Of a stretch of DNA of 50,611 bases, positions 1 through 50,611 are shown piece after piece (the stretch's first letter is position 1; every line of letters starts with the position of its first letter). The notes under the pieces were generated by a model. It ran no database searches and was not told the origin of the DNA. It saw nothing but the letters and a program-made list of their open reading frames with translations. The translations under genes and the position numbers were made by a program. Where the stretch lies: assembly GCA_022841745.1 (NCBI GenBank), contig JALHQW010000004.1, forward strand, positions 157,884 to 208,494, given 5' to 3'. Source of the DNA: Saprospiraceae bacterium. GTDB lineage: Bacteria; Bacteroidota; Bacteroidia; Chitinophagales; Saprospiraceae.

Positions 1-59
1 TTGCTTCGCAAAATTTTCGCCTCCACTTTCTTCGTGAGCAGTGGTATGAAAAATAGATA

Positions 60-91
60 TTTGACTTGCTAATAAACCACCTTGACCTTTG
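60..91 (+). promoter_or_regulatory. Candidate vegetative promoter of the stress protein/protease pair
   Basis: TTTG at 60-63 and GACCTTTG at 84-91 are 20 nt apart. This is one mismatch from the Bacteroidota consensus TTTG-N19-TAnnTTTG. Transcription would start near 97, about 80 nt before the GTG at 177. The match is inexact, so this is tentative. Confidence 0.35.
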
Positions 92-176
92 TCAACCCCA
101 AACAATGAGCATTATCACCCCACAACCCAGCGCACAACGGCATATTTGAGCATCTGTTTGACAAAAATCAACTGCC

Positions 177-1028
177 GTGAAAATCATCCATAATATCCTC
201 GTTCCCACCGATTTTTCGGATTGTGCCATCAACGCCTACCAGTACGCAATTCAATTGGCCGATAAATGGAAGGCTGGCCTGAAACTACTGCACGTGGTGG
301 CTCCAGACTACGGCGTGACCGACCTGCCCGTACTGGTGGACATCGCCACCAAGGAAAAAATTGAAGTAGCGATTGAACTGCTTCAAGCCTTCAAGGCTGA
401 CGGGCTGACAAAGGTCACGGGAACACTGCCAGCACTGCCCAATATCACTGATGAAGTAAAGGTGAGCGGCCTGCCGCATTCTTCTATATGCTCGGTCGCA
501 GCAGATGAGGAGTTCGACTTGGTACTGATGGGCACGAACAGCTATCACTCTGCTTGGGAAAACGCCTTTGGAACGAATGCCTCCTCGGTGCTGAAACAAG
601 CGCATTGCCACGTACTGATTGTGCCGGAAAATGCATCCTACAGCGGCCTAAAAACCGTGGGATTTGCCGCAGACCTGCACGAAGCCGACCCTTACCACCT
701 CTGGAAGTTCTGCAAACTGATGGAACCGTTCCATGCCATCGTACACTGTGCCCATATAGAAAAGCTGGGGGAAAGCCAAAAAACTGCCTTGAAATTCGAA
801 GAACTTCAAGCATTTTTCGAGAACAACGCCGTAGCCTTGCAACTCAAATTTCATGCTGTACAGGAGGATTCAGTTGAAATGGGCCTTGCCGCCTTCGTCT
901 GCAACTGGGACCTCGACTTGTTGGCCATGGCATCGCCACACCGGGATGTTTTCAGCCGGATGTTTCACAAGAGCATGACCCAGCAAATGGCCCTTCATTC
1001 AACCGTGCCGTTATTGGTGATGAAATGA
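177..1028 (+). CDS. Universal stress protein, two tandem Usp domains
   Basis: This 283-residue protein begins with the Usp signature (ILVPTDFSDCAINAYQYA) and has two Usp-like halves, about residues 1-150 and 155-283. The first half ends with a nucleotide-loop-like stretch (MGTNSYHSAWENAFGT) followed by HCHVLIVP. The second half ends in STVPLLVMK. Such proteins are soluble and bind nucleotides or regulate during stress. The start is GTG, and no upstream in-frame ATG fits better. The stop overlaps the next start by 4 bp (ATGA), so translation is probably coupled to the protease-like gene. A second protein of exactly the same length and architecture is encoded at 13822-14673. The family call is firm; the ligand and partner are unknown. 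Confidence 0.9.
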   Translation: MKIIHNILVPTDFSDCAINAYQYAIQLADKWKAGLKLLHVVAPDYGVTDLPVLVDIATKEKIEVAIELLQAFKADGLTKVTGTLPALPNITDEVKVSGLPHSSICSVAADEEFDLVLMGTNSYHSAWENAFGTNASSVLKQAHCHVLIVPENASYSGLKTVGFAADLHEADPYHLWKFCKLMEPFHAIVHCAHIEKLGESQKTALKFEELQAFFENNAVALQLKFHAVQEDSVEMGLAAFVCNWDLDLLAMASPHRDVFSRMFHKSMTQQMALHSTVPLLVMK

Positions 1029-1462
1029 GAACCGTGATACTTGCCATCGGAAACAATGGCCGTCAGGATGACGGCCTCGGCTGGGCCTTCGGGGAAGCCT
1101 TGGAACAAAATGGGCTGTTAGCTGGGGAAGTCCACTACCGCTACCAATTGCAGGTCGAAGACGCCGACTTGATTGCCAATGCCGACCGAGTTGTTTTTGT
1201 GGACGCTTTCAAAGGCTCCCTGCCTAATGGATTTCAATGGAAGGTCGTTGCCCCCGCTGCCGATTTTGAGTTCACCACCCATGCCCTTTCGCCACAGGCA
1301 GTCTTGTTTTTTTGCGAGCAATTGTACGGCAAAACCCCGGAGGCAAATTGCATGCTCATCAGTGGCGAGGCTTGGGAGTTGGAGATTGGGCTGACGGAGG
1401 GGGGGAAGAAGAATTTGGAGTTGGCGTTGGTATTTTTCATTCATCCCTCACCCCTAACTTAA
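1025..1462 (+). CDS. Hydrogenase maturation protease (peptidase M52 family)
   Basis: This 145-residue protein resembles the endopeptidases that trim the C-terminus of the large subunit of [NiFe] hydrogenases after nickel insertion. Visible family features are the N-terminal AIGNNGRQDDGLG (family GxGN...DDG), VVFVDA near residue 59, and THALSP near residue 86. The last two supply the Asp and His expected to bind nickel in HycI/HoxW-type proteases. It overlaps the stress-protein gene by 4 bp. No hydrogenase structural gene is in the window, so the substrate is probably encoded to the left of position 1 or elsewhere. Its TAA shares the TTAA at 1459-1462 with the stop of the convergent mqnC gene. 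Confidence 0.75.
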   Translation: MRTVILAIGNNGRQDDGLGWAFGEALEQNGLLAGEVHYRYQLQVEDADLIANADRVVFVDAFKGSLPNGFQWKVVAPAADFEFTTHALSPQAVLFFCEQLYGKTPEANCMLISGEAWELEIGLTEGGKKNLELALVFFIHPSPLT

Positions 1463-2607
1463 TCCACCATCATCGCCGTCCTGTCCAACTCCTGCTGCTT
1501 CATCACCTTCGGCAATTCCCTCGGCTCGTACTGCTGATTGCGCAGTTGCGGCGTGAAGCCCGCATCACGAATGGCTTGTTGGATGCCATCGGCGGTGAAG
1601 CGGAACTTGGCGCCCGCTGCCGACACCACGTTTTCCTCAATCATGATGCTGCCGAAGTCGTTGGCACCAGCGTGGAGGCAGAGCTGCGCAACGGGCTTGC
1701 CGACCGTGAGCCAAGAGGCTTGGATGTTCACCACATTGGGCAGCATGATGCGGCTCATGGCAATCATGCGCACGTACTCGTCGCCCGTGACGGTGTTGCG
1801 GGCACGTTTCAGCTTTTTCAGGATGGTATCCTCGTCTTGGAACGGCCACGGAATAAAGGCGAGGAAGCCTTTTGCGTCAGCAGGCTTTTCGGACTGCACT
1901 TCCCGCAGCTTCACGAGGTGTTGCATCCGTTCCAGGTTCGTTTCTATATGACCGAACATCATCGTACCGGAGGTGGTGAGGTGTAGCTGGTGAGCAGCCC
2001 GCATGACATCGAGCCACTCCTGCGCACCGCATTTGCCAGCGGAGATGAGGCGCCGCACCCGGTCGTCCAAAATCTCGGCACCTGCGCCTGGCAGGCTGTC
2101 GAGGCCCGATTCCTTCAGGGCTTTCAGCACCTCGTAATGCGTTGATTTCGCAAGCTTTGTGATGTGCGCAATCTCAGGTGGGCCGAGGGCATGCAGCTTG
2201 AGGTTGGGGTATAGTTCCTTGAGCTGCCGAAAGAGGTTGGTATAAAAATCGAGGCCGAGGTCGGGGTGGTGGCCGCCTTGCAGCAGCAGTTGCTCGCCAC
2301 CGTAGGCGAAGGTTTCCTCTATTTTTTGCTTGTATTCTTCAATGGAGGTAATATAGCTCTCCTCGTGCCCCGGTCTTCTGAAGAAATTGCAGAACTTGCA
2401 ATTGGCGATGCAGACGTTGGTGGTGTTGGAATTGCGGTCAATGATCCAAGTGACCACGTTGCCCGGCACATGGTGCTGGCGCAGGGCATTGCCCACGTAC
2501 ATCAGTTCGGCAGTAGCCGCATTTTCAAACAGGAAAACACCTTCCTCAGCAGTGAGGAAATCAAGGCGAAGGGCACGGTGGAGTAGGTCGTCGGTATGCA
2601 TTTTCAT
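1459..2607 (-). CDS. mqnC: Cyclic dehypoxanthinyl futalosine synthase (radical SAM)
   Basis: MqnC closes the ring of dehypoxanthine futalosine in the futalosine route to menaquinone, using a [4Fe-4S] cluster and S-adenosylmethionine. The cluster motif CIANCKFC is near residue 54. Other family hallmarks are LLQGGHHPDLGLDFY, HALGPPEI, LPGAGAEIL and, near the C-terminus, GANDFGSIMIEENVVSAAG. Length is 382 residues, normal for the family. I chose the ATG at 2605-2607 because the longer frame to 2697 begins with TTG inside a promoter-like box (2695-2702) and its extra residues read like low-complexity DNA. The ATG at 2599-2601 is an alternative. MqnE is less likely given the GANDFGS...EENVV signature. 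No other menaquinone gene is nearby. Confidence 0.9.
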   Translation of the reverse strand: MKMHTDDLLHRALRLDFLTAEEGVFLFENAATAELMYVGNALRQHHVPGNVVTWIIDRNSNTTNVCIANCKFCNFFRRPGHEESYITSIEEYKQKIEETFAYGGEQLLLQGGHHPDLGLDFYTNLFRQLKELYPNLKLHALGPPEIAHITKLAKSTHYEVLKALKESGLDSLPGAGAEILDDRVRRLISAGKCGAQEWLDVMRAAHQLHLTTSGTMMFGHIETNLERMQHLVKLREVQSEKPADAKGFLAFIPWPFQDEDTILKKLKRARNTVTGDEYVRMIAMSRIMLPNVVNIQASWLTVGKPVAQLCLHAGANDFGSIMIEENVVSAAGAKFRFTADGIQQAIRDAGFTPQLRNQQYEPRELPKVMKQQELDRTAMMVD

Positions 2608-2694
2608 GGATGCTGGTTGATGGTTGCTGGTTGCTGGATACTTGATTCTGGATGCTTGATACTGGTCGCTGGGATATGAACTGCAAAGTTGAAA

Positions 2695-2702
2695 CAAAGT
2701 TA
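2695..2702 (-). promoter_or_regulatory. -7 box (TAACTTTG) upstream of mqnC
   Basis: The minus strand reads TAACTTTG, a perfect TAnnTTTG box, about 90 nt before the chosen mqnC start. No good -33 TTTG is present at 19-21 nt. The leader between this box and the gene is a degenerate repeat of CCAGCAACC/CCAGCATCC-like units, which argues that it is not coding. Confidence 0.4.
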
Positions 2703-2756
2703 GGCAAGTAGGGTTGTGAATCTGAAACGATTGTCAAAAGGAAAGGCTGTAATAAA

Positions 2757-2790
2757 GAAGAGCTGCCATGACGTTTCAAGGCAGCTCTTC
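2757..2790. repeat. Perfect 11-bp hairpin between divergent genes
   Basis: GAAGAGCTGCC at 2757-2767 and GGCAGCTCTTC at 2780-2790 form a perfect 11-bp stem with a 12-nt loop. On the minus strand it is followed by TTTATTAC, which is a weak terminator tail. It lies between mqnC and the lipoprotein gene, which diverge, so no obvious transcript ends here. It could be a terminator of antisense transcription or a leader structure of the lipoprotein mRNA. Confidence 0.5.
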
Positions 2791-2927
2791 GCAATTTCCA
2801 TAAATAATTAGGAACACAGACATTTCTCAATGAGACGTTGGCATTGATGTTAAGTCACTATCCATTGAATTTAGGCAAAGAAATTGCTCCATTCGATAGC
2901 CCTCCCCCATTTTTCAATTCCACTTCG

Positions 2928-3677
2928 ATGAAATCCAATTGGCAACGCTTGCCCGCCCTACTCATTGCATTGGCCACCTTAGCCTGTACCAATAGCGGAA
3001 ACAACCCCACGCCTACTACCTCCTCCGCACAGCAGCCAAAGGCAGTGGCCGTCTCCAGTCCAGCCCAACACAGTGAGCCCATCACCCCATCGCCGGAAGG
3101 TGCAAAGCCCCGCTCCGCCGAGGAGATGGTGGCGGCTGGCTACAAACGCTACGGCATCGAAAAAGGGGCCTTCATCTTTCGCATTGAAGGTGCTGTGGAA
3201 GGCACGGAACATTATTTTTTTGACAACTGGGGCTGGCGGGAGGCCAAATACACCCGAATGACATCCGAGGCCCAAAACCTCTTCGAGGAGACCAACGAGG
3301 TGCAGTACCTTGACGGGGAGCGGCGCTACGTCTATTTCCCAGAAACCCAAAAAGCGCAGTATTTCGACAGCAACCAAGTGGAAAAAATGGCCATTAAATA
3401 CCAGACCAAGGATATGGTGGTGGTGGGCAATGAAATGCTCAAGAACATGGGAATGCAGCCCGCTGGTAAGGCCAAGGTCGGCGAAATCGAGTGCGACGTT
3501 TGGGTGAAGGCCAACCCAAAAATCCGCCTATACATGTGGCAAGGCTTGACGATGGGCGAGGAATCCTATGTGGACAACTACCCTATTGGCCGCCGCTGCA
3601 TCTTGGTGGAATTGGAGAAAAACCCGCCGCTCGATAGGATGCTGCTGCCTAAGGACGCTATCATTGAAAAACTGTAA
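2928..3677 (+). CDS. Lipoprotein of unknown function
   Basis: This 249-residue protein has a lipoprotein signal: MKSNWQRLP, a hydrophobic run and ATLAC with the acylated Cys at residue 20, followed by a Pro/Thr/Ser-rich linker to about residue 60. The mature part has repeated beta-like stretches (FIFRIEGAVEGTEHYFF, RRYVYFPE, CDVWVKANPKIRLYMW) and suggests a LolA/DUF4412-like open barrel in the cell envelope. I do not recognise the exact family. ATG 2928 is preferred over the longer frame from 2838 because it places the signal peptide at the N-terminus. Confidence 0.75.
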   Translation: MKSNWQRLPALLIALATLACTNSGNNPTPTTSSAQQPKAVAVSSPAQHSEPITPSPEGAKPRSAEEMVAAGYKRYGIEKGAFIFRIEGAVEGTEHYFFDNWGWREAKYTRMTSEAQNLFEETNEVQYLDGERRYVYFPETQKAQYFDSNQVEKMAIKYQTKDMVVVGNEMLKNMGMQPAGKAKVGEIECDVWVKANPKIRLYMWQGLTMGEESYVDNYPIGRRCILVELEKNPPLDRMLLPKDAIIEKL

Positions 3678-3776
3678 GCCTAGGCCAGGGTGACGTCAAT
3701 CTGTTTTTCATTTGATTCTTGTCATTGAAACCAGCATCTACAAATTTGAATATTGCCCAATTAAACATTGACAAAT

Positions 3777-4439
3777 ATGAGTTCATTTTCGTACAACTCA
3801 GTTTTGATTCATGCGGGCAATGCTTATATAGCGGCAAACTTGGTTGTACCTGACACCCCCAAGGGAGTGGTCATTTTCTCCAATGCAACCGTGATGGGCC
3901 GACTGAACCAAAAGAACCGGTACTTGGCTGAAATGCTGAACAAACAGGGAATGGCAGTACTGCTGGCCGACTTGCTCACCGAGGATGAAGACTCCCATCA
4001 CAACCGTCACGATATTGCATTGCTGACCAAACGGCTTATCGCCATCACAAAATGGGCCACTGCACAACCCCACTTGAAAGGGTTGAGCCATTTTTATTTT
4101 GGAGAAGGAACGGGAGTCGCAGCTGCCCTGCAAGCCGCAGCAGAATTAAAGCACCATATCAGTGGCCTAGTGCTTAGGAGCGGCAGGACCGACCTTGCCA
4201 TCGGAGCCATCCCGCAAATCGTTTCCCCTACCCTGCTCGTAGTTGGTGCATGGGATTTGTTTCTTTTAGCCGTCAATCAAATAACTTTCCAATCGCTTAA
4301 CTGCCAAAAGAAATTGGTGGTTGTGGAAGGCACCACGCACCGCTTCGAGGAGCCGGGCAAGCTGGAAGAAGTAGCCAACCTGGCCGCTGATTGGTTTGCC
4401 AACAGCCAGTTCAACGAAGCCATTTCGTTGCGGGCGTAA
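3777..4439 (+). CDS. Alpha/beta-hydrolase (dienelactone-hydrolase-like) lacking the nucleophile serine
   Basis: This 220-residue protein has the layout of the small hydrolases often fused to or encoded near phosphoribosyltransferases: a strand with GVVIFSN, a nucleophile elbow, PTLLVVGAWD (acid region) and THRFEEPGKLEEVA (His region). The elbow reads FYFGEGTGVAAAL where relatives have GASTGAAAAL, so the GxSxG serine is replaced by Gly. The Asp and His positions appear kept. It is therefore probably inactive as an esterase, or works by another chemistry. The ATG at 3777 is favoured over an in-frame TTG three codons upstream. No phosphoribosyltransferase gene is adjacent. Confidence 0.75.
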   Translation: MSSFSYNSVLIHAGNAYIAANLVVPDTPKGVVIFSNATVMGRLNQKNRYLAEMLNKQGMAVLLADLLTEDEDSHHNRHDIALLTKRLIAITKWATAQPHLKGLSHFYFGEGTGVAAALQAAAELKHHISGLVLRSGRTDLAIGAIPQIVSPTLLVVGAWDLFLLAVNQITFQSLNCQKKLVVVEGTTHRFEEPGKLEEVANLAADWFANSQFNEAISLRA

Positions 4440-4496
4440 GGCCTTGAATCGGGAAAATCTGTTGAGACAAATTCAAGAAAAAACAGCTTCGTATAG

Positions 4497-4528
4497 TTGT
4501 GCCTCGTAACTTGGCCCTCCTATTTTTG
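4497..4528 (+). promoter_or_regulatory. Candidate ligA promoter
   Basis: TATTTTTG at 4521-4528 fits TAnnTTTG, with TTG at 4497-4499, 21 nt upstream. The ligA ATG follows 52 nt after the box. The spacing is slightly long, so confidence is moderate. Confidence 0.4.
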
Positions 4529-4580
4529 TCACCCGATTCAAGCCCTGCAAACAGGACAGAATCCCTCCAAACTTGAAGAA

Positions 4581-6731
4581 ATGTATTCAAAAGACGAACA
4601 ACGCCGCCTTGTTGACCTCTCCAAGCGCCTCCTCCAAGCACCCGACCCCGCCGACGCTTTAAGTGCTGCCGCAATGGCCGCCGAACTCCGGGAGGCCATC
4701 GTTTACCACGAATGGCGCTACTACGCCCTCAACGACCCCGTCGTCAGCGACTACGAGTACGACATGCTCTACAAGAAGCTGCAAGTCATCGAGGCGAAGC
4801 ACCCAGAGTTGGTGACACCCGAATCGCCGACCCAGCGGGTGAGCAGCGACCTGACGGAGGAGTTCAACCTCGTGGAGCACCTCACGCCCATGCTCTCCCT
4901 TGACAACAGCTACGACGCCGCCGACCTCGCCAGCTTCGACGAGCGTATCAAGAACTACCTCGGCCTCGCCGCCGACCTCGAAATCGAGTACTGCGTGGAG
5001 CCGAAATTCGACGGCGGCACCATCGCCCTTGTTTACGAAAACGACCAACTCGTGCGGGCCGCCACCCGTGGAAACGGTGCCCTCGGCGACGAAATCACGC
5101 CCAATATCCGCACCCTGCGCTCGGTGCCGCTGCGGGCGGAGTTTAGCAAGTTCGGCATCGCCAAGGCGGAACTGCGGGGCGAGGCGCTCATCCGCAAGGA
5201 TGTTTTTGTAAAAATGAACGAGCAACGGGCCGCCGACGGCGATACCCTGCTCGCCAATCCCCGCAACGCCGCCACGGGGGGGCTACGCACCAAAGACCCT
5301 TCGGAGACGGCCAGCCGCCGCATCGAAGCGTTTGTTTACCAAGTCGGCTTCGCCGTGGATGCAGCGGGGAACAGCGTTTTGAACCAATTCAAAAACCACG
5401 ATAGTTTGATTGAACTGCTTGGTAACATTGGTTTTAAAATTCCGCAGCATACTCCGACCAACGGAAGCTTGGGAGAAAGGAAAGTATGCCCCAATATCGC
5501 CGAGGTCGCCACCTTCTGCAACGACTGGCAGAACCGCCGGGAGCAGTACGCCTACGAAATTGATGGCATGGTGGTGAAGGCCAACAGCCTTGAACTGCAA
5601 CAGCGGGCGGGCAGCACTGCGCACCACCCACGCTGGGCCATCGCCTACAAGTTCAAGGCGAAACAGGCGACCACGAAGCTGCTCAACGTCGAGTTCCAAG
5701 TGGGCAAGGTCGGCAGCATCACGCCTGTTGCGAAGCTGGAACCCGTGGCACTGGCGGGCGTGACGGTCTCTTCGGTCAGTTTGCACAACGAGGATTTTAT
5801 CCGAAACAAAGACCTGCGCCTCGGCGACACCGTGCTGGTGGAGCGGGCCGGCGACGTGATTCCCTATATCGTGAAACCGATGGAAGAACTGCGGGACGGT
5901 TCGGAGCGGGAGATTGTTTTCCCAAGCAACTGCCCCGTCTGCAAATCGGAACTGGTGAGGGCCGAAGACGAGGCCGCTTGGCGCTGCGAGAACCCCGATT
6001 GCGAAGCGCAACTTATCCAGCGCATGATTCACCATGTCTCGAAGAATGCGATGGACATTGACGGCTTTGGTGAGAGTCAAATCGAGCGGTTCTACCGACA
6101 GGGCTGGCTGCACAGCATCGCCGACATCTACCGCCTTGATTATGAGGCTATTGCGAAACTGGAAGGCTTTGGCGAGAAATCGGCGAAGAACCTGCAAATG
6201 GCCATTGACAAGGCGAAACGAAACCCCATCTACCGCCTGCTGCACAGTTTGACCATCCACCATTTAGGCATCAAGGCAGGCAAGATACTCGCCGCCGAAA
6301 TCGAAAACGTGATGGACTTGGCGGGCTGGGACGAGGAGCGTTTCCGCCAAATCAAGGACATCGGGCCAGTGCTGACGCACAACGTCATCCGGTTCTTTCA
6401 GAATGAAAAGAACGTGGCCATCCTTCGGGAAATGGAGGCGCTCGGCGTCAATTTCAGCCAAACCGACGAAGACCGCCCCAAGGCCGTTAGCGCCGACGCA
6501 CCGCTGGCCGGAAAGACGATTTTGTTCACTGGAACCCTTTTGAAAATGGGCCGCAAGGAAGCCCAAGCCAAGGCCGAGGCCGCCGGAGCGAAGAACATCA
6601 GCGCTGTGAGCGGCAACCTCGACTACCTCGTGGTGGGCGAGGACGCTGGCAGCAAGCTGAAAAAAGCGCAGGCGCTGGGCACGGTGACGATTCTGACGGA
6701 GGATGAGTTTTTGGAATTGGTGGGAGGGTAA
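4581..6731 (+). CDS. ligA: NAD+-dependent DNA ligase
   Basis: LigA seals nicks in DNA during replication and repair. From the ATG at 4581 the protein has 716 residues. Visible in order: domain Ia with the NAD-binding YYALNDPVVSDYEYD; the adenylation motif EPKFDGG with catalytic Lys at about residue 142 (family KxDG); the OB-fold; a Zn finger with CPVCKSE and RCENPDCEAQ; helix-hairpin-helix repeats (LEGFGEKSAKNL, IKDIGPV); and a C-terminal BRCT domain (AGKTILFTGTLLKMGRKEAQ). The residue after the KFDG motif is Gly where Leu is usual. The frame extends upstream to a TTG at 4497 that overlaps a promoter-like element, so 4581 is preferred. It is flanked by unrelated genes and is probably monocistronic. 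Confidence 0.97.
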   Translation: MYSKDEQRRLVDLSKRLLQAPDPADALSAAAMAAELREAIVYHEWRYYALNDPVVSDYEYDMLYKKLQVIEAKHPELVTPESPTQRVSSDLTEEFNLVEHLTPMLSLDNSYDAADLASFDERIKNYLGLAADLEIEYCVEPKFDGGTIALVYENDQLVRAATRGNGALGDEITPNIRTLRSVPLRAEFSKFGIAKAELRGEALIRKDVFVKMNEQRAADGDTLLANPRNAATGGLRTKDPSETASRRIEAFVYQVGFAVDAAGNSVLNQFKNHDSLIELLGNIGFKIPQHTPTNGSLGERKVCPNIAEVATFCNDWQNRREQYAYEIDGMVVKANSLELQQRAGSTAHHPRWAIAYKFKAKQATTKLLNVEFQVGKVGSITPVAKLEPVALAGVTVSSVSLHNEDFIRNKDLRLGDTVLVERAGDVIPYIVKPMEELRDGSEREIVFPSNCPVCKSELVRAEDEAAWRCENPDCEAQLIQRMIHHVSKNAMDIDGFGESQIERFYRQGWLHSIADIYRLDYEAIAKLEGFGEKSAKNLQMAIDKAKRNPIYRLLHSLTIHHLGIKAGKILAAEIENVMDLAGWDEERFRQIKDIGPVLTHNVIRFFQNEKNVAILREMEALGVNFSQTDEDRPKAVSADAPLAGKTILFTGTLLKMGRKEAQAKAEAAGAKNISAVSGNLDYLVVGEDAGSKLKKAQALGTVTILTEDEFLELVGG

Positions 6732-6744
6732 TTCAACGTGTTGT

Positions 6745-6775
6745 TTTGGCACTCAACCAAATTCAGTTAACTTTG
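6745..6775 (+). promoter_or_regulatory. Consensus Bacteroidota promoter of the toxin-antitoxin operon
   Basis: TTTG at 6745-6748, a 19-nt spacer and TAACTTTG at 6768-6775 match the TTTG-N19-TAnnTTTG consensus exactly. The antitoxin ATG is at 6790, so the leader would be very short. Confidence 0.7.
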
Positions 6776-6789
6776 AAAAAAATACTGCC

Positions 6790-7035
6790 ATGAAGGCCAT
6801 TACCATACAGATTTCCAATGAGGTGGCCGAGACCTTCGGCGTGGGGGAGTTGGAGAAACAAATCAATGATTTGATTGCCAAGGTCACGGTAAAACTTGCA
6901 GCAAAAGAGATGCTGAAAGACCTTAAAGCCATTGACCTTGCCAAAGACCCAAAATGGGAAAAGGCACGTGCAGCCGCTTGGGAGAAGGAAAAAGCCAATG
7001 TTTTGCGAAAGCTAAACAATCAACTCAATGCCTGA
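6790..7035 (+). CDS. Putative antitoxin of a PIN-type toxin-antitoxin pair
   Basis: This is an 81-residue, charged, helical protein: a short strand (KAITIQISNEVAETF), then helices rich in Lys, Glu and Ala. Size, charge and position directly before a PIN-domain frame, overlapping it by 8 bp (ATGCCTGA at 7028-7035), identify it as the likely antitoxin. I do not recognise a named antitoxin fold; it is not a typical AbrB or RHH sequence. The ATG at 6790 sits right after a consensus promoter, so the longer frame from 6703 inside ligA is rejected. Confidence 0.65.
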   Translation: MKAITIQISNEVAETFGVGELEKQINDLIAKVTVKLAAKEMLKDLKAIDLAKDPKWEKARAAAWEKEKANVLRKLNNQLNA

Positions 7036-7450
7036 ATACGTCATTGACGCCAATGTGGTTATCAGTTTTTTGATTGCTGGAAAGGCTTCTTAAAAAAGCA
7101 TCCTACGCACCTATCGCTTTCATGCTCCTGAATTTGTTTTAGCTGAAATAAAGCAATATGAACAGGAAATTTTCTCAAAAACTAAACAAAGCGAAATACA
7201 GCTTCGCAACTACACTCTTGACGTTTTTCATGAACTCACTGTCCTACCCGACTATTTCATCGAAACAGAAAACCTTCTAAAAGCCAGCCAAATGCTGGAG
7301 AAAATTGACCCCAAAGACATTCACTATCTCGCCCTTTCGCTTCAATTGGGTTTTGTTTTGTTGACAAGGGACAAACCGCTTCAACGCGGCCTTCGCAAGC
7401 AGGGCTACCGAAATGTGGTGTTGTTTGAAGATTTCCTGAAAGGGATTTAA
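7028..7450 (+). pseudogene. PIN-domain toxin gene interrupted by an in-frame stop
   Basis: Translation from ATG 7028 gives MPEYVIDANVVISFLIAGKAS and then TAA at 7091-7093. Continuing in the same frame gives a complete PIN domain: YRFHAPEFVLAEIKQYE, then DPKDIHYLALSL, then VLLTRDKPLQRGL, and a natural TAA at 7448-7450 (140 codons in all). All four acidic positions of PIN ribonucleases are visible: Asp in VIDAN, Glu in LAEI, Asp in KDIHYL and Asp in TRDK. One nonsense codon at position 22 is the only lesion. It may be a real inactivating mutation, or a sequencing error next to the TTAAAAAAG run. The antitoxin upstream is intact. Confidence 0.8.
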
Positions 7451-7476
7451 TTGTTCCTATTTCCTGTCCTATCAAG

Positions 7477-7506
7477 TTTAAACTACGCTTTACTCCTTTA
7501 CCTTTG
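7477..7506 (+). promoter_or_regulatory. Candidate thiolase promoter
   Basis: TACCTTTG at 7499-7506 is a perfect TAnnTTTG box, with TTTA at 7477-7480, 18 nt upstream. The thiolase ATG is at 7545. Confidence 0.5.
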
Positions 7507-7544
7507 CAGCCTATTTCAAAGCCTAATCAAATCACAACCAAATC

Positions 7545-8723
7545 ATGCAAGAAGTTTTCATCGTTTCCGCCGTGCGCACGCCATTGGGCAGCTTTGGCGG
7601 GGTGCTTTCCACTGTTTCCGCCACGCAATTGGGTGCTGCCGCAATAAAAGGCGCGCTCGCCGCCGCTGGCATCACCGCCGACCAAGTCGAAGAAGTGCTG
7701 ATGGGCAATGTCGTGTCCGCCAACCTCGGTCAGGCACCTGCCCGGCAGGCTGCCCGTGCCGCTGGCATCCCCGACAACGTGCCCTGTACCACCGTGAACA
7801 AGGTCTGCGCCTCCGGCATGAAGTCCATCATGTTTGGCGCTCAAAGCATCATGCTTGGCCACAACGACATCGTGGTGGCGGGTGGCATGGAGAACATGTC
7901 GGCAGCGCCGTTTTATGTACCAAACGCCCGCTGGGGCTACAAATACGGCGATGGTTCCTTCATTGACGGCCTCGCAAAGGACGGCCTCGCCGACGCTTAC
8001 GAGCAATGCGCCATGGGCATCTTCGCCGACCGCACCGCCGAAAAATACGGCATCAGCCGGGAGGCTCAGGACGCCTTCGCCATTGACAGCTACAAGCGGG
8101 CCGCCGCTGCGACCGATGGTGGGTTCTTCAAGGCGGAAATCGTGCCCGTGGCCATCCCGCAGAAGAAGGGCGACCCCGTGTTCATCGGCGAGGACGAGGA
8201 GTACAAAAAAGTCATGTTCGACAAGATACCCGGCCTGCGCCCCGCCTTCACACCCAATGGTACGGTGACCGCCGCCAATGCCTCTACCATCAACGACGGC
8301 GCCTCGGCACTGGTGCTGGTGAGCGGTAAAAAACTGAAGGAACTCGGCCTGAAACCCCTCGCCCGCATCGCCTCCTTCGCCGATGCCGAACAGGAGCCAG
8401 TTTGGTTCACCACCTCGCCCACCGTGGCCGCCCCACTCGCACTCAAGCGGGCAGGTTTGACCAAGAACGATATTGATTTTTACGAAGTAAACGAAGCGTT
8501 CAGCGTGGTGGCGTTGGCCTTTGAGAACCTAATGGAAATCAACCACGACCAGACCAATGTGTTCGGTGGTGCGGTGTCGCTCGGCCACCCATTGGGGGCA
8601 TCGGGTGCCCGCATCGTCACGACGCTGAACAACGTGCTGCAACAGCGGAATGGTCGCTATGGGCTCGCTGCTATTTGCAATGGCGGGGGTGGGGCCTCGG
8701 CGTTGATTTTGGAGCGGGTGTAA
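7545..8723 (+). CDS. Acetyl-CoA C-acetyltransferase (thiolase)
   Basis: This 392-residue thiolase interconverts two acetyl-CoA and acetoacetyl-CoA, or cleaves 3-ketoacyl-CoA in beta-oxidation. The nucleophilic Cys is at residue 88 in TTVNKVCASGMKS. The His is in GGAVSLGHPLGASGAR, and the second Cys in AAICNGGGGASALILERV at the C-terminus. Length and motifs match AtoB/Thl-type biosynthetic thiolases, but the sequence alone does not separate these from degradative ones. It has its own promoter and ends at a strong bidirectional terminator, so it is probably transcribed alone. Confidence 0.95.
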   Translation: MQEVFIVSAVRTPLGSFGGVLSTVSATQLGAAAIKGALAAAGITADQVEEVLMGNVVSANLGQAPARQAARAAGIPDNVPCTTVNKVCASGMKSIMFGAQSIMLGHNDIVVAGGMENMSAAPFYVPNARWGYKYGDGSFIDGLAKDGLADAYEQCAMGIFADRTAEKYGISREAQDAFAIDSYKRAAAATDGGFFKAEIVPVAIPQKKGDPVFIGEDEEYKKVMFDKIPGLRPAFTPNGTVTAANASTINDGASALVLVSGKKLKELGLKPLARIASFADAEQEPVWFTTSPTVAAPLALKRAGLTKNDIDFYEVNEAFSVVALAFENLMEINHDQTNVFGGAVSLGHPLGASGARIVTTLNNVLQQRNGRYGLAAICNGGGGASALILERV

Positions 8724-8740
8724 GCCCAGTTCCCTATAAA

Positions 8741-8785
8741 ACAAAGAGGCCCGGTTGTTCATGCAATCGGGCCTCTTTGTTTTTT
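8741..8785. terminator. Bidirectional terminator between thiolase and the permease
   Basis: ACAAAGAGGCCCG (8741-8753) and CGGGCCTCTTTGT (8768-8780) form a perfect 13-bp stem with a 14-nt loop, followed by a T run on the plus strand and preceded by an A-rich stretch. It serves the convergent genes on both sides. Confidence 0.85.
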
Positions 8786-8799
8786 ATGATCCATTGAAA

Positions 8800-10038
8800 T
8801 TACTCATACCTCAACGCCTCAATCGGGTCCAGCCTCGCCGCCTTCATCGCCGGGTAAATCCCCGACCCAAGCCCCACGAGGGTACAGACGATGATGGCCA
8901 TCACAATCCAGTTCCAGGGCATGACGAAATTGCCGCCCATGGCCATCGTGACGCCGAGGCCAGCGAGGATGCCGAGGAAGATACCTACCACGCCGCCCAT
9001 CTGGCAGATGACCACGGCCTCGGTGAGGAACTGCCAGAGCACGTTCTTGCGGGTAGCGCCGAGCGATTTTGTGATGCCGATTTCACGGGTGCGCTCCGTC
9101 ACCGATACGAGCATGATGTTCATCAGGCCAATGGCGGCACCGAGCAGCGTCATCAGGCCGATGGCCACGGCGGCGGCCCGCAGGTTGGTGGTGTTCTCCT
9201 TGATGATAGACACGAGGCTGTCGCTCTTGAATATCTCGAAATCGTTCTGCTGGCGGGCCAAGAGGTGGCGCACGCTTCGGAAGAGGCCAATGCTGTATGA
9301 TTCGGCCTGCTCCATTTGTGTGGCGTCGTTCAGGCTCACCATCACGTTATAGTTCTGGTTGGGCCTGGCGTAGTAGCGTTTGCCATCGAGGAGGGGGATG
9401 AGCACCACCCGGTCTTCGTTCTGGTTCATGGCCGAGCCTTTGGAGTTCATCACGCCCACCACTTTGAACTGCACGTTGCCTACGGCAATGACCTTGTTCA
9501 GCGCCCGTTCTGGTTTGTCGTTGAAAAGGGTCTTTACGATGTCGGAACCGATGATGGCCTTGTTGCCGCCGTTCATGATTTCATGGCTGGTGAAGATGCG
9601 GCCATAGCCTATTTCAAGTCCCTTGCCCTCGATATAGTTCTCGTCTATGGCCACTACCCGCACGGTGGGATTGCTCTTTTCCTCGCCGTGCTTGACGGTG
9701 GCGTTGCCAGTACAATCCACCGAGACGGAGACCCTTGCAGGGAAGTCGAAGCGCTCCTTGAAATCAAGCGCTTGTTTCAGGGAAATGGCCTCGCCCAGTT
9801 TTTGCCGCCTGCCACCTTCTGAGCCGCTCAGTTCCTGGCCTTTCGGGTAAATGGTGAACGAATTGGCCCCCAAGCCACTGAAATTGTCGTTGAGGGAAAA
9901 GACCATGTTGTCAATGGCGGTGAGGATGCCGACCAATGCCATGATGCCAAAGGCAATGATCATGAGGGTTAGCACCGTCCGGAGTAGGTTGCTGCGCACC
10001 GAGCGCAGGGCTATGAGTATGATTTCGCTGTATTGCAT
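8800..10038 (-). CDS. ABC transporter permease, MacB/FtsX type
   Basis: This 412-residue inner-membrane protein has one N-terminal membrane segment (residues about 20-42), a large periplasmic domain of the MacB core type ([19 protein letters not shown] onward) and three C-terminal segments forming the FtsX domain ([20 protein letters not shown], then [18 protein letters not shown], then [20 protein letters not shown]). It ends with the typical [17 protein letters not shown]. Such permeases work with an ATPase and often a membrane-fusion protein to export lipoproteins, peptides or drugs. No ATPase gene is next to it here. The substrate is unknown. Confidence 0.9.
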
Positions 10039-10571
10039 TGCTTTTGCCCCTTACTCCTAAATGGGAACCTAAAAGGAGAAGTTTGTAGAAACTTCAAAAT
10101 TTTGGAATTTTTGAGGCTTAGAATTATTGGTTTCCCAAAAAGGACTTGAGTTCAAGGGCTGAAAATACGATGCACTTTTTCTACCGCCTCATTTTCTTGG
10201 ACAAAAAAAGCATTTTTAACGGTGGACGGGCAACGATGGACGGTGGACGACTTACGGATTACGCTCCATGAGCGACTCGCTCGCATCCCGATGGGTTGCA
10301 TGGGCGGCTGATGTCCTCTGCACCTGGGACATTGGTACCTTTTAATTAAATGCAGTGAAGTGTGCCTTCTTCTTGAGCCGCCTAAGCCCGGCATGTAGTT
10401 CCTGATAATGATTGATGAAGTATCGCCGTGAACGGCTATGCAAATTTGTCCCCCAAACAGGACAAAGAGGCGCATTTTTCATTTTGAAGGATTTGTTGCC
10501 ACAAAAAACCTCACTTCCCTTCCCTACCGTCTATAGCGGCAGCAGGTATCTCACCAGCAAAAATCCCATTC
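10039..10571. other. 533-bp intergenic stretch without a convincing gene
   Basis: Between two minus-strand genes. Its left part is AT-rich. At about 10216-10248 it has short degenerate repeats of GGACGGTGGAC. A 107-codon minus-strand frame (10152-10475) reads as low-complexity, Arg/Ser/Pro-rich sequence and shows no domain, so I do not call it. No clear promoter or terminator was found. Confidence 0.5.
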
Positions 10572-11660
10572 CTAACTGACGAAATCATTACCAGCCCGCC
10601 GCTCACTCTGCTCCGCCACGCCTTCCGCTATCATTTCATTGACCTCATCTATATCGCCGTGCTCCAGTTCCTCCACAAGCTCCGACTGTGCGTCGTCGTG
10701 CTTATTGATGTAAAATTGGCAGAACAGCGGCAGGTGGTCGGAGCCGAAATCGGGCAGTACCTTCAGTTCCTGCACGAAAACATCGGTGGTATGATAGAGC
10801 TGGTCAATAGGAAAGCGAAGGAACCAGTATTTTGCATGAAAAGTGGAGATGAGTCCCCTGCCCATGCGCGGGTCAACCGTCTCGGAGGTTCGGCGAAAAA
10901 GCACGGACGACCGTGCCCAGGCCACGTTGTTGAAGTCGCCGACCACAATGGTCGTGTGGCCATTCTTCCGCATTTTTTTCGCCACAGACAGCAGTTCCCC
11001 GTCCCGTTCCTTAGAGTTGGCCTCCTCGGTGGGGCTTGGCGGTGGCGGGTGTACGGCAAAAAGGGTGAAGTGGTAGCCCTCCCTTGTCAACAGTGAAGCT
11101 TCGATGCATGGCAGGTCGTCGGCCACAAAATAATGCACCTGATGGGAAGTCATTTTCAGCTTTGAGTAAAGGTGCATCCCATAAGTGTTTTCGAGGGGTA
11201 CTTTACAGTAGTAGGGGTATTCTTTTTCCAAAGGGGCCATAGCTCTGTCCCAGTCCATATTGGACTCCATCGTTAGCACGAAGTCGGGCCGGGTGCGCCG
11301 CACGAGGTCAAGGAAGCGGTCATAGTCCCGGTTGTATTGGTAAATATTGGCAGAAAGCAGCGTGACGCTGTCGGAATGTTCCTCGCAAACTTCAACGTCG
11401 GCAGGCTTGTAAAAGGAAGTATATTTGAAGAGGATAAACCCATTGTAGGCAAGGCAGCCAAACAGCAGGGCTTGGGCAGCTACCATTTCGCCAGAGCGAT
11501 CGAACATAAGCCACCCCATTGCGAAAGCAGCCAATTGCATAAAGAAAAACTGCACCTTGCCAAAGTCAAACCCCCGGAAGAACCAATGCTGGTGCCTCAC
11601 AAAAGGTAATAAAGTGGTGGCCACCAAAAGGTTAGATATGACCAAGTATGCGAGCTTCAT
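10572..11660 (-). CDS. Membrane-anchored endonuclease/exonuclease/phosphatase-fold protein
   Basis: This 362-residue protein has about three hydrophobic segments in its first 85 residues and then an EEP domain (DNase I/sphingomyelinase fold). Motifs are VTLLSANIYQYN at the first strand, DFVLTMESN (metal-binding Glu), VVGDFNNVAW (GDFN) and the C-terminal GSDHLPL (catalytic Asp-His pair). The catalytic set looks complete. The substrate could be nucleic acid, phospholipid or a phosphoinositide-like headgroup; it cannot be told from sequence. After the domain comes an acidic tail (VEELEHGDIDEVNEM). It lies 69 bp downstream of the ECF sigma factor gene on the same strand and may be co-transcribed with it. 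Confidence 0.8.
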   Translation of the reverse strand: MKLAYLVISNLLVATTLLPFVRHQHWFFRGFDFGKVQFFFMQLAAFAMGWLMFDRSGEMVAAQALLFGCLAYNGFILFKYTSFYKPADVEVCEEHSDSVTLLSANIYQYNRDYDRFLDLVRRTRPDFVLTMESNMDWDRAMAPLEKEYPYYCKVPLENTYGMHLYSKLKMTSHQVHYFVADDLPCIEASLLTREGYHFTLFAVHPPPPSPTEEANSKERDGELLSVAKKMRKNGHTTIVVGDFNNVAWARSSVLFRRTSETVDPRMGRGLISTFHAKYWFLRFPIDQLYHTTDVFVQELKVLPDFGSDHLPLFCQFYINKHDDAQSELVEELEHGDIDEVNEMIAEGVAEQSERRAGNDFVS

Positions 11661-11729
11661 AAGGTGTAGTAATGGGCTAAACAGAAAAAATTGGAAACAG
11701 GCTTATCAGCCTTGGGAAACTCAAGGAAA

Positions 11730-12293
11730 TCAAGCGGCCAATACGAGGATATCTTTTCTAAGCAATTTTCGTAGCTCAAGAATGGCGTAGCGAACCCTCG
11801 TTTTCACGGTGCCAATTGGCATTTCTAAGGTCTCGGCGATTTCCGACTGCGAATAGCCCCGGAAATAGGCGTAGTCAATGAGCACCCGGTAGTCGGGATG
11901 CAGCGAGAAAACCAACTCCCGCAGTTCAAAATTAGAGCTTCCCTGAGATTCAACCTTCATGGCCTCCGAACTGCCAACCGTTTCAAGGGGGAACATTTGG
12001 CGGGTGCGGGAAAAGGAAGGGGATCGTAGTTTATCTATCACCGTGTTGCGGGTGATTTGTACAAGCCAAGTAAAGAGCCGCCCCTTTGCTTCGTCGTATT
12101 TTTCGGCATTGCTCCAAGCCTTAACGAAAACATCCTGCATGACTTCCTCGGCCGTCTCTTGGTGACTTATGAACTTGCAGACCATTCCATAGATTGCATC
12201 GGAATATTTATCATAAAGCATGGACATACCGCGCTTTTCCTGATTCAAAATAAGGCCGATGATATGGGCGTCTGAGTGTATAGATTGCTGCAT
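11730..12293 (-). CDS. ECF RNA polymerase sigma factor (sigma factor 1)
   Basis: This 187-residue sigma-70-family factor has region 2 (MLYDKYSDAIYGMVCKFI, then AEEVMQDVFVKAW and FTWLVQITRNTVIDKLR) and region 4 (LVFSLHPDYRVLIDYAYFRGYSQ, then EIAETLEMPIGTVKTRVR), so it directs RNA polymerase to a specialised promoter set. No anti-sigma gene is adjacent, unlike many ECF factors of this shape. It lies downstream of the YtxH/holin operon, which starts from an ECF-type promoter at 13671-13699, so read-through could give positive feedback. It is the best local candidate to recognise the GAAC-N16-CGTT promoters described here; that link is inference. Confidence 0.93.
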   Translation of the reverse strand: MQQSIHSDAHIIGLILNQEKRGMSMLYDKYSDAIYGMVCKFISHQETAEEVMQDVFVKAWSNAEKYDEAKGRLFTWLVQITRNTVIDKLRSPSFSRTRQMFPLETVGSSEAMKVESQGSSNFELRELVFSLHPDYRVLIDYAYFRGYSQSEIAETLEMPIGTVKTRVRYAILELRKLLRKDILVLAA

Positions 12294-12427
12294 AAAATTT
12301 GATTCGCCTAAATATCGCTTTGAAGTTTCTTGCTACAAAGGATATGCAATCACTTTGTTTAAAATCATGATTCCTATACATGCTTTTACTTCCAGCTGTG
12401 CCTGCAGCATTGGTTTTTGGTGGATTT

Positions 12428-12826
12428 TTACTGTTTAAATGAAGGCGGGTGTTCTTCCACCTTTTCCTCGTTCTCCCGGTCAAAGAAGGCGTTCAGCATG
12501 AGCCGCAATGTTGGAATGGTCACAAATTGTCGCCTAAAAGCGAAAATCACCAACCCAAACACACAGTAGATGCCCGATACAATGACAAATGCCAGGGAAT
12601 ATGACCCTATAGCGCTGCCCAGCCAAAAAGCGACTGCCAGCGAAAGCATGATAACCACCAGCATGGAGAAGATGCCCAATACCAGCGCCGTCACCATGGC
12701 AGAAGTGGTCTTGCTGATGCGCTCGGCGGCCTCCATGCGGATGTAGTCACCCTGCTGCTTGATGTAATGGCGGGCGTACTCGAAGGTTTCGCCAGCGGAG
12801 CTGAGTATTTCGTCTGTATTTTTCAT
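12428..12826 (-). CDS. Small membrane protein, phage-holin/YqjE-like (stress type)
   Basis: This 132-residue protein starts with a charged amphipathic region (MKNTDEILSSAGETFEYARHYI). It then has two adjacent membrane helices (VTALVLGIFSMLVVIMLSLA and SYSLAFVIVSGIYCVFGLVI) and ends in a charged tail. This is the layout of the holin-superfamily III/YqjE proteins found in bacterial stress operons with YtxH proteins. It is not a lysis gene here. ATG 12826 is used; the frame extends 23 codons upstream without support. It is third in the operon 13588 to 12428. Confidence 0.75.
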   Translation of the reverse strand: MKNTDEILSSAGETFEYARHYIKQQGDYIRMEAAERISKTTSAMVTALVLGIFSMLVVIMLSLAVAFWLGSAIGSYSLAFVIVSGIYCVFGLVIFAFRRQFVTIPTLRLMLNAFFDRENEEKVEEHPPSFKQ

Positions 12827-12902
12827 AATGGGAAGCGTTATGCCGGGGCGGAACTTGGCACCGCCCCGGCAGGTGGTTACCCCCGTTGGGGGCAATTAGT
12901 GT

Positions 12903-13232
12903 TTAACCCTGAAAGCCATTGCCGTAGTTGCGCTCGACTTTTTCGAGTTGCTTATTGGAAGCATCCACCAAATCATTCTTCACATCTTGGGCTTTGTTGG
13001 TTGCCTTTTGTGCAGAATTCTGGACGCTGGTGGCCATATTGGCAACTGAGTCCTTGGCGCGGCTGGCCACGTCGTTGAGGTAGTTAGAAGCCTTGGCAGA
13101 TTGATCCTTAATCGTTGATGTGGCCTGCTTAAGCTGCTCACGGCCTTTGTCAGAGTTGAGGTAGAAGCCTACCACGCCACCTGCGATGGCACCAAGGCCT
13201 GCCACGATGGCTGCTTTTGAACTGTTTTTCAT
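12903..13232 (-). CDS. YtxH domain-containing general stress protein
   Basis: This 109-residue protein has an N-terminal glycine-rich hydrophobic segment (AAIVAGLGAIAGGVVGFYLN) followed by SDKGREQLKQ, the YtxH signature. A long Ala/Ser/Lys/Asp helix without prolines follows, as in LEA-like proteins. YtxH proteins are membrane-tethered stress proteins of unknown mechanism. It could start three codons earlier (ATG ending at 13241). A paralogue lies at 34156-34527; both sit downstream of the same type of ECF promoter. Confidence 0.85.
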   Translation of the reverse strand: MKNSSKAAIVAGLGAIAGGVVGFYLNSDKGREQLKQATSTIKDQSAKASNYLNDVASRAKDSVANMATSVQNSAQKATNKAQDVKNDLVDASNKQLEKVERNYGNGFQG

Positions 13233-13273
13233 GATAAACATAATTTTGGTTAATGATAAAATTACAAGTGTAG

Positions 13274-13588
13274 TTACTGCCTTGCCAGCAAGACCTCCTC
13301 AAAGGTTTGCTTAGCTTCGGGTCGCAGCATTTCCCAAGCTGTTTCGCCGTGCTGGTCCATTACAGCGAGCATGTCGCCCAAGCGCTTCCGATGCAGCTTC
13401 AGCTTGTTGATGCGGTTGATGGACGAGCTGGTTGCACTGCCGTTCTGGATGCGCACCTCCTGTGAAAGCTCGGTAATCTCCGTGTCCATTTTCTGTATGA
13501 CAGACTGAAATTCGGATTTCGAATTTTGGAGCGAATCAATGGCCGAACGGGATGTTTTGGCCACTTTCAAATCTAAGTTGTTGTCCAT
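13274..13588 (-). CDS. Small coiled-coil protein of unknown function
   Basis: This 104-residue soluble protein has a predicted coiled coil (LQNSKSEFQSVIQKMDTEI onward, residues about 19-75) and an acidic C-terminus (RPEAKQTFEEVLLARQ). No family is recognised. It is first in the operon with the YtxH and holin-like genes and is transcribed from the ECF-type promoter at 13671-13699. Confidence 0.75.
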   Translation of the reverse strand: MDNNLDLKVAKTSRSAIDSLQNSKSEFQSVIQKMDTEITELSQEVRIQNGSATSSSINRINKLKLHRKRLGDMLAVMDQHGETAWEMLRPEAKQTFEEVLLARQ

Positions 13589-13670
13589 AACGTTTCTAAT
13601 TAATTGGTCTAAAAATCAATAAACACGACTATTTGCCGATAATTCAATGGCTTTTTTAAGGATTTCTGGG

Positions 13671-13699
13671 GTAAAACGGGCTTGTGCTGCCCATGTTCA
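13671..13699 (-). promoter_or_regulatory. ECF-type promoter of the YtxH/holin operon
   Basis: On the minus strand TGAACATG (13692-13699), 13 nt, then CGTTTTACCCC (CGTTTTACC is 13671-13679 on the plus strand's complement). This gives GAAC-N16-CGTT, the ECF sigma promoter layout. The operon ATG is 83 nt downstream. It faces away from a twin site at 13761-13790. Confidence 0.8.
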
Positions 13700-13760
13700 A
13701 ATGGTGCTGCTTTTTCAGGAAAATTGTTGAAGCAAAACAGCGCATGGGGCTCCCCCGCTT

Positions 13761-13790
13761 TGAACATGGCGTACCCTCTTCCGTTTTACC
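13761..13790 (+). promoter_or_regulatory. ECF-type promoter of the second universal stress protein
   Basis: TGAACATG at 13761-13768, a 13-nt spacer, CGTTTTACC at 13782-13790. The gene's ATG is at 13822. It is the divergent partner of the site at 13671-13699 and has identical spacing. Confidence 0.8.
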
Positions 13791-13821
13791 CAAGCTATAT
13801 TCAAAACCACAAACCACAGCC

Positions 13822-14673
13822 ATGAAGGATCAAATAGTCTTAAGCATAGACCCTACCAACATACCGCACAACGCCATCCACTATGCGGAGGAATTGGCTC
13901 GTGCCGGACAAAAAGAACTGCTCATCTACAGCGTGCAAGGCATGCCCGTGCTGTCCCATGCTGACGGCGGGCTTACCAGTCCCGGGCTTGAGTACGTGCC
14001 CGGGGCGGTGGACGAAATGGAACAGATGGCGCAACGACTTTATGAAGAGGTGCAGGGGCGCTATCCCTACGTTAAGCTGGAGCACGGCCCCGGCTTTCAG
14101 GCTCCGGCTACCATCCATAAAATGGAAGAAATAGAGGGCGAGCCGGGCAGCTCTTGTATGCTCATAATGCCCAAAACGCATGAGCACACCTGGTGGAACA
14201 ATGCCATCGGCACTACAGAGACCGCCGTTGCCGCCGAGGTGAAATGCCCCGTGCTATTCTTGCCGGAAGGTGTGGAATACAAGGGAATTTCGAGGATAAT
14301 GTACCTTGCCGATACACAAGCATTGGTGGATGGGCAGTACAAGGGCTTCCGTTTCCTGCGCCGCTTTGCCGATGCGCACAATGCGACGATAGTTGTGGGC
14401 TTCGTCAACACCACCACCGATGAAGCGCGGGAGAACATAAGTATAGGTGAAGCCATGGAAGCGTTCAAGCAGCGGCTGCCCTTCCAGTTCAAACATGAGT
14501 ACCATTTCTTCCAGCACCACAACGCCGAAGAGATTCTCAGTATGGCCAACCTGACCCATACCGATATAGTGGCCTTCCCCTTCCGGGAGGCAAGCTTTTT
14601 CCAACGTTTTTTTGAGAACGAGATAACCCGCAGCCTTGTGCTAAAGGCTGATATGCCCGTGCTTGTGTTCTAA
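13822..14673 (+). CDS. Universal stress protein, two-domain
   Basis: This 283-residue protein has two Usp-like halves. The first begins IVLSIDPTNIPHNAIHYAEELA and ends EVKCPVLFLPEGVEY; the second begins ISRIMYLADTQ and ends LKADMPVLVF. It has the same size and layout as the protein at 177-1028, but the nucleotide loop of the first half is less clear (MLIMPKTHEHTWWNNAIGT). The start ATG 13822 lies 32 nt after an ECF-type promoter, which excludes the longer frame from 13684 because that would begin upstream of the promoter. It is probably a member of the proposed ECF stress regulon. Confidence 0.88.
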   Translation: MKDQIVLSIDPTNIPHNAIHYAEELARAGQKELLIYSVQGMPVLSHADGGLTSPGLEYVPGAVDEMEQMAQRLYEEVQGRYPYVKLEHGPGFQAPATIHKMEEIEGEPGSSCMLIMPKTHEHTWWNNAIGTTETAVAAEVKCPVLFLPEGVEYKGISRIMYLADTQALVDGQYKGFRFLRRFADAHNATIVVGFVNTTTDEARENISIGEAMEAFKQRLPFQFKHEYHFFQHHNAEEILSMANLTHTDIVAFPFREASFFQRFFENEITRSLVLKADMPVLVF

Positions 14674-14699
14674 TTTTTTTCATAAAAATCAACCCCATT

Positions 14700-14729
14700 T
14701 GAACACCGGGGCGGCTGCTCCGTTTTACC
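14700..14729 (+). promoter_or_regulatory. ECF-type promoter of the secreted protein at 14848
   Basis: TGAACACC at 14700-14707, a 13-nt spacer, CGTTTTACC at 14721-14729. The leader to the ATG at 14848 is about 110 nt. Confidence 0.75.
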
Positions 14730-14847
14730 TCAAAACAAGTGAAAAGCAGGAATCCAACAACCTTAAAATTTACTGATTGGCAATGTATTATACTATTGGC
14801 AAGAGGATATAGTTCCTCCTATTTTAATCAAAAAAAAATGTACGACC

Positions 14848-15387
14848 ATGAAGCCACTTATTAATTTAGCCATCCTATTCGTGATGCCATTGGCCATTGG
14901 TTTTTCGTCCTACGACAATGCCCCGGCCACAGCTGCCGCCAGTTCTGATGGCAGGTACTGCAACGCCCGCTACGACTTCTGCGTGAACTTCCCAAAAGAA
15001 CTTTTCACCAAGAAAATTACATCCGACAACGATGACGGTATCCGCCTCACCTCCGATGATGGCAAGGTGTGCGTGGAAGCTTCGGGCGCCCACAATGTAG
15101 GCAACTGGTCTATCACCGACCTTTACGATTTTACTTTCCAGGATATCACTGCTGAATATCCTGACGAGGTGCAGTACCTTGACTATGAAATCGGTAATAG
15201 CCACTACGAGGCTACTTTCAAGTACGCCAACGAACTGCACTACTATAAGACCGTGCTTCAAGACAACAACCACTACGTCACCTTGATGATAGCCGTTCCG
15301 CAAGGCAATCCGAAGCTGCTCAACTCCTTGAAAAAACAGGTAAACTTACAGGTTCAGGGTACGCACCAGTACACATCCGTCAATTAA
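14848..15387 (+). CDS. Secreted protein of unknown function
   Basis: This 179-residue protein has a signal peptide (MKPLINLAILFVMPLAIGFSS, cleavage near residues 20-30). The mature domain begins DGRYCNARYDFCVNFPKELF, with two Cys that could form a disulfide. It contains alternating beta strands and ends in a short polar tail. The pattern resembles small periplasmic PsbP/DUF-type domains, but I cannot name one. It lies downstream of an ECF-type promoter, which suggests an envelope-stress role. Confidence 0.75.
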   Translation: MKPLINLAILFVMPLAIGFSSYDNAPATAAASSDGRYCNARYDFCVNFPKELFTKKITSDNDDGIRLTSDDGKVCVEASGAHNVGNWSITDLYDFTFQDITAEYPDEVQYLDYEIGNSHYEATFKYANELHYYKTVLQDNNHYVTLMIAVPQGNPKLLNSLKKQVNLQVQGTHQYTSVN

Positions 15388-15495
15388 GCAATTCTTTCAA
15401 AATCAACACATGTCCAGTGGCTGGGTGCAGGCGAATACGGCAAGCACCCTTGGCCATGCAGTGTTATAAATCACCATTAATTAAATCAAAATTTT

Positions 15496-16089
15496 ATGAA
15501 AAACTTATTTTTTGCAATCCTGCTTCTTGCTTCAGCAAATTTGCTGAACGCACAGCAGACACTATCCTTTGGCCCCGTTATCGGTGCCAATTTCGCCACT
15601 ATTTCCGACGTAGATGGTTCAGAGTTCAACACCGGCTTCATGGGAGGTGCGCAGTTAACCTACAGCGATGTGAACAACTGGGGCATTGGCGGTGCTATCC
15701 TCTATTCCCGGGAGGGCGTGGATGTACAGGTCGGTAACGTGGAAGGTGCCACCAACCTGACTTACGTGCGCATTCCCGTAAAGGGCTACTGGTTCTTCCG
15801 CACCAACGAGGACAGGTTCAGGCCCAAGCTCTTCGTAGGCCCTTCGATAGGCATCTTAGTTGATTCCGACGCCAAGTTCAACAACGTGGAAGTTGACATC
15901 AAAGATACCTACAACACCCTTGACCTTGGACTGACGGCTGGCCTTGGCTTCAATGCGCGCATTTCTGAGAGCGGAACTTGGTTCAACTTTGATGCTGGCT
16001 ATACCCATGGACTGCTCGACGTGGCCGACAATACCGACAGCAAGAACCGCAACCTTAGCGTTACGGCTGGTATTTTATTCGGATTCTGA
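15496..16089 (+). CDS. Outer-membrane beta-barrel protein (PorT-like)
   Basis: This 197-residue protein has a signal peptide (MKNLFFAILLLASANLLNAQ) and then alternating amphipathic strands with aromatic girdles: LSFGPVIGANFATIS, LTYVRIPVKGYWFF, KLFVGPSIGILVD and a final LSVTAGILFGF ending in Phe. This matches small 8-stranded barrels of the PorT/OmpW-like class in Bacteroidota. It probably sits in the outer membrane. It lies 108 bp after the preceding secreted-protein gene and may share its promoter. Confidence 0.85.
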   Translation: MKNLFFAILLLASANLLNAQQTLSFGPVIGANFATISDVDGSEFNTGFMGGAQLTYSDVNNWGIGGAILYSREGVDVQVGNVEGATNLTYVRIPVKGYWFFRTNEDRFRPKLFVGPSIGILVDSDAKFNNVEVDIKDTYNTLDLGLTAGLGFNARISESGTWFNFDAGYTHGLLDVADNTDSKNRNLSVTAGILFGF

Positions 16090-16098
16090 AATACAATA

Positions 16099-16159
16099 TA
16101 AAAACCTGGGCTGGAGGGGGATGCTCCGCTGGAGCGTTTCTTCCATGCCCTGGTTTTTG
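16099..16159 (+). terminator. Probable terminator after the barrel gene
   Basis: AACC-T-GGGC near 16100-16108 pairs with GCCC-T-GGTT near 16148-16156, followed by TTTTTGG. An inner hairpin, GCTCC/GGAGC, lies in the loop. Confidence 0.45.
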
Positions 16160-16230
16160 GAAAACAAAAGTCGAACTGACGGGCAATGCTCAACCTTCGA
16201 TTTATCTCGTAAACTAATCACTTTAAATCC

Positions 16231-16446
16231 ATGAAACTCATGCCCAATTCAAAAAAGCAATTTGGCAAAAGAAAGCAGCCAAACCTGTTCGATCCAGAAT
16301 TGGCCATCGAATCCAGGACTTTCAATCAGGCGGACTACGGTGCACTATCGAATTTGATGAGCGCCGAAGTCAATTTCTACTACTCCAACGGCTTGGACCA
16401 ATTTGATATACAAAGGGACAGGCCGAATTTTGGACTAAGTCACTGA
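16231..16446 (+). CDS. Small hypothetical protein
   Basis: This 71-residue basic-then-acidic protein (MKLMPNSKKQFGKRKQP, ending DRPNFGLSH) has no membrane segment or motif I recognise. The reading frame is full length after an AT-rich leader, and it lies between two expressed-looking stress genes on the same strand. It may be a real small gene; evidence is limited. Confidence 0.45.
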   Translation: MKLMPNSKKQFGKRKQPNLFDPELAIESRTFNQADYGALSNLMSAEVNFYYSNGLDQFDIQRDRPNFGLSH

Positions 16447-16575
16447 CGATGATATCTTTTTTGCCCGCTTTATTTTTCAATTATGCGGATATAAAAGATT
16501 TAAAAGGAATTATCCCGAAACCGATTAACCTCAAAAAAGCTTTTTTTTATTTTCTAACCATTAAAATCTTAAATT

Positions 16576-16839
16576 ATGTCTAACGAAAAAAATCCGTTCC
16601 CGCACAGGGAGACTGAAGAGCAGCAACGCCGCCGAGAGCAGCAAGAGCGGGTACACGAGCTGAATCTGCCCCGCACTCCTAAAAATGATGGCGACAATCC
16701 CCGCCCAGATCAACCTATGTCAGATATGAGCGACAACAAGGCCGTTGATCACAGTGAAGACCGGAATCACACCGGCCAAAACCCTCGTCCTGACCAATCA
16801 TTGTCCGAAATGAATGATGATCCAACCGTCATCGTTTAA
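16576..16839 (+). CDS. Small disordered hydrophilic protein with an internal repeat
   Basis: This 87-residue protein is almost free of hydrophobic residues. It has an Arg/Gln/Glu-rich start (HRETEEQQRRREQQERVHEL) and a repeated module: NPRPDQPMSDMSD near residue 47 and NPRPDQSLSEMND near residue 69. It is probably intrinsically disordered. The A-rich leader just before the ATG fits this phylum's start context. It is followed by a terminator at 16870-16914. Function is unknown; its composition resembles small stress hydrophilins. Confidence 0.65.
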   Translation: MSNEKNPFPHRETEEQQRRREQQERVHELNLPRTPKNDGDNPRPDQPMSDMSDNKAVDHSEDRNHTGQNPRPDQSLSEMNDDPTVIV

Positions 16840-16869
16840 AGAGCGAATATTTCCTCTACGTTTTATTCA

Positions 16870-16914
16870 CAACACCGCTCATGCAAGGCTAATGGCCTGC
16901 ATGGGTGTTGTTGT
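16870..16914 (+). terminator. Rho-independent terminator
   Basis: CAACACC (16870-16876) with GGTGTTG (16904-16910), and the inner stem CATGCAaGGC with GCCTGCATG, followed by TTGTTTT. Confidence 0.75.
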
Positions 16915-17086
16915 TTTAGGGAAGTTTATCCCACAAAAGCACAGATGGAAGTATTCACGCTATAACCCTCCCTTGGTTGAACACCTATCCGGTATTTCCT
17001 TTCTACCTTTAAAACAGGTAAGTTTCTAACCAAATAAATGGGGTTGCCCTATACCAAAAATAATAGGGTGAGAGTGTTACGGCTAA

Positions 17087-17119
17087 GGGTCGGCTTGTGA
17101 TTGAGCCGGCCTTTTTTTA
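17087..17119 (+). terminator. Rho-independent terminator of an unassigned transcript
   Basis: The stem CGGCT/AGCCG, extended by GG/CC, has an 8-nt loop and is followed by seven T. No gene ends here; the preceding terminator is 170 bp upstream. A short untranslated RNA from about 17015 is possible, since TACCTTTA at 17004-17011 is a near -7 box without a good -33. Confidence 0.55.
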
Positions 17120-17162
17120 TTCCAATTGTGCCCATTCAGCTTCCAATTGAGCTGTTTTCTTT

Positions 17163-17194
17163 TTTGTTTTTAATTGTTTTTAAAACTACTTTTG
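17163..17194 (+). promoter_or_regulatory. Promoter of the radical SAM repair gene
   Basis: TTTG at 17163-17166, a 20-nt spacer, TACTTTTG at 17187-17194. The ATG at 17219 follows 24 nt later. Confidence 0.55.
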
Positions 17195-17218
17195 CAAAAC
17201 AAAAAATGTTTTAAAAAA

Positions 17219-18463
17219 ATGAACGACCGCACCAAAGAGAAACTTGAGATTTTGGCAGACGCTGCCAAATATGACGTTAGTTGCGCCAGCAGTGGCAGCA
17301 AGCGTAAGAATACCAACAAGGGCCTTGGCAACGCCACGGGCATGGGTATCTGCCACACCTATACGCAGGATGGGAGATGCGTCTCCCTCCTGAAAATCCT
17401 GCTCACCAACCACTGCATCTTCGACTGTGCCTATTGCGTCAGCCGCCGCTCCAACGACGTTAAGCGCGCTGCCTTCACCGTGCAGGAGGTGGTTGACTTG
17501 ACGATGAACTTCTACAAGCGAAACTACATCGAGGGCCTGTTCATCAGCTCCGGCATCTTCAAAAGCGCCGACTACACGATGGAGCGGCTCGTGCGCATTG
17601 CGAAGCAACTGCGGACGGTGGAAAAATTCAATGGTTATATCCACATCAAAGCCATCCCCGGTGCCAGTGAGCTACTGCTACAAGAGGCCGGACGCTACGC
17701 AGACCGCTTGAGCGTGAATCTCGAAATCCCTTCTGAAATGAGCCTTAAACAAGTGGCACCAGAAAAGGACTATGCCAGCGTTTACACACCCATGAACTAC
17801 CTAAAAGAACAAATCAGCGGCCACAAAGAGGAGCGAATCGTTTCCAAGAAAGCACCGCTGTTCGCACCCGGCGGCCAGAGCACACAGATGGTCATTGGTG
17901 CCACGCCCGAAAACGACCTGCACGTGCTCAAGCTGGCCGACAGCCTCTACAAGGAACAGCGGCTCCGGCGAGTCTACTACTCCGGTTACATCCCTATCAG
18001 CAGTGACGAGCGCCTGCCCGCCCTGAAAACGCCACCACTTGTACGTGAGAACCGACTCTACCAAGCCGATTGGCTCATGCGCTTCTATGGCTTCAAGGTG
18101 GACGAAATCGTTGATGCCCGCCACCCTGCTCTTGACCTGGAGGTGGACCCTAAGTTTGCCTATGCGCTGCGCAATCCGCAATTCTTCCCCGTGGACGTGA
18201 ACACCGCCCCACTGGAGAAGGTGCTACGCATTCCAGGCGTGGGCGTTAAGTCGGCCTATAAAATCGTGCAGTCGCGCCGTTTTGGGTTGCTCCGCAAAGA
18301 GAACCTACAAAAAATCGGTGTGGTCTGGAAACGGGCGCAGTACTTCCTAACCTGTGCGGGCCAGCCATTTAAGTTGCTGGGCTTTCAGCCAGAATTAATA
18401 CGCCAGCAGGTGGTTCAGGCAGATAGGAAGGGTGCGTGGAATGGGCAGTTGAGCTTGTTTTGA
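17219..18463 (+). CDS. Putative DNA modification/repair radical SAM protein (TIGR03916 type)
   Basis: This 414-residue protein carries the radical SAM cluster motif NHCIFDCAYCVSRRSND near residue 68 and a C-terminal helix-hairpin-helix (VNTAPLEKVLRIPGVGVKSA), a DNA-binding element. This combination defines the TIGR03916 family, usually encoded beside a TIGR03915 (DUF4130) partner. Here the partner is at 20715, separated by two unrelated genes. The proposed role is DNA base repair or modification; the reaction is not established. The ATG 17219 is chosen over an upstream frame start because a consensus promoter ends at 17194. Confidence 0.88.
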   Translation: MNDRTKEKLEILADAAKYDVSCASSGSKRKNTNKGLGNATGMGICHTYTQDGRCVSLLKILLTNHCIFDCAYCVSRRSNDVKRAAFTVQEVVDLTMNFYKRNYIEGLFISSGIFKSADYTMERLVRIAKQLRTVEKFNGYIHIKAIPGASELLLQEAGRYADRLSVNLEIPSEMSLKQVAPEKDYASVYTPMNYLKEQISGHKEERIVSKKAPLFAPGGQSTQMVIGATPENDLHVLKLADSLYKEQRLRRVYYSGYIPISSDERLPALKTPPLVRENRLYQADWLMRFYGFKVDEIVDARHPALDLEVDPKFAYALRNPQFFPVDVNTAPLEKVLRIPGVGVKSAYKIVQSRRFGLLRKENLQKIGVVWKRAQYFLTCAGQPFKLLGFQPELIRQQVVQADRKGAWNGQLSLF

Positions 18464-18484
18464 GCGGGTAAAAAGCATCTCATT

Positions 18485-18514
18485 TGAACATAAGCCCCCT
18501 TCATCCTTTATACT
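18485..18514 (+). promoter_or_regulatory. Weak ECF-type promoter upstream of the DUF2383 gene
   Basis: TGAACATA at 18485-18492, exactly 13 nt, then CTTTATACT at 18506-18514. The -35 half and spacing match the strong sites, but the -10 half differs (strong form CGTTTTACC). Confidence 0.35.
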
Positions 18515-18573
18515 CATAAGGCCAAGCAGTGATGCCAGATGCCAATTTATCTAACCAATTAAAAATGTTTATT

Positions 18574-19053
18574 ATGGACAACCATTCTCAAATCGAAGTA
18601 CTGAACGACCTTGTCGTAAAGAACCGTGACGCCCAACATGGCTATAAAGATGCCGCTGAGAACGTGGAATCACCGCATCTAAAGCAAATGTTTCAACAAT
18701 ACGCCCAGCAACGTGACCAATTCGGCAACGTGCTCAAACAGCACATCCTCAGCATAGGCGGCGAGGTGGAACAGGGCGATACCATTGCCTCCAAGCTACA
18801 CCGTGCATGGATGGACGTGAAGTCTGCCCTGAGCACCAACGACGAAAAGAGCATCCTTGAAGAGGTGAAGCGCGGCGAATCCAATGCACTTTCGCATTAT
18901 GAGTCTGCCTTGGAGGAAATTGGCATGAACAACGGAGCCTATGGCGTAATTGCCAACCAGCGTGGCGAGATTTCCGCCATTGTGAACACAGTGGACAACA
19001 TGCTGGCACAATACAGTGATAGCAAAGTGATGAGTGATAAATATGTGCGATAA
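18574..19053 (+). CDS. DUF2383 (PA2169-type) four-helix-bundle protein
   Basis: This 159-residue, all-helical protein has a ferritin-like bundle pattern: VLNDLVVKNRDAQHGYKDAAE, then MFQQYAQQRDQFGNVLKQHI, then a Glu/Lys-rich pair of helices (EEVKRGESNALSHYESALEEI). It matches the DUF2383 family, found in many bacteria near envelope and stress genes. The metal-site residues that define true ferritins are only partly visible. Alternative ATGs lie at 18532 and 18565; 18574 keeps the conserved helix start. A weak ECF-type promoter lies 60 nt upstream and a terminator follows at 19167-19204. Confidence 0.8.
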   Translation: MDNHSQIEVLNDLVVKNRDAQHGYKDAAENVESPHLKQMFQQYAQQRDQFGNVLKQHILSIGGEVEQGDTIASKLHRAWMDVKSALSTNDEKSILEEVKRGESNALSHYESALEEIGMNNGAYGVIANQRGEISAIVNTVDNMLAQYSDSKVMSDKYVR

Positions 19054-19166
19054 ATGTTCAAGTTATTTACATACAATTAATTGTGTGTTAAATAGCTTCA
19101 TTTATATCCTTAATTTCACTTTAAATCCAGCCGCTTTTTTTAATTAACTGAAAAAGGCAGACGGTA

Positions 19167-19204
19167 AAAGAAAGCTGGTGCGCCGCATCGGCTTTCTTTG
19201 TTTT
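19167..19204 (+). terminator. Terminator after the DUF2383 gene
   Basis: AAAGAAAGC (19167-19175) and GCTTTCTTT (19191-19199), with the inner pairing GTGCG/CGCAT, followed by G and TTTT. Confidence 0.7.
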
Positions 19205-19223
19205 AATGCTTAAACTTAGCCGA

Positions 19224-19294
19224 CAGGTGACATCATTTTGCCCGCTCGGCACTTTGAGTTAGCAAGCATTTTAAAGGCAAAAAGCTGTCATCTC
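19224..19294. repeat. Paired 19-nt inverted repeat, copy 1
   Basis: The left arm CAGGTGACATCATTTTGCC (19224-19242) and right arm GGCAAAAAGCTGTCATCTC (19276-19294) are an inverted pair 33 nt apart. The same arms recur at 25508-25679 and 29656-29819. The element lies between a terminator and the next gene. Confidence 0.75.
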
Positions 19295-19364
19295 AAAACC
19301 GCTGCGTACAGTTCTCGAAAATCTGTACTCCCCCTAACAACCTTTCACTAAACACCTGACAGCC

Positions 19365-20516
19365 ATGCTTGATCGAATCATCCTGAAGTTCAAGAGTCTT
19401 GACAAAAAGGCCAAAATCCTGCTTGGCATCCTTGCCCTGCTGGTGTTGGTGCGTTTGGCGCTTCCGTTTTTCATCACCAAGCACTTGAACAAGGTTTTGG
19501 CGAAAAACATCGCCCCCTACAAGGGCCATATCTACGACGTTGACCTTTACTTGTACCGTGGTGCCTATCGCATCTGTGACCTTCGGGTAGACCTCGTTGA
19601 CGAACAGGGCAAGCGCCCCTTCCTACATGCGCCGCATACCGACTTATCTATTGAATGGAAGTCATTACTGAGGGGCAAGCTAGTAGGAGAGGTCATAATG
19701 GAGGCGCCAGAAGTCAACTTCAAACTGGCCCCGAAAGGCTCACAGACCGGCAAGGAGGCCGATTGGGTGCAGCTTGTGAAGGATTTCATGCCCGTTGAAA
19801 TCAATCGTTTTGCGGTGCAGGACGGGCGGGTGGCCTTTATCTACCTCGACGGGAAAGATGCTGGCTTCAATGTGGATTTTGAGGACTTCCAGTTAGAGGC
19901 AATGAACATTCGAAACGCGAAAGACAAGGACAAGGCGCTGCCCTCCCCTGTGGTGGCCACGGCCAATGCCCCCGGCAACGGCGGCCAGTTTAGCTTTACT
20001 GCCGACGCTAATTTCCTGAAACTGACGCCCGATTTCAACTACAACGCTAAGTTCGAAAATGCCGAACTGAAGGGCGTGAACGAGATATTCCGCTACATGA
20101 GCGGCGGTATGGACTTCGAGTCCGGCAAATTGAACCTCTATAGCGAAATGGCCATGAAGGACGGCAAGTACCGGGGTTATCTAAAGCCCATTCTGATTGA
20201 CGCCAAGATTTTCAAACGCAAGGAGGAAGACCGTTCATTCCGCCAAGGCGTGAAGGAACTGCTGGCCGAAGGCGTGCAGGAGCTTTTTGAAAACCACAAA
20301 AAAGACCAGACCGCCAGCCGGGTGCCCATCGAAGGCAGCGTGGACGACAAGGTGGATGCGGGTATCTGGAAGTCCATCGTGAGCGCATTTTCCAATGCCT
20401 ATATCGAGGCCTTCCAATTCAAGTTGGACGATACAGTTGACTTCGTCAATGTCTTTAAAGATGAGAAAAAAGAAGATAAAAAACAGCGCAAAAAAAAGGA
20501 TAAGGAAGAAGGATAA
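19365..20516 (+). CDS. AsmA-like/DUF748 envelope protein
   Basis: This 383-residue protein has one N-terminal membrane helix (KILLGILALLVLVRLALPFF) and then a long beta-rich domain. That domain has features of the AsmA/DUF748 superfamily: YKGHIYDVDLYLYRGAYRI, HAPHTDLSIEWKSLLRGKLV and VEINRFAVQDGRVAFIY. These proteins form bridge-like lipid-transfer structures or support outer-membrane assembly. The C-terminus is a Lys/Glu/Asp-rich tail (KKEDKKQRKKKDKEEG) that is probably cytoplasm- or surface-exposed and disordered. It is short for the family. Confidence 0.8.
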   Translation: MLDRIILKFKSLDKKAKILLGILALLVLVRLALPFFITKHLNKVLAKNIAPYKGHIYDVDLYLYRGAYRICDLRVDLVDEQGKRPFLHAPHTDLSIEWKSLLRGKLVGEVIMEAPEVNFKLAPKGSQTGKEADWVQLVKDFMPVEINRFAVQDGRVAFIYLDGKDAGFNVDFEDFQLEAMNIRNAKDKDKALPSPVVATANAPGNGGQFSFTADANFLKLTPDFNYNAKFENAELKGVNEIFRYMSGGMDFESGKLNLYSEMAMKDGKYRGYLKPILIDAKIFKRKEEDRSFRQGVKELLAEGVQELFENHKKDQTASRVPIEGSVDDKVDAGIWKSIVSAFSNAYIEAFQFKLDDTVDFVNVFKDEKKEDKKQRKKKDKEEG

Positions 20517-20714
20517 AGAAGTAGAAACGGGGATATTTCATCGTTTATTTAATTTAAGATTTAAAATAGACGATATAAGATATAAGATTTTTGTGGCCCG
20601 AAGTAGCTGTAAATACTGGTATTTAACCAATTTGGACAGCCCCAAAATAATCTAAAATATTATACCTCAAATCAAAACCACCATCTTAGCCCCCAACAAT
20701 ATTTTCCAAAAAAA

Positions 20715-21473
20715 ATGACCTTCACTTACGACGGCACTTACGAGGGATTGCTATCCGCCATTTTCGAGGCATACCATATCAAGTCTGAGCCGGTGGACAT
20801 CGTGCCGGAGGATGCTTACCAGCCGGGGCTTTTTGCGGAGCACCGCCATGTGGAGACCAATCCGGCATGGGCAGAACGGGTGCGTAAGGGCATCATCGCC
20901 AAGACGAGCAAGGAAGGCGAACGGATGCTCCGACGCTGCCTCCTTTCCGAACTGCCGGGCGTGGAAATGCTCATTTTCCATTTCATTAAAACGGCGATGG
21001 CCAGCGAGCGCAGCGTTGAGCACAACTACCTCGACCCCAAGATTTTGGAGCTGCACCAAATCAACAAAAAAATAGGTCGTGAGGTACACCGGATGCACGC
21101 CTTTGTACGCTTTGCCGAGACCCGTGACGGCCTCTTCGTCTCCCTCGTGGAGCCTGATTTCAATGTGCTGCCGCTTATCGGCAAACATTTCATCGAGCGT
21201 TATCCTGCGCAGCAATGGCTGATTTACGACACAAGGCGGCACTTTGGCTTGTTTTGGGATGAGAAAAAGGCCGAGTTCGTCACCTTCAGCGAGCAGGAGC
21301 ACCGACGCCTAACCGACGAAGTGCTTACGGGCATGGAGACCGACTACCAAGAGCTTTGGAAATCCTATTTCAAAAGCGTGGACATCCCTGAAAGGCGCAA
21401 CCTGAAACTGCACCTGCAGCACGTCCCAAAACGTTATTGGAAATACTTGGTAGAGAAACAGCCGGAGCGTTGA
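20715..21473 (+). CDS. TIGR03915-type putative DNA metabolism protein (DUF4130)
   Basis: This 252-residue protein starts with FTYDGTYEGLLSAIFEAY and contains HRMHAFVRFAETRDGLFVSLVEPDFNVLPLIGKHF and WLIYDTRRHFGLFWDE, all characteristic of the TIGR03915 family. This family is normally co-encoded with the radical SAM protein TIGR03916 (here at 17219). The two are thought to act together in DNA repair, but the chemistry is unknown. Here the pair is split by the DUF2383 and AsmA-like genes, a rearranged order. Its stop almost touches the ECF-type promoter of the next gene. Confidence 0.88.
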   Translation: MTFTYDGTYEGLLSAIFEAYHIKSEPVDIVPEDAYQPGLFAEHRHVETNPAWAERVRKGIIAKTSKEGERMLRRCLLSELPGVEMLIFHFIKTAMASERSVEHNYLDPKILELHQINKKIGREVHRMHAFVRFAETRDGLFVSLVEPDFNVLPLIGKHFIERYPAQQWLIYDTRRHFGLFWDEKKAEFVTFSEQEHRRLTDEVLTGMETDYQELWKSYFKSVDIPERRNLKLHLQHVPKRYWKYLVEKQPER

Positions 21474-21500
21474 ACATGGCGGGGACTGCTCCGTTTTCCC
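21471..21500 (+). promoter_or_regulatory. ECF-type promoter of the 21516 operon
   Basis: TGAACATG at 21471-21478, a 13-nt spacer, CGTTTTCCC at 21492-21500. The first bases overlap the stop codon of the upstream gene, and the ATG is only 16 nt downstream. Confidence 0.75.
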
Positions 21501-21515
21501 TAAAAAAAATCAATC

Positions 21516-22208
21516 ATGAACTACATAACTGCAGCTATGCTGCCCATCCTCATCGCCGCCGTTTTTGCTTTCCATCCAACTCAAACTAAGGTTGCGACGG
21601 TAAAAGCAAATTTTGTCATTGCGGAGCAAACCGATACAGTTGTCGTTGAAAAAGAAGCGGTTGACAAGTCATTTTGGCTGAAGGAATCGGAAAAAAAGCA
21701 GGAGCGTTGGTACTCCTATTACGGCACTTCTATCAAGGGCTTCGCCTGCGACGACTTCGTGCTGCTGGACACTTTCCACGACGTTGATTTCACAGAATTG
21801 GACGTGGCTGCATACGACCCGGCTTTGGAGAAATACCGCTTTGAGTCTCCTTCCAGTGGTAAGCTGCTCGACATTTACAGCTATGGTGCAAAACTGATTT
21901 CCGATAAAAATGGTAAGCCAGAACTATCTGCTGCAAACCTCGACTCGGAGGTGGCCATCTATGGCAAAACCGCTGGCAAAAAGCTACGGCTACTCTTCTG
22001 CGGCTCGTCCTGCGGCTTCGAAGACGCTGCCTGGATTGACGACGACCGACTCTTGGTAGTCGGCACCTCAAACGAGGTAGGTGGCAAGAACCATCCGATG
22101 GTATGGGGCATCCGGCTGAGCACTCGTTCGGTTTACCGATTCATGCACCCTGCCGAAGTACCAGCCCCAACAAAATCATTTTTCAACACCGTAATTGCCA
22201 CTCTATGA
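21516..22208 (+). CDS. Secreted/periplasmic protein of unknown function
   Basis: This 230-residue protein begins with a signal-like segment (MNYITAAMLPILIAAVFAF). The mature part is beta-rich with repeated strand-turn patterns (LDTFHDVDFTELDVAAYDP, DDDRLLVVGTSNEVGGKNHP), somewhat like a beta-propeller blade. I do not recognise the family. Its stop overlaps the next start by 4 bp (ATGA at 22205-22208), so it is translationally coupled to the FAD oxidoreductase. It is transcribed from an ECF-type promoter. Confidence 0.75.
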   Translation: MNYITAAMLPILIAAVFAFHPTQTKVATVKANFVIAEQTDTVVVEKEAVDKSFWLKESEKKQERWYSYYGTSIKGFACDDFVLLDTFHDVDFTELDVAAYDPALEKYRFESPSSGKLLDIYSYGAKLISDKNGKPELSAANLDSEVAIYGKTAGKKLRLLFCGSSCGFEDAAWIDDDRLLVVGTSNEVGGKNHPMVWGIRLSTRSVYRFMHPAEVPAPTKSFFNTVIATL

Positions 22209-23410
22209 ACCTACATTCCGATTATCCTTTTTGGATGGTCAAGGAAGGCATGAAAAACGCCTACCCTACCCTTGAAGAAGACCTGAAAACAGACGTGCTG
22301 ATTGTGGGCGGCGGCATCAGCGGGGCGCTCATTGGCACCAAGCTGGTAAAGGCCGGCATTGACGTGACCATCGTTGACAAGCGCCACATTGGCTTTGGCA
22401 GCACCTCGGCGAGCACGGCCATGTTGCAGTACGAAATTGACACACCATTGTACGAACTCATCGAAATGGTGGGCGAGGCTGCGGCGGTGCGCTCTTATGA
22501 GCTTTGCGCCGAGGCCATTGATACCTTGGGGAAAATAAGTGCGAAAGTGCCGGGCGGCGCCGGCTTCGAGCCGCATCCCAGTCTGTTCTATGCCAGCACA
22601 AAAAAAGACGCCGAACAACTCATCGCCCCGGAGTTTGAGGCCCGCAAAGCGGCGGGCTTCAAGGTGAAACTCCTCGACGAGGCAGCCGTGCAGAAGCAGT
22701 TTGGGTTCAACGCTCCGGCGGGCATTTTGTCGGAGCAGGGTGCCCATTTGAACCCCTATCAACTTGCGCAGCACCTTTTTTCAAAAATGGTGAAAAACGG
22801 CGCCCGTATCTTCGACCTAACCGAAGTGCAAGCTTGGGAGCCCGGCCAGAAACGGGTAGAATTGACCACGAAAAACGGCCATAAAATTCGGGCAAAATAC
22901 CTCGTAGTGGCCTGTGGCTACGAGTCGCAGAACTACCTGCCGAAGAACGTGACGCAGCTGAACTCGACCTACGCCCTCGTGAGCAAGCCGGTGGAATCGA
23001 AGAAGAAATTCTGGCACCGGAACGCCCTGATTTGGGAAACCAAGACCCCATACCTCTATATCCGCACCACCGCCGACAACCGCATCATCGTGGGTGGCCG
23101 TGATGAGCGTTTTTACAACCCCGAAAAACGGGACGAACTGCTGCCCAAGAAGCGCAAGCAATTGGAGGACGATTTTGCGAAATTGTTCCCGCACATAGAC
23201 TTTATCACCGATTTCGCCTGGGCTGGCACCTTCGGCGAAACAAAGGATGGGCTTCCTTATATCGGCAGCTACAACCATCCCCGCACCCTGTTTGCGATGG
23301 GCTATGGCGGCAATGGCATCACTTTCAGCGTGGCGGCGGCGGACATCCTGCACGACGCAATCATGGGTAAGAAGAACAAGGATGCCGAGATTTTTAGGTT
23401 TGAGCGGTAA
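22205..23410 (+). CDS. FAD-dependent oxidoreductase (DAO family)
   Basis: This 401-residue flavoprotein has the Rossmann dinucleotide motif VLIVGGGISGALIGTKLVKAG near residue 31, followed by VTIVDKRHIGFGSTSAS, typical of glycine/D-amino-acid oxidase-like enzymes. The C-terminal FAD-contact region reads LPYIGSYNHPRTLFAMGYGGNGITFS. The substrate is unknown. ATG 22205 is chosen because it overlaps the upstream stop and puts the Rossmann motif at the usual distance. It shares the ECF-type promoter at 21471-21500 with the preceding gene, suggesting a redox role in envelope stress. Confidence 0.88.
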   Translation: MNLHSDYPFWMVKEGMKNAYPTLEEDLKTDVLIVGGGISGALIGTKLVKAGIDVTIVDKRHIGFGSTSASTAMLQYEIDTPLYELIEMVGEAAAVRSYELCAEAIDTLGKISAKVPGGAGFEPHPSLFYASTKKDAEQLIAPEFEARKAAGFKVKLLDEAAVQKQFGFNAPAGILSEQGAHLNPYQLAQHLFSKMVKNGARIFDLTEVQAWEPGQKRVELTTKNGHKIRAKYLVVACGYESQNYLPKNVTQLNSTYALVSKPVESKKKFWHRNALIWETKTPYLYIRTTADNRIIVGGRDERFYNPEKRDELLPKKRKQLEDDFAKLFPHIDFITDFAWAGTFGETKDGLPYIGSYNHPRTLFAMGYGGNGITFSVAAADILHDAIMGKKNKDAEIFRFER

Positions 23411-23420
23411 GTATGCAGAA

Positions 23421-23507
23421 GGATTGGAAAGCCCGAAGGGATTTCTAAGCCTTTCTATAAGAAGCCTAAGCGCTGGGCTTTCCAATCCCTTCGGGCTTAG
23501 AAATCCC
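23421..23507. repeat. Compound inverted/tandem repeat after the oxidoreductase gene
   Basis: 23421-23451 carries a unit with core CCGAAGGGATT flanked by GGATTGGAAAGC and TTCTAAGCC. 23475-23507 carries the same core on the opposite strand, with the two flanks swapped. The unit resembles an REP-type palindromic repeat built from two variants, CCGAAGGGATTGGAAAGC and CCGAAGGGATTTCTAAGC. Confidence 0.6.
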
Positions 23508-23543
23508 TGTTTCCAAAAAATTCAAAGTCCACATAAATGTTGT

Positions 23544-23578
23544 GCGTAGCCGTTCCGAAAGGGCGGCTATGCTTTTTT
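23544..23578 (+). terminator. Terminator of the 21516-23410 operon
   Basis: GCGTAGCCG (23544-23552) and CGGCTATGC (23564-23572), followed by six T. Confidence 0.75.
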
Positions 23579-23634
23579 ACGGGCGAGACGTAACGCAACA
23601 GGTTCTGAAAACCCGTTGGGTCTTTGAGTATGAT

Positions 23635-23664
23635 TGAACATGACCCCGCCCAGCCCGTTTTACC
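23635..23664 (+). promoter_or_regulatory. ECF-type promoter of the lipoprotein-AraC pair
   Basis: TGAACATG at 23635-23642, a 13-nt spacer, CGTTTTACC at 23656-23664. The ATG at 23684 is 20 nt downstream. Confidence 0.8.
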
Positions 23665-23683
23665 CCAAAAAAAATACAAAAAA

Positions 23684-24190
23684 ATGCAGAACAGAACCAC
23701 CTCAGCCACGACCTTCTTCTTTGCTTGCGCAATGTCTTGCTTCGCAATGCTTGCCTGCAACGAACCGAACCCGAACCTTGGTGCCGACCACCAAGAGGCC
23801 GTGGAACTGACTGAGACCATGCGACTGACCCATAATGGCATGATGGAGCGACTAGAGTTTTTGAAGACCGAGAACAAGGAGTTCAAGCGCCGGGTGAACG
23901 ACGCCGAGCCGCCCATTGATTCGCTGAAGCAAATCGTAGCCTTTCAAGATTCGCTCATCAACATCTTCGAGGGAATGTGCAAGGAGCAGAAGGACCTCAT
24001 TGACGACAACGAGGACTACCTGAAAAAGCACGAGCGCCGCTCAATGGACGAGGCCAAGATGGCAGAGCAGCACCGCCAGATTCGGCAAAACTACGAACGG
24101 CTCCAACTACAGGCAGCAGCGGTGGTACAGGAGGTGGAGAACATCAAAATCCGGATTGACGGAGCGCCCATCTCAGATGAAGCCCAATAA
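23684..24190 (+). CDS. Coiled-coil lipoprotein of unknown function
   Basis: This 168-residue protein has a lipoprotein signal with lipobox MLAC (Cys near residue 25). A long heptad-like region follows (LEFLKTENKEFKRRVNDAE, then KQIVAFQDSLINIFEGMCKEQ, then HRQIRQNYERLQLQAAAVVQ), so it is probably a periplasmic coiled coil anchored in a membrane. ATG 23684 is used because the ECF-type promoter ends at 23664. The AraC gene follows after 6 bp. Confidence 0.75.
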   Translation: MQNRTTSATTFFFACAMSCFAMLACNEPNPNLGADHQEAVELTETMRLTHNGMMERLEFLKTENKEFKRRVNDAEPPIDSLKQIVAFQDSLINIFEGMCKEQKDLIDDNEDYLKKHERRSMDEAKMAEQHRQIRQNYERLQLQAAAVVQEVENIKIRIDGAPISDEAQ

Positions 24191-24196
24191 CAAACC

Positions 24197-25231
24197 ATGA
24201 AATCACATTTCAAAAATTATAATCTGCGTAAGTGCCTCGCTTCGCTTGCCCGCCGTTTAGAGCTGGAAGTGAAGGAGGATTGTCAAAAACGCTGGCTCTT
24301 GCTGGACGAGGCAGGCGGCTCAGGTACGCTTGCCGCCTACGACTTTGAGGACGGGCTACAGATGTTGGTTCTCGACGGCGCTTTGCCGGAAGATTGGGAA
24401 ATAGCTTCGCAAAGTGGGACGGAATCGCCGTTCCTGCTCTACTTCTGCGTTCGGGGCGAGGTCATTTTTGACTACGACGGAACGGAGGAGAAACCCATGC
24501 CCATTACCCCCCTGAACGCCCTCATGGTAGCGCATCCAGCTTCGCAGCAGCAGGTGATAAGCTTGCGCCAAGGCGTTAAGACGACTTTTGTATGGCTCCA
24601 GTTGGAGCGTCACCTCTACATCAACCACATCAAATGCCTACCCGACCCGGTGCTGGAGCAGGTGGGCAATATTTTCAACGGGAAGACTGCGACTAAGCAG
24701 TTTGTGAACAGCGAATATGGCCTAAAAAGCGCCGCTCTCGTGCAGCAGGTTCTGGACGACAACAAAGACGGCCTTATTCATGCTACTTTTTCGGAGTCCA
24801 AAGCCATAGAACTGTTCTCGATGCAGCTGCGGCGCTGGGAGGCGGAGATAATGACCACGCCCGCCAAGGCGAAGGGCCAACTCCGACCAGAGGACTACGA
24901 GAAAATCATCATGGCCCGCAACCTGCTCGTGGCAGACCTTATCAATGCGCCCACGATTGAGGTGTTATCCAGAAAGTCGGGCGTGAACCGCCAAAAGCTG
25001 AAGCAAGGCTTCAAGAAACTGTTCGGCACCACCATCAACGACTACCTGCGCAACGAGCGCCTTCGCTTGGCCAAGCAATTACTGGGCAGCGGAAACTCAG
25101 TGGTGCGAGAAGTAGCGGCCAATGTAGGCTACGAAAATCCCAGCTATTTTGCCCGACGGTTCAAGGAGAAGTATGGCGTTTACCCCAATGAATACTTGCG
25201 CACCGTGCAGGCGATTGGTGAAGAGGAATAG
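24197..25231 (+). CDS. AraC-family transcriptional regulator
   Basis: This 344-residue regulator has a C-terminal AraC/XylS DNA-binding domain with both helix-turn-helix units: IEVLSRKSGVNRQKLKQGFK and VREVAANVGYENPSYFARRF, then KEKYGVYPNEYLRTV. The N-terminal 230 residues look like a cupin-type sensor (LLYFCVRGEVIFDYDGTEE). No ligand can be inferred. It is the second gene of a two-gene unit behind an ECF-type promoter, so it could be a second-tier regulator of the stress response. Confidence 0.88.
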   Translation: MKSHFKNYNLRKCLASLARRLELEVKEDCQKRWLLLDEAGGSGTLAAYDFEDGLQMLVLDGALPEDWEIASQSGTESPFLLYFCVRGEVIFDYDGTEEKPMPITPLNALMVAHPASQQQVISLRQGVKTTFVWLQLERHLYINHIKCLPDPVLEQVGNIFNGKTATKQFVNSEYGLKSAALVQQVLDDNKDGLIHATFSESKAIELFSMQLRRWEAEIMTTPAKAKGQLRPEDYEKIIMARNLLVADLINAPTIEVLSRKSGVNRQKLKQGFKKLFGTTINDYLRNERLRLAKQLLGSGNSVVREVAANVGYENPSYFARRFKEKYGVYPNEYLRTVQAIGEEE

Positions 25232-25354
25232 TCCACATTTTCAGAAATGCCTCAATAATGCTGTTTAATTTGAGAAATAGCCACTTCATAGAAAATGCTT
25301 CCAATAGTGCTGGCTAATTTTCCGATAGGGCTTATTGGCTTTAAATTCTCCGAC

Positions 25355-25490
25355 TAACTTTGTCGTAGGAATTGGATAGCAACGGCGTATTGACATACCG
25401 GCGACGTTGCTAATGCTACATAAAGATCATTTGGTTTTTTGGGGTTAAATAGGACGGCTCGCCTGGGGTTCCCAGGCAGCCGTTTTTTTT
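25355..25490 (+). ncRNA. Candidate small RNA with its own promoter and terminator
   Basis: A -7 box TAACTTTG (25355-25362), with a TTG 17 nt upstream (short spacing), precedes a stretch without a credible reading frame. The stretch has a perfect 8-bp stem (TAGCAACG 25377-25384, CGTTGCTA 25405-25412) and ends in a strong terminator (25455-25490). The transcript would be about 120 nt. No named RNA family is recognised. Confidence 0.4.
25455..25490 (+). terminator. Strong Rho-independent terminator
   Basis: CGGCTCGCCTGGG (25455-25467) with CCCAGGCAGCCG (25471-25482), one bulge, a 3-nt loop and eight T. Confidence 0.8.
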
Positions 25491-25507
25491 GTCCTGCCTC
25501 CAGATCC

Positions 25508-25579
25508 GAGGTGACATCTTTTTGCCAGTCACTCTCTTGAATTTCTGCAGGGACTTAGATGGCAAAAAGGTGTCATCTC
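25508..25579. repeat. Paired 19-nt inverted repeat, copy 2
   Basis: GAGGTGACATCTTTTTGCC (25508-25526) and GGCAAAAAGGTGTCATCTC (25561-25579), 34 nt apart. Confidence 0.85.
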
Positions 25580-25607
25580 GAATCCGCCTGCTCATTAGGC
25601 AGCCCAT

Positions 25608-25679
25608 GAGGTGACATCTTTTTGCCTTTAATAAGCGAGTTACTAATGGAATGTGGAGCTGGCAAAAATATGGCGCCTC
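25608..25679. repeat. Paired 19-nt inverted repeat, copy 3
   Basis: The left arm at 25608-25626 is identical to that of copy 2. The right arm GGCAAAAATATGGCGCCTC is at 25661-25679, again 34 nt apart. The gap to copy 2 is 28 nt. Confidence 0.85.
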
Positions 25680-25690
25680 ACGGGCTTGGG

Positions 25691-25727
25691 GCAAAAAAAA
25701 ACGGGAACAGGCAGTTCAGCCTGTCCC
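25691..25727 (-). terminator. Terminator on the minus strand
   Basis: On the minus strand GGGACAGGC, a short loop and GCCTGTTCCCG are followed by a run of nine T (the A run at 25693-25701). It would end a transcript arriving from the ECF sigma factor 2 side. Confidence 0.65.
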
Positions 25728-25782
25728 TGTTCAATAATCCCATGAACTAAGTGAATGTTCTTGGGAAATTTGGGGAGGAGGT

Positions 25783-25809
25783 GGGCGGCCCAACTTGGAG
25801 GGGCCGCCC
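25783..25809. repeat. GC-rich perfect hairpin
   Basis: GGGCGGCC (25783-25790) and GGCCGCCC (25802-25809) with an 11-nt loop. There is no T run, so it is not an obvious terminator. Confidence 0.5.
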
Positions 25810-25849
25810 GGAAAGTCATAGTAATTCGGATATGTTGAGAAAGAAAAGA

Positions 25850-26160
25850 ATCAATTAAAACATCGGCGGCAGGGGCGTCACTTTGGGAGCTTCGCCTGCC
25901 ATCCGATTCAGCCTTGCATTTTAGAAAGGCTTTTGGTTTTGGGATAAATATGGCATTGGGATTTTGGTTAATGGGGCTTGGCTTAGTGGAGTTTTGGTCA
26001 ATGAGGGGCTATGGTTCCTTGTGGTCAGCTTAGAAATTTGGTGGAGGAAAAATCAATGGTAACAACGGCGGCAGGGGCATCATTCGGCGAACTATCCCCT
26101 GCCGACCGGTAAACCCCTTCTTAAAAAAGGGCTATAAGGTTTCGGGATAAATGGTTTAAA
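25850..26160. repeat. Two direct copies of a ~105-nt structured module
   Basis: Copy B lies at about 25850-25955 and copy A at about 26050-26155. Both share AATCAAT, then GGCGGCAGGGGC, then a stem closed by the CCTGCC/GGCAGG pairing (9 bp in copy A, 6 bp plus a bulge in copy B). A second hairpin follows (CCTT/AAGG type, with different bases in the two copies), then GGGATAAAT and ATGG. Compensating differences in the second stem suggest selection for RNA or DNA structure. The stretch 25740-26312 otherwise shows no sizeable gene. Confidence 0.5.
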
Positions 26161-26168
26161 AAGGCGGC

Positions 26169-26246
26169 TCAGGGTGGCGTGTTCTTGAGGCAAAAGATTT
26201 CAAGTGCGAAGGAGGAGTTGGGCTGCTGGGAGGTATGTGCGTTCAT
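26169..26246 (-). CDS. Possible 25-residue peptide downstream of sigma factor 2
   Basis: The frame reads MNAHTSQQPNSSFALEIF and ends in a short CLKNTPP tail, preceded by an A-rich leader typical of starts in this phylum. It lies 66 bp downstream of the ECF gene on the same strand. There is no homology that I can see; it may be chance. Confidence 0.25.
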   Translation of the reverse strand: MNAHTSQQPNSSFALEIFCLKNTPP

Positions 26247-26312
26247 TTTAATTTTTATTTTTTCGGTCAGAAGAAATGTTGATGAAAACATGGTTTTTGG
26301 AGTGGGATAATA

Positions 26313-26840
26313 TTAGGCACGGCGGAAGTACTCCATGCCGTAGCCGTCTTGAATCATGTCCTTCATCTTCTTACGGGCGAAGAAGATGCGGCTCTTTACG
26401 GTGCCCATTGGCAGGTTTAGCTGCTCGGAGATTTCCTGGTACTCGTAGCCGTTGAAAAACATTTCGAACGGGACCCGGTGCGCCTCGTCCATGTTGTCAA
26501 GCATAACGCGAAGTTCCTTCATCATGATGATGGTACCGGCGTCGTTGCGGACTGCTTGGCGTACGGCTACTTCCTGGCTGTCTTCAAGGGGCTGCTCAAT
26601 TTGGTTGCGGGTGCGGCGCTTGCGGTACTCGTTAATGTAGCAGTTGCGCATGATGGTGGTTACCCAAGCCTTGAAGTTCGTGCCTTCCTCAAAGCGCTCC
26701 TTGCTGGCGAAGGCACGCATCACAGTTTCTTGGAAGAGGTCGTTGGCATCTTCACGGTTGTTGTTGGTAAGCTTCATTGCAAAGGCAAAAAGAAGGCTTT
26801 GGATTTGTGCGAGGTTGTGATTGAATTTCAAAGTTGTCAT
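26313..26840 (-). CDS. ECF RNA polymerase sigma factor (sigma factor 2)
   Basis: This 175-residue factor has region 2 (LLFAFAMKLTNNNREDANDL, then FQETVMRAFA and FKAWVTTIMRNCYINEYRKR) and region 4 (VPFEMFFNGYEYQEISEQLN, then LPMGTVKSRIFFARKKM). It is close in type to the many small ECF factors of Bacteroidota. No anti-sigma gene follows; instead a 570-bp structured non-coding stretch ends in a terminator. It is divergent from a sigma-54 activator gene, and a -24/-12-like element (26967-26983) points towards it. Confidence 0.93.
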   Translation of the reverse strand: MTTLKFNHNLAQIQSLLFAFAMKLTNNNREDANDLFQETVMRAFASKERFEEGTNFKAWVTTIMRNCYINEYRKRRTRNQIEQPLEDSQEVAVRQAVRNDAGTIIMMKELRVMLDNMDEAHRVPFEMFFNGYEYQEISEQLNLPMGTVKSRIFFARKKMKDMIQDGYGMEYFRRA

Positions 26841-26966
26841 GGCTATCGGTTTTAATTGTTGTTTGTTCTTACTAATCCATCGGAAAACTTGAGTCTGTGT
26901 CTGTTCTATTTTTTGTTTCGCCTCAAGATTTTTCCGTTGAAAAATGTGATTGTTGATTACCTATTA

Positions 26967-26983
26967 GCCAAATGCCGTGCCAA
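26967..26983 (-). promoter_or_regulatory. Sigma-54-like -24/-12 element facing sigma factor 2
   Basis: The minus strand reads TTGGCACGGCATTTGGC. The -24 half TTGGCACG is perfect; the -12 half is TTGGC where TTGC[AT] is expected. The gene start is 126 nt downstream. GCCGTGCCAA (26974-26983) is exactly inverted as TTGGCACGGC at 27095-27104, where it overlaps a vegetative -7 box TAACTTTG (27090-27097) for the divergent activator gene. Confidence 0.4.
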
Positions 26984-27169
26984 CTTTATAACTTGTTGAT
27001 TATCAGATATTTGTAACCGTTTTAAACAAACATATTTTCTTATATTTAAGAATTAATCTTAAATAAAAGAAAGTTTCCAAAACCTTTTCTAACTTTGGCA
27101 CGGCTTCGAAATTTTTTTCAATTTTATTTCAAAAAAAATCAAGCCTGGCTTCTTGAACCAATAAGTTAA

Positions 27170-29647
27170 ATGGCCAATCCTGTTGACCGGCTTTCAATCC
27201 ACCTTGACGCTGCAGAAATCATGCAGCATGGGGTTATCTTCCTTGACAGGGAGGCCAACGTGCTTTTCGTCAACCGGCACTTTGCCCAGGGGCTGGGCTA
27301 CTCGCATGGAGAGTTCCAGCCTAAAACCTTCTTTCAGGTAAACCCGCATTTTAACCTCATGGCTTGGAAAAAGCTCTGGGAAGAGCTTGTCGCCAATGGG
27401 CAGGTAGCCCTCGAAACAGAGCATATCACCGCCCTCGGCGATGCCATTCCTGCCAAGCTACGCGGCGTGCTGCTGGAGGTGAACGGGGAGAAATACTGCC
27501 AGGCCATCGTGGAAGGCGACCTTGCCGAATCGCAGGAAGACCTCTTCCTTGCCCGCTTCTGCCTCGACAATGTGCGGGAAATGGTAATGTGGGTAGGCCC
27601 CGATGGGCGCATCTTTTACAGCAACAAAGCCGTGCGGGAAATGCTCGGCTACACCGCCGAAGAGCTGGACGGCATGAGGCTGGCAGACTTGGAGCCTGGC
27701 CTGACCGATGAGGATTGGAAGCAGGAATGGACCTTGCTTAAGAAGCAAGGCTCTATCATACGGGAGACCATCCGGCGCACCAAGTCGGGCGAGGAGTTCC
27801 CCGTGCAGCTCTCGCTCCATTACATGAACTACAATGGGCGGGAGTATAAAATGGCCTTCGTGCGCGACCTGCGCAACGTAAAGGCAAGGGAAGAAGCCGC
27901 CACTGTGGCTTCGATGGTGCTCGAAACCTCCAGCCAAATGATTTATTGGCTCAACCCCGATGGCAGCTTCGCATATGCTAACAGGGCCACATACGAGATT
28001 TTGGGCTATAGACCCGATGAACTTATCGGGAAATTCCTCTACGAGGGAATAGAAGCAGGGCTGGACAAAACAGGCTGGGAACAGCGGTGGGAGAACTTAA
28101 AGGTAAAAAAGCGGCTTTCCTTTCCCAGCATCAGGCGGACCTTACAGGGCCAGAATATTCCCGTACGGCTTTACATCAACTACATGAGGCTCGGCTCCAA
28201 GGAATACAACCTTGTGTTTGCCACCGATTTGAGGGAAGAAATGAGGATGGAAGAAGAAATTACCCTCGCCCTAAACTCCATCAATCAATCGCCCGATATG
28301 GTCTTTTGGCTGCGGGAAGACAGCAGTTTTCGCTATTTCAACGACAGCCTTGTAAAGGCCACGGGTTATACCCGCGAGGAAATCGAGAAAATGACAATTC
28401 TCGACTTTTTTCCCAGCTCTGACATCAAAGACTTTAAAGCAGGCTGGGAAAAATTGCGCAAGGGCATTCCCCTGAGCAGCGAGATGGAAATCACCTGCAA
28501 GGGCGGCAGGAAGGTACTCGTCGAAAGCAATGTGAGGATGATTAAATCCGAGGGAAAGGAATATTCCAGCACGGTGCTGCGCGACATCGCAGAACGAAAG
28601 CAAAAAGAGTTGGAACTGAAGCAGCGGATGGAAGAAATCGAGCAGCTTCAAGTAAAGCTTTCTGCGGAGAACATTATCTTAAAAGAGGAAATCCAAATAG
28701 ACCAGGGCTTCAACAATATCATCAGCAAAAGCCCAGCCTACAAGCCCGTGCTGCGGCAGGTCGGGCAGGTGGCAGGCACCACGGCCACGGTGCTGATTCT
28801 GGGCGAAACGGGCACAGGAAAGGAGCTTTTGGCAAAGGCCATCCACAGCCTAAGCGACCGGGCCGAAGAGACTATGGTGAAAATAAATTGCGGTGCCCTG
28901 CCCGAAAACCTCATCGAGAGCGAGCTTTTTGGCCACGAAAAAGGGGCGTTCACTGGAGCCTTCACCCGCAAGGCGGGCCGCTTCGAGCTGGCGCACAAGG
29001 GCAGTTTATTTTTAGATGAAATCGGCGAACTGCCGCTCGACTTGCAAGCCAAGCTGCTGCGGGTGCTGCAAGAGGGCGAGTTCGAGCGGCTCGGCGGCAC
29101 GGAGACCCTGAAGGTGGACGTGCGGGTGATTGCGGCCACCAACCGAAACCTGGATGAAATGGTGGAGCGCGGCACCTTCCGCGAAGACCTGTTCTACCGC
29201 CTCAATGTCTTCCCCATCTTCAACATCCCACTGCGCGACCGCCGGGAGGACATCCGCCCACTCGTGCGGCATTTCATCGAAAAATACAACACCAAGCTGG
29301 GCCGCAACGTGGAGGAGATACCCGACGCCGTGATGAAGGAATTAGAATCCTATGAATACCCTGGCAACGTGCGGGAATTGGAAAACCTAATCGAGCGCGC
29401 AGTCATATTGTCGCCGGGCCGTAAGCTGCAATCCAATTTCAATTTCAAGACCAATAAGTCCGGTAAAAAGGCCGCTTTCAAGACAATGGAGGAACTGCAA
29501 AAAGACCATATCCTCGAAGCCCTCCGCCGTACAAAGGGCAAGGTCACTGGCCCGGGCGGCGCCGCTGAAATACTGGGCATGAACGATAAGACACTCTATT
29601 CCAGGATGACGAAATTTGATATTGGGAGACTTGATTATGATGGGTGA
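27170..29647 (+). CDS. Sigma-54-dependent transcriptional activator with four PAS domains
   Basis: This 825-residue bacterial enhancer-binding protein has four successive PAS domains (about residues 10-120, 125-240, 245-365, 370-480; e.g. [57 protein letters not shown]) and a short coiled coil. The AAA+ domain follows, with Walker [16 protein letters not shown] and the sigma-54 contact loop [16 protein letters not shown] intact, and then a Fis-type helix-turn-helix at the C-terminus ([17 protein letters not shown]). There is no receiver domain, so it senses small ligands, redox state or light through PAS rather than phosphorylation. It diverges from ECF sigma factor 2, a likely target. Confidence 0.95.
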
Positions 29648-29655
29648 GCGAGGGT

Positions 29656-29727
29656 GAGGTGACATCTTTTTGACCGCTCCGCAAGAACGTTTCACAGCAA
29701 ATTTGAAAGGCAAAAATGTGCCATCAC
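29656..29727. repeat. Paired 19-nt inverted repeat, copy 4
   Basis: GAGGTGACATCTTTTTGAC (29656-29674) and GGCAAAAATGTGCCATCAC (29709-29727), 34 nt apart. It starts 8 bp after the activator's stop codon. Confidence 0.8.
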
Positions 29728-29749
29728 GTGCGATGGGTCTGCCGACTTA

Positions 29750-29819
29750 AAGATAACACCTTTTTGCCATCCCAATCCTTGGTGATTCAAAAACCGAGGA
29801 AGCAAAAAGATGTCACCTT
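29750..29819. repeat. Paired 19-nt inverted repeat, copy 5
   Basis: AAGATAACACCTTTTTGCC (29750-29768) and AGCAAAAAGATGTCACCTT (29801-29819), 32 nt apart, 22 nt after copy 4. Confidence 0.8.
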
Positions 29820-29836
29820 GAAAACTACTTTAAATC

Positions 29837-30049
29837 TTAACTTTTCCTCGACATCATCACCCCGCCGATAAGGCTGAGCACGCCAAGGCCAATCATGACA
29901 TAGGCCGAATTGCTGGAGCCTTTGTCCTTTACGCCAAGTTCGATGCCCGCCACTTCCACGGACTTTTTGCTGTTGTCGAGTTGCGTAGCGCCATAGATGC
30001 CGAGGGCGATGCCAACCACGATGAGGATGATTGCAAGTGGGTTCTTCAT
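29837..30049 (-). CDS. DUF3185-like small membrane protein
   Basis: This 70-residue protein has two membrane helices (LAIILIVVGIALGIYGATQL and AYVMIGLGVLSLIGGVMM) around a short polar loop (DNSKKSVEVAGIELGVKDKG). The layout fits the DUF3185 family of small inner-membrane proteins. ATG 30049 starts with the first helix; a longer frame to 30115 has no support. Its partner-like protein at 41673 shares the two-helix layout. Confidence 0.75.
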   Translation of the reverse strand: MKNPLAIILIVVGIALGIYGATQLDNSKKSVEVAGIELGVKDKGSSNSAYVMIGLGVLSLIGGVMMSRKS

Positions 30050-30132
30050 TTTGAAAAAAAATTTGTGCCGTCCGCCCGTGCTTTTCCAGCAGGATAAACA
30101 AGCGGCGGAAAACAAGGTGAAAGTTCTAACAT

Positions 30133-31944
30133 TTAGGATTTGGCATAAACCAAGACCCCATAAGCGGTCAGCCCTACTTGGCCAATATTGCCCTGCGGGG
30201 TCTCCGTGGCGGTTAGGTGATTGGCAGGGGTGTCGCCCTCGTTGTAGTCGGAATAGCCCTCGTAGCCGCTGTCAAAAACCAGCTCCCAGTCGCCGGGGAT
30301 GGGGAAGTTGACCTCATAGGAATCGTAGGCTTGGTTCCTGAAATTGGCGATGACCACCACGGAATTCGCCGGGTTGTCGGAGCAGCGGTGGAAAGCCACC
30401 ACCTTGCCTACATTGTCCAGGTGCAGCGCCTCGGCGAATTGACCACATAGGCCCGCCGTATTTCCCTTCACATTGCGACGTAGGCGCAACAAGTCCCGAA
30501 CACTCTGCGCAAACTCCCGGTTCTGCTCCAGTTTTGACCAATCGATGGCATCGTTGTCGTCGAACCAACCGTCTTCCAGTATCGCTTGACCTTGAAACAG
30601 CATCGGGATGCCCGGTGCTGTGAGCGTCATGGCGATACCGAGCAACGAGCGTTTTTCCGCAAAAAAATCATTGCCGTTCTGCCCTGGTGCTATGTCCTCC
30701 ACGATACGGGCCTTTCCGTTGGCCACCTCGTCGTGCGACTCGGTATAGACCACCCGGCGGAAGGCATCACCATTGTAGCGGTGCAAAAATGCCTGCTCCA
30801 CCTTGTGCATATCGCGATGTTCGTCGTCGGCAATTTTCAGCACCTCCTGCATGGGGTGCACAAACTGGGCGTCCCACTGGCTGCTGTAGCCGAATCCGCC
30901 CATTGTCGTGTCCTCCGTAATGTCGGACAGCGTGTGCATGTCCTCGGCGATGGTGATTTTATGCGGAAAATGGTGGCGGATGGCATCGTTGATTTCTCGC
31001 ACCACGGTGTAGCCCTCCATGATATTGTCGCCTGGATTCCCGTTGGCGTGTACGTTGCGGATATAGGGCACCATGTCCATGCGAAGGCCGTCGCATCGGT
31101 ATTCGGAGAGCCACATCAGGGCGTTGTCGAGCAGGTAGCGGCGCACTTCCGGGCGACCATAGTCAGGGCGGGTGTCGCCCCAGGGCGTCTGGGAACGCCA
31201 GTCGTTGTAAAAATAGATGCCGCCCTTGCCGTTCTCGCTCCAGCCGTCGAACTGCCAGAGGTCGAGGTCGGAGGGGCCGAAATGGTTATAGACCACATCC
31301 AAGATAACGGCGATGCCGCGCTTGTGGGCTTCTTTCACAAAGGTCTTAAACGCCTTGGGCCCGCCGTAAGCGGTTTCGATGGCAAACGGGTAGGCGGGAT
31401 TATAGCCCCAAGAGATGTCACCCGCAAATTCGAATGGCGGCATGACCTCCACGGCATTCACTCCCAGCCATTTCAGGAAATCAAGGCCTTTAATGGCGGT
31501 CAGGAAGGTGCCGGGCACGTCGCCTTTTTTCCGGCGAAACGTTCCGATATGCATTTCATAAATCACCAACTCATTGTGCGAAGGCATGGTGAACTGGTCT
31601 TCGTCACCCCAATCGAAGCTGGGGTCGAGCACCACGCTGTTGCCGACGGAGTTCGTCACCTCACGGGCGTAGGGGTCGTTTCGGTACAGCTCAAGGTCGC
31701 CATTTTTGAGGACGAATTTGTACTCGTCGCCAGGCTTGGCCTCGTCCACGTTCACGGCCCATTGGCCGCCTTCGAGCGGGAGCAGGGAGGTGGCATATGG
31801 CATCCAGTCGTTGAAGCTGCCGGTGACGAAGACGCTCTCGGCATGGGGCGCCCAAACGCGGAAGAACACGCCGCCCGCGTACGGGGTAGCGCCCATTTGC
31901 TCCGCAACATGGGCCGGAATCGGTTTTTCAATATCGGTTTGCAT
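30133..31944 (-). CDS. GH13 alpha-amylase-family enzyme with N-terminal CBM48-type domain
   Basis: This 603-residue enzyme acts on alpha-glucans. An N-terminal CBM48/E-set domain (FFRVWAPHAESVFVTGSFNDW) precedes a (beta/alpha)8 domain with the GH13 regions: VILDVVYNHFGP (region I), DGLRMDMVPYI (region II, nucleophile Asp), ITIAEDMH (region III, acid Glu) and YTESHDE (region IV). A C-terminal beta domain follows. The architecture fits branching enzymes or maltooligosyltrehalose-trehalohydrolase-like members; the exact specificity cannot be fixed. There is no signal peptide, so it is cytoplasmic. It follows a 39-residue membrane peptide gene by 56 bp on the same strand, and could serve glycogen or trehalose metabolism under stress. 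Confidence 0.92.
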   Translation of the reverse strand: MQTDIEKPIPAHVAEQMGATPYAGGVFFRVWAPHAESVFVTGSFNDWMPYATSLLPLEGGQWAVNVDEAKPGDEYKFVLKNGDLELYRNDPYAREVTNSVGNSVVLDPSFDWGDEDQFTMPSHNELVIYEMHIGTFRRKKGDVPGTFLTAIKGLDFLKWLGVNAVEVMPPFEFAGDISWGYNPAYPFAIETAYGGPKAFKTFVKEAHKRGIAVILDVVYNHFGPSDLDLWQFDGWSENGKGGIYFYNDWRSQTPWGDTRPDYGRPEVRRYLLDNALMWLSEYRCDGLRMDMVPYIRNVHANGNPGDNIMEGYTVVREINDAIRHHFPHKITIAEDMHTLSDITEDTTMGGFGYSSQWDAQFVHPMQEVLKIADDEHRDMHKVEQAFLHRYNGDAFRRVVYTESHDEVANGKARIVEDIAPGQNGNDFFAEKRSLLGIAMTLTAPGIPMLFQGQAILEDGWFDDNDAIDWSKLEQNREFAQSVRDLLRLRRNVKGNTAGLCGQFAEALHLDNVGKVVAFHRCSDNPANSVVVIANFRNQAYDSYEVNFPIPGDWELVFDSGYEGYSDYNEGDTPANHLTATETPQGNIGQVGLTAYGVLVYAKS

Positions 31945-32000
31945 GGAATAAGGGTGATAAGGTAAATAGGCTATTTCTTGGGATGTTGGGGGAGCGCTGT

Positions 32001-32120
32001 TTAAGCGTACATCTGTTTGAGCATCTTTACAATCAGGGTCATAATGACGAACACGATGGCCGATGCCGTTGCGGTCAGCACCAAGAAATCAGTGGTGGAT
32101 TTTGAAATTTTGATCTTCAT
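32001..32120 (-). CDS. 39-residue single-helix membrane peptide
   Basis: The frame starts MKIKISKSTTDFLVLTA, continues through one strongly hydrophobic helix (SAIVFVIMTLIVKML) and ends KQMYA. It has an ATG, an AT-rich leader and a basic N-terminus (positive-inside). It lies just upstream of the GH13 gene on the same strand. It is below usual gene-calling size. Function is unknown. Confidence 0.6.
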   Translation of the reverse strand: MKIKISKSTTDFLVLTATASAIVFVIMTLIVKMLKQMYA

Positions 32121-32298
32121 GGCATTTTGATTTTTGGTTCAAAAAATTGGTTGCATGTATAGGCTCAAGCATACTGGTGGTTTTGGTTGGTGAAAATAGA
32201 AAAGTAAATAAGTTTCTTTAAAAAAAATAACAGACTCCGTTGCGGAAAAGGCTGACTAATCTATAAGCAGGAATTCAAGGCAATGTTCAACCTAAATA

Positions 32299-33240
32299 TC
32301 AATTTGCTTGCGCAACATCTGCTCCCGTTTCCACTTTGAATTCTGTTTGCTTTACGCGCACGGCATAATCCTCTGGTTTCACCCGGCCATTTAGTTGCTT
32401 GGCCCTCACGAAAGTGAATGTGGCTCCAAAAAGGAAAATAGCCGATGCATAATAGACCCAAAGCATCACCACGAGCACGCTGCCCGCCGCTTCATAAACC
32501 GTGGCGGCACCGCTGCTGCCGATGTAGAACCCAATAAGGTATTTTCCCAGCGAAAACAGCAATGCCGTGAGCAACGCACCGAACCATGTATCTCGCCAGG
32601 CCAGCTTAGCGTCCGGCAAGAACTTGAACAGCATGGCAAACAGCAAGGTGATGATGGCAAGGGGGACGAGTAGGGAGCTAACAACCACCAGCGCTGTTGA
32701 GGCATCGCCGATGCGGTCGGCAAGGTACTGCCCGAGGGAACTGAGCAGCGCATCCAGCACCAGCGACACCAGCAGTATGAAGCCGATGCTGACGATGAGT
32801 GCAAATGATATCATGCGGTCGCGCAGCATTTTCAGCAGGCCCCAGCCCTTGGTGTTCTCAGCTGGCTTCACCTCGAAGATGAGGTTCATAGCGTACTGCA
32901 TGGTGACGAAAACCGTAGTGGCCGTAAACACCAGTACGCCGATACCAATGAAGGTCGCCCACCAAGTGGGTTGGAACACGTCCAATTTGTCCAGTGTGCC
33001 CAGTAATTGCTGGGCGCCATCGCGCCCAACGAGCTTGCCTATCTCCTCAAAAATGGTCTGCCGCACGTCCGTCTCGTCGTAGAACTGCGTCGTCGTTTTC
33101 AAGACGACCAAAAGGATAGGGGGCAGCGAGAAAATGGTGTAGTACGACAGCGCCGCCGATTGTGTCAGCACATCGTGCTGCACGAACTTGCTGAAAGAAC
33201 CCTTCAGCACGTCCCAATAAAATTTCAGGGTAGCACCCAT
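32299..33240 (-). CDS. YihY/BrkB-family inner-membrane protein
   Basis: This 313-residue protein has about six membrane helices and the family motifs QSAALSYYTIFSLPPIL at the N-terminus and LPDAKLAWRDTWFGALLTA in the middle, then LGKYLIGFYIG and VLVVMLWVYYASAIFLFGAT. Proteins of this family (formerly ribonuclease BN by error) are inner-membrane proteins of unknown transport function. It lies 25 bp downstream of the 33266-33988 gene and is probably co-transcribed with it. Confidence 0.92.
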   Translation of the reverse strand: MGATLKFYWDVLKGSFSKFVQHDVLTQSAALSYYTIFSLPPILLVVLKTTTQFYDETDVRQTIFEEIGKLVGRDGAQQLLGTLDKLDVFQPTWWATFIGIGVLVFTATTVFVTMQYAMNLIFEVKPAENTKGWGLLKMLRDRMISFALIVSIGFILLVSLVLDALLSSLGQYLADRIGDASTALVVVSSLLVPLAIITLLFAMLFKFLPDAKLAWRDTWFGALLTALLFSLGKYLIGFYIGSSGAATVYEAAGSVLVVMLWVYYASAIFLFGATFTFVRAKQLNGRVKPEDYAVRVKQTEFKVETGADVAQAN

Positions 33241-33265
33241 GTCGAAACTGTTTTAGGTTAAAGCC

Positions 33266-33988
33266 TTATCCTACTGGCTCAGCGTATTGCCCGTTCCTTA
33301 CGTAGTCTGTGGTTTGCTCCCTTTCTAATGGCTGCTTGCCAGCGGCAAAAAACTGCTGCACAAGTGGCAACACAACAGGCAACAACTTGTAAAGCGACTC
33401 GAAAATAGCCTCTGCGCCGTGCTTGGGCGTAGCTACTTCGGTCTGAGCCCCGCCGTTGCCATCGCTGCCATAGGTGACGATATGCTCCTTGGATTCTTCG
33501 TCTTTGGAGATAAAGTATTGCTGCATCATCGGCACGGCAATCGGCACAAGCGTGGACAGCACGCCTAACGCCCCAGTGTTGTTTTGCCGACCGTCGGCAT
33601 CCACGTTTTCCTTTATTTTTATGAAAAACTGCTGTATGAACGGAAGCGCAACGAGCATCAATTTGGCGAGCCAGCCAGTGCCCTTGTCGGGCTGCTTGGT
33701 GCGCACGGCCTCGCCACTGGAGCGCAGCACGGGCGCATCAGCCTCTTCGGTTACCTCCATTTCCGCTTGCCTCGATTTTTGGTGACCCGAAATCTGATTG
33801 GCTATAAACACGCCAAGGCCAACGGCCCCGACGGGCAAGAGGATGTTCTTGAGCAAGAAGTCCTTGGTGCCGTTGGTGGTCAAGCTGGCACTCCGTACAA
33901 ATTCTTGACGGGTACGGCGCATGTTAGCTTGCAAGCGGTCTTGTTCGGCTTGCAGGTCGGCGATGGTATTGATTCGATGTGGCAGCAT
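33266..33988 (-). CDS. Hypothetical membrane-associated protein with three QQFF repeats
   Basis: This 240-residue protein has a helical N-terminus (IADLQAEQDRLQANMRRTRQ), one clear membrane helix (ILLPVGAVGLGVFIANQI) and then three short hydrophobic segments with a common motif: LPFIQQFFI, VPMMQQYFI and LPLVQQFFA. These could be membrane-surface helices repeated by duplication. No family is recognised. It is the first gene of a two-gene unit with the BrkB-family gene. Confidence 0.7.
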   Translation of the reverse strand: MLPHRINTIADLQAEQDRLQANMRRTRQEFVRSASLTTNGTKDFLLKNILLPVGAVGLGVFIANQISGHQKSRQAEMEVTEEADAPVLRSSGEAVRTKQPDKGTGWLAKLMLVALPFIQQFFIKIKENVDADGRQNNTGALGVLSTLVPIAVPMMQQYFISKDEESKEHIVTYGSDGNGGAQTEVATPKHGAEAIFESLYKLLPVVLPLVQQFFAAGKQPLEREQTTDYVRNGQYAEPVG

Positions 33989-34007
33989 GTTGTATGTTTT
34001 TTGATTT

Positions 34008-34032
34008 AAAAAGAGCGGACAAGTGCCCGCTC
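34008..34032 (-). terminator. Terminator after the YtxH gene at 34156
   Basis: On the minus strand GAGCGG, an 8-nt loop, CCGCTC, then TTTTT (34013-34032 with the A run to its left). Confidence 0.65.
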
Positions 34033-34080
34033 AGACATGAAGGTATTCAGCTCTAAATTCTTGGGTTATTGGGGGTGGAT

Positions 34081-34157
34081 TGGTCATTGGGGTCATTGGT
34101 CGTTTGTCGCTGACATGTCGCCAGGTTGACCAATGACCCCGAAGTGACCATTTTTTT
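34081..34157. terminator. Long inverted repeat, possible plus-strand terminator
   Basis: TGGTCA + GGGGTCATTGGTC (34081-34101) pairs with GACCAATGACCCC + TGACCA (34128-34150), with a small internal loop, followed by seven T on the plus strand. No plus-strand gene ends here, so it may block antisense transcription. Confidence 0.5.
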
Positions 34158-34527
34158 AGCTTGCAGAAATGTCCTGCATGTGCGCCTTGGCGCGGTTTGC
34201 GCCACGCTGGAAGGCGTTCTCGGTTTCTTTGACTTCTTCTTGCGCTACCTGAGCGCCAGACTTAATGCGCTCCTGTAGCTTGGTGCTAACTTCGGAAGCA
34301 TAAGCCTTTCCTTTTTCGAGGATGTCACTGACCGTGGAAGCTGCGCTGGAGAACTTCTCCTGTGCGTAGGTACTGGCCTGTGTACCATACTCAGACGCCT
34401 TGGATGCGGCTTCGCTGCGCAATTGGCGACCCTTATCTGTGTTGATGAGGTAGCCTACTGCGGCACCTGTTGCGAGCCCGGCGAGAAAAATCCAGCCACT
34501 GTTGTTACTTTCAGAATTGTGATGCAT
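34156..34527 (-). CDS. YtxH domain-containing general stress protein
   Basis: This 123-residue protein has an N-terminal glycine/alanine-rich helix (GWIFLAGLATGAAVGYLIN) followed by TDKGRQLRSEAASKAS and a long amphipathic helix rich in Ala, Ser, Glu and Lys. It is a paralogue of the protein at 12903-13232. It lies downstream of the DUF5670-like gene and may share that gene's ECF-type promoter, although a hairpin at 34560-34618 lies between them. Confidence 0.85.
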   Translation of the reverse strand: MHHNSESNNSGWIFLAGLATGAAVGYLINTDKGRQLRSEAASKASEYGTQASTYAQEKFSSAASTVSDILEKGKAYASEVSTKLQERIKSGAQVAQEEVKETENAFQRGANRAKAHMQDISAS

Positions 34528-34559
34528 GGTTGATAAAATTTTTTAAGTTCGAAAATGAG

Positions 34560-34618
34560 GCAAGCTGCTGAGTCAAAGGATGGGGGTCGGACCCCACCCG
34601 AACTGGTCAGCAGCTTGC
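34560..34618. repeat. 12-bp inverted repeat between DUF5670-like and YtxH genes
   Basis: GCAAGCTGCTGA (34560-34571) and TCAGCAGCTTGC (34607-34618) pair perfectly. The loop holds a second stem, GGGGTC/GACCCC. On the minus strand it is followed by CTCATTTT, so it may be a leaky terminator. Confidence 0.55.
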
Positions 34619-34631
34619 GGTTTGTAGTTCT

Positions 34632-34787
34632 CTAAATCTTTTGTAATAGCCTCAAGACGATGAGCACTACCGCTACGATGAGCAGGATGTGTATCATGTT
34701 GCCGACGACAGCACCAAAGCTGAGGTAGCCAAAGAGCCAACCCACTATGAGCAGAACGATGATAATCCAAACAATGTCTTTCATTTT
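34632..34787 (-). CDS. DUF5670/lmo0937-family small membrane protein
   Basis: This 51-residue protein is almost wholly hydrophobic with two helices (VWIIIVLLIVGWLFGYLSF and MIHILLIVAVVLIVLRLLQ). The size and the pattern GxxIHILLhhAhhhhhhRLhQ fit the lmo0937/DUF5670 family found in stress islands of Bacteroidota. An ECF-type promoter lies 86 nt upstream at 34873-34902. Confidence 0.8.
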   Translation of the reverse strand, partial: KMKDIVWIIIVLLIVGWLFGYLSFGAVVGNMIHILLIVAVVLIVLRLLQKI

Positions 34788-34872
34788 GCGGCGATTTAAG
34801 TTGGTGAAGAAAAAAGGTTGTTTGTTCCCCAAAACAAGGCCTCGATTAAGCCTGTGAATTGGCGTTTTCGAG

Positions 34873-34902
34873 GGTAAAACGGGGCAGTATCCACGATGTT
34901 CA
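34873..34902 (-). promoter_or_regulatory. ECF-type promoter of the DUF5670/YtxH pair
   Basis: On the minus strand TGAACATC (34895-34902), a 13-nt spacer, CGTTTTACC (34873-34881). Confidence 0.8.
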
Positions 34903-34975
34903 AATGGTGCTAAAAATGTGGTGATTGCGCAACTATTTTTTTTTGCAAGTAATTAAATATCAATGTTTTACAAAC

Positions 34976-35014
34976 AAAATCCCGATTGGAAACATAAGTC
35001 CAATCGGGATTTTT
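34976..35014. terminator. Bidirectional terminator downstream of the ETR1-like kinase
   Basis: AAAATCCCGATTGGA (34976-34990) and TCCAATCGGGATTTTT (34999-35014) form a perfect stem with an 8-nt loop and T runs on both strands. Confidence 0.85.
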
Positions 35015-35154
35015 ATAGCTTTTATCTGCAATTGTGCAGATCGGCAGCTCGTGCCATTTTTGCCGGTGTAGCCTGCTCCGGGGCAGCATCCATCAGGCCA
35101 TAGTTTTCCACGGCGCCCAACCTTTAGGTCTCGTTGCCGGGCCTTGGCGGTAGG

Positions 35155-36675
35155 TCATTTTATGTCTCGTTCTTTCGTTGGCAATGAAAAGCAAAAAATG
35201 GCCCCTTCGCCCGGTCTTCCCTCTGCCCACATTTCACCGCCATGTTTTTGAACGATGCGGTAGCTGGTGGCAAGCCCAATGCCGGTACCCTCGTACTCGT
35301 CGTTGAGGTGCAGGCGCTGGAAGGGTTGGAACAGCTTGCTGCTGTACTGGGGGTCGAATCCGATGCCGTTGTCCTCAAAGCGGTAAATAGCCATGCCATC
35401 CTTGATTTCTCCTGATATTTCCAAATTGACTTCGGGCTTTCTCGAAGCGAATTTCAGGGCATTGGCGATGAGGTTTTGGCAAACCTGAGAAATGGCGCTG
35501 GGGTCGCCGAATGCTGTCGGAAGTGCGCCGAGCTTGAATTTTATGGTTAAATCACTGTAAATGCTACTTTGTTCATTAAATGCGGCCCTCACGATGGGTT
35601 CTATGTCGAACTGCGTTTTGTTAAGTGCCAGCTTGGTCGTTCTGCTGAATGCGAGCAGGTCGGTGAGCAAGTTGTCTATGCGTTCAGCGTTTTCGCCAAT
35701 CATCTGAACAGCGGTGGCGGCTTCATGCTTGTCTTGCAACCCGCCTATTTCTTCTTCCACGACAGCAGATAGGCCCCGCAAATTGTGCAGTGGGACCCGC
35801 AGGTCGTGCGTCACGGCGAAGATAAAGTTTTCGAGGTCCTTGTTGATGTCCCGCAGTTCGCTGTTCCGCTGCCGTATCTGGCTGTTGAGCATTTGGTTGT
35901 CGGCCTTCACGCGCTGCTCTGCCTGCTTACGCTCTGTGATGTCCTGTATGTGTACAACATTGCATCGCTCTTCTGGTATGTGCGTGACGCTTATCAATCC
36001 CCAGAAGTAGGAACCGTCCTTGCGCAGATAGCGCTTTTCAAACTGAAGATGGGATGCTATGCCCTTGGCTAGGTGGTCCTTTGCCTGCAGGCTCATGTTC
36101 ATGTCGTCGGGGTGGGTGATGTCCTTAAAGCTCAAATTGTAAAATTCCGCTTCTGTCCTTTTGAACATGTTGCACATTGCTTCGTTTACCTGTGAGAAAT
36201 TTCCCTCAGCATCGGTAATGGCTACGCCAACTGGCGCCTGTTCAATAAGTATCATGAAGCGGCGCTCGCTCATTTCGGCAGCCGATTTCGCATCCTTCCA
36301 TTGTTCTGGCGTGGGTATGTTGACGATGCGGGGCAACAAATAAGCAAGCGCTATCACGGTGCCGCCAGAAATGATGGCGGTAATTATTTTAACCAGACCT
36401 TCCAAGCGGTACATAGGGTGCCAAACGGAGATGATGTCAATCACGTGTGTGGTGCCGCAGGCGAGTATGAACGCAGCAAATGCATAGAAAACGCTGCGGA
36501 ATTTCACATCGGGCCGCTTTTTCAGGAAATGAATCAGCAGTAAGGGAATGGTAAAATAGGCAATGGCGATGACAGCATCGCCAAGCACGTTTGTCCACAG
36601 TACGGCTGGCTTCCAAAAATAGCAATGGCCGTGTGGCATGAAATCTGTTTCGAACAATCTTCTGAAAAACTCCAT
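35155..36675 (-). CDS. Sensor histidine kinase with an ethylene-receptor-like membrane domain
   Basis: This 506-residue kinase has three N-terminal membrane helices that align without gaps (offset +8) to plant ETR1. Asp33, Tyr40, Ile43, Pro44, Cys73 and His77 correspond to ETR1 Asp25, Tyr32, Ile35, Pro36, Cys65 and His69, the Cu(I)/ethylene-binding set (IAYFTIPLLLIHF, ACGTTHVIDI). A PAS domain (about 136-250), a HisKA domain with phospho-acceptor His290 (AVTHDLRVPL) and a HATPase domain follow (N box NLIANALKFAS, GIGF, GTGIGLA). It diverges from a response-regulator gene 67 bp away and lies in the phytochrome island. Ethylene binding is predicted from the residues, not shown. Confidence 0.92.
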   Translation of the reverse strand: MEFFRRLFETDFMPHGHCYFWKPAVLWTNVLGDAVIAIAYFTIPLLLIHFLKKRPDVKFRSVFYAFAAFILACGTTHVIDIISVWHPMYRLEGLVKIITAIISGGTVIALAYLLPRIVNIPTPEQWKDAKSAAEMSERRFMILIEQAPVGVAITDAEGNFSQVNEAMCNMFKRTEAEFYNLSFKDITHPDDMNMSLQAKDHLAKGIASHLQFEKRYLRKDGSYFWGLISVTHIPEERCNVVHIQDITERKQAEQRVKADNQMLNSQIRQRNSELRDINKDLENFIFAVTHDLRVPLHNLRGLSAVVEEEIGGLQDKHEAATAVQMIGENAERIDNLLTDLLAFSRTTKLALNKTQFDIEPIVRAAFNEQSSIYSDLTIKFKLGALPTAFGDPSAISQVCQNLIANALKFASRKPEVNLEISGEIKDGMAIYRFEDNGIGFDPQYSSKLFQPFQRLHLNDEYEGTGIGLATSYRIVQKHGGEMWAEGRPGEGAIFCFSLPTKERDIK

Positions 36676-36742
36676 ATTTGCGATGATTATTTCAGATCAA
36701 ATAACTCAGGAAACGCCTTTGGAATTTATAGGGCGCCCTATC

Positions 36743-37156
36743 ATGATGAAAGTGGAAGAAAACCAAAAGTTTGACTGCGTACTGCTCGTGGACGACGACC
36801 GGGCTACCAATTTCCTCAACAAGCGCCTATTGGACAGGATGGGCATTGTGCGTACAATCTGCGTTGCCCGCAACGGCGAAGAGGCAATGGAGTACCTCAT
36901 GAAAGCCTTAGCTGGCGAAAGGGACTTCCCAACCCCCGACATCATCCTGCTCGACATCAACATGCCGCTCGTAAATGGCTGGGAGTTCATGGATCGGTAC
37001 GAAGAGATGCCCGACGATTTCAAGAACAGCACGGCCATTTACATGCTCAGCACCTCCCTTCGAGAAAGCGACCTGACCAAGGCCGAAGAGCATCCCCTCG
37101 TTAGGGGATTTCTTCCCAAACCACTAACGGCAGAGCAGGTGATGAAATTTACCTAA
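36743..37156 (+). CDS. CheY-like response regulator (Rcp type)
   Basis: This single receiver domain of about 137 residues has the acidic pair in LLVDDDRATNF, phospho-acceptor Asp in IILLDINMPLVNGWEF, Ser/Thr in YMLSTSL and Lys in FLPKPLT. There is no output domain. Such proteins pass signals from phytochrome-type or hybrid kinases. The start is uncertain: ATG 36743 or 36746 fit the domain, while an ATG at 36683 is also in frame. Its last 8 bp overlap the end of the convergent heme oxygenase gene. Confidence 0.88.
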   Translation: MMKVEENQKFDCVLLVDDDRATNFLNKRLLDRMGIVRTICVARNGEEAMEYLMKALAGERDFPTPDIILLDINMPLVNGWEFMDRYEEMPDDFKNSTAIYMLSTSLRESDLTKAEEHPLVRGFLPKPLTAEQVMKFT

Positions 37157-37697
37157 ACGCTTCGAAGGCGAATTTCGCCCCTTCCACGGCGTCTTCCAAT
37201 TCGCCCGGTTTGACCTCCTCCTCCAGTATTTGTTGGAATGCCTTCCATTTTGGTCCGGTCATCGGGCCATAGCCCGTATAGTATATATGTGGCAGACTCG
37301 ATAGATTGGGGTTCTTCTTCAGCCCTTTCAAAATTACCTGCCCGCCAAGCGTTGAGCCTTCCATCACGTATAGCATGCCCGCCAGTCGGCCTGCAGTTTC
37401 GGTATGGCCAAATTCGATTGGAGCAATGGGACCAGGCGGGGGTAAGTCCAATGCTGCAAGGTCTTGCCGCAACCAAAATAGCTTAGGAAAAAAATAATCG
37501 GAAAGCTGCGGGTGCGACTTGAGCGCAATTTCCAGGCCCCCTTCTAACTTAGAATGTATCCGATAAAGGCGTAGTATTAATGCGCCATAGCTTTCGAGGC
37601 TCATCGTACCGTCCAGCAGTTCGGTGGTGGGCATGAGGGCCTCGGTTTGGCGGTGCAAGGCTTCGGTGGCGGATTTCAGGTGGGCTGCTACCGTCAT
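37149..37697 (-). CDS. bphO: Biliverdin-producing heme oxygenase (BphO type)
   Basis: This 182-residue helical enzyme opens heme to biliverdin, the chromophore of bacteriophytochromes. The proximal heme ligand is probably His15 in ATEALHRQTEALM. The distal-helix glycine motif is YVMEGSTLGGQVI near residue 110. It starts 2 bp after the stop of the response-regulator gene, in the same operon direction as the phytochrome. This strongly implies that it supplies the chromophore. Confidence 0.88.
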   Translation of the reverse strand: MTVAAHLKSATEALHRQTEALMPTTELLDGTMSLESYGALILRLYRIHSKLEGGLEIALKSHPQLSDYFFPKLFWLRQDLAALDLPPPGPIAPIEFGHTETAGRLAGMLYVMEGSTLGGQVILKGLKKNPNLSSLPHIYYTGYGPMTGPKWKAFQQILEEEVKPGELEDAVEGAKFAFEAFR

Positions 37698-37699
37698 CG

Positions 37700-38245
37700 T
37701 TAATCCATTATAGCATTTAGCACTTCCTCCAGCAACTGCTTTATTTCCGCTTTGCCCTCGAAGTCAGCCGTTTTCGTCAATTTGGCCTGCACTTTTTGCA
37801 GCGTCAACTCAGCCTCCCGCCAGCGGCGCTCTTCCTCTTGCGCCTTCGACTGCTGTTCTTTCGTTTTTTGCAAAACGTCCAACACTTTCTCTGGCAAGGT
37901 GCTAAGGTTTTCCTTGAGGACATAGCCCGATGCCCCTTTCAGAACAGCTTCGGCCACCTTCTCCTCATCGTTCAGGATGCCCGTGATGAAGATGAACGGA
38001 AGGAACTTCTTTTTCTCCCGGATATGGAGCAGGGCTTCCAGGCCATTGATGTCGGGCAAGTTGTAGTCGGCAAGCACGAGGTCAGGCACCGCCCATTCGA
38101 TTTTCTCGAAAAACTCAGCCCGGTTGCGGGCAATGGTGAAAACAGCCTGTGGCACTGCCTTCTGCACCTGACGCTTCACCAGTTCAGCGTCTGTTTTCAT
38201 ATCCTCCAGCATGAGGATGTTAAGTGGTTGGTCAATCATTGTCAC
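37700..38245 (-). CDS. Response regulator with C-terminal coiled coil
   Basis: This 181-residue protein has an N-terminal receiver domain: LMLEDMKTDAELV, LVLADYNLPDINGLEAL with the phospho-acceptor Asp, FIFITG and GYVLKENL with the Lys. It ends in a charged coiled-coil tail (KEQQSKAQEEERRWREAELT). It has no DNA-binding domain. It lies between the phytochrome and heme oxygenase genes on the same strand and is the likely phosphorylation target of the phytochrome kinase. The TTTTAGGG-containing element lies directly upstream of it. Confidence 0.88.
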   Translation of the reverse strand: MTMIDQPLNILMLEDMKTDAELVKRQVQKAVPQAVFTIARNRAEFFEKIEWAVPDLVLADYNLPDINGLEALLHIREKKKFLPFIFITGILNDEEKVAEAVLKGASGYVLKENLSTLPEKVLDVLQKTKEQQSKAQEEERRWREAELTLQKVQAKLTKTADFEGKAEIKQLLEEVLNAIMD

Positions 38246-38277
38246 GTAGTTATTTTGAAACTTAGCTCTTTAACAAA

Positions 38278-38598
38278 GGTTCGTGAAGTTTTCGGGTTTT
38301 AGGGTTTTAGGGTTTTAGGGTTTTAGGGTTTTAGGGTTTTAGGGGTTTAGGGGTTTAGGGTTTTAGGGGTTTAGGGTTTTAGGGGTTTAGGGTTTTAGGG
38401 GTTTAGGGTTTTAGGGGTTTAGGGTTTTAGGGGTTTAGGGTTTTAGGGTTTTAGGGTTTTAGGGGTTTAGGGTTTTAGGGTTTTGATCTAAGCTGTTTTT
38501 GAGATGGTTGGTAAGGTTTTCAATCCTTTCAAAAACGATATGGGAAAAGGTTTTGCCTCCAAACCCTAAACCCACAGAAGCTTAGAACTTCACGAACC
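38278..38598. mobile_element. MITE-like element, copy 1 (contains telomere-like tract)
   Basis: Perfect 13-bp terminal inverted repeats: GGTTCGTGAAGTT (38278-38290) and AACTTCACGAACC (38586-38598). Internal sequence near the right end (GCTGTTTTTG, then GGTTTTGCCTCCAAACCC) is shared with copy 2 at 48354-48508. There is no reading frame. It lies between the phytochrome and response-regulator genes. Confidence 0.65.
38297..38483 (+). repeat. Telomere-like TTTTAGGG/TTTAGGGG tandem tract
   Basis: About 23 units of period 8, switching between TTTTAGGG and TTTAGGGG, with many GGG runs on the plus strand that could form G-quadruplexes. It lies inside MITE-like copy 1 and is absent from copy 2, so it probably arose by slippage. 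Confidence 0.95.
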
Positions 38599-38742
38599 AT
38601 CGTCTAAAATGGATACAAAGCTATTGCATAAGGCCTACAGGTAGGGTATCCTCTTTTTACCCGCTGCATTTTTGATTTTTAGCAAAATAGGTGAAGCAGT
38701 AATGTGCCCGTCTTGGGCTAATCTTCCCTTTATGCCTGAAGC

Positions 38743-41004
38743 TTACACCATAGCGTTGGGCAGACTCACATAAAACATGGCGCCCTTGCCGGGTGCGCTC
38801 TCCACGCTGATGCTGCCGCCATGCTTCTCCACGATACGTTTCACGATGGCCAGCCCAATGCCCGTGCCCTCGAATTGCTCCTCGTTCACCAGCCTATTGA
38901 ATACTCCGAAGATGCGCCCAGCATGCTGCATATCGAACCCGATGCCATTGTCCCGTACGAAAAACCGCACGTTGCCGTTGGTCAATTCGCCACCGACTTC
39001 GATGATGGCAGGGTTTGCGTTCACAGAGTACTTAATGGCGTTCGATAAAAGGTTGTTTATTACGATGGAAAGGGCAGGTTTGTCGGCTACCACATGGGGC
39101 AGCATGTCCTGTATTTTCAGCTTGACATCCCTGCCGTTGCGCCAAGCATCTTCCAGCAAGTGCTTGGCTTCATTGTCTATAACTTCTTGTAGGGACAACA
39201 TGTTCAAAATCAGGCTTTTCCGCCCCGCACGGGTGTAGGCCAGCAGACCAGCTATCAGTTCCCCCAGGCGGGAGGCGCTGGTCTTGATACTGTTCAAGAG
39301 GTCGAGCCCTTCCTCCCCCAGCGCCAAATGATGGTCTTCCTTTAGGATGTCGGCATACGCCTCAATGGTTCGCAGGGGCGCCCGCAGGTCGTGCGACACC
39401 GAGTAGCTGAAGGTCTCCAAATCGTCGTAAGCCTCGGTCAGGTCCCGGTTGGTCTGCTGTACCTCCCGGTATTTCTGGAAGATGAAATCCTTCACGTCAT
39501 TGCGGAGCGCCATCGCCGTTTCCACCTCGTAGGGCTGCCAAGGCTGCGAGGTACCGCTCTCCAGTTGCGACCAGATTTCAAACGATTGGCGGGGACTGAG
39601 CCGCACTTGGCCGTCCTGCATTGTCACGGCCTTTTCGGAGTTGCCCGCCCAATGCACGGTCTGCGTCACCTCCGGCCTGAACCACAGCAGGTAGTCGCCC
39701 GGAACATTGGACAGGCGCACGGCCAACACACCAGCTGCCACTTGCTTGAACTCGTTGGCGGGCGGGTAATATTTGGCCAGTTCATGGGTGTGGTAAACAA
39801 GCATCACGACCTGCCTATCCATCCAATACAGCAGGCCCAGCAACTGCTCCTTCGTGGGCGTATTGCCGAGCAGGGTAATACGGCTCTCGTGGTAAATTGC
39901 GGCACCGCCGCAATGCACGAGGTCGAGCATATTGGTGTCGGTGGCGGTCAGGCCCTCGTAAAGGTCCCAATTGGCGGCCATCTGCTCGAACAATTTTGAC
40001 TTCACCAAACTGGCCTGCATCACCGATTGACGGTAGGCCATCACGGTCTGCATCCCGATGTGGGTGCTGATGAGTTGCCCCATGAACCACGCCGTATGCC
40101 GCTTGAAGTGCCCCGTTAACTTGGGCGAATAGTGGTGGCAGGCAATGAGGCCCCACAGCTTTCCCTCCGATGTAATGGCGATGCTCATGCTCGCCCTCAC
40201 GCCCATGTTGTTGAGGTACTCCAAGTGGATGGGTGACACACCCCGGCCAGCGCAATGCGTCTGGTCGAGCGGCTGCCCGGTGAGCGGCGAAAGGTACGGC
40301 TGCAGCAGGGCGGGCGTGGCAAGTACGTCGGTGATGATGCGGGCAGGGTTTTTCATGAAAAGTGCCCTTGCCTGCGCCGGCACATCGGAGGCCGGGAAGC
40401 GCAGCCCTAGGAAAGCCTCCAATTGCAGCTCTTTGGCTTCCGACAGCACGGTGCCGTGGCCATCCTCGTCGAAGCGGTAAATCATCACCCTGTCGTAGCC
40501 CGTTATCCTTTTCACCTCTTCGGCGGAGGCTTGCAACACCGACTGCAGGCTCTCACATTGCTGTATGCGCTGTATCGCCTCGCTGATGCTGCGCTGCATG
40601 GCATAGTTGACGGTGTCCTCGTCAAATGGCTCGAATTCGAGGATGTACTGTCCCTCTTGTCGGTAGATGAGGCAGTTGAGCCAATTAACCCTTCCATCGA
40701 GGGGCAGTCTGATGCGCACAGGGTTGGCTGCCATGTACTCGCCCCCCCTCGTGGTGGCCATGAGGATGCTGGCAAATGCGTCATCGGGAAGGAACTTGTG
40801 CAAGCCCTGGCCCGTTAAATCCGCCGCCGGGTGACCAAGGTGTGTTTGCGAGTTTTCAGATACCTGCAATACTTCCCAGTCGGATTCCCTGCAAGCAAGG
40901 ATGCAGGAATGTGCCTGTACCGTGGAGATAAAGCTGATGGGTTCGCTGGCGCAATTGCTCAGGTCGTAAGGCACCGAATAAGGAGAATCAACGCTTGGGC
41001 GCAT
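38743..41004 (-). CDS. bphP: Bacteriophytochrome histidine kinase (PAS-GAF-PHY-HisKA-HATPase)
   Basis: This 753-residue red/far-red photoreceptor has biliverdin-attachment Cys18 in the LSNCASEPI segment, a PAS domain and a GAF domain with the chromophore-pocket motif FPASDVPAQAR (Asp207). The PHY domain has the tongue motif PRQSFEIW. A HisKA domain (SVSHDLRAPL, phospho-His near 526) and a HATPase domain (GIGF, GTGIGLA) follow. The usual QPHG turn after the Cys segment reads VQAHS here, an unusual change in the PAS knot region. With the heme oxygenase and response regulator downstream it forms a complete light-signalling unit. Confidence 0.95.
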   Translation of the reverse strand: MRPSVDSPYSVPYDLSNCASEPISFISTVQAHSCILACRESDWEVLQVSENSQTHLGHPAADLTGQGLHKFLPDDAFASILMATTRGGEYMAANPVRIRLPLDGRVNWLNCLIYRQEGQYILEFEPFDEDTVNYAMQRSISEAIQRIQQCESLQSVLQASAEEVKRITGYDRVMIYRFDEDGHGTVLSEAKELQLEAFLGLRFPASDVPAQARALFMKNPARIITDVLATPALLQPYLSPLTGQPLDQTHCAGRGVSPIHLEYLNNMGVRASMSIAITSEGKLWGLIACHHYSPKLTGHFKRHTAWFMGQLISTHIGMQTVMAYRQSVMQASLVKSKLFEQMAANWDLYEGLTATDTNMLDLVHCGGAAIYHESRITLLGNTPTKEQLLGLLYWMDRQVVMLVYHTHELAKYYPPANEFKQVAAGVLAVRLSNVPGDYLLWFRPEVTQTVHWAGNSEKAVTMQDGQVRLSPRQSFEIWSQLESGTSQPWQPYEVETAMALRNDVKDFIFQKYREVQQTNRDLTEAYDDLETFSYSVSHDLRAPLRTIEAYADILKEDHHLALGEEGLDLLNSIKTSASRLGELIAGLLAYTRAGRKSLILNMLSLQEVIDNEAKHLLEDAWRNGRDVKLKIQDMLPHVVADKPALSIVINNLLSNAIKYSVNANPAIIEVGGELTNGNVRFFVRDNGIGFDMQHAGRIFGVFNRLVNEEQFEGTGIGLAIVKRIVEKHGGSISVESAPGKGAMFYVSLPNAMV

Positions 41005-41220
41005 AGGTAAAATTTTCTCAGTAGGCCCTGCATTGTCAAGATGCAGCGCATAATGCTATAAAGTTGATTTATTATCAGCGGGTCGAACCGGGAATGTAAA
41101 AGTATAAACTTTTGGCAAAAGCAGTTTTGGAAGTAATTTATCAGGGCATGAACAAGGCATCTTCTTTGCTATTTTAGTATTGCACGTAAAAACATCCATT
41201 TACTAAAATAGCGTAAATTT

Positions 41221-41598
41221 GTGTCCTATTCAACCTACCTTTCAACTTTGCGATTCATTTTGAGTAGATCTTCTACATACGATACAATAGGGGAAAAGGA
41301 GTTCAACGACTTACTTAAAGGCCGCGAAGAAAGGCCGTTCCTGGTCGTTTTCACCGCTGATTGGCTTGGCGAGGGCACTATCATGGATGCCATCGTTGAG
41401 GGCTTGGCGAGTGACTATGGCGGCGAGGTTGGCTTCTATCGCATTGATGTAGAAGAATCAAAAAACGTGTCCCATCAAATGGGTGTCCGACGCCTGCCCG
41501 CCATTTACCTTTTCAAGAACGGCGAAATCTCCGACCACCTTTCCGGCATGGTGCCAGCCCGCACCCTCCAGCGCCAAATTAACCAGATTTTGGAGTGA
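41221..41598 (+). CDS. Thioredoxin-fold protein lacking both active-site cysteines
   Basis: This protein of up to 125 residues has a thioredoxin fold: PFLVVFTADW, then GEVGFYRIDVEESKNVSHQMG, then RRLPAIYLFKNGE with the cis-Pro. The active-site WCGPC is replaced by WLGEG, so no disulfide chemistry is possible. It probably serves as a binding or chaperone module. The start is uncertain: GTG 41221 overlaps a -7 box (TAAATTTG 41214-41221), so translation may begin at a downstream TTG near 41260. It is divergent from the phytochrome gene. Confidence 0.75.
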   Translation: MSYSTYLSTLRFILSRSSTYDTIGEKEFNDLLKGREERPFLVVFTADWLGEGTIMDAIVEGLASDYGGEVGFYRIDVEESKNVSHQMGVRRLPAIYLFKNGEISDHLSGMVPARTLQRQINQILE

Positions 41599-41599
41599 T

Positions 41600-41629
41600 T
41601 GAACATTTTCCCGCCTTCTCCTTTTTAGC
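41600..41629 (+). promoter_or_regulatory. Weak ECF-type promoter upstream of 41673
   Basis: TGAACATT at 41600-41607, exactly 13 nt, CTTTTTAGC at 41621-41629. The -35 half and spacing match; the -10 half is degenerate. Confidence 0.35.
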
Positions 41630-41672
41630 TCCAACCCCACCAACGGGGCTTTCACCTTTTAAAATTAACAGA

Positions 41673-41873
41673 ATGGATACCAAGAAAATCATGGGCACCG
41701 TATTGGTTGCCTTCGGGCTGCTTGGACTCGTGCCAGGCGTACTCGGGATTTTTGAAAAACAAGAATTCTTAGGCATAAACTCATGGGCGCTGACCCTTCT
41801 CGGTGTGGTTTTCTTCATCTCCGGCGTGGGCATCATTCAGTCCATCCGCTCCACCAATCCGCCGCAGGCTTGA
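41673..41873 (+). CDS. Small two-helix membrane protein (DUF3185-like)
   Basis: This 66-residue protein has two hydrophobic helices (MGTVLVAFGLLGLVPGVLGI and ALTLLGVVFFISGVGII) joined by a charged loop (FEKQEFLGINS). The layout is like that of the protein at 29837-30049. ATG 41673 begins directly before the first helix. A weak ECF-type promoter lies 44 nt upstream. Confidence 0.7.
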   Translation: MDTKKIMGTVLVAFGLLGLVPGVLGIFEKQEFLGINSWALTLLGVVFFISGVGIIQSIRSTNPPQA

Positions 41874-41914
41874 CGCTTGTTGCCTCCGGCAAATAGCCAT
41901 TTAATTTATTGATA

Positions 41915-44900
41915 ATGAAAACTTTACGGAAACTGGGCTTGTTGCTGCTCGCAACATGCCTTTACGCCTCATGCGCCAACTACAATCTTATCCTCAACGA
42001 ATCCGCCGAGGGCAGCGGTAAACTTTCTCTTCCCACCAAGAAGCTGGACTACAAGGTCTATCTCATAGGTGACGCAGGCGCATCGCCCAAGGGAGCGCGC
42101 AGCGCCGCCCTTGAAGCACTGCGGCAAGAACTTGAAAAGGCACCTAAGAACAGCGCGGTCATCTTCCTTGGCAACAACGCCGTGCCCGACGGCCTGCCTG
42201 GCAAAAAGGAAAAGGGCTTCAAGAAAGCAGAACAACAGCTTAAAGCCCAACTGGATATTCTCAAAAATTACCAAGGCCAAATCATCTTCCTGCCCGGCAA
42301 CTACGACTGGGCAGCCGATGGCGTGGACGGCGTGAAGCGCCAACAAAAATTCATAGAGGAATATCTCGGCAGAGAAGACGTCTTCCTGCCAAAAGACGGT
42401 TGCAGCGGCCCCGAAACAATGGAACTGACCAAGAAGCTCGGCCTGCTCATACTTGACAGCCAATGGTACATGACCGATTGGGACAGCCAGCCAGAAATCA
42501 ACGAATCTTGTGACTTTATGACACGGGGTGAGGCCATGAGTGAGGCCACCGATGCGGCGGGCGACTTCGTTGGCAAAAACCTGCTCGTGGTGGCGCACCA
42601 CTCCATCATCTCCAATGGTTGGAACGATGACCATTTTGCCACAAGGGACCACCTCTATCCGCCCTCCGACCGAAAGCCGAAGCGCAATATGGCCATGCCA
42701 TTGATTGGTTCCGTGGTGCTTGCTGCTGACCGATTTTCCACTAATCGCCAAGAGGTTAGCCACCCCATTTACCAGCAATACATTGGCGCTGTCAATGGCA
42801 TTGCCAAAAAGCATGGCAACATCATCTACGCTGCGGGGCACGAGCGCAACCTCCAACTAAAAGTGGAAAAGGACGATGAAGAGGATATGGTGCAAATCGT
42901 GAGCGGCGCCGGCTCCATGCTTAGCCCCGTGAAGCGGAGCAAGGACACGCAGATGGCCTACGCAAGCAGCCAAGGCTTCGCCGTGGTCAATTTTTACGAA
43001 GACGGTGAGGCTTGGGTGGATTTCGTGCGGATAAAGGGACGCCATAACGCTGTGCCGCTCGAAGACGGAAAGGACAAGAAGGAAAGCTCCCAATTAAGTG
43101 ATTTAGCGCCTAACCAGGGCGGCCCGACTGCGCCTTCTTTCACTGAAAAAGACAAGGCCGGCAAGGTCGTGACGCCCGAAGTTTTTTATCGCCAAAAAAT
43201 AAAAGACGTACTGCCAACGCCGAAAGAACTGATGCCGAAAACCTATCCGGAGTACCTACAGAAAAAGGACAGCACCACGACCTCCATTTTGAAGGAAGGC
43301 GAAATCTGGAGAATGAGCGACTTTATGTGGGGTGAGATGTACACTGATTATTTTTTTGAAAAACTGAAAGTGCCCGTGCTCGACATGGAAAAGTACGGCG
43401 GTGGTGTGAAGGCGTTCAAAAAGGGCGGCGGCTTCCAGAGCATTTCCCTGCAACTGAAAAACGACAAAGGCGACCGGCTGTATGCCCTGCGTGGTGTGAA
43501 AAAAGTGGCTGAAAACCTGGAGGGCCCATTAGCCAATACATTTGCAAAGGACATCTTGGAGCACGCCTACACGGCCTCCAACCCCTTCGCTCCATACCTG
43601 CTGGGGCCGATGCACGCCGCCATCAATACCTACCACACCAATCCCCAGTTGTTCTATGTGCCGCAGCAGCCACGGCTCGGTATTTACAACGAGTTTGGCG
43701 GCAGGCTCTTCATGTTGGAGGAGCGCCCCGACAACGACTGGAGCAACAGCGCCAGCCTTGGGAACTCGAATAAAATCGTCAGCTCAGGCAAGGTGATAGA
43801 AGCCCGAATGAACAACGACAAGGCCGTTATTGACCAAAAAATGTTGCTCCGCAACCGCCTGTTCGACCTCATTATCGGCGACTGGGACCGCCACGTTGAC
43901 CAATGGCGCTGGGCCACCAAGCCTATCGAAGGCACGGAGAAGGTGCTGTACCAGCCCATCGCCCGCGACCGCGACCAAGCCTTTTGCAAATATGGTGGGC
44001 TGATATTCCATGCCTCCCGTTTCATGGTGGCCAACTTCCGCTCGCTCGGCACCTACGACGACCACCTGAACTGGCGGGAGAACAAGTGGATGACCGATGA
44101 ATACAACTATTTCGACCATTTTTTCCTCAATGAACTGACTTGGGAGGATTGGGAAAAAGAGGTGAAAACCATCCAGAAAAACCTGACGGATGAGGTCATT
44201 GACGCAAGCATGAAATGGCTGCCACGGGGCATTTACGAGGATATGGCCCCTGTGCTGTCGCACAATATCAAATCGCGCCGCGACCACCTTATGGTGACGG
44301 CACGCAGGTGGCACCATCGGCTGGCCAATAAGGTCAAAGTCGTTGCTACGCAAAATGAAAACTTGATAAAAGTGGAGCGCCTAAGCAATGAGTTGACCAA
44401 GGTTTCCATTTTTGAGTTCAGCAAGGATGGGGAGAAACAGCCCGTTTATACCCGCATTTTCGACAATGACGTGACCGACGAAATCAGGATTTTCGGCTTG
44501 GACGGCGACGATGAGTTCGTGGTGGAGGGCAAGGTAGGGCGCTCGCCCATCGTGCGGCTCATCGGCGGCATTGACGAAGACAAGTTCAAGGACGAATCGA
44601 AGGTGTCGGGCCTTACCCGCAAGACCATCATCCACGACGACCTCATGGAGGACAACAAAGTGGAGTCCAAGGGCGAGGCACGCGACAAGCGCATGAACGA
44701 CTATGAGCGCAACCATTATTTTTTCAGAAAAAAGATCACCAACAATGTGATTGGTTTACCCATCATCGGCTACAACCCCGACGAACAGCTTTTCGTGGGC
44801 GCAAGCCTGAAAATCACGCAAGACCGCTACAGCGGTTTAAACATCCACCAGTTAGCAGGGCAGGTGGCGTTTTCCACGCAGGGCTACTTCTTCCGCTACA

Positions 44901-45799
44901 TTGGCGACTACCAACAGGCGATGGGCCAAAAGGACCTGCTCGTGGAGGCTTCCATTGAGACACCGCGCTACGTGAACAATTTCTTTGGCTTCGGCAACGA
45001 GACCTCCCGCCTTGAGGATACGCCACTGAACTACTACCGCACCCGAATGAAGCGCTACAACTTCGGTCTTTCGATGAAAAAGCAGACGGATGGCGGGCTA
45101 CTCTTTGCCATAGGCCCAACGGCCAAAATGGTGGAAGTGTACGACCGGGAGGGCAGCTTCCTGGACAGCTACGAAGAGAACATCCGCCCGGAAGTGTACA
45201 GCAACCAGTTTTTTGCCGGCGTCAGGACGAGGCTCGAATATGCCAATATTGACCGCAGGCTGAACCCGTCGAGGGGAATGGAGTTCCGAAGCTACGCAAG
45301 CTGGCTGGCCAACCTCGGCGAGCCTTCCATGAACTACCTGAACGTTGGTGGCTTCCTGAGCCTTTACCTTCCGCTCAATCCGTCCCGTCGTTTTGTACTG
45401 GCCACGAGGGTGGGAGGGGCGCACAACGTCGGCGATTTCGACTTTTTCAATGCGCCTTCATTGGGCGGCAGCCAATCCGACCATTTGGGCGGGCACCTGA
45501 CCATACGGGGCTACAACTCCAACCGCTTCACGGGCCGCACCGTTTTTTACCACAACAACGACCTGCGCATCCGACTCTTGGGAAACCGCAAACTGGTGGG
45601 CATCCCCCTTTCTATCGGGATCGTCCCCAGCTTCGACTATGGTCGGGTATGGGCAGACGGCGAGCAGTCCGATAAATGGCACACGAGCTATGGCGGCGGC
45701 ATATGGGTAGCACCCTTGGACTTCGTTTCCATTTCCTTCAGCCTAATGAAATCTGAGGAGGGGCAGCGGTTCACGGTGGGGCTGGGGTATGATTTCTGA
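41915..45799 (+). CDS. Outer-membrane lipoprotein: phosphoesterase-like domain fused to a BamA-type barrel
   Basis: This 1294-residue protein has a lipoprotein signal (LYASC, Cys20). A calcineurin-like domain follows in the first ~350 residues, with LIGDAGASPKG, FLGNNAVPDG, FLPGNYDWAADG, VVAHHSIISNG and YAAGHERNLQ. Then come a long middle region with IIGDWDRHVDQWRWATKPI and a C-terminal surface-antigen/BamA-type barrel (NPSRGMEFRSYASWL through a final GLGYDF). Against the family pattern (GD, GDN, GNHD, HH, GHxH), three metal-site positions are changed: GNN, GNYD and GHER. The phosphatase is probably weak or dead. Such fusions are common in Bacteroidota; their role is unknown. A terminator follows at 46030-46081. 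Confidence 0.85.
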   Translation: MKTLRKLGLLLLATCLYASCANYNLILNESAEGSGKLSLPTKKLDYKVYLIGDAGASPKGARSAALEALRQELEKAPKNSAVIFLGNNAVPDGLPGKKEKGFKKAEQQLKAQLDILKNYQGQIIFLPGNYDWAADGVDGVKRQQKFIEEYLGREDVFLPKDGCSGPETMELTKKLGLLILDSQWYMTDWDSQPEINESCDFMTRGEAMSEATDAAGDFVGKNLLVVAHHSIISNGWNDDHFATRDHLYPPSDRKPKRNMAMPLIGSVVLAADRFSTNRQEVSHPIYQQYIGAVNGIAKKHGNIIYAAGHERNLQLKVEKDDEEDMVQIVSGAGSMLSPVKRSKDTQMAYASSQGFAVVNFYEDGEAWVDFVRIKGRHNAVPLEDGKDKKESSQLSDLAPNQGGPTAPSFTEKDKAGKVVTPEVFYRQKIKDVLPTPKELMPKTYPEYLQKKDSTTTSILKEGEIWRMSDFMWGEMYTDYFFEKLKVPVLDMEKYGGGVKAFKKGGGFQSISLQLKNDKGDRLYALRGVKKVAENLEGPLANTFAKDILEHAYTASNPFAPYLLGPMHAAINTYHTNPQLFYVPQQPRLGIYNEFGGRLFMLEERPDNDWSNSASLGNSNKIVSSGKVIEARMNNDKAVIDQKMLLRNRLFDLIIGDWDRHVDQWRWATKPIEGTEKVLYQPIARDRDQAFCKYGGLIFHASRFMVANFRSLGTYDDHLNWRENKWMTDEYNYFDHFFLNELTWEDWEKEVKTIQKNLTDEVIDASMKWLPRGIYEDMAPVLSHNIKSRRDHLMVTARRWHHRLANKVKVVATQNENLIKVERLSNELTKVSIFEFSKDGEKQPVYTRIFDNDVTDEIRIFGLDGDDEFVVEGKVGRSPIVRLIGGIDEDKFKDESKVSGLTRKTIIHDDLMEDNKVESKGEARDKRMNDYERNHYFFRKKITNNVIGLPIIGYNPDEQLFVGASLKITQDRYSGLNIHQLAGQVAFSTQGYFFRYIGDYQQAMGQKDLLVEASIETPRYVNNFFGFGNETSRLEDTPLNYYRTRMKRYNFGLSMKKQTDGGLLFAIGPTAKMVEVYDREGSFLDSYEENIRPEVYSNQFFAGVRTRLEYANIDRRLNPSRGMEFRSYASWLANLGEPSMNYLNVGGFLSLYLPLNPSRRFVLATRVGGAHNVGDFDFFNAPSLGGSQSDHLGGHLTIRGYNSNRFTGRTVFYHNNDLRIRLLGNRKLVGIPLSIGIVPSFDYGRVWADGEQSDKWHTSYGGGIWVAPLDFVSISFSLMKSEEGQRFTVGLGYDF

Positions 45800-45891
45800 G
45801 TGAGTGCTTGTCCGAACGAATCATTCCATGCAAGTGCCTGATACATGGACAGATATTTGACGCCATTAGGTTTTGTGCATTTGCCAGGCGA

Positions 45892-45924
45892 AGATTTCCG
45901 AAATCTTAAAGATTTCGGAAATCT
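45892..45924. repeat. Perfect 16-bp palindromic hairpin
   Basis: AGATTTCCGAAATCTT (45892-45907) and AAGATTTCGGAAATCT (45909-45924), with a 1-nt loop. It lies in the gap after the barrel gene, next to a dispersed CCTGTCCCGATTTTCGGGA motif (45936-45954) that recurs at 50084-50102 (inverted) and partly at 50463. Confidence 0.7.
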
Positions 45925-46029
45925 GGTTTTCACGACCTGTCCCGATTTTCGGGAAACCCTATTGGTGCGAAGTATAAATCAGTTGAAACCCCTTTAACAG
46001 GTGTGGGGCCTTACTTCACAAAAAGGCCT

Positions 46030-46081
46030 CATTCCCGACGGTGTCGCCATAGGCTGCGCCGCTGGGAATGCGTTTTTTTTT
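46030..46081 (+). terminator. Terminator after the phosphoesterase-barrel gene
   Basis: CATTCCC (46030-46036) and GGGAATG (46064-46070), with inner GC pairing and then nine T. From here to 46447 the sequence is AT-rich with no gene seen. Confidence 0.75.
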
Positions 46082-46447
46082 GGATAGAAAAACTGCCAGA
46101 TTATTTTTCAAACCACTCGGTAAAAGCAGTATAGCGAAATGTTAATTTATTTAATTTACAACGTGCTTAATATAGATTATTTACACCTAAAATCTTGATT
46201 ATCAACTATTTAAGAATAATCAATTAAAAAACAAGATAAAAATTTTTCGTAAAATCAAACTATATAAGAACAATCTTTTGCTGCACCACATTATAAGTGT
46301 ACATTCCTTTCTTACTTCTACTCAACTATACCACTAAGCAATTGCCCAGCTGAAGCGTGCAATTGGTAAAATCTTTTCCCATCAGAAGACTCCTACATAA
46401 TTTCTAACATCGCTAAGTAAATAACTTAGCTCAAAATCAATTAAATT

Positions 46448-47428
46448 ATGAACCATCAATCATCTCAACCGGTGACGAACTCACCGGATCGGAAGCCCTA
46501 TGCCATCTTTGGCGTCATCGGAGTCATCCTGCTCGTTACCATCGGCTATTTGGCCTACTCCAACGTGTATAAAAACAACCAACTGGAAATGGTGTACGCA
46601 GATGTGAACGAAGCCCATTCCTTACAAGCAGAACTAGACAATCAATACAGGGCAGCCATTGCGGAGCTGGAAAGCTTAAAGGGCAGCCACGGCGAAATGG
46701 ATGCCCTCATCAATAAGCAACAAACGGAATTGGAAGATCAGAAATCCAGGATAGAAACCTTATTAGTGGACCGTAGTAAGCTGAAACTGGCTCGCCAGGA
46801 AATAAATGGCATCAAGACCCAAATGCAAGGCTACTTGGTCGAAATTGATAAACTGAAGGCCGACAACCAGTTACTGACCACTGAACGGGATGAACTGGTG
46901 GTGACCAAGCAGGCGTTGCAAAACGACCTGATGACTAAGGAAATGGAGAACACGCAGCTCAATGAATCCAAGGCCACGCTCGTCAGCCAGAACGAAGAGC
47001 TTGCCAACAAAGTGAAAATTGGTTCTGCCATTGCCGTAAAGGACCTGAAAGTGGAGGGCCTGAAGCTACGCTCAAACGGCAAGACCAGGGATAAAAGCAC
47101 GGCAAAAAAAGTTGATGTCCTGAACGTATGCTTCAAGACCACCCCAAATGAGGTGGTAGCGCCAGGACCCGAGTCGTTCTATGTGCGCATCGTGAACCCA
47201 AGAGGTGAGACCCTCGCCGTGGAAGACCTCGGTTCCGGCACCATGACCAACGAAAAGACCGGCGAACAAGTGCGTTTTACGCAGACCGCCGAGACACAGT
47301 ACAACAACGACGAGCAGCAACTTTGCCTTTCATGGAAGCCCAACACCAACTTCGAGGCCGGCAAATATGCCGTGGAAGTGTTTAATAAGGGCTTTTTGGT
47401 AGGAGCTAGCAGTTTCGAATTGAAATAA
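46448..47428 (+). CDS. Membrane-anchored coiled-coil protein
   Basis: This 326-residue protein has a short cytoplasmic start, one membrane helix (AIFGVIGVILLVTIGYLAY) and a long coiled coil (about residues 45-190). A C-terminal beta domain follows (VLNVCFKTTPNEVVAPGPE, YVRIVNPRGETLAVEDLGSG, YAVEVFNKGFLVGASSF). This arrangement is frequent in Bacteroidota proteins of unknown function and suggests an envelope-spanning structural role. The leader is AT-rich and about 370 bp long without another gene. Confidence 0.8.
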   Translation: MNHQSSQPVTNSPDRKPYAIFGVIGVILLVTIGYLAYSNVYKNNQLEMVYADVNEAHSLQAELDNQYRAAIAELESLKGSHGEMDALINKQQTELEDQKSRIETLLVDRSKLKLARQEINGIKTQMQGYLVEIDKLKADNQLLTTERDELVVTKQALQNDLMTKEMENTQLNESKATLVSQNEELANKVKIGSAIAVKDLKVEGLKLRSNGKTRDKSTAKKVDVLNVCFKTTPNEVVAPGPESFYVRIVNPRGETLAVEDLGSGTMTNEKTGEQVRFTQTAETQYNNDEQQLCLSWKPNTNFEAGKYAVEVFNKGFLVGASSFELK

Positions 47429-47453
47429 AGTGCTAAAGCAAAGTTAGTTAAAG

Positions 47454-47488
47454 GCTGGGGCAGGTAAGCGATGCCTGCTCCAGCTCTT
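47454..47488 (+). terminator. Terminator after the coiled-coil gene
   Basis: GCTGGGGCAGG (47454-47464) and CCTGCTCCAGC (47474-47484) with one G-T pair, followed by TCTTTT. Confidence 0.8.
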
Positions 47489-47551
47489 TTCAACTTGCTT
47501 GAATAATAATATTGCGGGTTTTCCTTATTGTTTAGGATAGTTAGTTGGAAG

Positions 47552-47582
47552 CCGGTGCGAATGAGTTTCGCACCGGTTTTTT
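47552..47582 (+). terminator. Second terminator in tandem
   Basis: CCGGTGCGAA (47552-47561) and TTCGCACCGG (47567-47576), a 5-nt loop, then six T. Only 64 nt separate it from the previous terminator, so it is either a backup or ends a very short RNA. Confidence 0.8.
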
Positions 47583-47644
47583 AATTCAGGACAGCGGGCA
47601 AGGTGTGCTGGCTGGGCAATCTGGTAATTGTCCGCTTGCAGCCA

Positions 47645-47694
47645 TAAAAAATAACGGCAGTAGCATATCTTATGCCACCGCCATTATTTTTTTA
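47645..47694. terminator. Bidirectional terminator
   Basis: AAAAATAACGGC and GCCATTATTTTTTT pair around an inner GCAT/ATGC stem, with A/T runs on both sides. Confidence 0.65.
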
Positions 47695-47893
47695 AGGGCA
47701 TTTCAAACTCGCCTATCGCTTGAAATTCGGCGACCAATGTTTCAACCTGTGCAAAATGCAAAAAATGGTCGCTATTGTTTTACCAGCTTGCTGCTGAAAA
47801 CAATTAGTCCTGACACAACCCCGACGAAGTACGAGCTTCTTTTTTTTCAACTTCTTTGGCCAGTAAAAAATTTAGTCCGCTGAAAAATAACAT
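47684..47893 (-). pseudogene. Decayed small gene
   Basis: The minus strand from ATG 47893 reads MLFFSGLNFLLAKEVEKK, then shifts at an 8-A run. The +1 frame continues SSYFVGVVSGLIVFSSKLVK, and the original frame resumes as HFLHFAQVETLVAEFQAIG to the TAA at 47684. The pieces read like one 70-residue protein with two compensating frameshifts. Family not recognised; tentative. Confidence 0.3.
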
Positions 47894-48068
47894 GCTGATA
47901 ACCGGAAAATTTTTGTTCTGGAAATATCCCGTTTCGGGCATTGGTCAAGCGCATGCAGCTGCTTCTCCGCAAATTCTGAGTGGCATCCGCGCTTCACGTT
48001 ATCAGATTAGCCTGTATATCCCCTTGTCAATGGCCTGGCCCGCTTTGCACACATTTTTCAGTAGCAAA

Positions 48069-48098
48069 TGAACATGGGCATTGCACCCCCGTTTTACC
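48069..48098 (+). promoter_or_regulatory. ECF-type promoter of the 34-residue peptide
   Basis: TGAACATG at 48069-48076, a 13-nt spacer, CGTTTTACC at 48090-48098. The ATG is at 48122. Confidence 0.8.
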
Positions 48099-48121
48099 TC
48101 AAATCCAAAAAAAGCACTGCC

Positions 48122-48226
48122 ATGAAAATAGACTTTCGATTCATCCTGCTAGCTATCTCCTCGCTGCTATTCGTGTTGCTCGCGAGTATCCAAATCTGCG
48201 TTTATGTGCTGGGCTTGATAAACTAG
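48122..48226 (+). CDS. 34-residue single-helix membrane peptide
   Basis: The frame reads MKIDFRFILLAISSLLFVLL and continues as a single hydrophobic helix to a polar-poor C-terminus (CVYVLGLIN). Its start is 24 nt behind a perfect ECF-type promoter with an A-rich leader. This makes it a credible member of the proposed regulon even though it is below usual gene-calling size. Confidence 0.7.
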   Translation: MKIDFRFILLAISSLLFVLLASIQICVYVLGLIN

Positions 48227-48353
48227 CTCATATATGTTAGCTTGACGATTTTCAGGCTGAGGAGCAATCATTGTGCTAATAGCACTTAGCGATTCTACAC
48301 AATGCATGCCTCAAAACTTTTGATGCCTCATTTAGGCAAAACCCAATTTAAAT

Positions 48354-48508
48354 GGTTAGTGAAGTTTTCGGGTTTTCGGATTCTAAGGTTGCGGCACAGT
48401 AGCCGTTTTTGGAAAGATAGGTTGCTTTTCCAACCATGACAAAAATGATTTACAGTTAGGTTTTGCCCCAAATCCCGAAAACCATAGAACCTTAAAACTT
48501 CCCGAACC
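48354..48508. mobile_element. MITE-like element, copy 2
   Basis: GGTTAGTGAAGTT (48354-48366) and AACTTCCCGAACC (48496-48508) are terminal inverted repeats (11 of 13 paired), extended outward by AAT/ATT. Inner motifs GCCGTTTTTGG and GGTTTTGCCCC match copy 1. It ends 52 bp before the ATG of the next gene. Confidence 0.6.
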
Positions 48509-48560
48509 ATTGAATTTCAATCACCTTTTTTATTTTACAAAACAATTACTAAGCATCGCC

Positions 48561-49751
48561 ATGCCAACTACAACTGCCAGCCGCCAAAAGGTAGCAATGA
48601 ACGACTTAGCTATGGATGAGGTTCGCTTACAACTGACCGAGCAACTTCCTGCCCATATTTTTTATCACAATGAGAACTACCTCGAACAGGTAGTGGACGC
48701 CGCCCGGCAGCTTGCCGAAGAAGCCGGACTAGAAAAAGAAGAGACCGAGCAGTTGGAACTGGCTGCCATCTTCCAGTCTGTGCGCCACTTGCACGGCGGT
48801 GAAAAGCCCTGGGAGGCCAGCGCTAAAGCCGCCACGGAATTTTTGCTGCGCAACAATGCCAACCCAGACACGGTGAACGCTGTGGACAAGTTGATACATT
48901 CCCTCGACCCCGCCTACCAACCCGAAACCACCCTCGAAAAGCTGTTCCTCGATGCTACCGAAGCCGCCTATGGCGACAAGAAGTTCCTGGAAAGGGCAGA
49001 CCGCCTGCGCAAGGAAGAAGAGGCCCATGCGGGCAATAACCTCGAAGAAATTGAGTGGACGGGCCAGTTGTTGGAGCGCATGAAGGACCATGCCTTCCGA
49101 ACGAGCCAAGCTGAGTCGCTGTTTGGGAAGCGCAAGGAAAAAAACTTGAAAAAAATAACGAAGGGCCTTCAGTCCAACTTGAAAGTGAAACTGGAGGGCG
49201 ACAAAAGTTCCAGCATCAGCGCCAACAGCGGCGCCCGCACCATGTTCAAGACGGCGCTGCGCAACCATGTTGACTTGACGAGCATCGCCGACCAGAAGGC
49301 GAACATCATGCTGAGCATCAATGCACTCATCATCACCATTGGCCTGCCAGCTTTTGCCACCTACCTGTCCGGCAAGCCTGTGCTGATAGTACCAGGTGTT
49401 ATGTTTCTTTTCACGAGCATAGCTACGATGATCGTGGCGACGCTTTCCACCCGCCCCATCAAGGTGGACGGCTACACCGACTTGTCGAAACTGAAAACGG
49501 GGAAGACCAACCTGTTCTTCTTTGGCAATTTCTACAAGCTGCCCAACGATGATTACCGTGAGGCCATCAAAGAAATAGTGGCTGACCGTGAGCACCTCGA
49601 TTCTTCGTTCGTGAACGACCTGTATTATCTGGGCGTTTCCTTAGGCGAGAAGTTCCGGCTGCTGCGTCTCTGCTACACTATTTTTGTGATAGGGCTTTGC
49701 CTTACGGTGCTGTCCTTTGTGGTGGCATACTTTGTAGCGGGCGGCAATTGA
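48561..49751 (+). CDS. Pycsar-effector-like membrane protein with a degenerate HD domain
   Basis: This 396-residue protein has an N-terminal HD-type helical domain, a basic linker, and a C-terminal DUF5706/Pycsar_TM module (RNHVDLTSIADQKANIMLSI, two membrane helices, and a third near the C-terminus LCYTIFVIGLCLTVLSFVVA). In Pycsar anti-phage systems such TM effectors are opened by cyclic pyrimidine nucleotides. Here the HD catalytic positions are lost: YHNENYLEQV for YHNxxHT, IFQSVRH for FHDTGY and KPWEAS for HExxS. No cyclase gene is nearby. ATG 48561 is favoured; the longer frame from 48510 starts at the edge of a MITE-like element. Confidence 0.8.
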   Translation: MPTTTASRQKVAMNDLAMDEVRLQLTEQLPAHIFYHNENYLEQVVDAARQLAEEAGLEKEETEQLELAAIFQSVRHLHGGEKPWEASAKAATEFLLRNNANPDTVNAVDKLIHSLDPAYQPETTLEKLFLDATEAAYGDKKFLERADRLRKEEEAHAGNNLEEIEWTGQLLERMKDHAFRTSQAESLFGKRKEKNLKKITKGLQSNLKVKLEGDKSSSISANSGARTMFKTALRNHVDLTSIADQKANIMLSINALIITIGLPAFATYLSGKPVLIVPGVMFLFTSIATMIVATLSTRPIKVDGYTDLSKLKTGKTNLFFFGNFYKLPNDDYREAIKEIVADREHLDSSFVNDLYYLGVSLGEKFRLLRLCYTIFVIGLCLTVLSFVVAYFVAGGN

Positions 49752-50611
49752 AGTACGTTTTATAAGTGCTTGATTGAATTTAGTTGAGATTATGAAATTG
49801 AGAAATTTTTAGGCAACTGCTTGATTGCCAGCCGCTTGGATGAATTTCCTAATTTCTACTAATTCCAATTTCTACTTACTGCTTTTTATATTTAATTATA
49901 ATCCAATGTGGGTTTGGCTGTCATGCAGTCAAGCCCGTATTTTTTTTAGAGAACCTAGATTTCGAGGTTACATTCCTGACTTCGGACAGATGAAGTTTAC
50001 CCACATCTTTTGAAAAGTAGAGACCACGAAGTGGTCAAATGTGAATAGCCCCGGATAAAATCCGGGGCTATTCACGTTCAACCTCCCGAAAATCGGGACA
50101 GGCTCTTCGGGGTTTTTAAACTAAACTCGTGGGTAAACCTCACCTGCTGACAGGCAGGTTTTTGCCATTGAAAATGCTGTTATGCAAAATCACATTGGTC
50201 AAAAAATGCCACCTTATTACCGTTCAAAGAATAATTTCCGAAGCTACGTTTACTAAACTGTAAAAGTCTGTTGATTACCCACAGAATAACATCTATCATA
50301 TTGTAACCCCTCGTTGTAACGAGGAGATGGGCGAAATGCACGAAATTCATCTATCTTCTTTTCAAAACATCACATAAAGCTATGATGTGGATGTTCTGTA
50401 AAGAAGATAGATGGAGGATATCGTTGACTCAAAGCCCCCGGTTGAAACCGGGGGCTACATAGCCTGTCCCGATTTTTTCGCATGGGCGTCAAGTTAATTT
50501 TAACAAATGTGATTGTTCAAGATTTGAAAAAATGCTGTTTAGGTTTGTTCAATCAACAGAACGCCTAAACAGCATGAAAAATAAAAATATTGAGCAAATT
50601 AAGGGCAAAAT
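49752..50611. other. 860-bp non-coding end region rich in hairpins
   Basis: No credible gene. It contains several perfect palindromes. The 16-bp stem GTGAATAGCCCCGGAT/ATCCGGGGCTATTCAC is at 50041-50075. GACCAC/GTGGTC is near 50019-50033. CTCGTT/AACGAG is near 50310-50325. The 13-bp pair CATCTATCTTCTT (50348-50360) and AAGAAGATAGATG (50401-50413) is present. AGCCCCCGGTT/AACCGGGGGCT is at 50432-50456, and the 12-bp pair ATGCTGTTTAGG (50532-50543) and CCTAAACAGCAT (50564-50575) closes the set. The AGCCCCCGG palindrome is of the REP type often linked to REP-associated tyrosine transposases. Confidence 0.6.

Follow-up and report, generated by a model that had tools for sequence, protein, structure and literature searches.

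In Alphaproteobacteria, the ECF sigma factor EcfG (ECF15) is controlled by PhyR-NepR partner switching and serves targets of the general-stress type, which overlap with those described here in CsbD, Dps and Usp. The actinobacterial factors SigH and SigR read promoters with a GGAA-type -35 and a GTT -10 element. As given in the accessible part of PMC7083833, the EcfG promoter is GGAAC-N16-CGTT. A relay of another kind is described in the available portion of PMC5263251, where HrpRS and sigma-54 of Pseudomonas syringae drive the ECF gene hrpL and then its regulon. For Bacteroidota, the available parts of PMC4800418 and PMC9723704 report that the -10 region of Flavobacterium psychrophilum SM6 promoters contains a CGT box, and tie SigP and SM6 mainly to type IX secretion. 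A general stress sigma factor of Bacteroidota was not among the literature matches listed, a search with subscription papers mostly outside its scope.

Here, we describe a set of putative ECF-type promoters in a stretch of 50,611 nucleotides from a Saprospiraceae genome (the window). The preliminary description had reported seven sites of the form TGAACAYS-N13-CGTTTTMCC, and exactly seven matches were recovered in the window. Six of these lie at the positions originally given, while the first occupies 13670-13699 and is one base longer than described. The chance expectation for this strict pattern was 0.00 (100 shuffles of the window), and the genome (8.43 Mb) has no matches beyond the seven of the window, with none in a reversed control. 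As had been proposed, all seven face an ORF, the distance from the 28-mer to the ATG being 17-120 nt. These sites, two weaker ones and the predicted targets are as follows:

12428..13588, minus strand: predicted target run encoding DUF7615-like, YtxH and holin superfamily III proteins (Pfam; DUF7615 and YtxH score under the Pfam cut-offs)
13670..13699, minus strand: putative ECF-type promoter site ahead of the run of DUF7615-like, YtxH and holin genes (13588 to 12428)
13761..13790, plus strand: putative ECF-type promoter site before the universal stress protein (Usp) gene (13822-14673)
13822..14673, plus strand: universal stress protein, predicted target
14700..14729, plus strand: putative ECF-type promoter site before genes for a secreted protein (14848-15387) and an OMP beta-barrel protein (15496-16089)
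18485..18512, plus strand: weaker site CCTTTATA with one mismatch, 16 nt ahead of a DUF2383 gene
21471..21500, plus strand: putative ECF-type promoter site before genes for a secreted protein (21516-22208) and an FAD oxidoreductase
23635..23664, plus strand: putative ECF-type promoter site before genes for a lipoprotein (23684-24190) and an AraC-type regulator (24197-25231)
34156..34784, minus strand: DUF5670 and YtxH proteins, predicted targets
34873..34902, minus strand: putative ECF-type promoter site before the DUF5670 (34632-34784) and YtxH (34156-34527) genes, also in relative G004
41600..41627, plus strand: weaker putative ECF-type promoter site CCTTTTTA before DUF3185-like (41673-41873) and Omp85 (41915-45799) genes
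48069..48098, plus strand: putative ECF-type promoter site before a 34-aa single-helix ORF (48122-48226)

The weaker site at 41600 proved to be retained before the DUF3185-like ortholog in three of three genomes, at 45, 46 and 48 nt. The one at 18485 deviates by one mismatch and the DUF2383 homolog of G007 lacks a site, but a full site stands at nearly equal distance (18 nt from the ATG) ahead of the DUF2383 paralog encoded on contig C12. Elsewhere, orthologs keep sites at similar distances while the spacers differ. The Usp gene is preceded by a site in four of four genomes, with one mismatch in G004 and G008 (CCGTTCTA), and sites stand ahead of orthologs of the lipoprotein gene in 3/3 and of Dps in 2/3 genomes. 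For CsbD, DUF5670, the C12 DUF2383 protein, a GAF protein, g428 and g17688, each of two genomes has a site. The 13670 site is full in G004 and weak in G008, and none was found in G007 before the orthologs of DUF7615 or Dps, nor before Pmp3 in G004 or the PycTM gene in the present genome (G000). This PycTM-domain gene starts at 48597, past the 34-aa ORF, and its G004 ortholog has an upstream site of its own. Sites are conserved ahead of many orthologs, though not all.

In the genome as a whole, the relaxed motif TGAACA-N15-CKTTTTM matched 21 times, compared with 4 times in the reversed control, and on sequence grounds we accepted 18 of the 21 matches as putative promoters. The motif had been called dispersed, which was half right, as 15 of these 18 sites cluster on the end of contig C4 and the start of C12. 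Orthologs of these two ends form one continuous stretch in a relative, and the C12 part of this island carries Dps, CsbD, Pmp3 and DUF2383. An unbiased 5-mer/gap/5-mer scan of the window, with tandem repeats masked, returned GAACA-N15-CGTTT as the top dyad (log10 P -9.5 without correction for how many dyads were compared, as against -6.7 for the best of three shuffles); run in reverse, the scan yields the same motif and gives no independent control. The spacing is rigid, with 37 matches at N15 and a single one over 15 other spacings (N8-N23) across island loci totalling 185,613 bases. Moreover, a purine is found 9 nt past CGTT in 39 of 40 sites, as against 7 of 15 other-genus control matches (Fisher P 4e-5), at a position (motif position 33) that played no part in site selection. 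The sites have two fixed-spaced elements in one orientation before genes, as in an ECF promoter. This reading, already put forward in the preliminary description, is supported by the rigid spacing, the purine at a fixed distance as an indirect sign of a start site, conservation ahead of many orthologs and the fact that the motif occurs together with one particular ECF sigma factor. The idea of a stress regulon likewise gained from additional targets located beyond the window and in genomes of other genera (Dps, CsbD, Pmp3, SOD, DUF1328, Usp).

Two ECF sigma factors are encoded in the window:

11730..12293, minus strand: ECFsig_A, second ECF sigma factor, past the YtxH gene run; weakly conserved
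26313..26840, minus strand: ECFsig_B, ECF sigma factor (Pfam Sigma70_r2/r4_2)

As judged from sequence, ECFsig_B is probably a dedicated sigma factor encoded among its predicted targets and is the best candidate reader of the sites. It scores over the cut-offs of PF04542 (55.0 bits), PF08281 (46.3 bits) and TIGR02937 (85.9 against 42.9). The closest solved structures by sequence belong to SigH of Mycobacterium (6jcy chimera, E 3e-21; 5zx2, E 1e-20), of the actinobacterial SigH/SigR group, and with 93.0 against 251.55 ECFsig_B stays below the cut-off for actinobacterial SigH (TIGR02947). It also stays below that of the SigP/PG0214 family NF058625 (80.8 against 130), where we take PG0214 and PGN_0274 of Porphyromonas gingivalis to be the same gene. 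SigP and SM6 are ECF factors of Bacteroidota as well, and the CGT box of SM6 is a likeness, whereas the SigP motif, as reported in the accessible text, is unlike the TGAACA-N15-CGTTTT-type sites. ECFsig_B orthologs are 86, 73 and 70% identical in G004, G007 and G008, with none that close in the rest of the 13 other genomes of the genus. The four genomes in which ortholog identity is 70% or higher have 16, 11, 11 and 2 motif matches, compared with 0-2 in the other ten (n = 14). At the family level, six of 248 genomes have at least three matches and all six are within the top 15 by ECFsig_B match (hypergeometric 1.6e-8, or 2.7e-7 with the own genome left out; both cut-offs were picked afterwards). 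Nine of these 15 genomes have fewer than three matches, and in the reversed control 2/248 genomes have at least three. No good site was found upstream of the ECFsig_B gene itself, and no anti-sigma gene was seen adjoining it.

Conceivably, though we hold this only tentatively, several related ECF sigma factors share the promoters, which is compatible with ECFsig_B as a reader. A close paralog in the same genome (C6:47641, 78% identical) adjoins a receiver-domain gene and is grouped with ECFsig_B in a tree, and paired EcfG factors are known from the accessible part of PMC7083833. Promoters common to several ECF sigma factors would imply layered control like that by paired EcfG factors. Within the genus, however, a close second copy is present in G000 only, and the regulon exists in G004 and G007 with no such copy. 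It is unlikely that ECFsig_A reads the promoters and regulates itself via the 13670 site. The gene is indeed located downstream of this site, its G004 homolog also adjoins the cluster with a one-mismatch site 56 nt upstream, and G004 and G007 rank second and fourth among its best matches in 60 relatives. Yet its identity of 48% in G004 and 43% in G007 is close to that in the motif-poor genomes G029 (44%), G012 (42%) and G036 (41%), the best G007 match is on another contig outside the island, and a gap of 134 nt separates ECFsig_A from the holin gene. ECFsig_A is a possible target or co-regulator.

We regard it as quite improbable that an ordinary transcription factor, such as the AraC-type protein (24197-25231), uses the sites as operators by binding two half-sites beside sigma-A promoters. 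Rigid spacing would suit a two-helix activator as well, and the G000, G004 and G007 islands contain AraC-type genes, which are also present downstream of sites in G252 and, with similarity judged by eye, in G231. Nevertheless, the accepted sites all face a gene, their two halves are dissimilar, the purine keeps the fixed distance that a start site would have, and identity in G007 is lower for the AraC protein (39%) than for ECFsig_B (73%). The layout also matches that of the known ECF promoter GGAAC-N16-CGTT, as given in the part of PMC7083833 at hand. Functionless clustering by chance or from repeats is extremely improbable, since the small genome-wide excess at up to three mismatches (223 matches versus 197 reversed) is countered by the zero strict matches expected, the conservation before orthologs despite changed spacers and the start-site signal.

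With regard to control of ECFsig_B, three features lie upstream of its gene:

26970..26983, minus strand: sigma-54 -24-type element TTGGCACGGCATTT, sole match of the pattern in the window
27036..27072, no strand: paired inverted repeat with 16-nt arms (94%), candidate enhancer site of the activator
27170..29647, plus strand: PAS-PAS-PAS-AAA+-Fis sigma-54 activator (bEBP), divergent from ECFsig_B (PF00158, 245.5 bits)

The TTGGCACG sequence of a sigma-54 -24 element is present upstream of ECFsig_B. The pattern TTGGCA[CT]G-N2-4-TTT, defined once several of the positive loci had been inspected, occurs within 900 nt upstream at 25 of 45 non-core homolog loci versus none of 24 core loci (the widespread paralog), with chance expectations of 0.08 and 0.04, respectively. 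Compared with TTGC, the -12 half is degenerate in G000 and G004 (TTTGG) and in G007 (TTTTA); it reads TTTGC in loci L107, L190 and L204. A sigma-54-type element and an adjoining activator are both missing from the ortholog in G008 and from the G000 paralog of 78% identity. Wiring and motif are not always found together, because three cultured Lewinellaceae have the element without an excess of motif matches (0-1, control 0-1). The activator has the features of a sigma-54 enhancer-binding protein, with the GAFTGA loop at residue 592 and the Walker A motif, as GETGTGKE, at 545. In at least eight genomes, the ECF gene has a divergent AAA+ activator next to it (G000, G004, G007, G259, G231, G107, G106 and G094), and the loop is GAFTGA or GSFTGA in the seven of these activators where it was located. 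Sigma-54 itself is encoded in the genome. AT-rich inverted repeats also lie upstream in G004 and G107. As a separate observation, a similar repeat was seen in G007 by eye alone, and the repeat search there reported none.

Taken from sequence, the sites are likely to act as promoters in a local general-stress regulon, read by ECFsig_B under a relay of the PAS activator and sigma-54. The -35 element would be TGAACA(T) and the -10 element CCGTTTTA, giving GAAC-N16-CGTT with a start expected ∼9 nt past CGTT, and RNA polymerase with ECFsig_B would read them. Transcriptional control of the ECFsig_B gene would most likely determine the activity of the factor: the PAS-PAS-PAS-AAA+ activator encoded divergently would bind the inverted repeats and open the sigma-54 promoter towards ECFsig_B. 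A signal would in this way pass from the PAS activator and sigma-54 to the ECF sigma factor and on to stress genes (Usp, YtxH, DUF5670, DUF2383, CsbD, Dps, Pmp3 and others). The proposal builds on the motif with its rigid spacing, conservation and position before genes, on the co-occurrence with ECFsig_B, and on the conserved sigma-54-type element and activator; from these we infer binding of ECFsig_B to the sites, activator-driven expression of ECFsig_B and stress as the signal.

Compared with the EcfG promoter in the accessible text, GAAC-N16-CGTT is common to both and the first base is T instead of G. Unlike EcfG with its partner switch, the present system belongs to Bacteroidota and its control is apparently transcriptional via sigma-54. 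NepR (PF18557) was detected in 0/8 motif genomes, with a positive Caulobacter control, and the two response regulators of the island show a receiver domain only. The proposed order of enhancer-binding protein, sigma-54, ECF factor and regulon, read here from gene architecture, would be like that of HrpRS and HrpL in the part of the source available; here, stress would replace secretion, and a PAS-sensing activator stands divergently beside the ECF gene in an unrelated phylum. We somewhat favor the broader view that Saprospiraceae have a general stress response which runs not by PhyR-NepR-EcfG or SigB partner switching, but from a PAS sigma-54 activator to an ECF factor, without a recognised anti-sigma factor, and on to the GAAC-N16-CGTT promoters of the island. 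For this candidate system, the sigma factor and the activator upstream of it are named and the promoter is defined, with about 18 putative promoters in a single genome. If true, this would be a convergent general stress response under a sigma-factor relay, in which a second phylum uses an EcfG-like promoter code with another type of switch, and the orphan small stress families DUF5670, DUF2383, DUF1328, YtxH and CsbD would share a regulatory context.

A sequence model trained on four genomes of the genus detected 0 sites at E<=0.1 in G001, G003, G005, G010 and G016, and one in G012, which is without an ECFsig_B ortholog. At the same threshold it detected 5, 4, 4 and 3 sites in G252, G107, G231 and G259, which belong to other genera. 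In other genera, DUF1328, holin IV, CsbD, Pmp3 and Usp are among the predicted targets.

The sites TGAACA...CGTTTT are best explained, and on the sequence evidence quite probably, as promoters of a stress regulon that would be read by the ECF sigma factor ECFsig_B, with a sigma-54 relay acting upstream of it. The seven sites listed in the preliminary description were recovered by the strict motif TGAACAYS-N13-CGTTTTMCC, which occurs seven times in the window against an expectation of 0; these are also its only matches in the whole genome (8.43 Mb). The relaxed pattern TGAACA-N15-CKTTTTM yielded 21 matches in the genome versus 4 for the reversed pattern, and 18 of the 21 were accepted as sites: 8 in the window, 7 on contig C12 (spanning 291-17606, all on one strand) and 1 each on contigs C3, C41 and C121. 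The three others (C4:69123, C37:52632 and C78:21623) end in TTTTTC, precede only doubtful-looking ORFs of ~45 to 80 aa and were taken as chance matches, which is our own judgement set beside the 4 matches of the reversed control. Window matches at 16978 and 36162, the latter within a histidine kinase gene, were likewise not accepted. A genome count at up to 3 mismatches was uninformative (223 versus 197 in the control), and the dyad scan run on the reversed sequence is no control, recovering the same motif.

Each of the 18 accepted sites is followed within 300 nt by an ORF starting with ATG, in agreement with the earlier claim that the sites precede genes in the correct orientation. Genes were called by our own procedure, which combined codon scores with Pfam; since it overlooked genes in AT-rich relatives, tblastn and plain ORFs served there instead. 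The nearest ORF to the 48069 site is merely 34 aa long; this single-helix ORF (48122-48226) follows the site immediately and is perhaps a small membrane stress peptide. Downstream genes on C12 include those for a GAF-like protein, DUF2383, CsbD, Pmp3 and Dps/ferritin. In other genera, sites precede DUF1328, holin IV and AraC-type genes (G252), DUF1328 genes identified by sequence (G259 and G107), a Usp gene and a baeRF gene (G259, the latter site with one mismatch), and, in G231, the CsbD and Pmp3 genes plus one for a DUF697 protein. In G007 a site lies 250 nt upstream of an Fe/Mn superoxide dismutase gene. The initial reading as a stress regulon is backed by Dps, CsbD and Pmp3 on C12 and by Usp and superoxide dismutase in relatives. 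When 20 target proteins were scanned in two sets, a Pfam family above cut-off was found in 10/10 and 3/10. In G004 a single stretch (C7:131005-166088) carries the orthologs of both the window and the start of C12, so the contig that bears the window most likely runs on from its end into C12, and most sites would then lie in a single stress-gene island.

In front of orthologous genes both elements were often retained, with an altered spacer between them. The site was kept before Usp in 4/4 genomes (two with one mismatch), before the lipoprotein gene in 3/3, before DUF3185 in 3/3 (at 45, 46 and 48 nt), before Dps in 2/3, and in 2/2 genomes each before CsbD, DUF5670, the C12 DUF2383, the GAF protein, g428, g14848 and g17688. 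No site was found upstream of Dps, DUF7615 or the DUF2383 homolog in G007, or of Pmp3 in G004, and the DUF7615 site in G008 is weak; the G007 Dps gene is preceded by another ORF, which does carry an upstream site. The PycTM gene of the window (48510-49751; PF18967, a Pycsar effector-type membrane domain) has no upstream site in our genome; its G004 ortholog has one 96 nt upstream.

The sites also behave like promoters. Their spacing is rigid, with 37 matches at N15 versus 1 across 15 other spacings tested, and the base 9 nt past CGTT is a purine in 39/40 sites from four genomes, versus 7/15 control matches (Fisher 4e-5). This control used 28 of 30 loci (L046 and L057 were removed by a position filter), and its 15 matches are those from genera other than g1. 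ORFs of at least 100 aa enclose 10 of these 15 control matches and overlap 8 of the 40 sites; the eight are, as far as read, mostly upstream-extended starts or antisense ORFs. The proposed ECF-type layout GAAC-N16-CGTT is supported by this spacing, by the purine and by the frequent retention of both elements before orthologs. Apart from the first base, the alphaproteobacterial promoter of the general stress response has the same layout, GGAAC-N16-CGTT (PMC7083833).

The window holds two ECF sigma factor genes, and both were considered as the source of the reader:

11730-12293, minus strand: ECFsig_A, located after the YtxH gene run
26313-26840, minus strand: ECFsig_B, located within the islands of G004 and G007 as well

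ECFsig_A, which lies closer to the first site than any other sigma gene and was the first candidate, shows 48% identity in G004, 43% in G007 (on another contig) and 44%, 42% and 41% in motif-poor genomes. For ECFsig_B the values are 86% in G004 and 73% in G007, both inside the islands. ECFsig_A was demoted, its conservation tracking the motif less closely than ECFsig_B's does. Among the 14 genomes of the genus, ECFsig_B orthologs of at least 70% identity occur in our genome (G000), G004, G007 and G008, with motif counts of 16, 11, 11 and 2; both G008 sites adjoin orthologs of island genes. The other 10 have best matches of 49-58% and motif counts of 0-2. Across the family (248 genomes), with cut-offs set after the tables were inspected, all 6 genomes with at least 3 motif matches fall among the 15 best ECFsig_B matches, 9 of which carry fewer than 3; the reversed control attains at least 3 in 2/248. 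In 15 further genomes, G292 (L174, L176) has 16 matches versus 1 in the control, G288 5 versus 0 and G285 3 versus 0; the remaining 12 have 0-3.

A scan of the genome and its relatives, as the preliminary description had suggested, was run with a sequence model built from the 40 sites. With the best 150 first-look candidates scored per genome, E<=0.1 was reached by 17, 15, 10 and 3 sites in the training genomes G000, G004, G007 and G008, by 5, 4, 4 and 3 in G252, G107, G231 and G259 from other genera, by 2 in G006, by 1 each in G028 and G012, and by none in G001, G003, G005, G010 and G016. In an 82-row tree, the 28 rows of the widespread ECF paralog make up a separate clade (the core; support 99/93), and ECFsig_B-like rows from motif-rich genomes fall outside it, with weak deep forks. 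Our genome also holds an ECFsig_B paralog with 78% identity (C6:47641-48150; L131, L163), which adjoins a receiver-domain gene, and a third homolog (53%) lies 5 kb off.

No anti-sigma gene was noticed beside ECFsig_B on inspection of the flanking genes, and autoregulation via the motif was not found: the best upstream match reaches 9.4 bits, whereas the training sites score between 22.6 and 27.1. The upstream region holds two further features:

27036-27072: paired inverted repeat, ~53 nt upstream of TTGGCACGGCATTTGGC, resembling an activator site
27170-29647: gene for a PAS-PAS-PAS-AAA+-Fis activator, divergent from ECFsig_B

The sigma-54-type element TTGGCACGGCATTTGGC lies between ECFsig_B and the activator gene, at about -142; it recurs in G004 and also in G007, there with a poorer -12 half. 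The pattern TTGGCA[CT]G-N2-4-TTT, devised after several of its cases were known, has this element as its sole window match. Within 900 nt upstream it occurs at 25/45 non-core homolog loci versus 0/24 core loci (expected 0.08 and 0.04), the split being taken from our 82-row tree. Five of 54 non-core rows were left out (two of L141, one each of L118, L121 and L131), and 4/49 non-core and 4/28 core loci dropped out of the count as too short, duplicated or without a match. In G259, G231, G107, G106 and G094, too, the ECF gene has a divergent activator gene with an AAA+ domain as its neighbour, and sigma-54 gave one gene match in our genome. By eye, a TTGATnnTCA-like palindrome is conserved at many of the 25 aligned sigma-54-type elements (L101, L152, L153 and others), preceding TTGGCACG by ~20 nt. 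In G231 and G259 (L111, L137) an extra helical-looking ORF of ~140-150 aa, also seen by eye, lies between the ECF gene and TTGGCACG and could encode a regulator that is transcribed together with the sigma factor and acts on it.

From these sequence features we infer each step of a relay in which stress or another signal would act on the PAS activator, the activator would switch on ECFsig_B through the sigma-54 promoter, and ECFsig_B would direct transcription of stress proteins from TGAACAT/CCGTTTTA promoters. HrpRS-sigma-54-HrpL (PMC5263251) is a precedent for such an order. The G008 ortholog and the paralog at C6:47641 are without a sigma-54-type element and a neighbouring activator, and in three cultured Lewinellaceae the element is present and the motif shows no excess; the relay is therefore not a universal feature, and the promoters seem to drift in sequence. 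NepR was matched in 0/8 motif genomes with a positive Caulobacter control, so the system is not an EcfG system as defined, although it may serve a similar end. ECFsig_B fails the cut-offs of both the SigP and SigH families. PMC9723704 and PMC4800418 link the known ECF promoters of Bacteroidota that carry a CGT box mainly to type IX secretion genes, and the titles and abstract openings of the literature matches listed name no Bacteroidota general stress sigma factor.

The island also contains, at 35155-41004, genes for a bacteriophytochrome, a heme oxygenase, an ethylene-receptor-like histidine kinase and two single receivers, all found in G004 as well. None of them is preceded by a motif site in the island; they may be inputs, and light is a possible input to the island. 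The stretch 38288-38484, flanked by a receiver gene and the phytochrome gene, comprises 24.6 copies of the 8-base tandem repeat GTTTTAGG, and its length may differ between strains.
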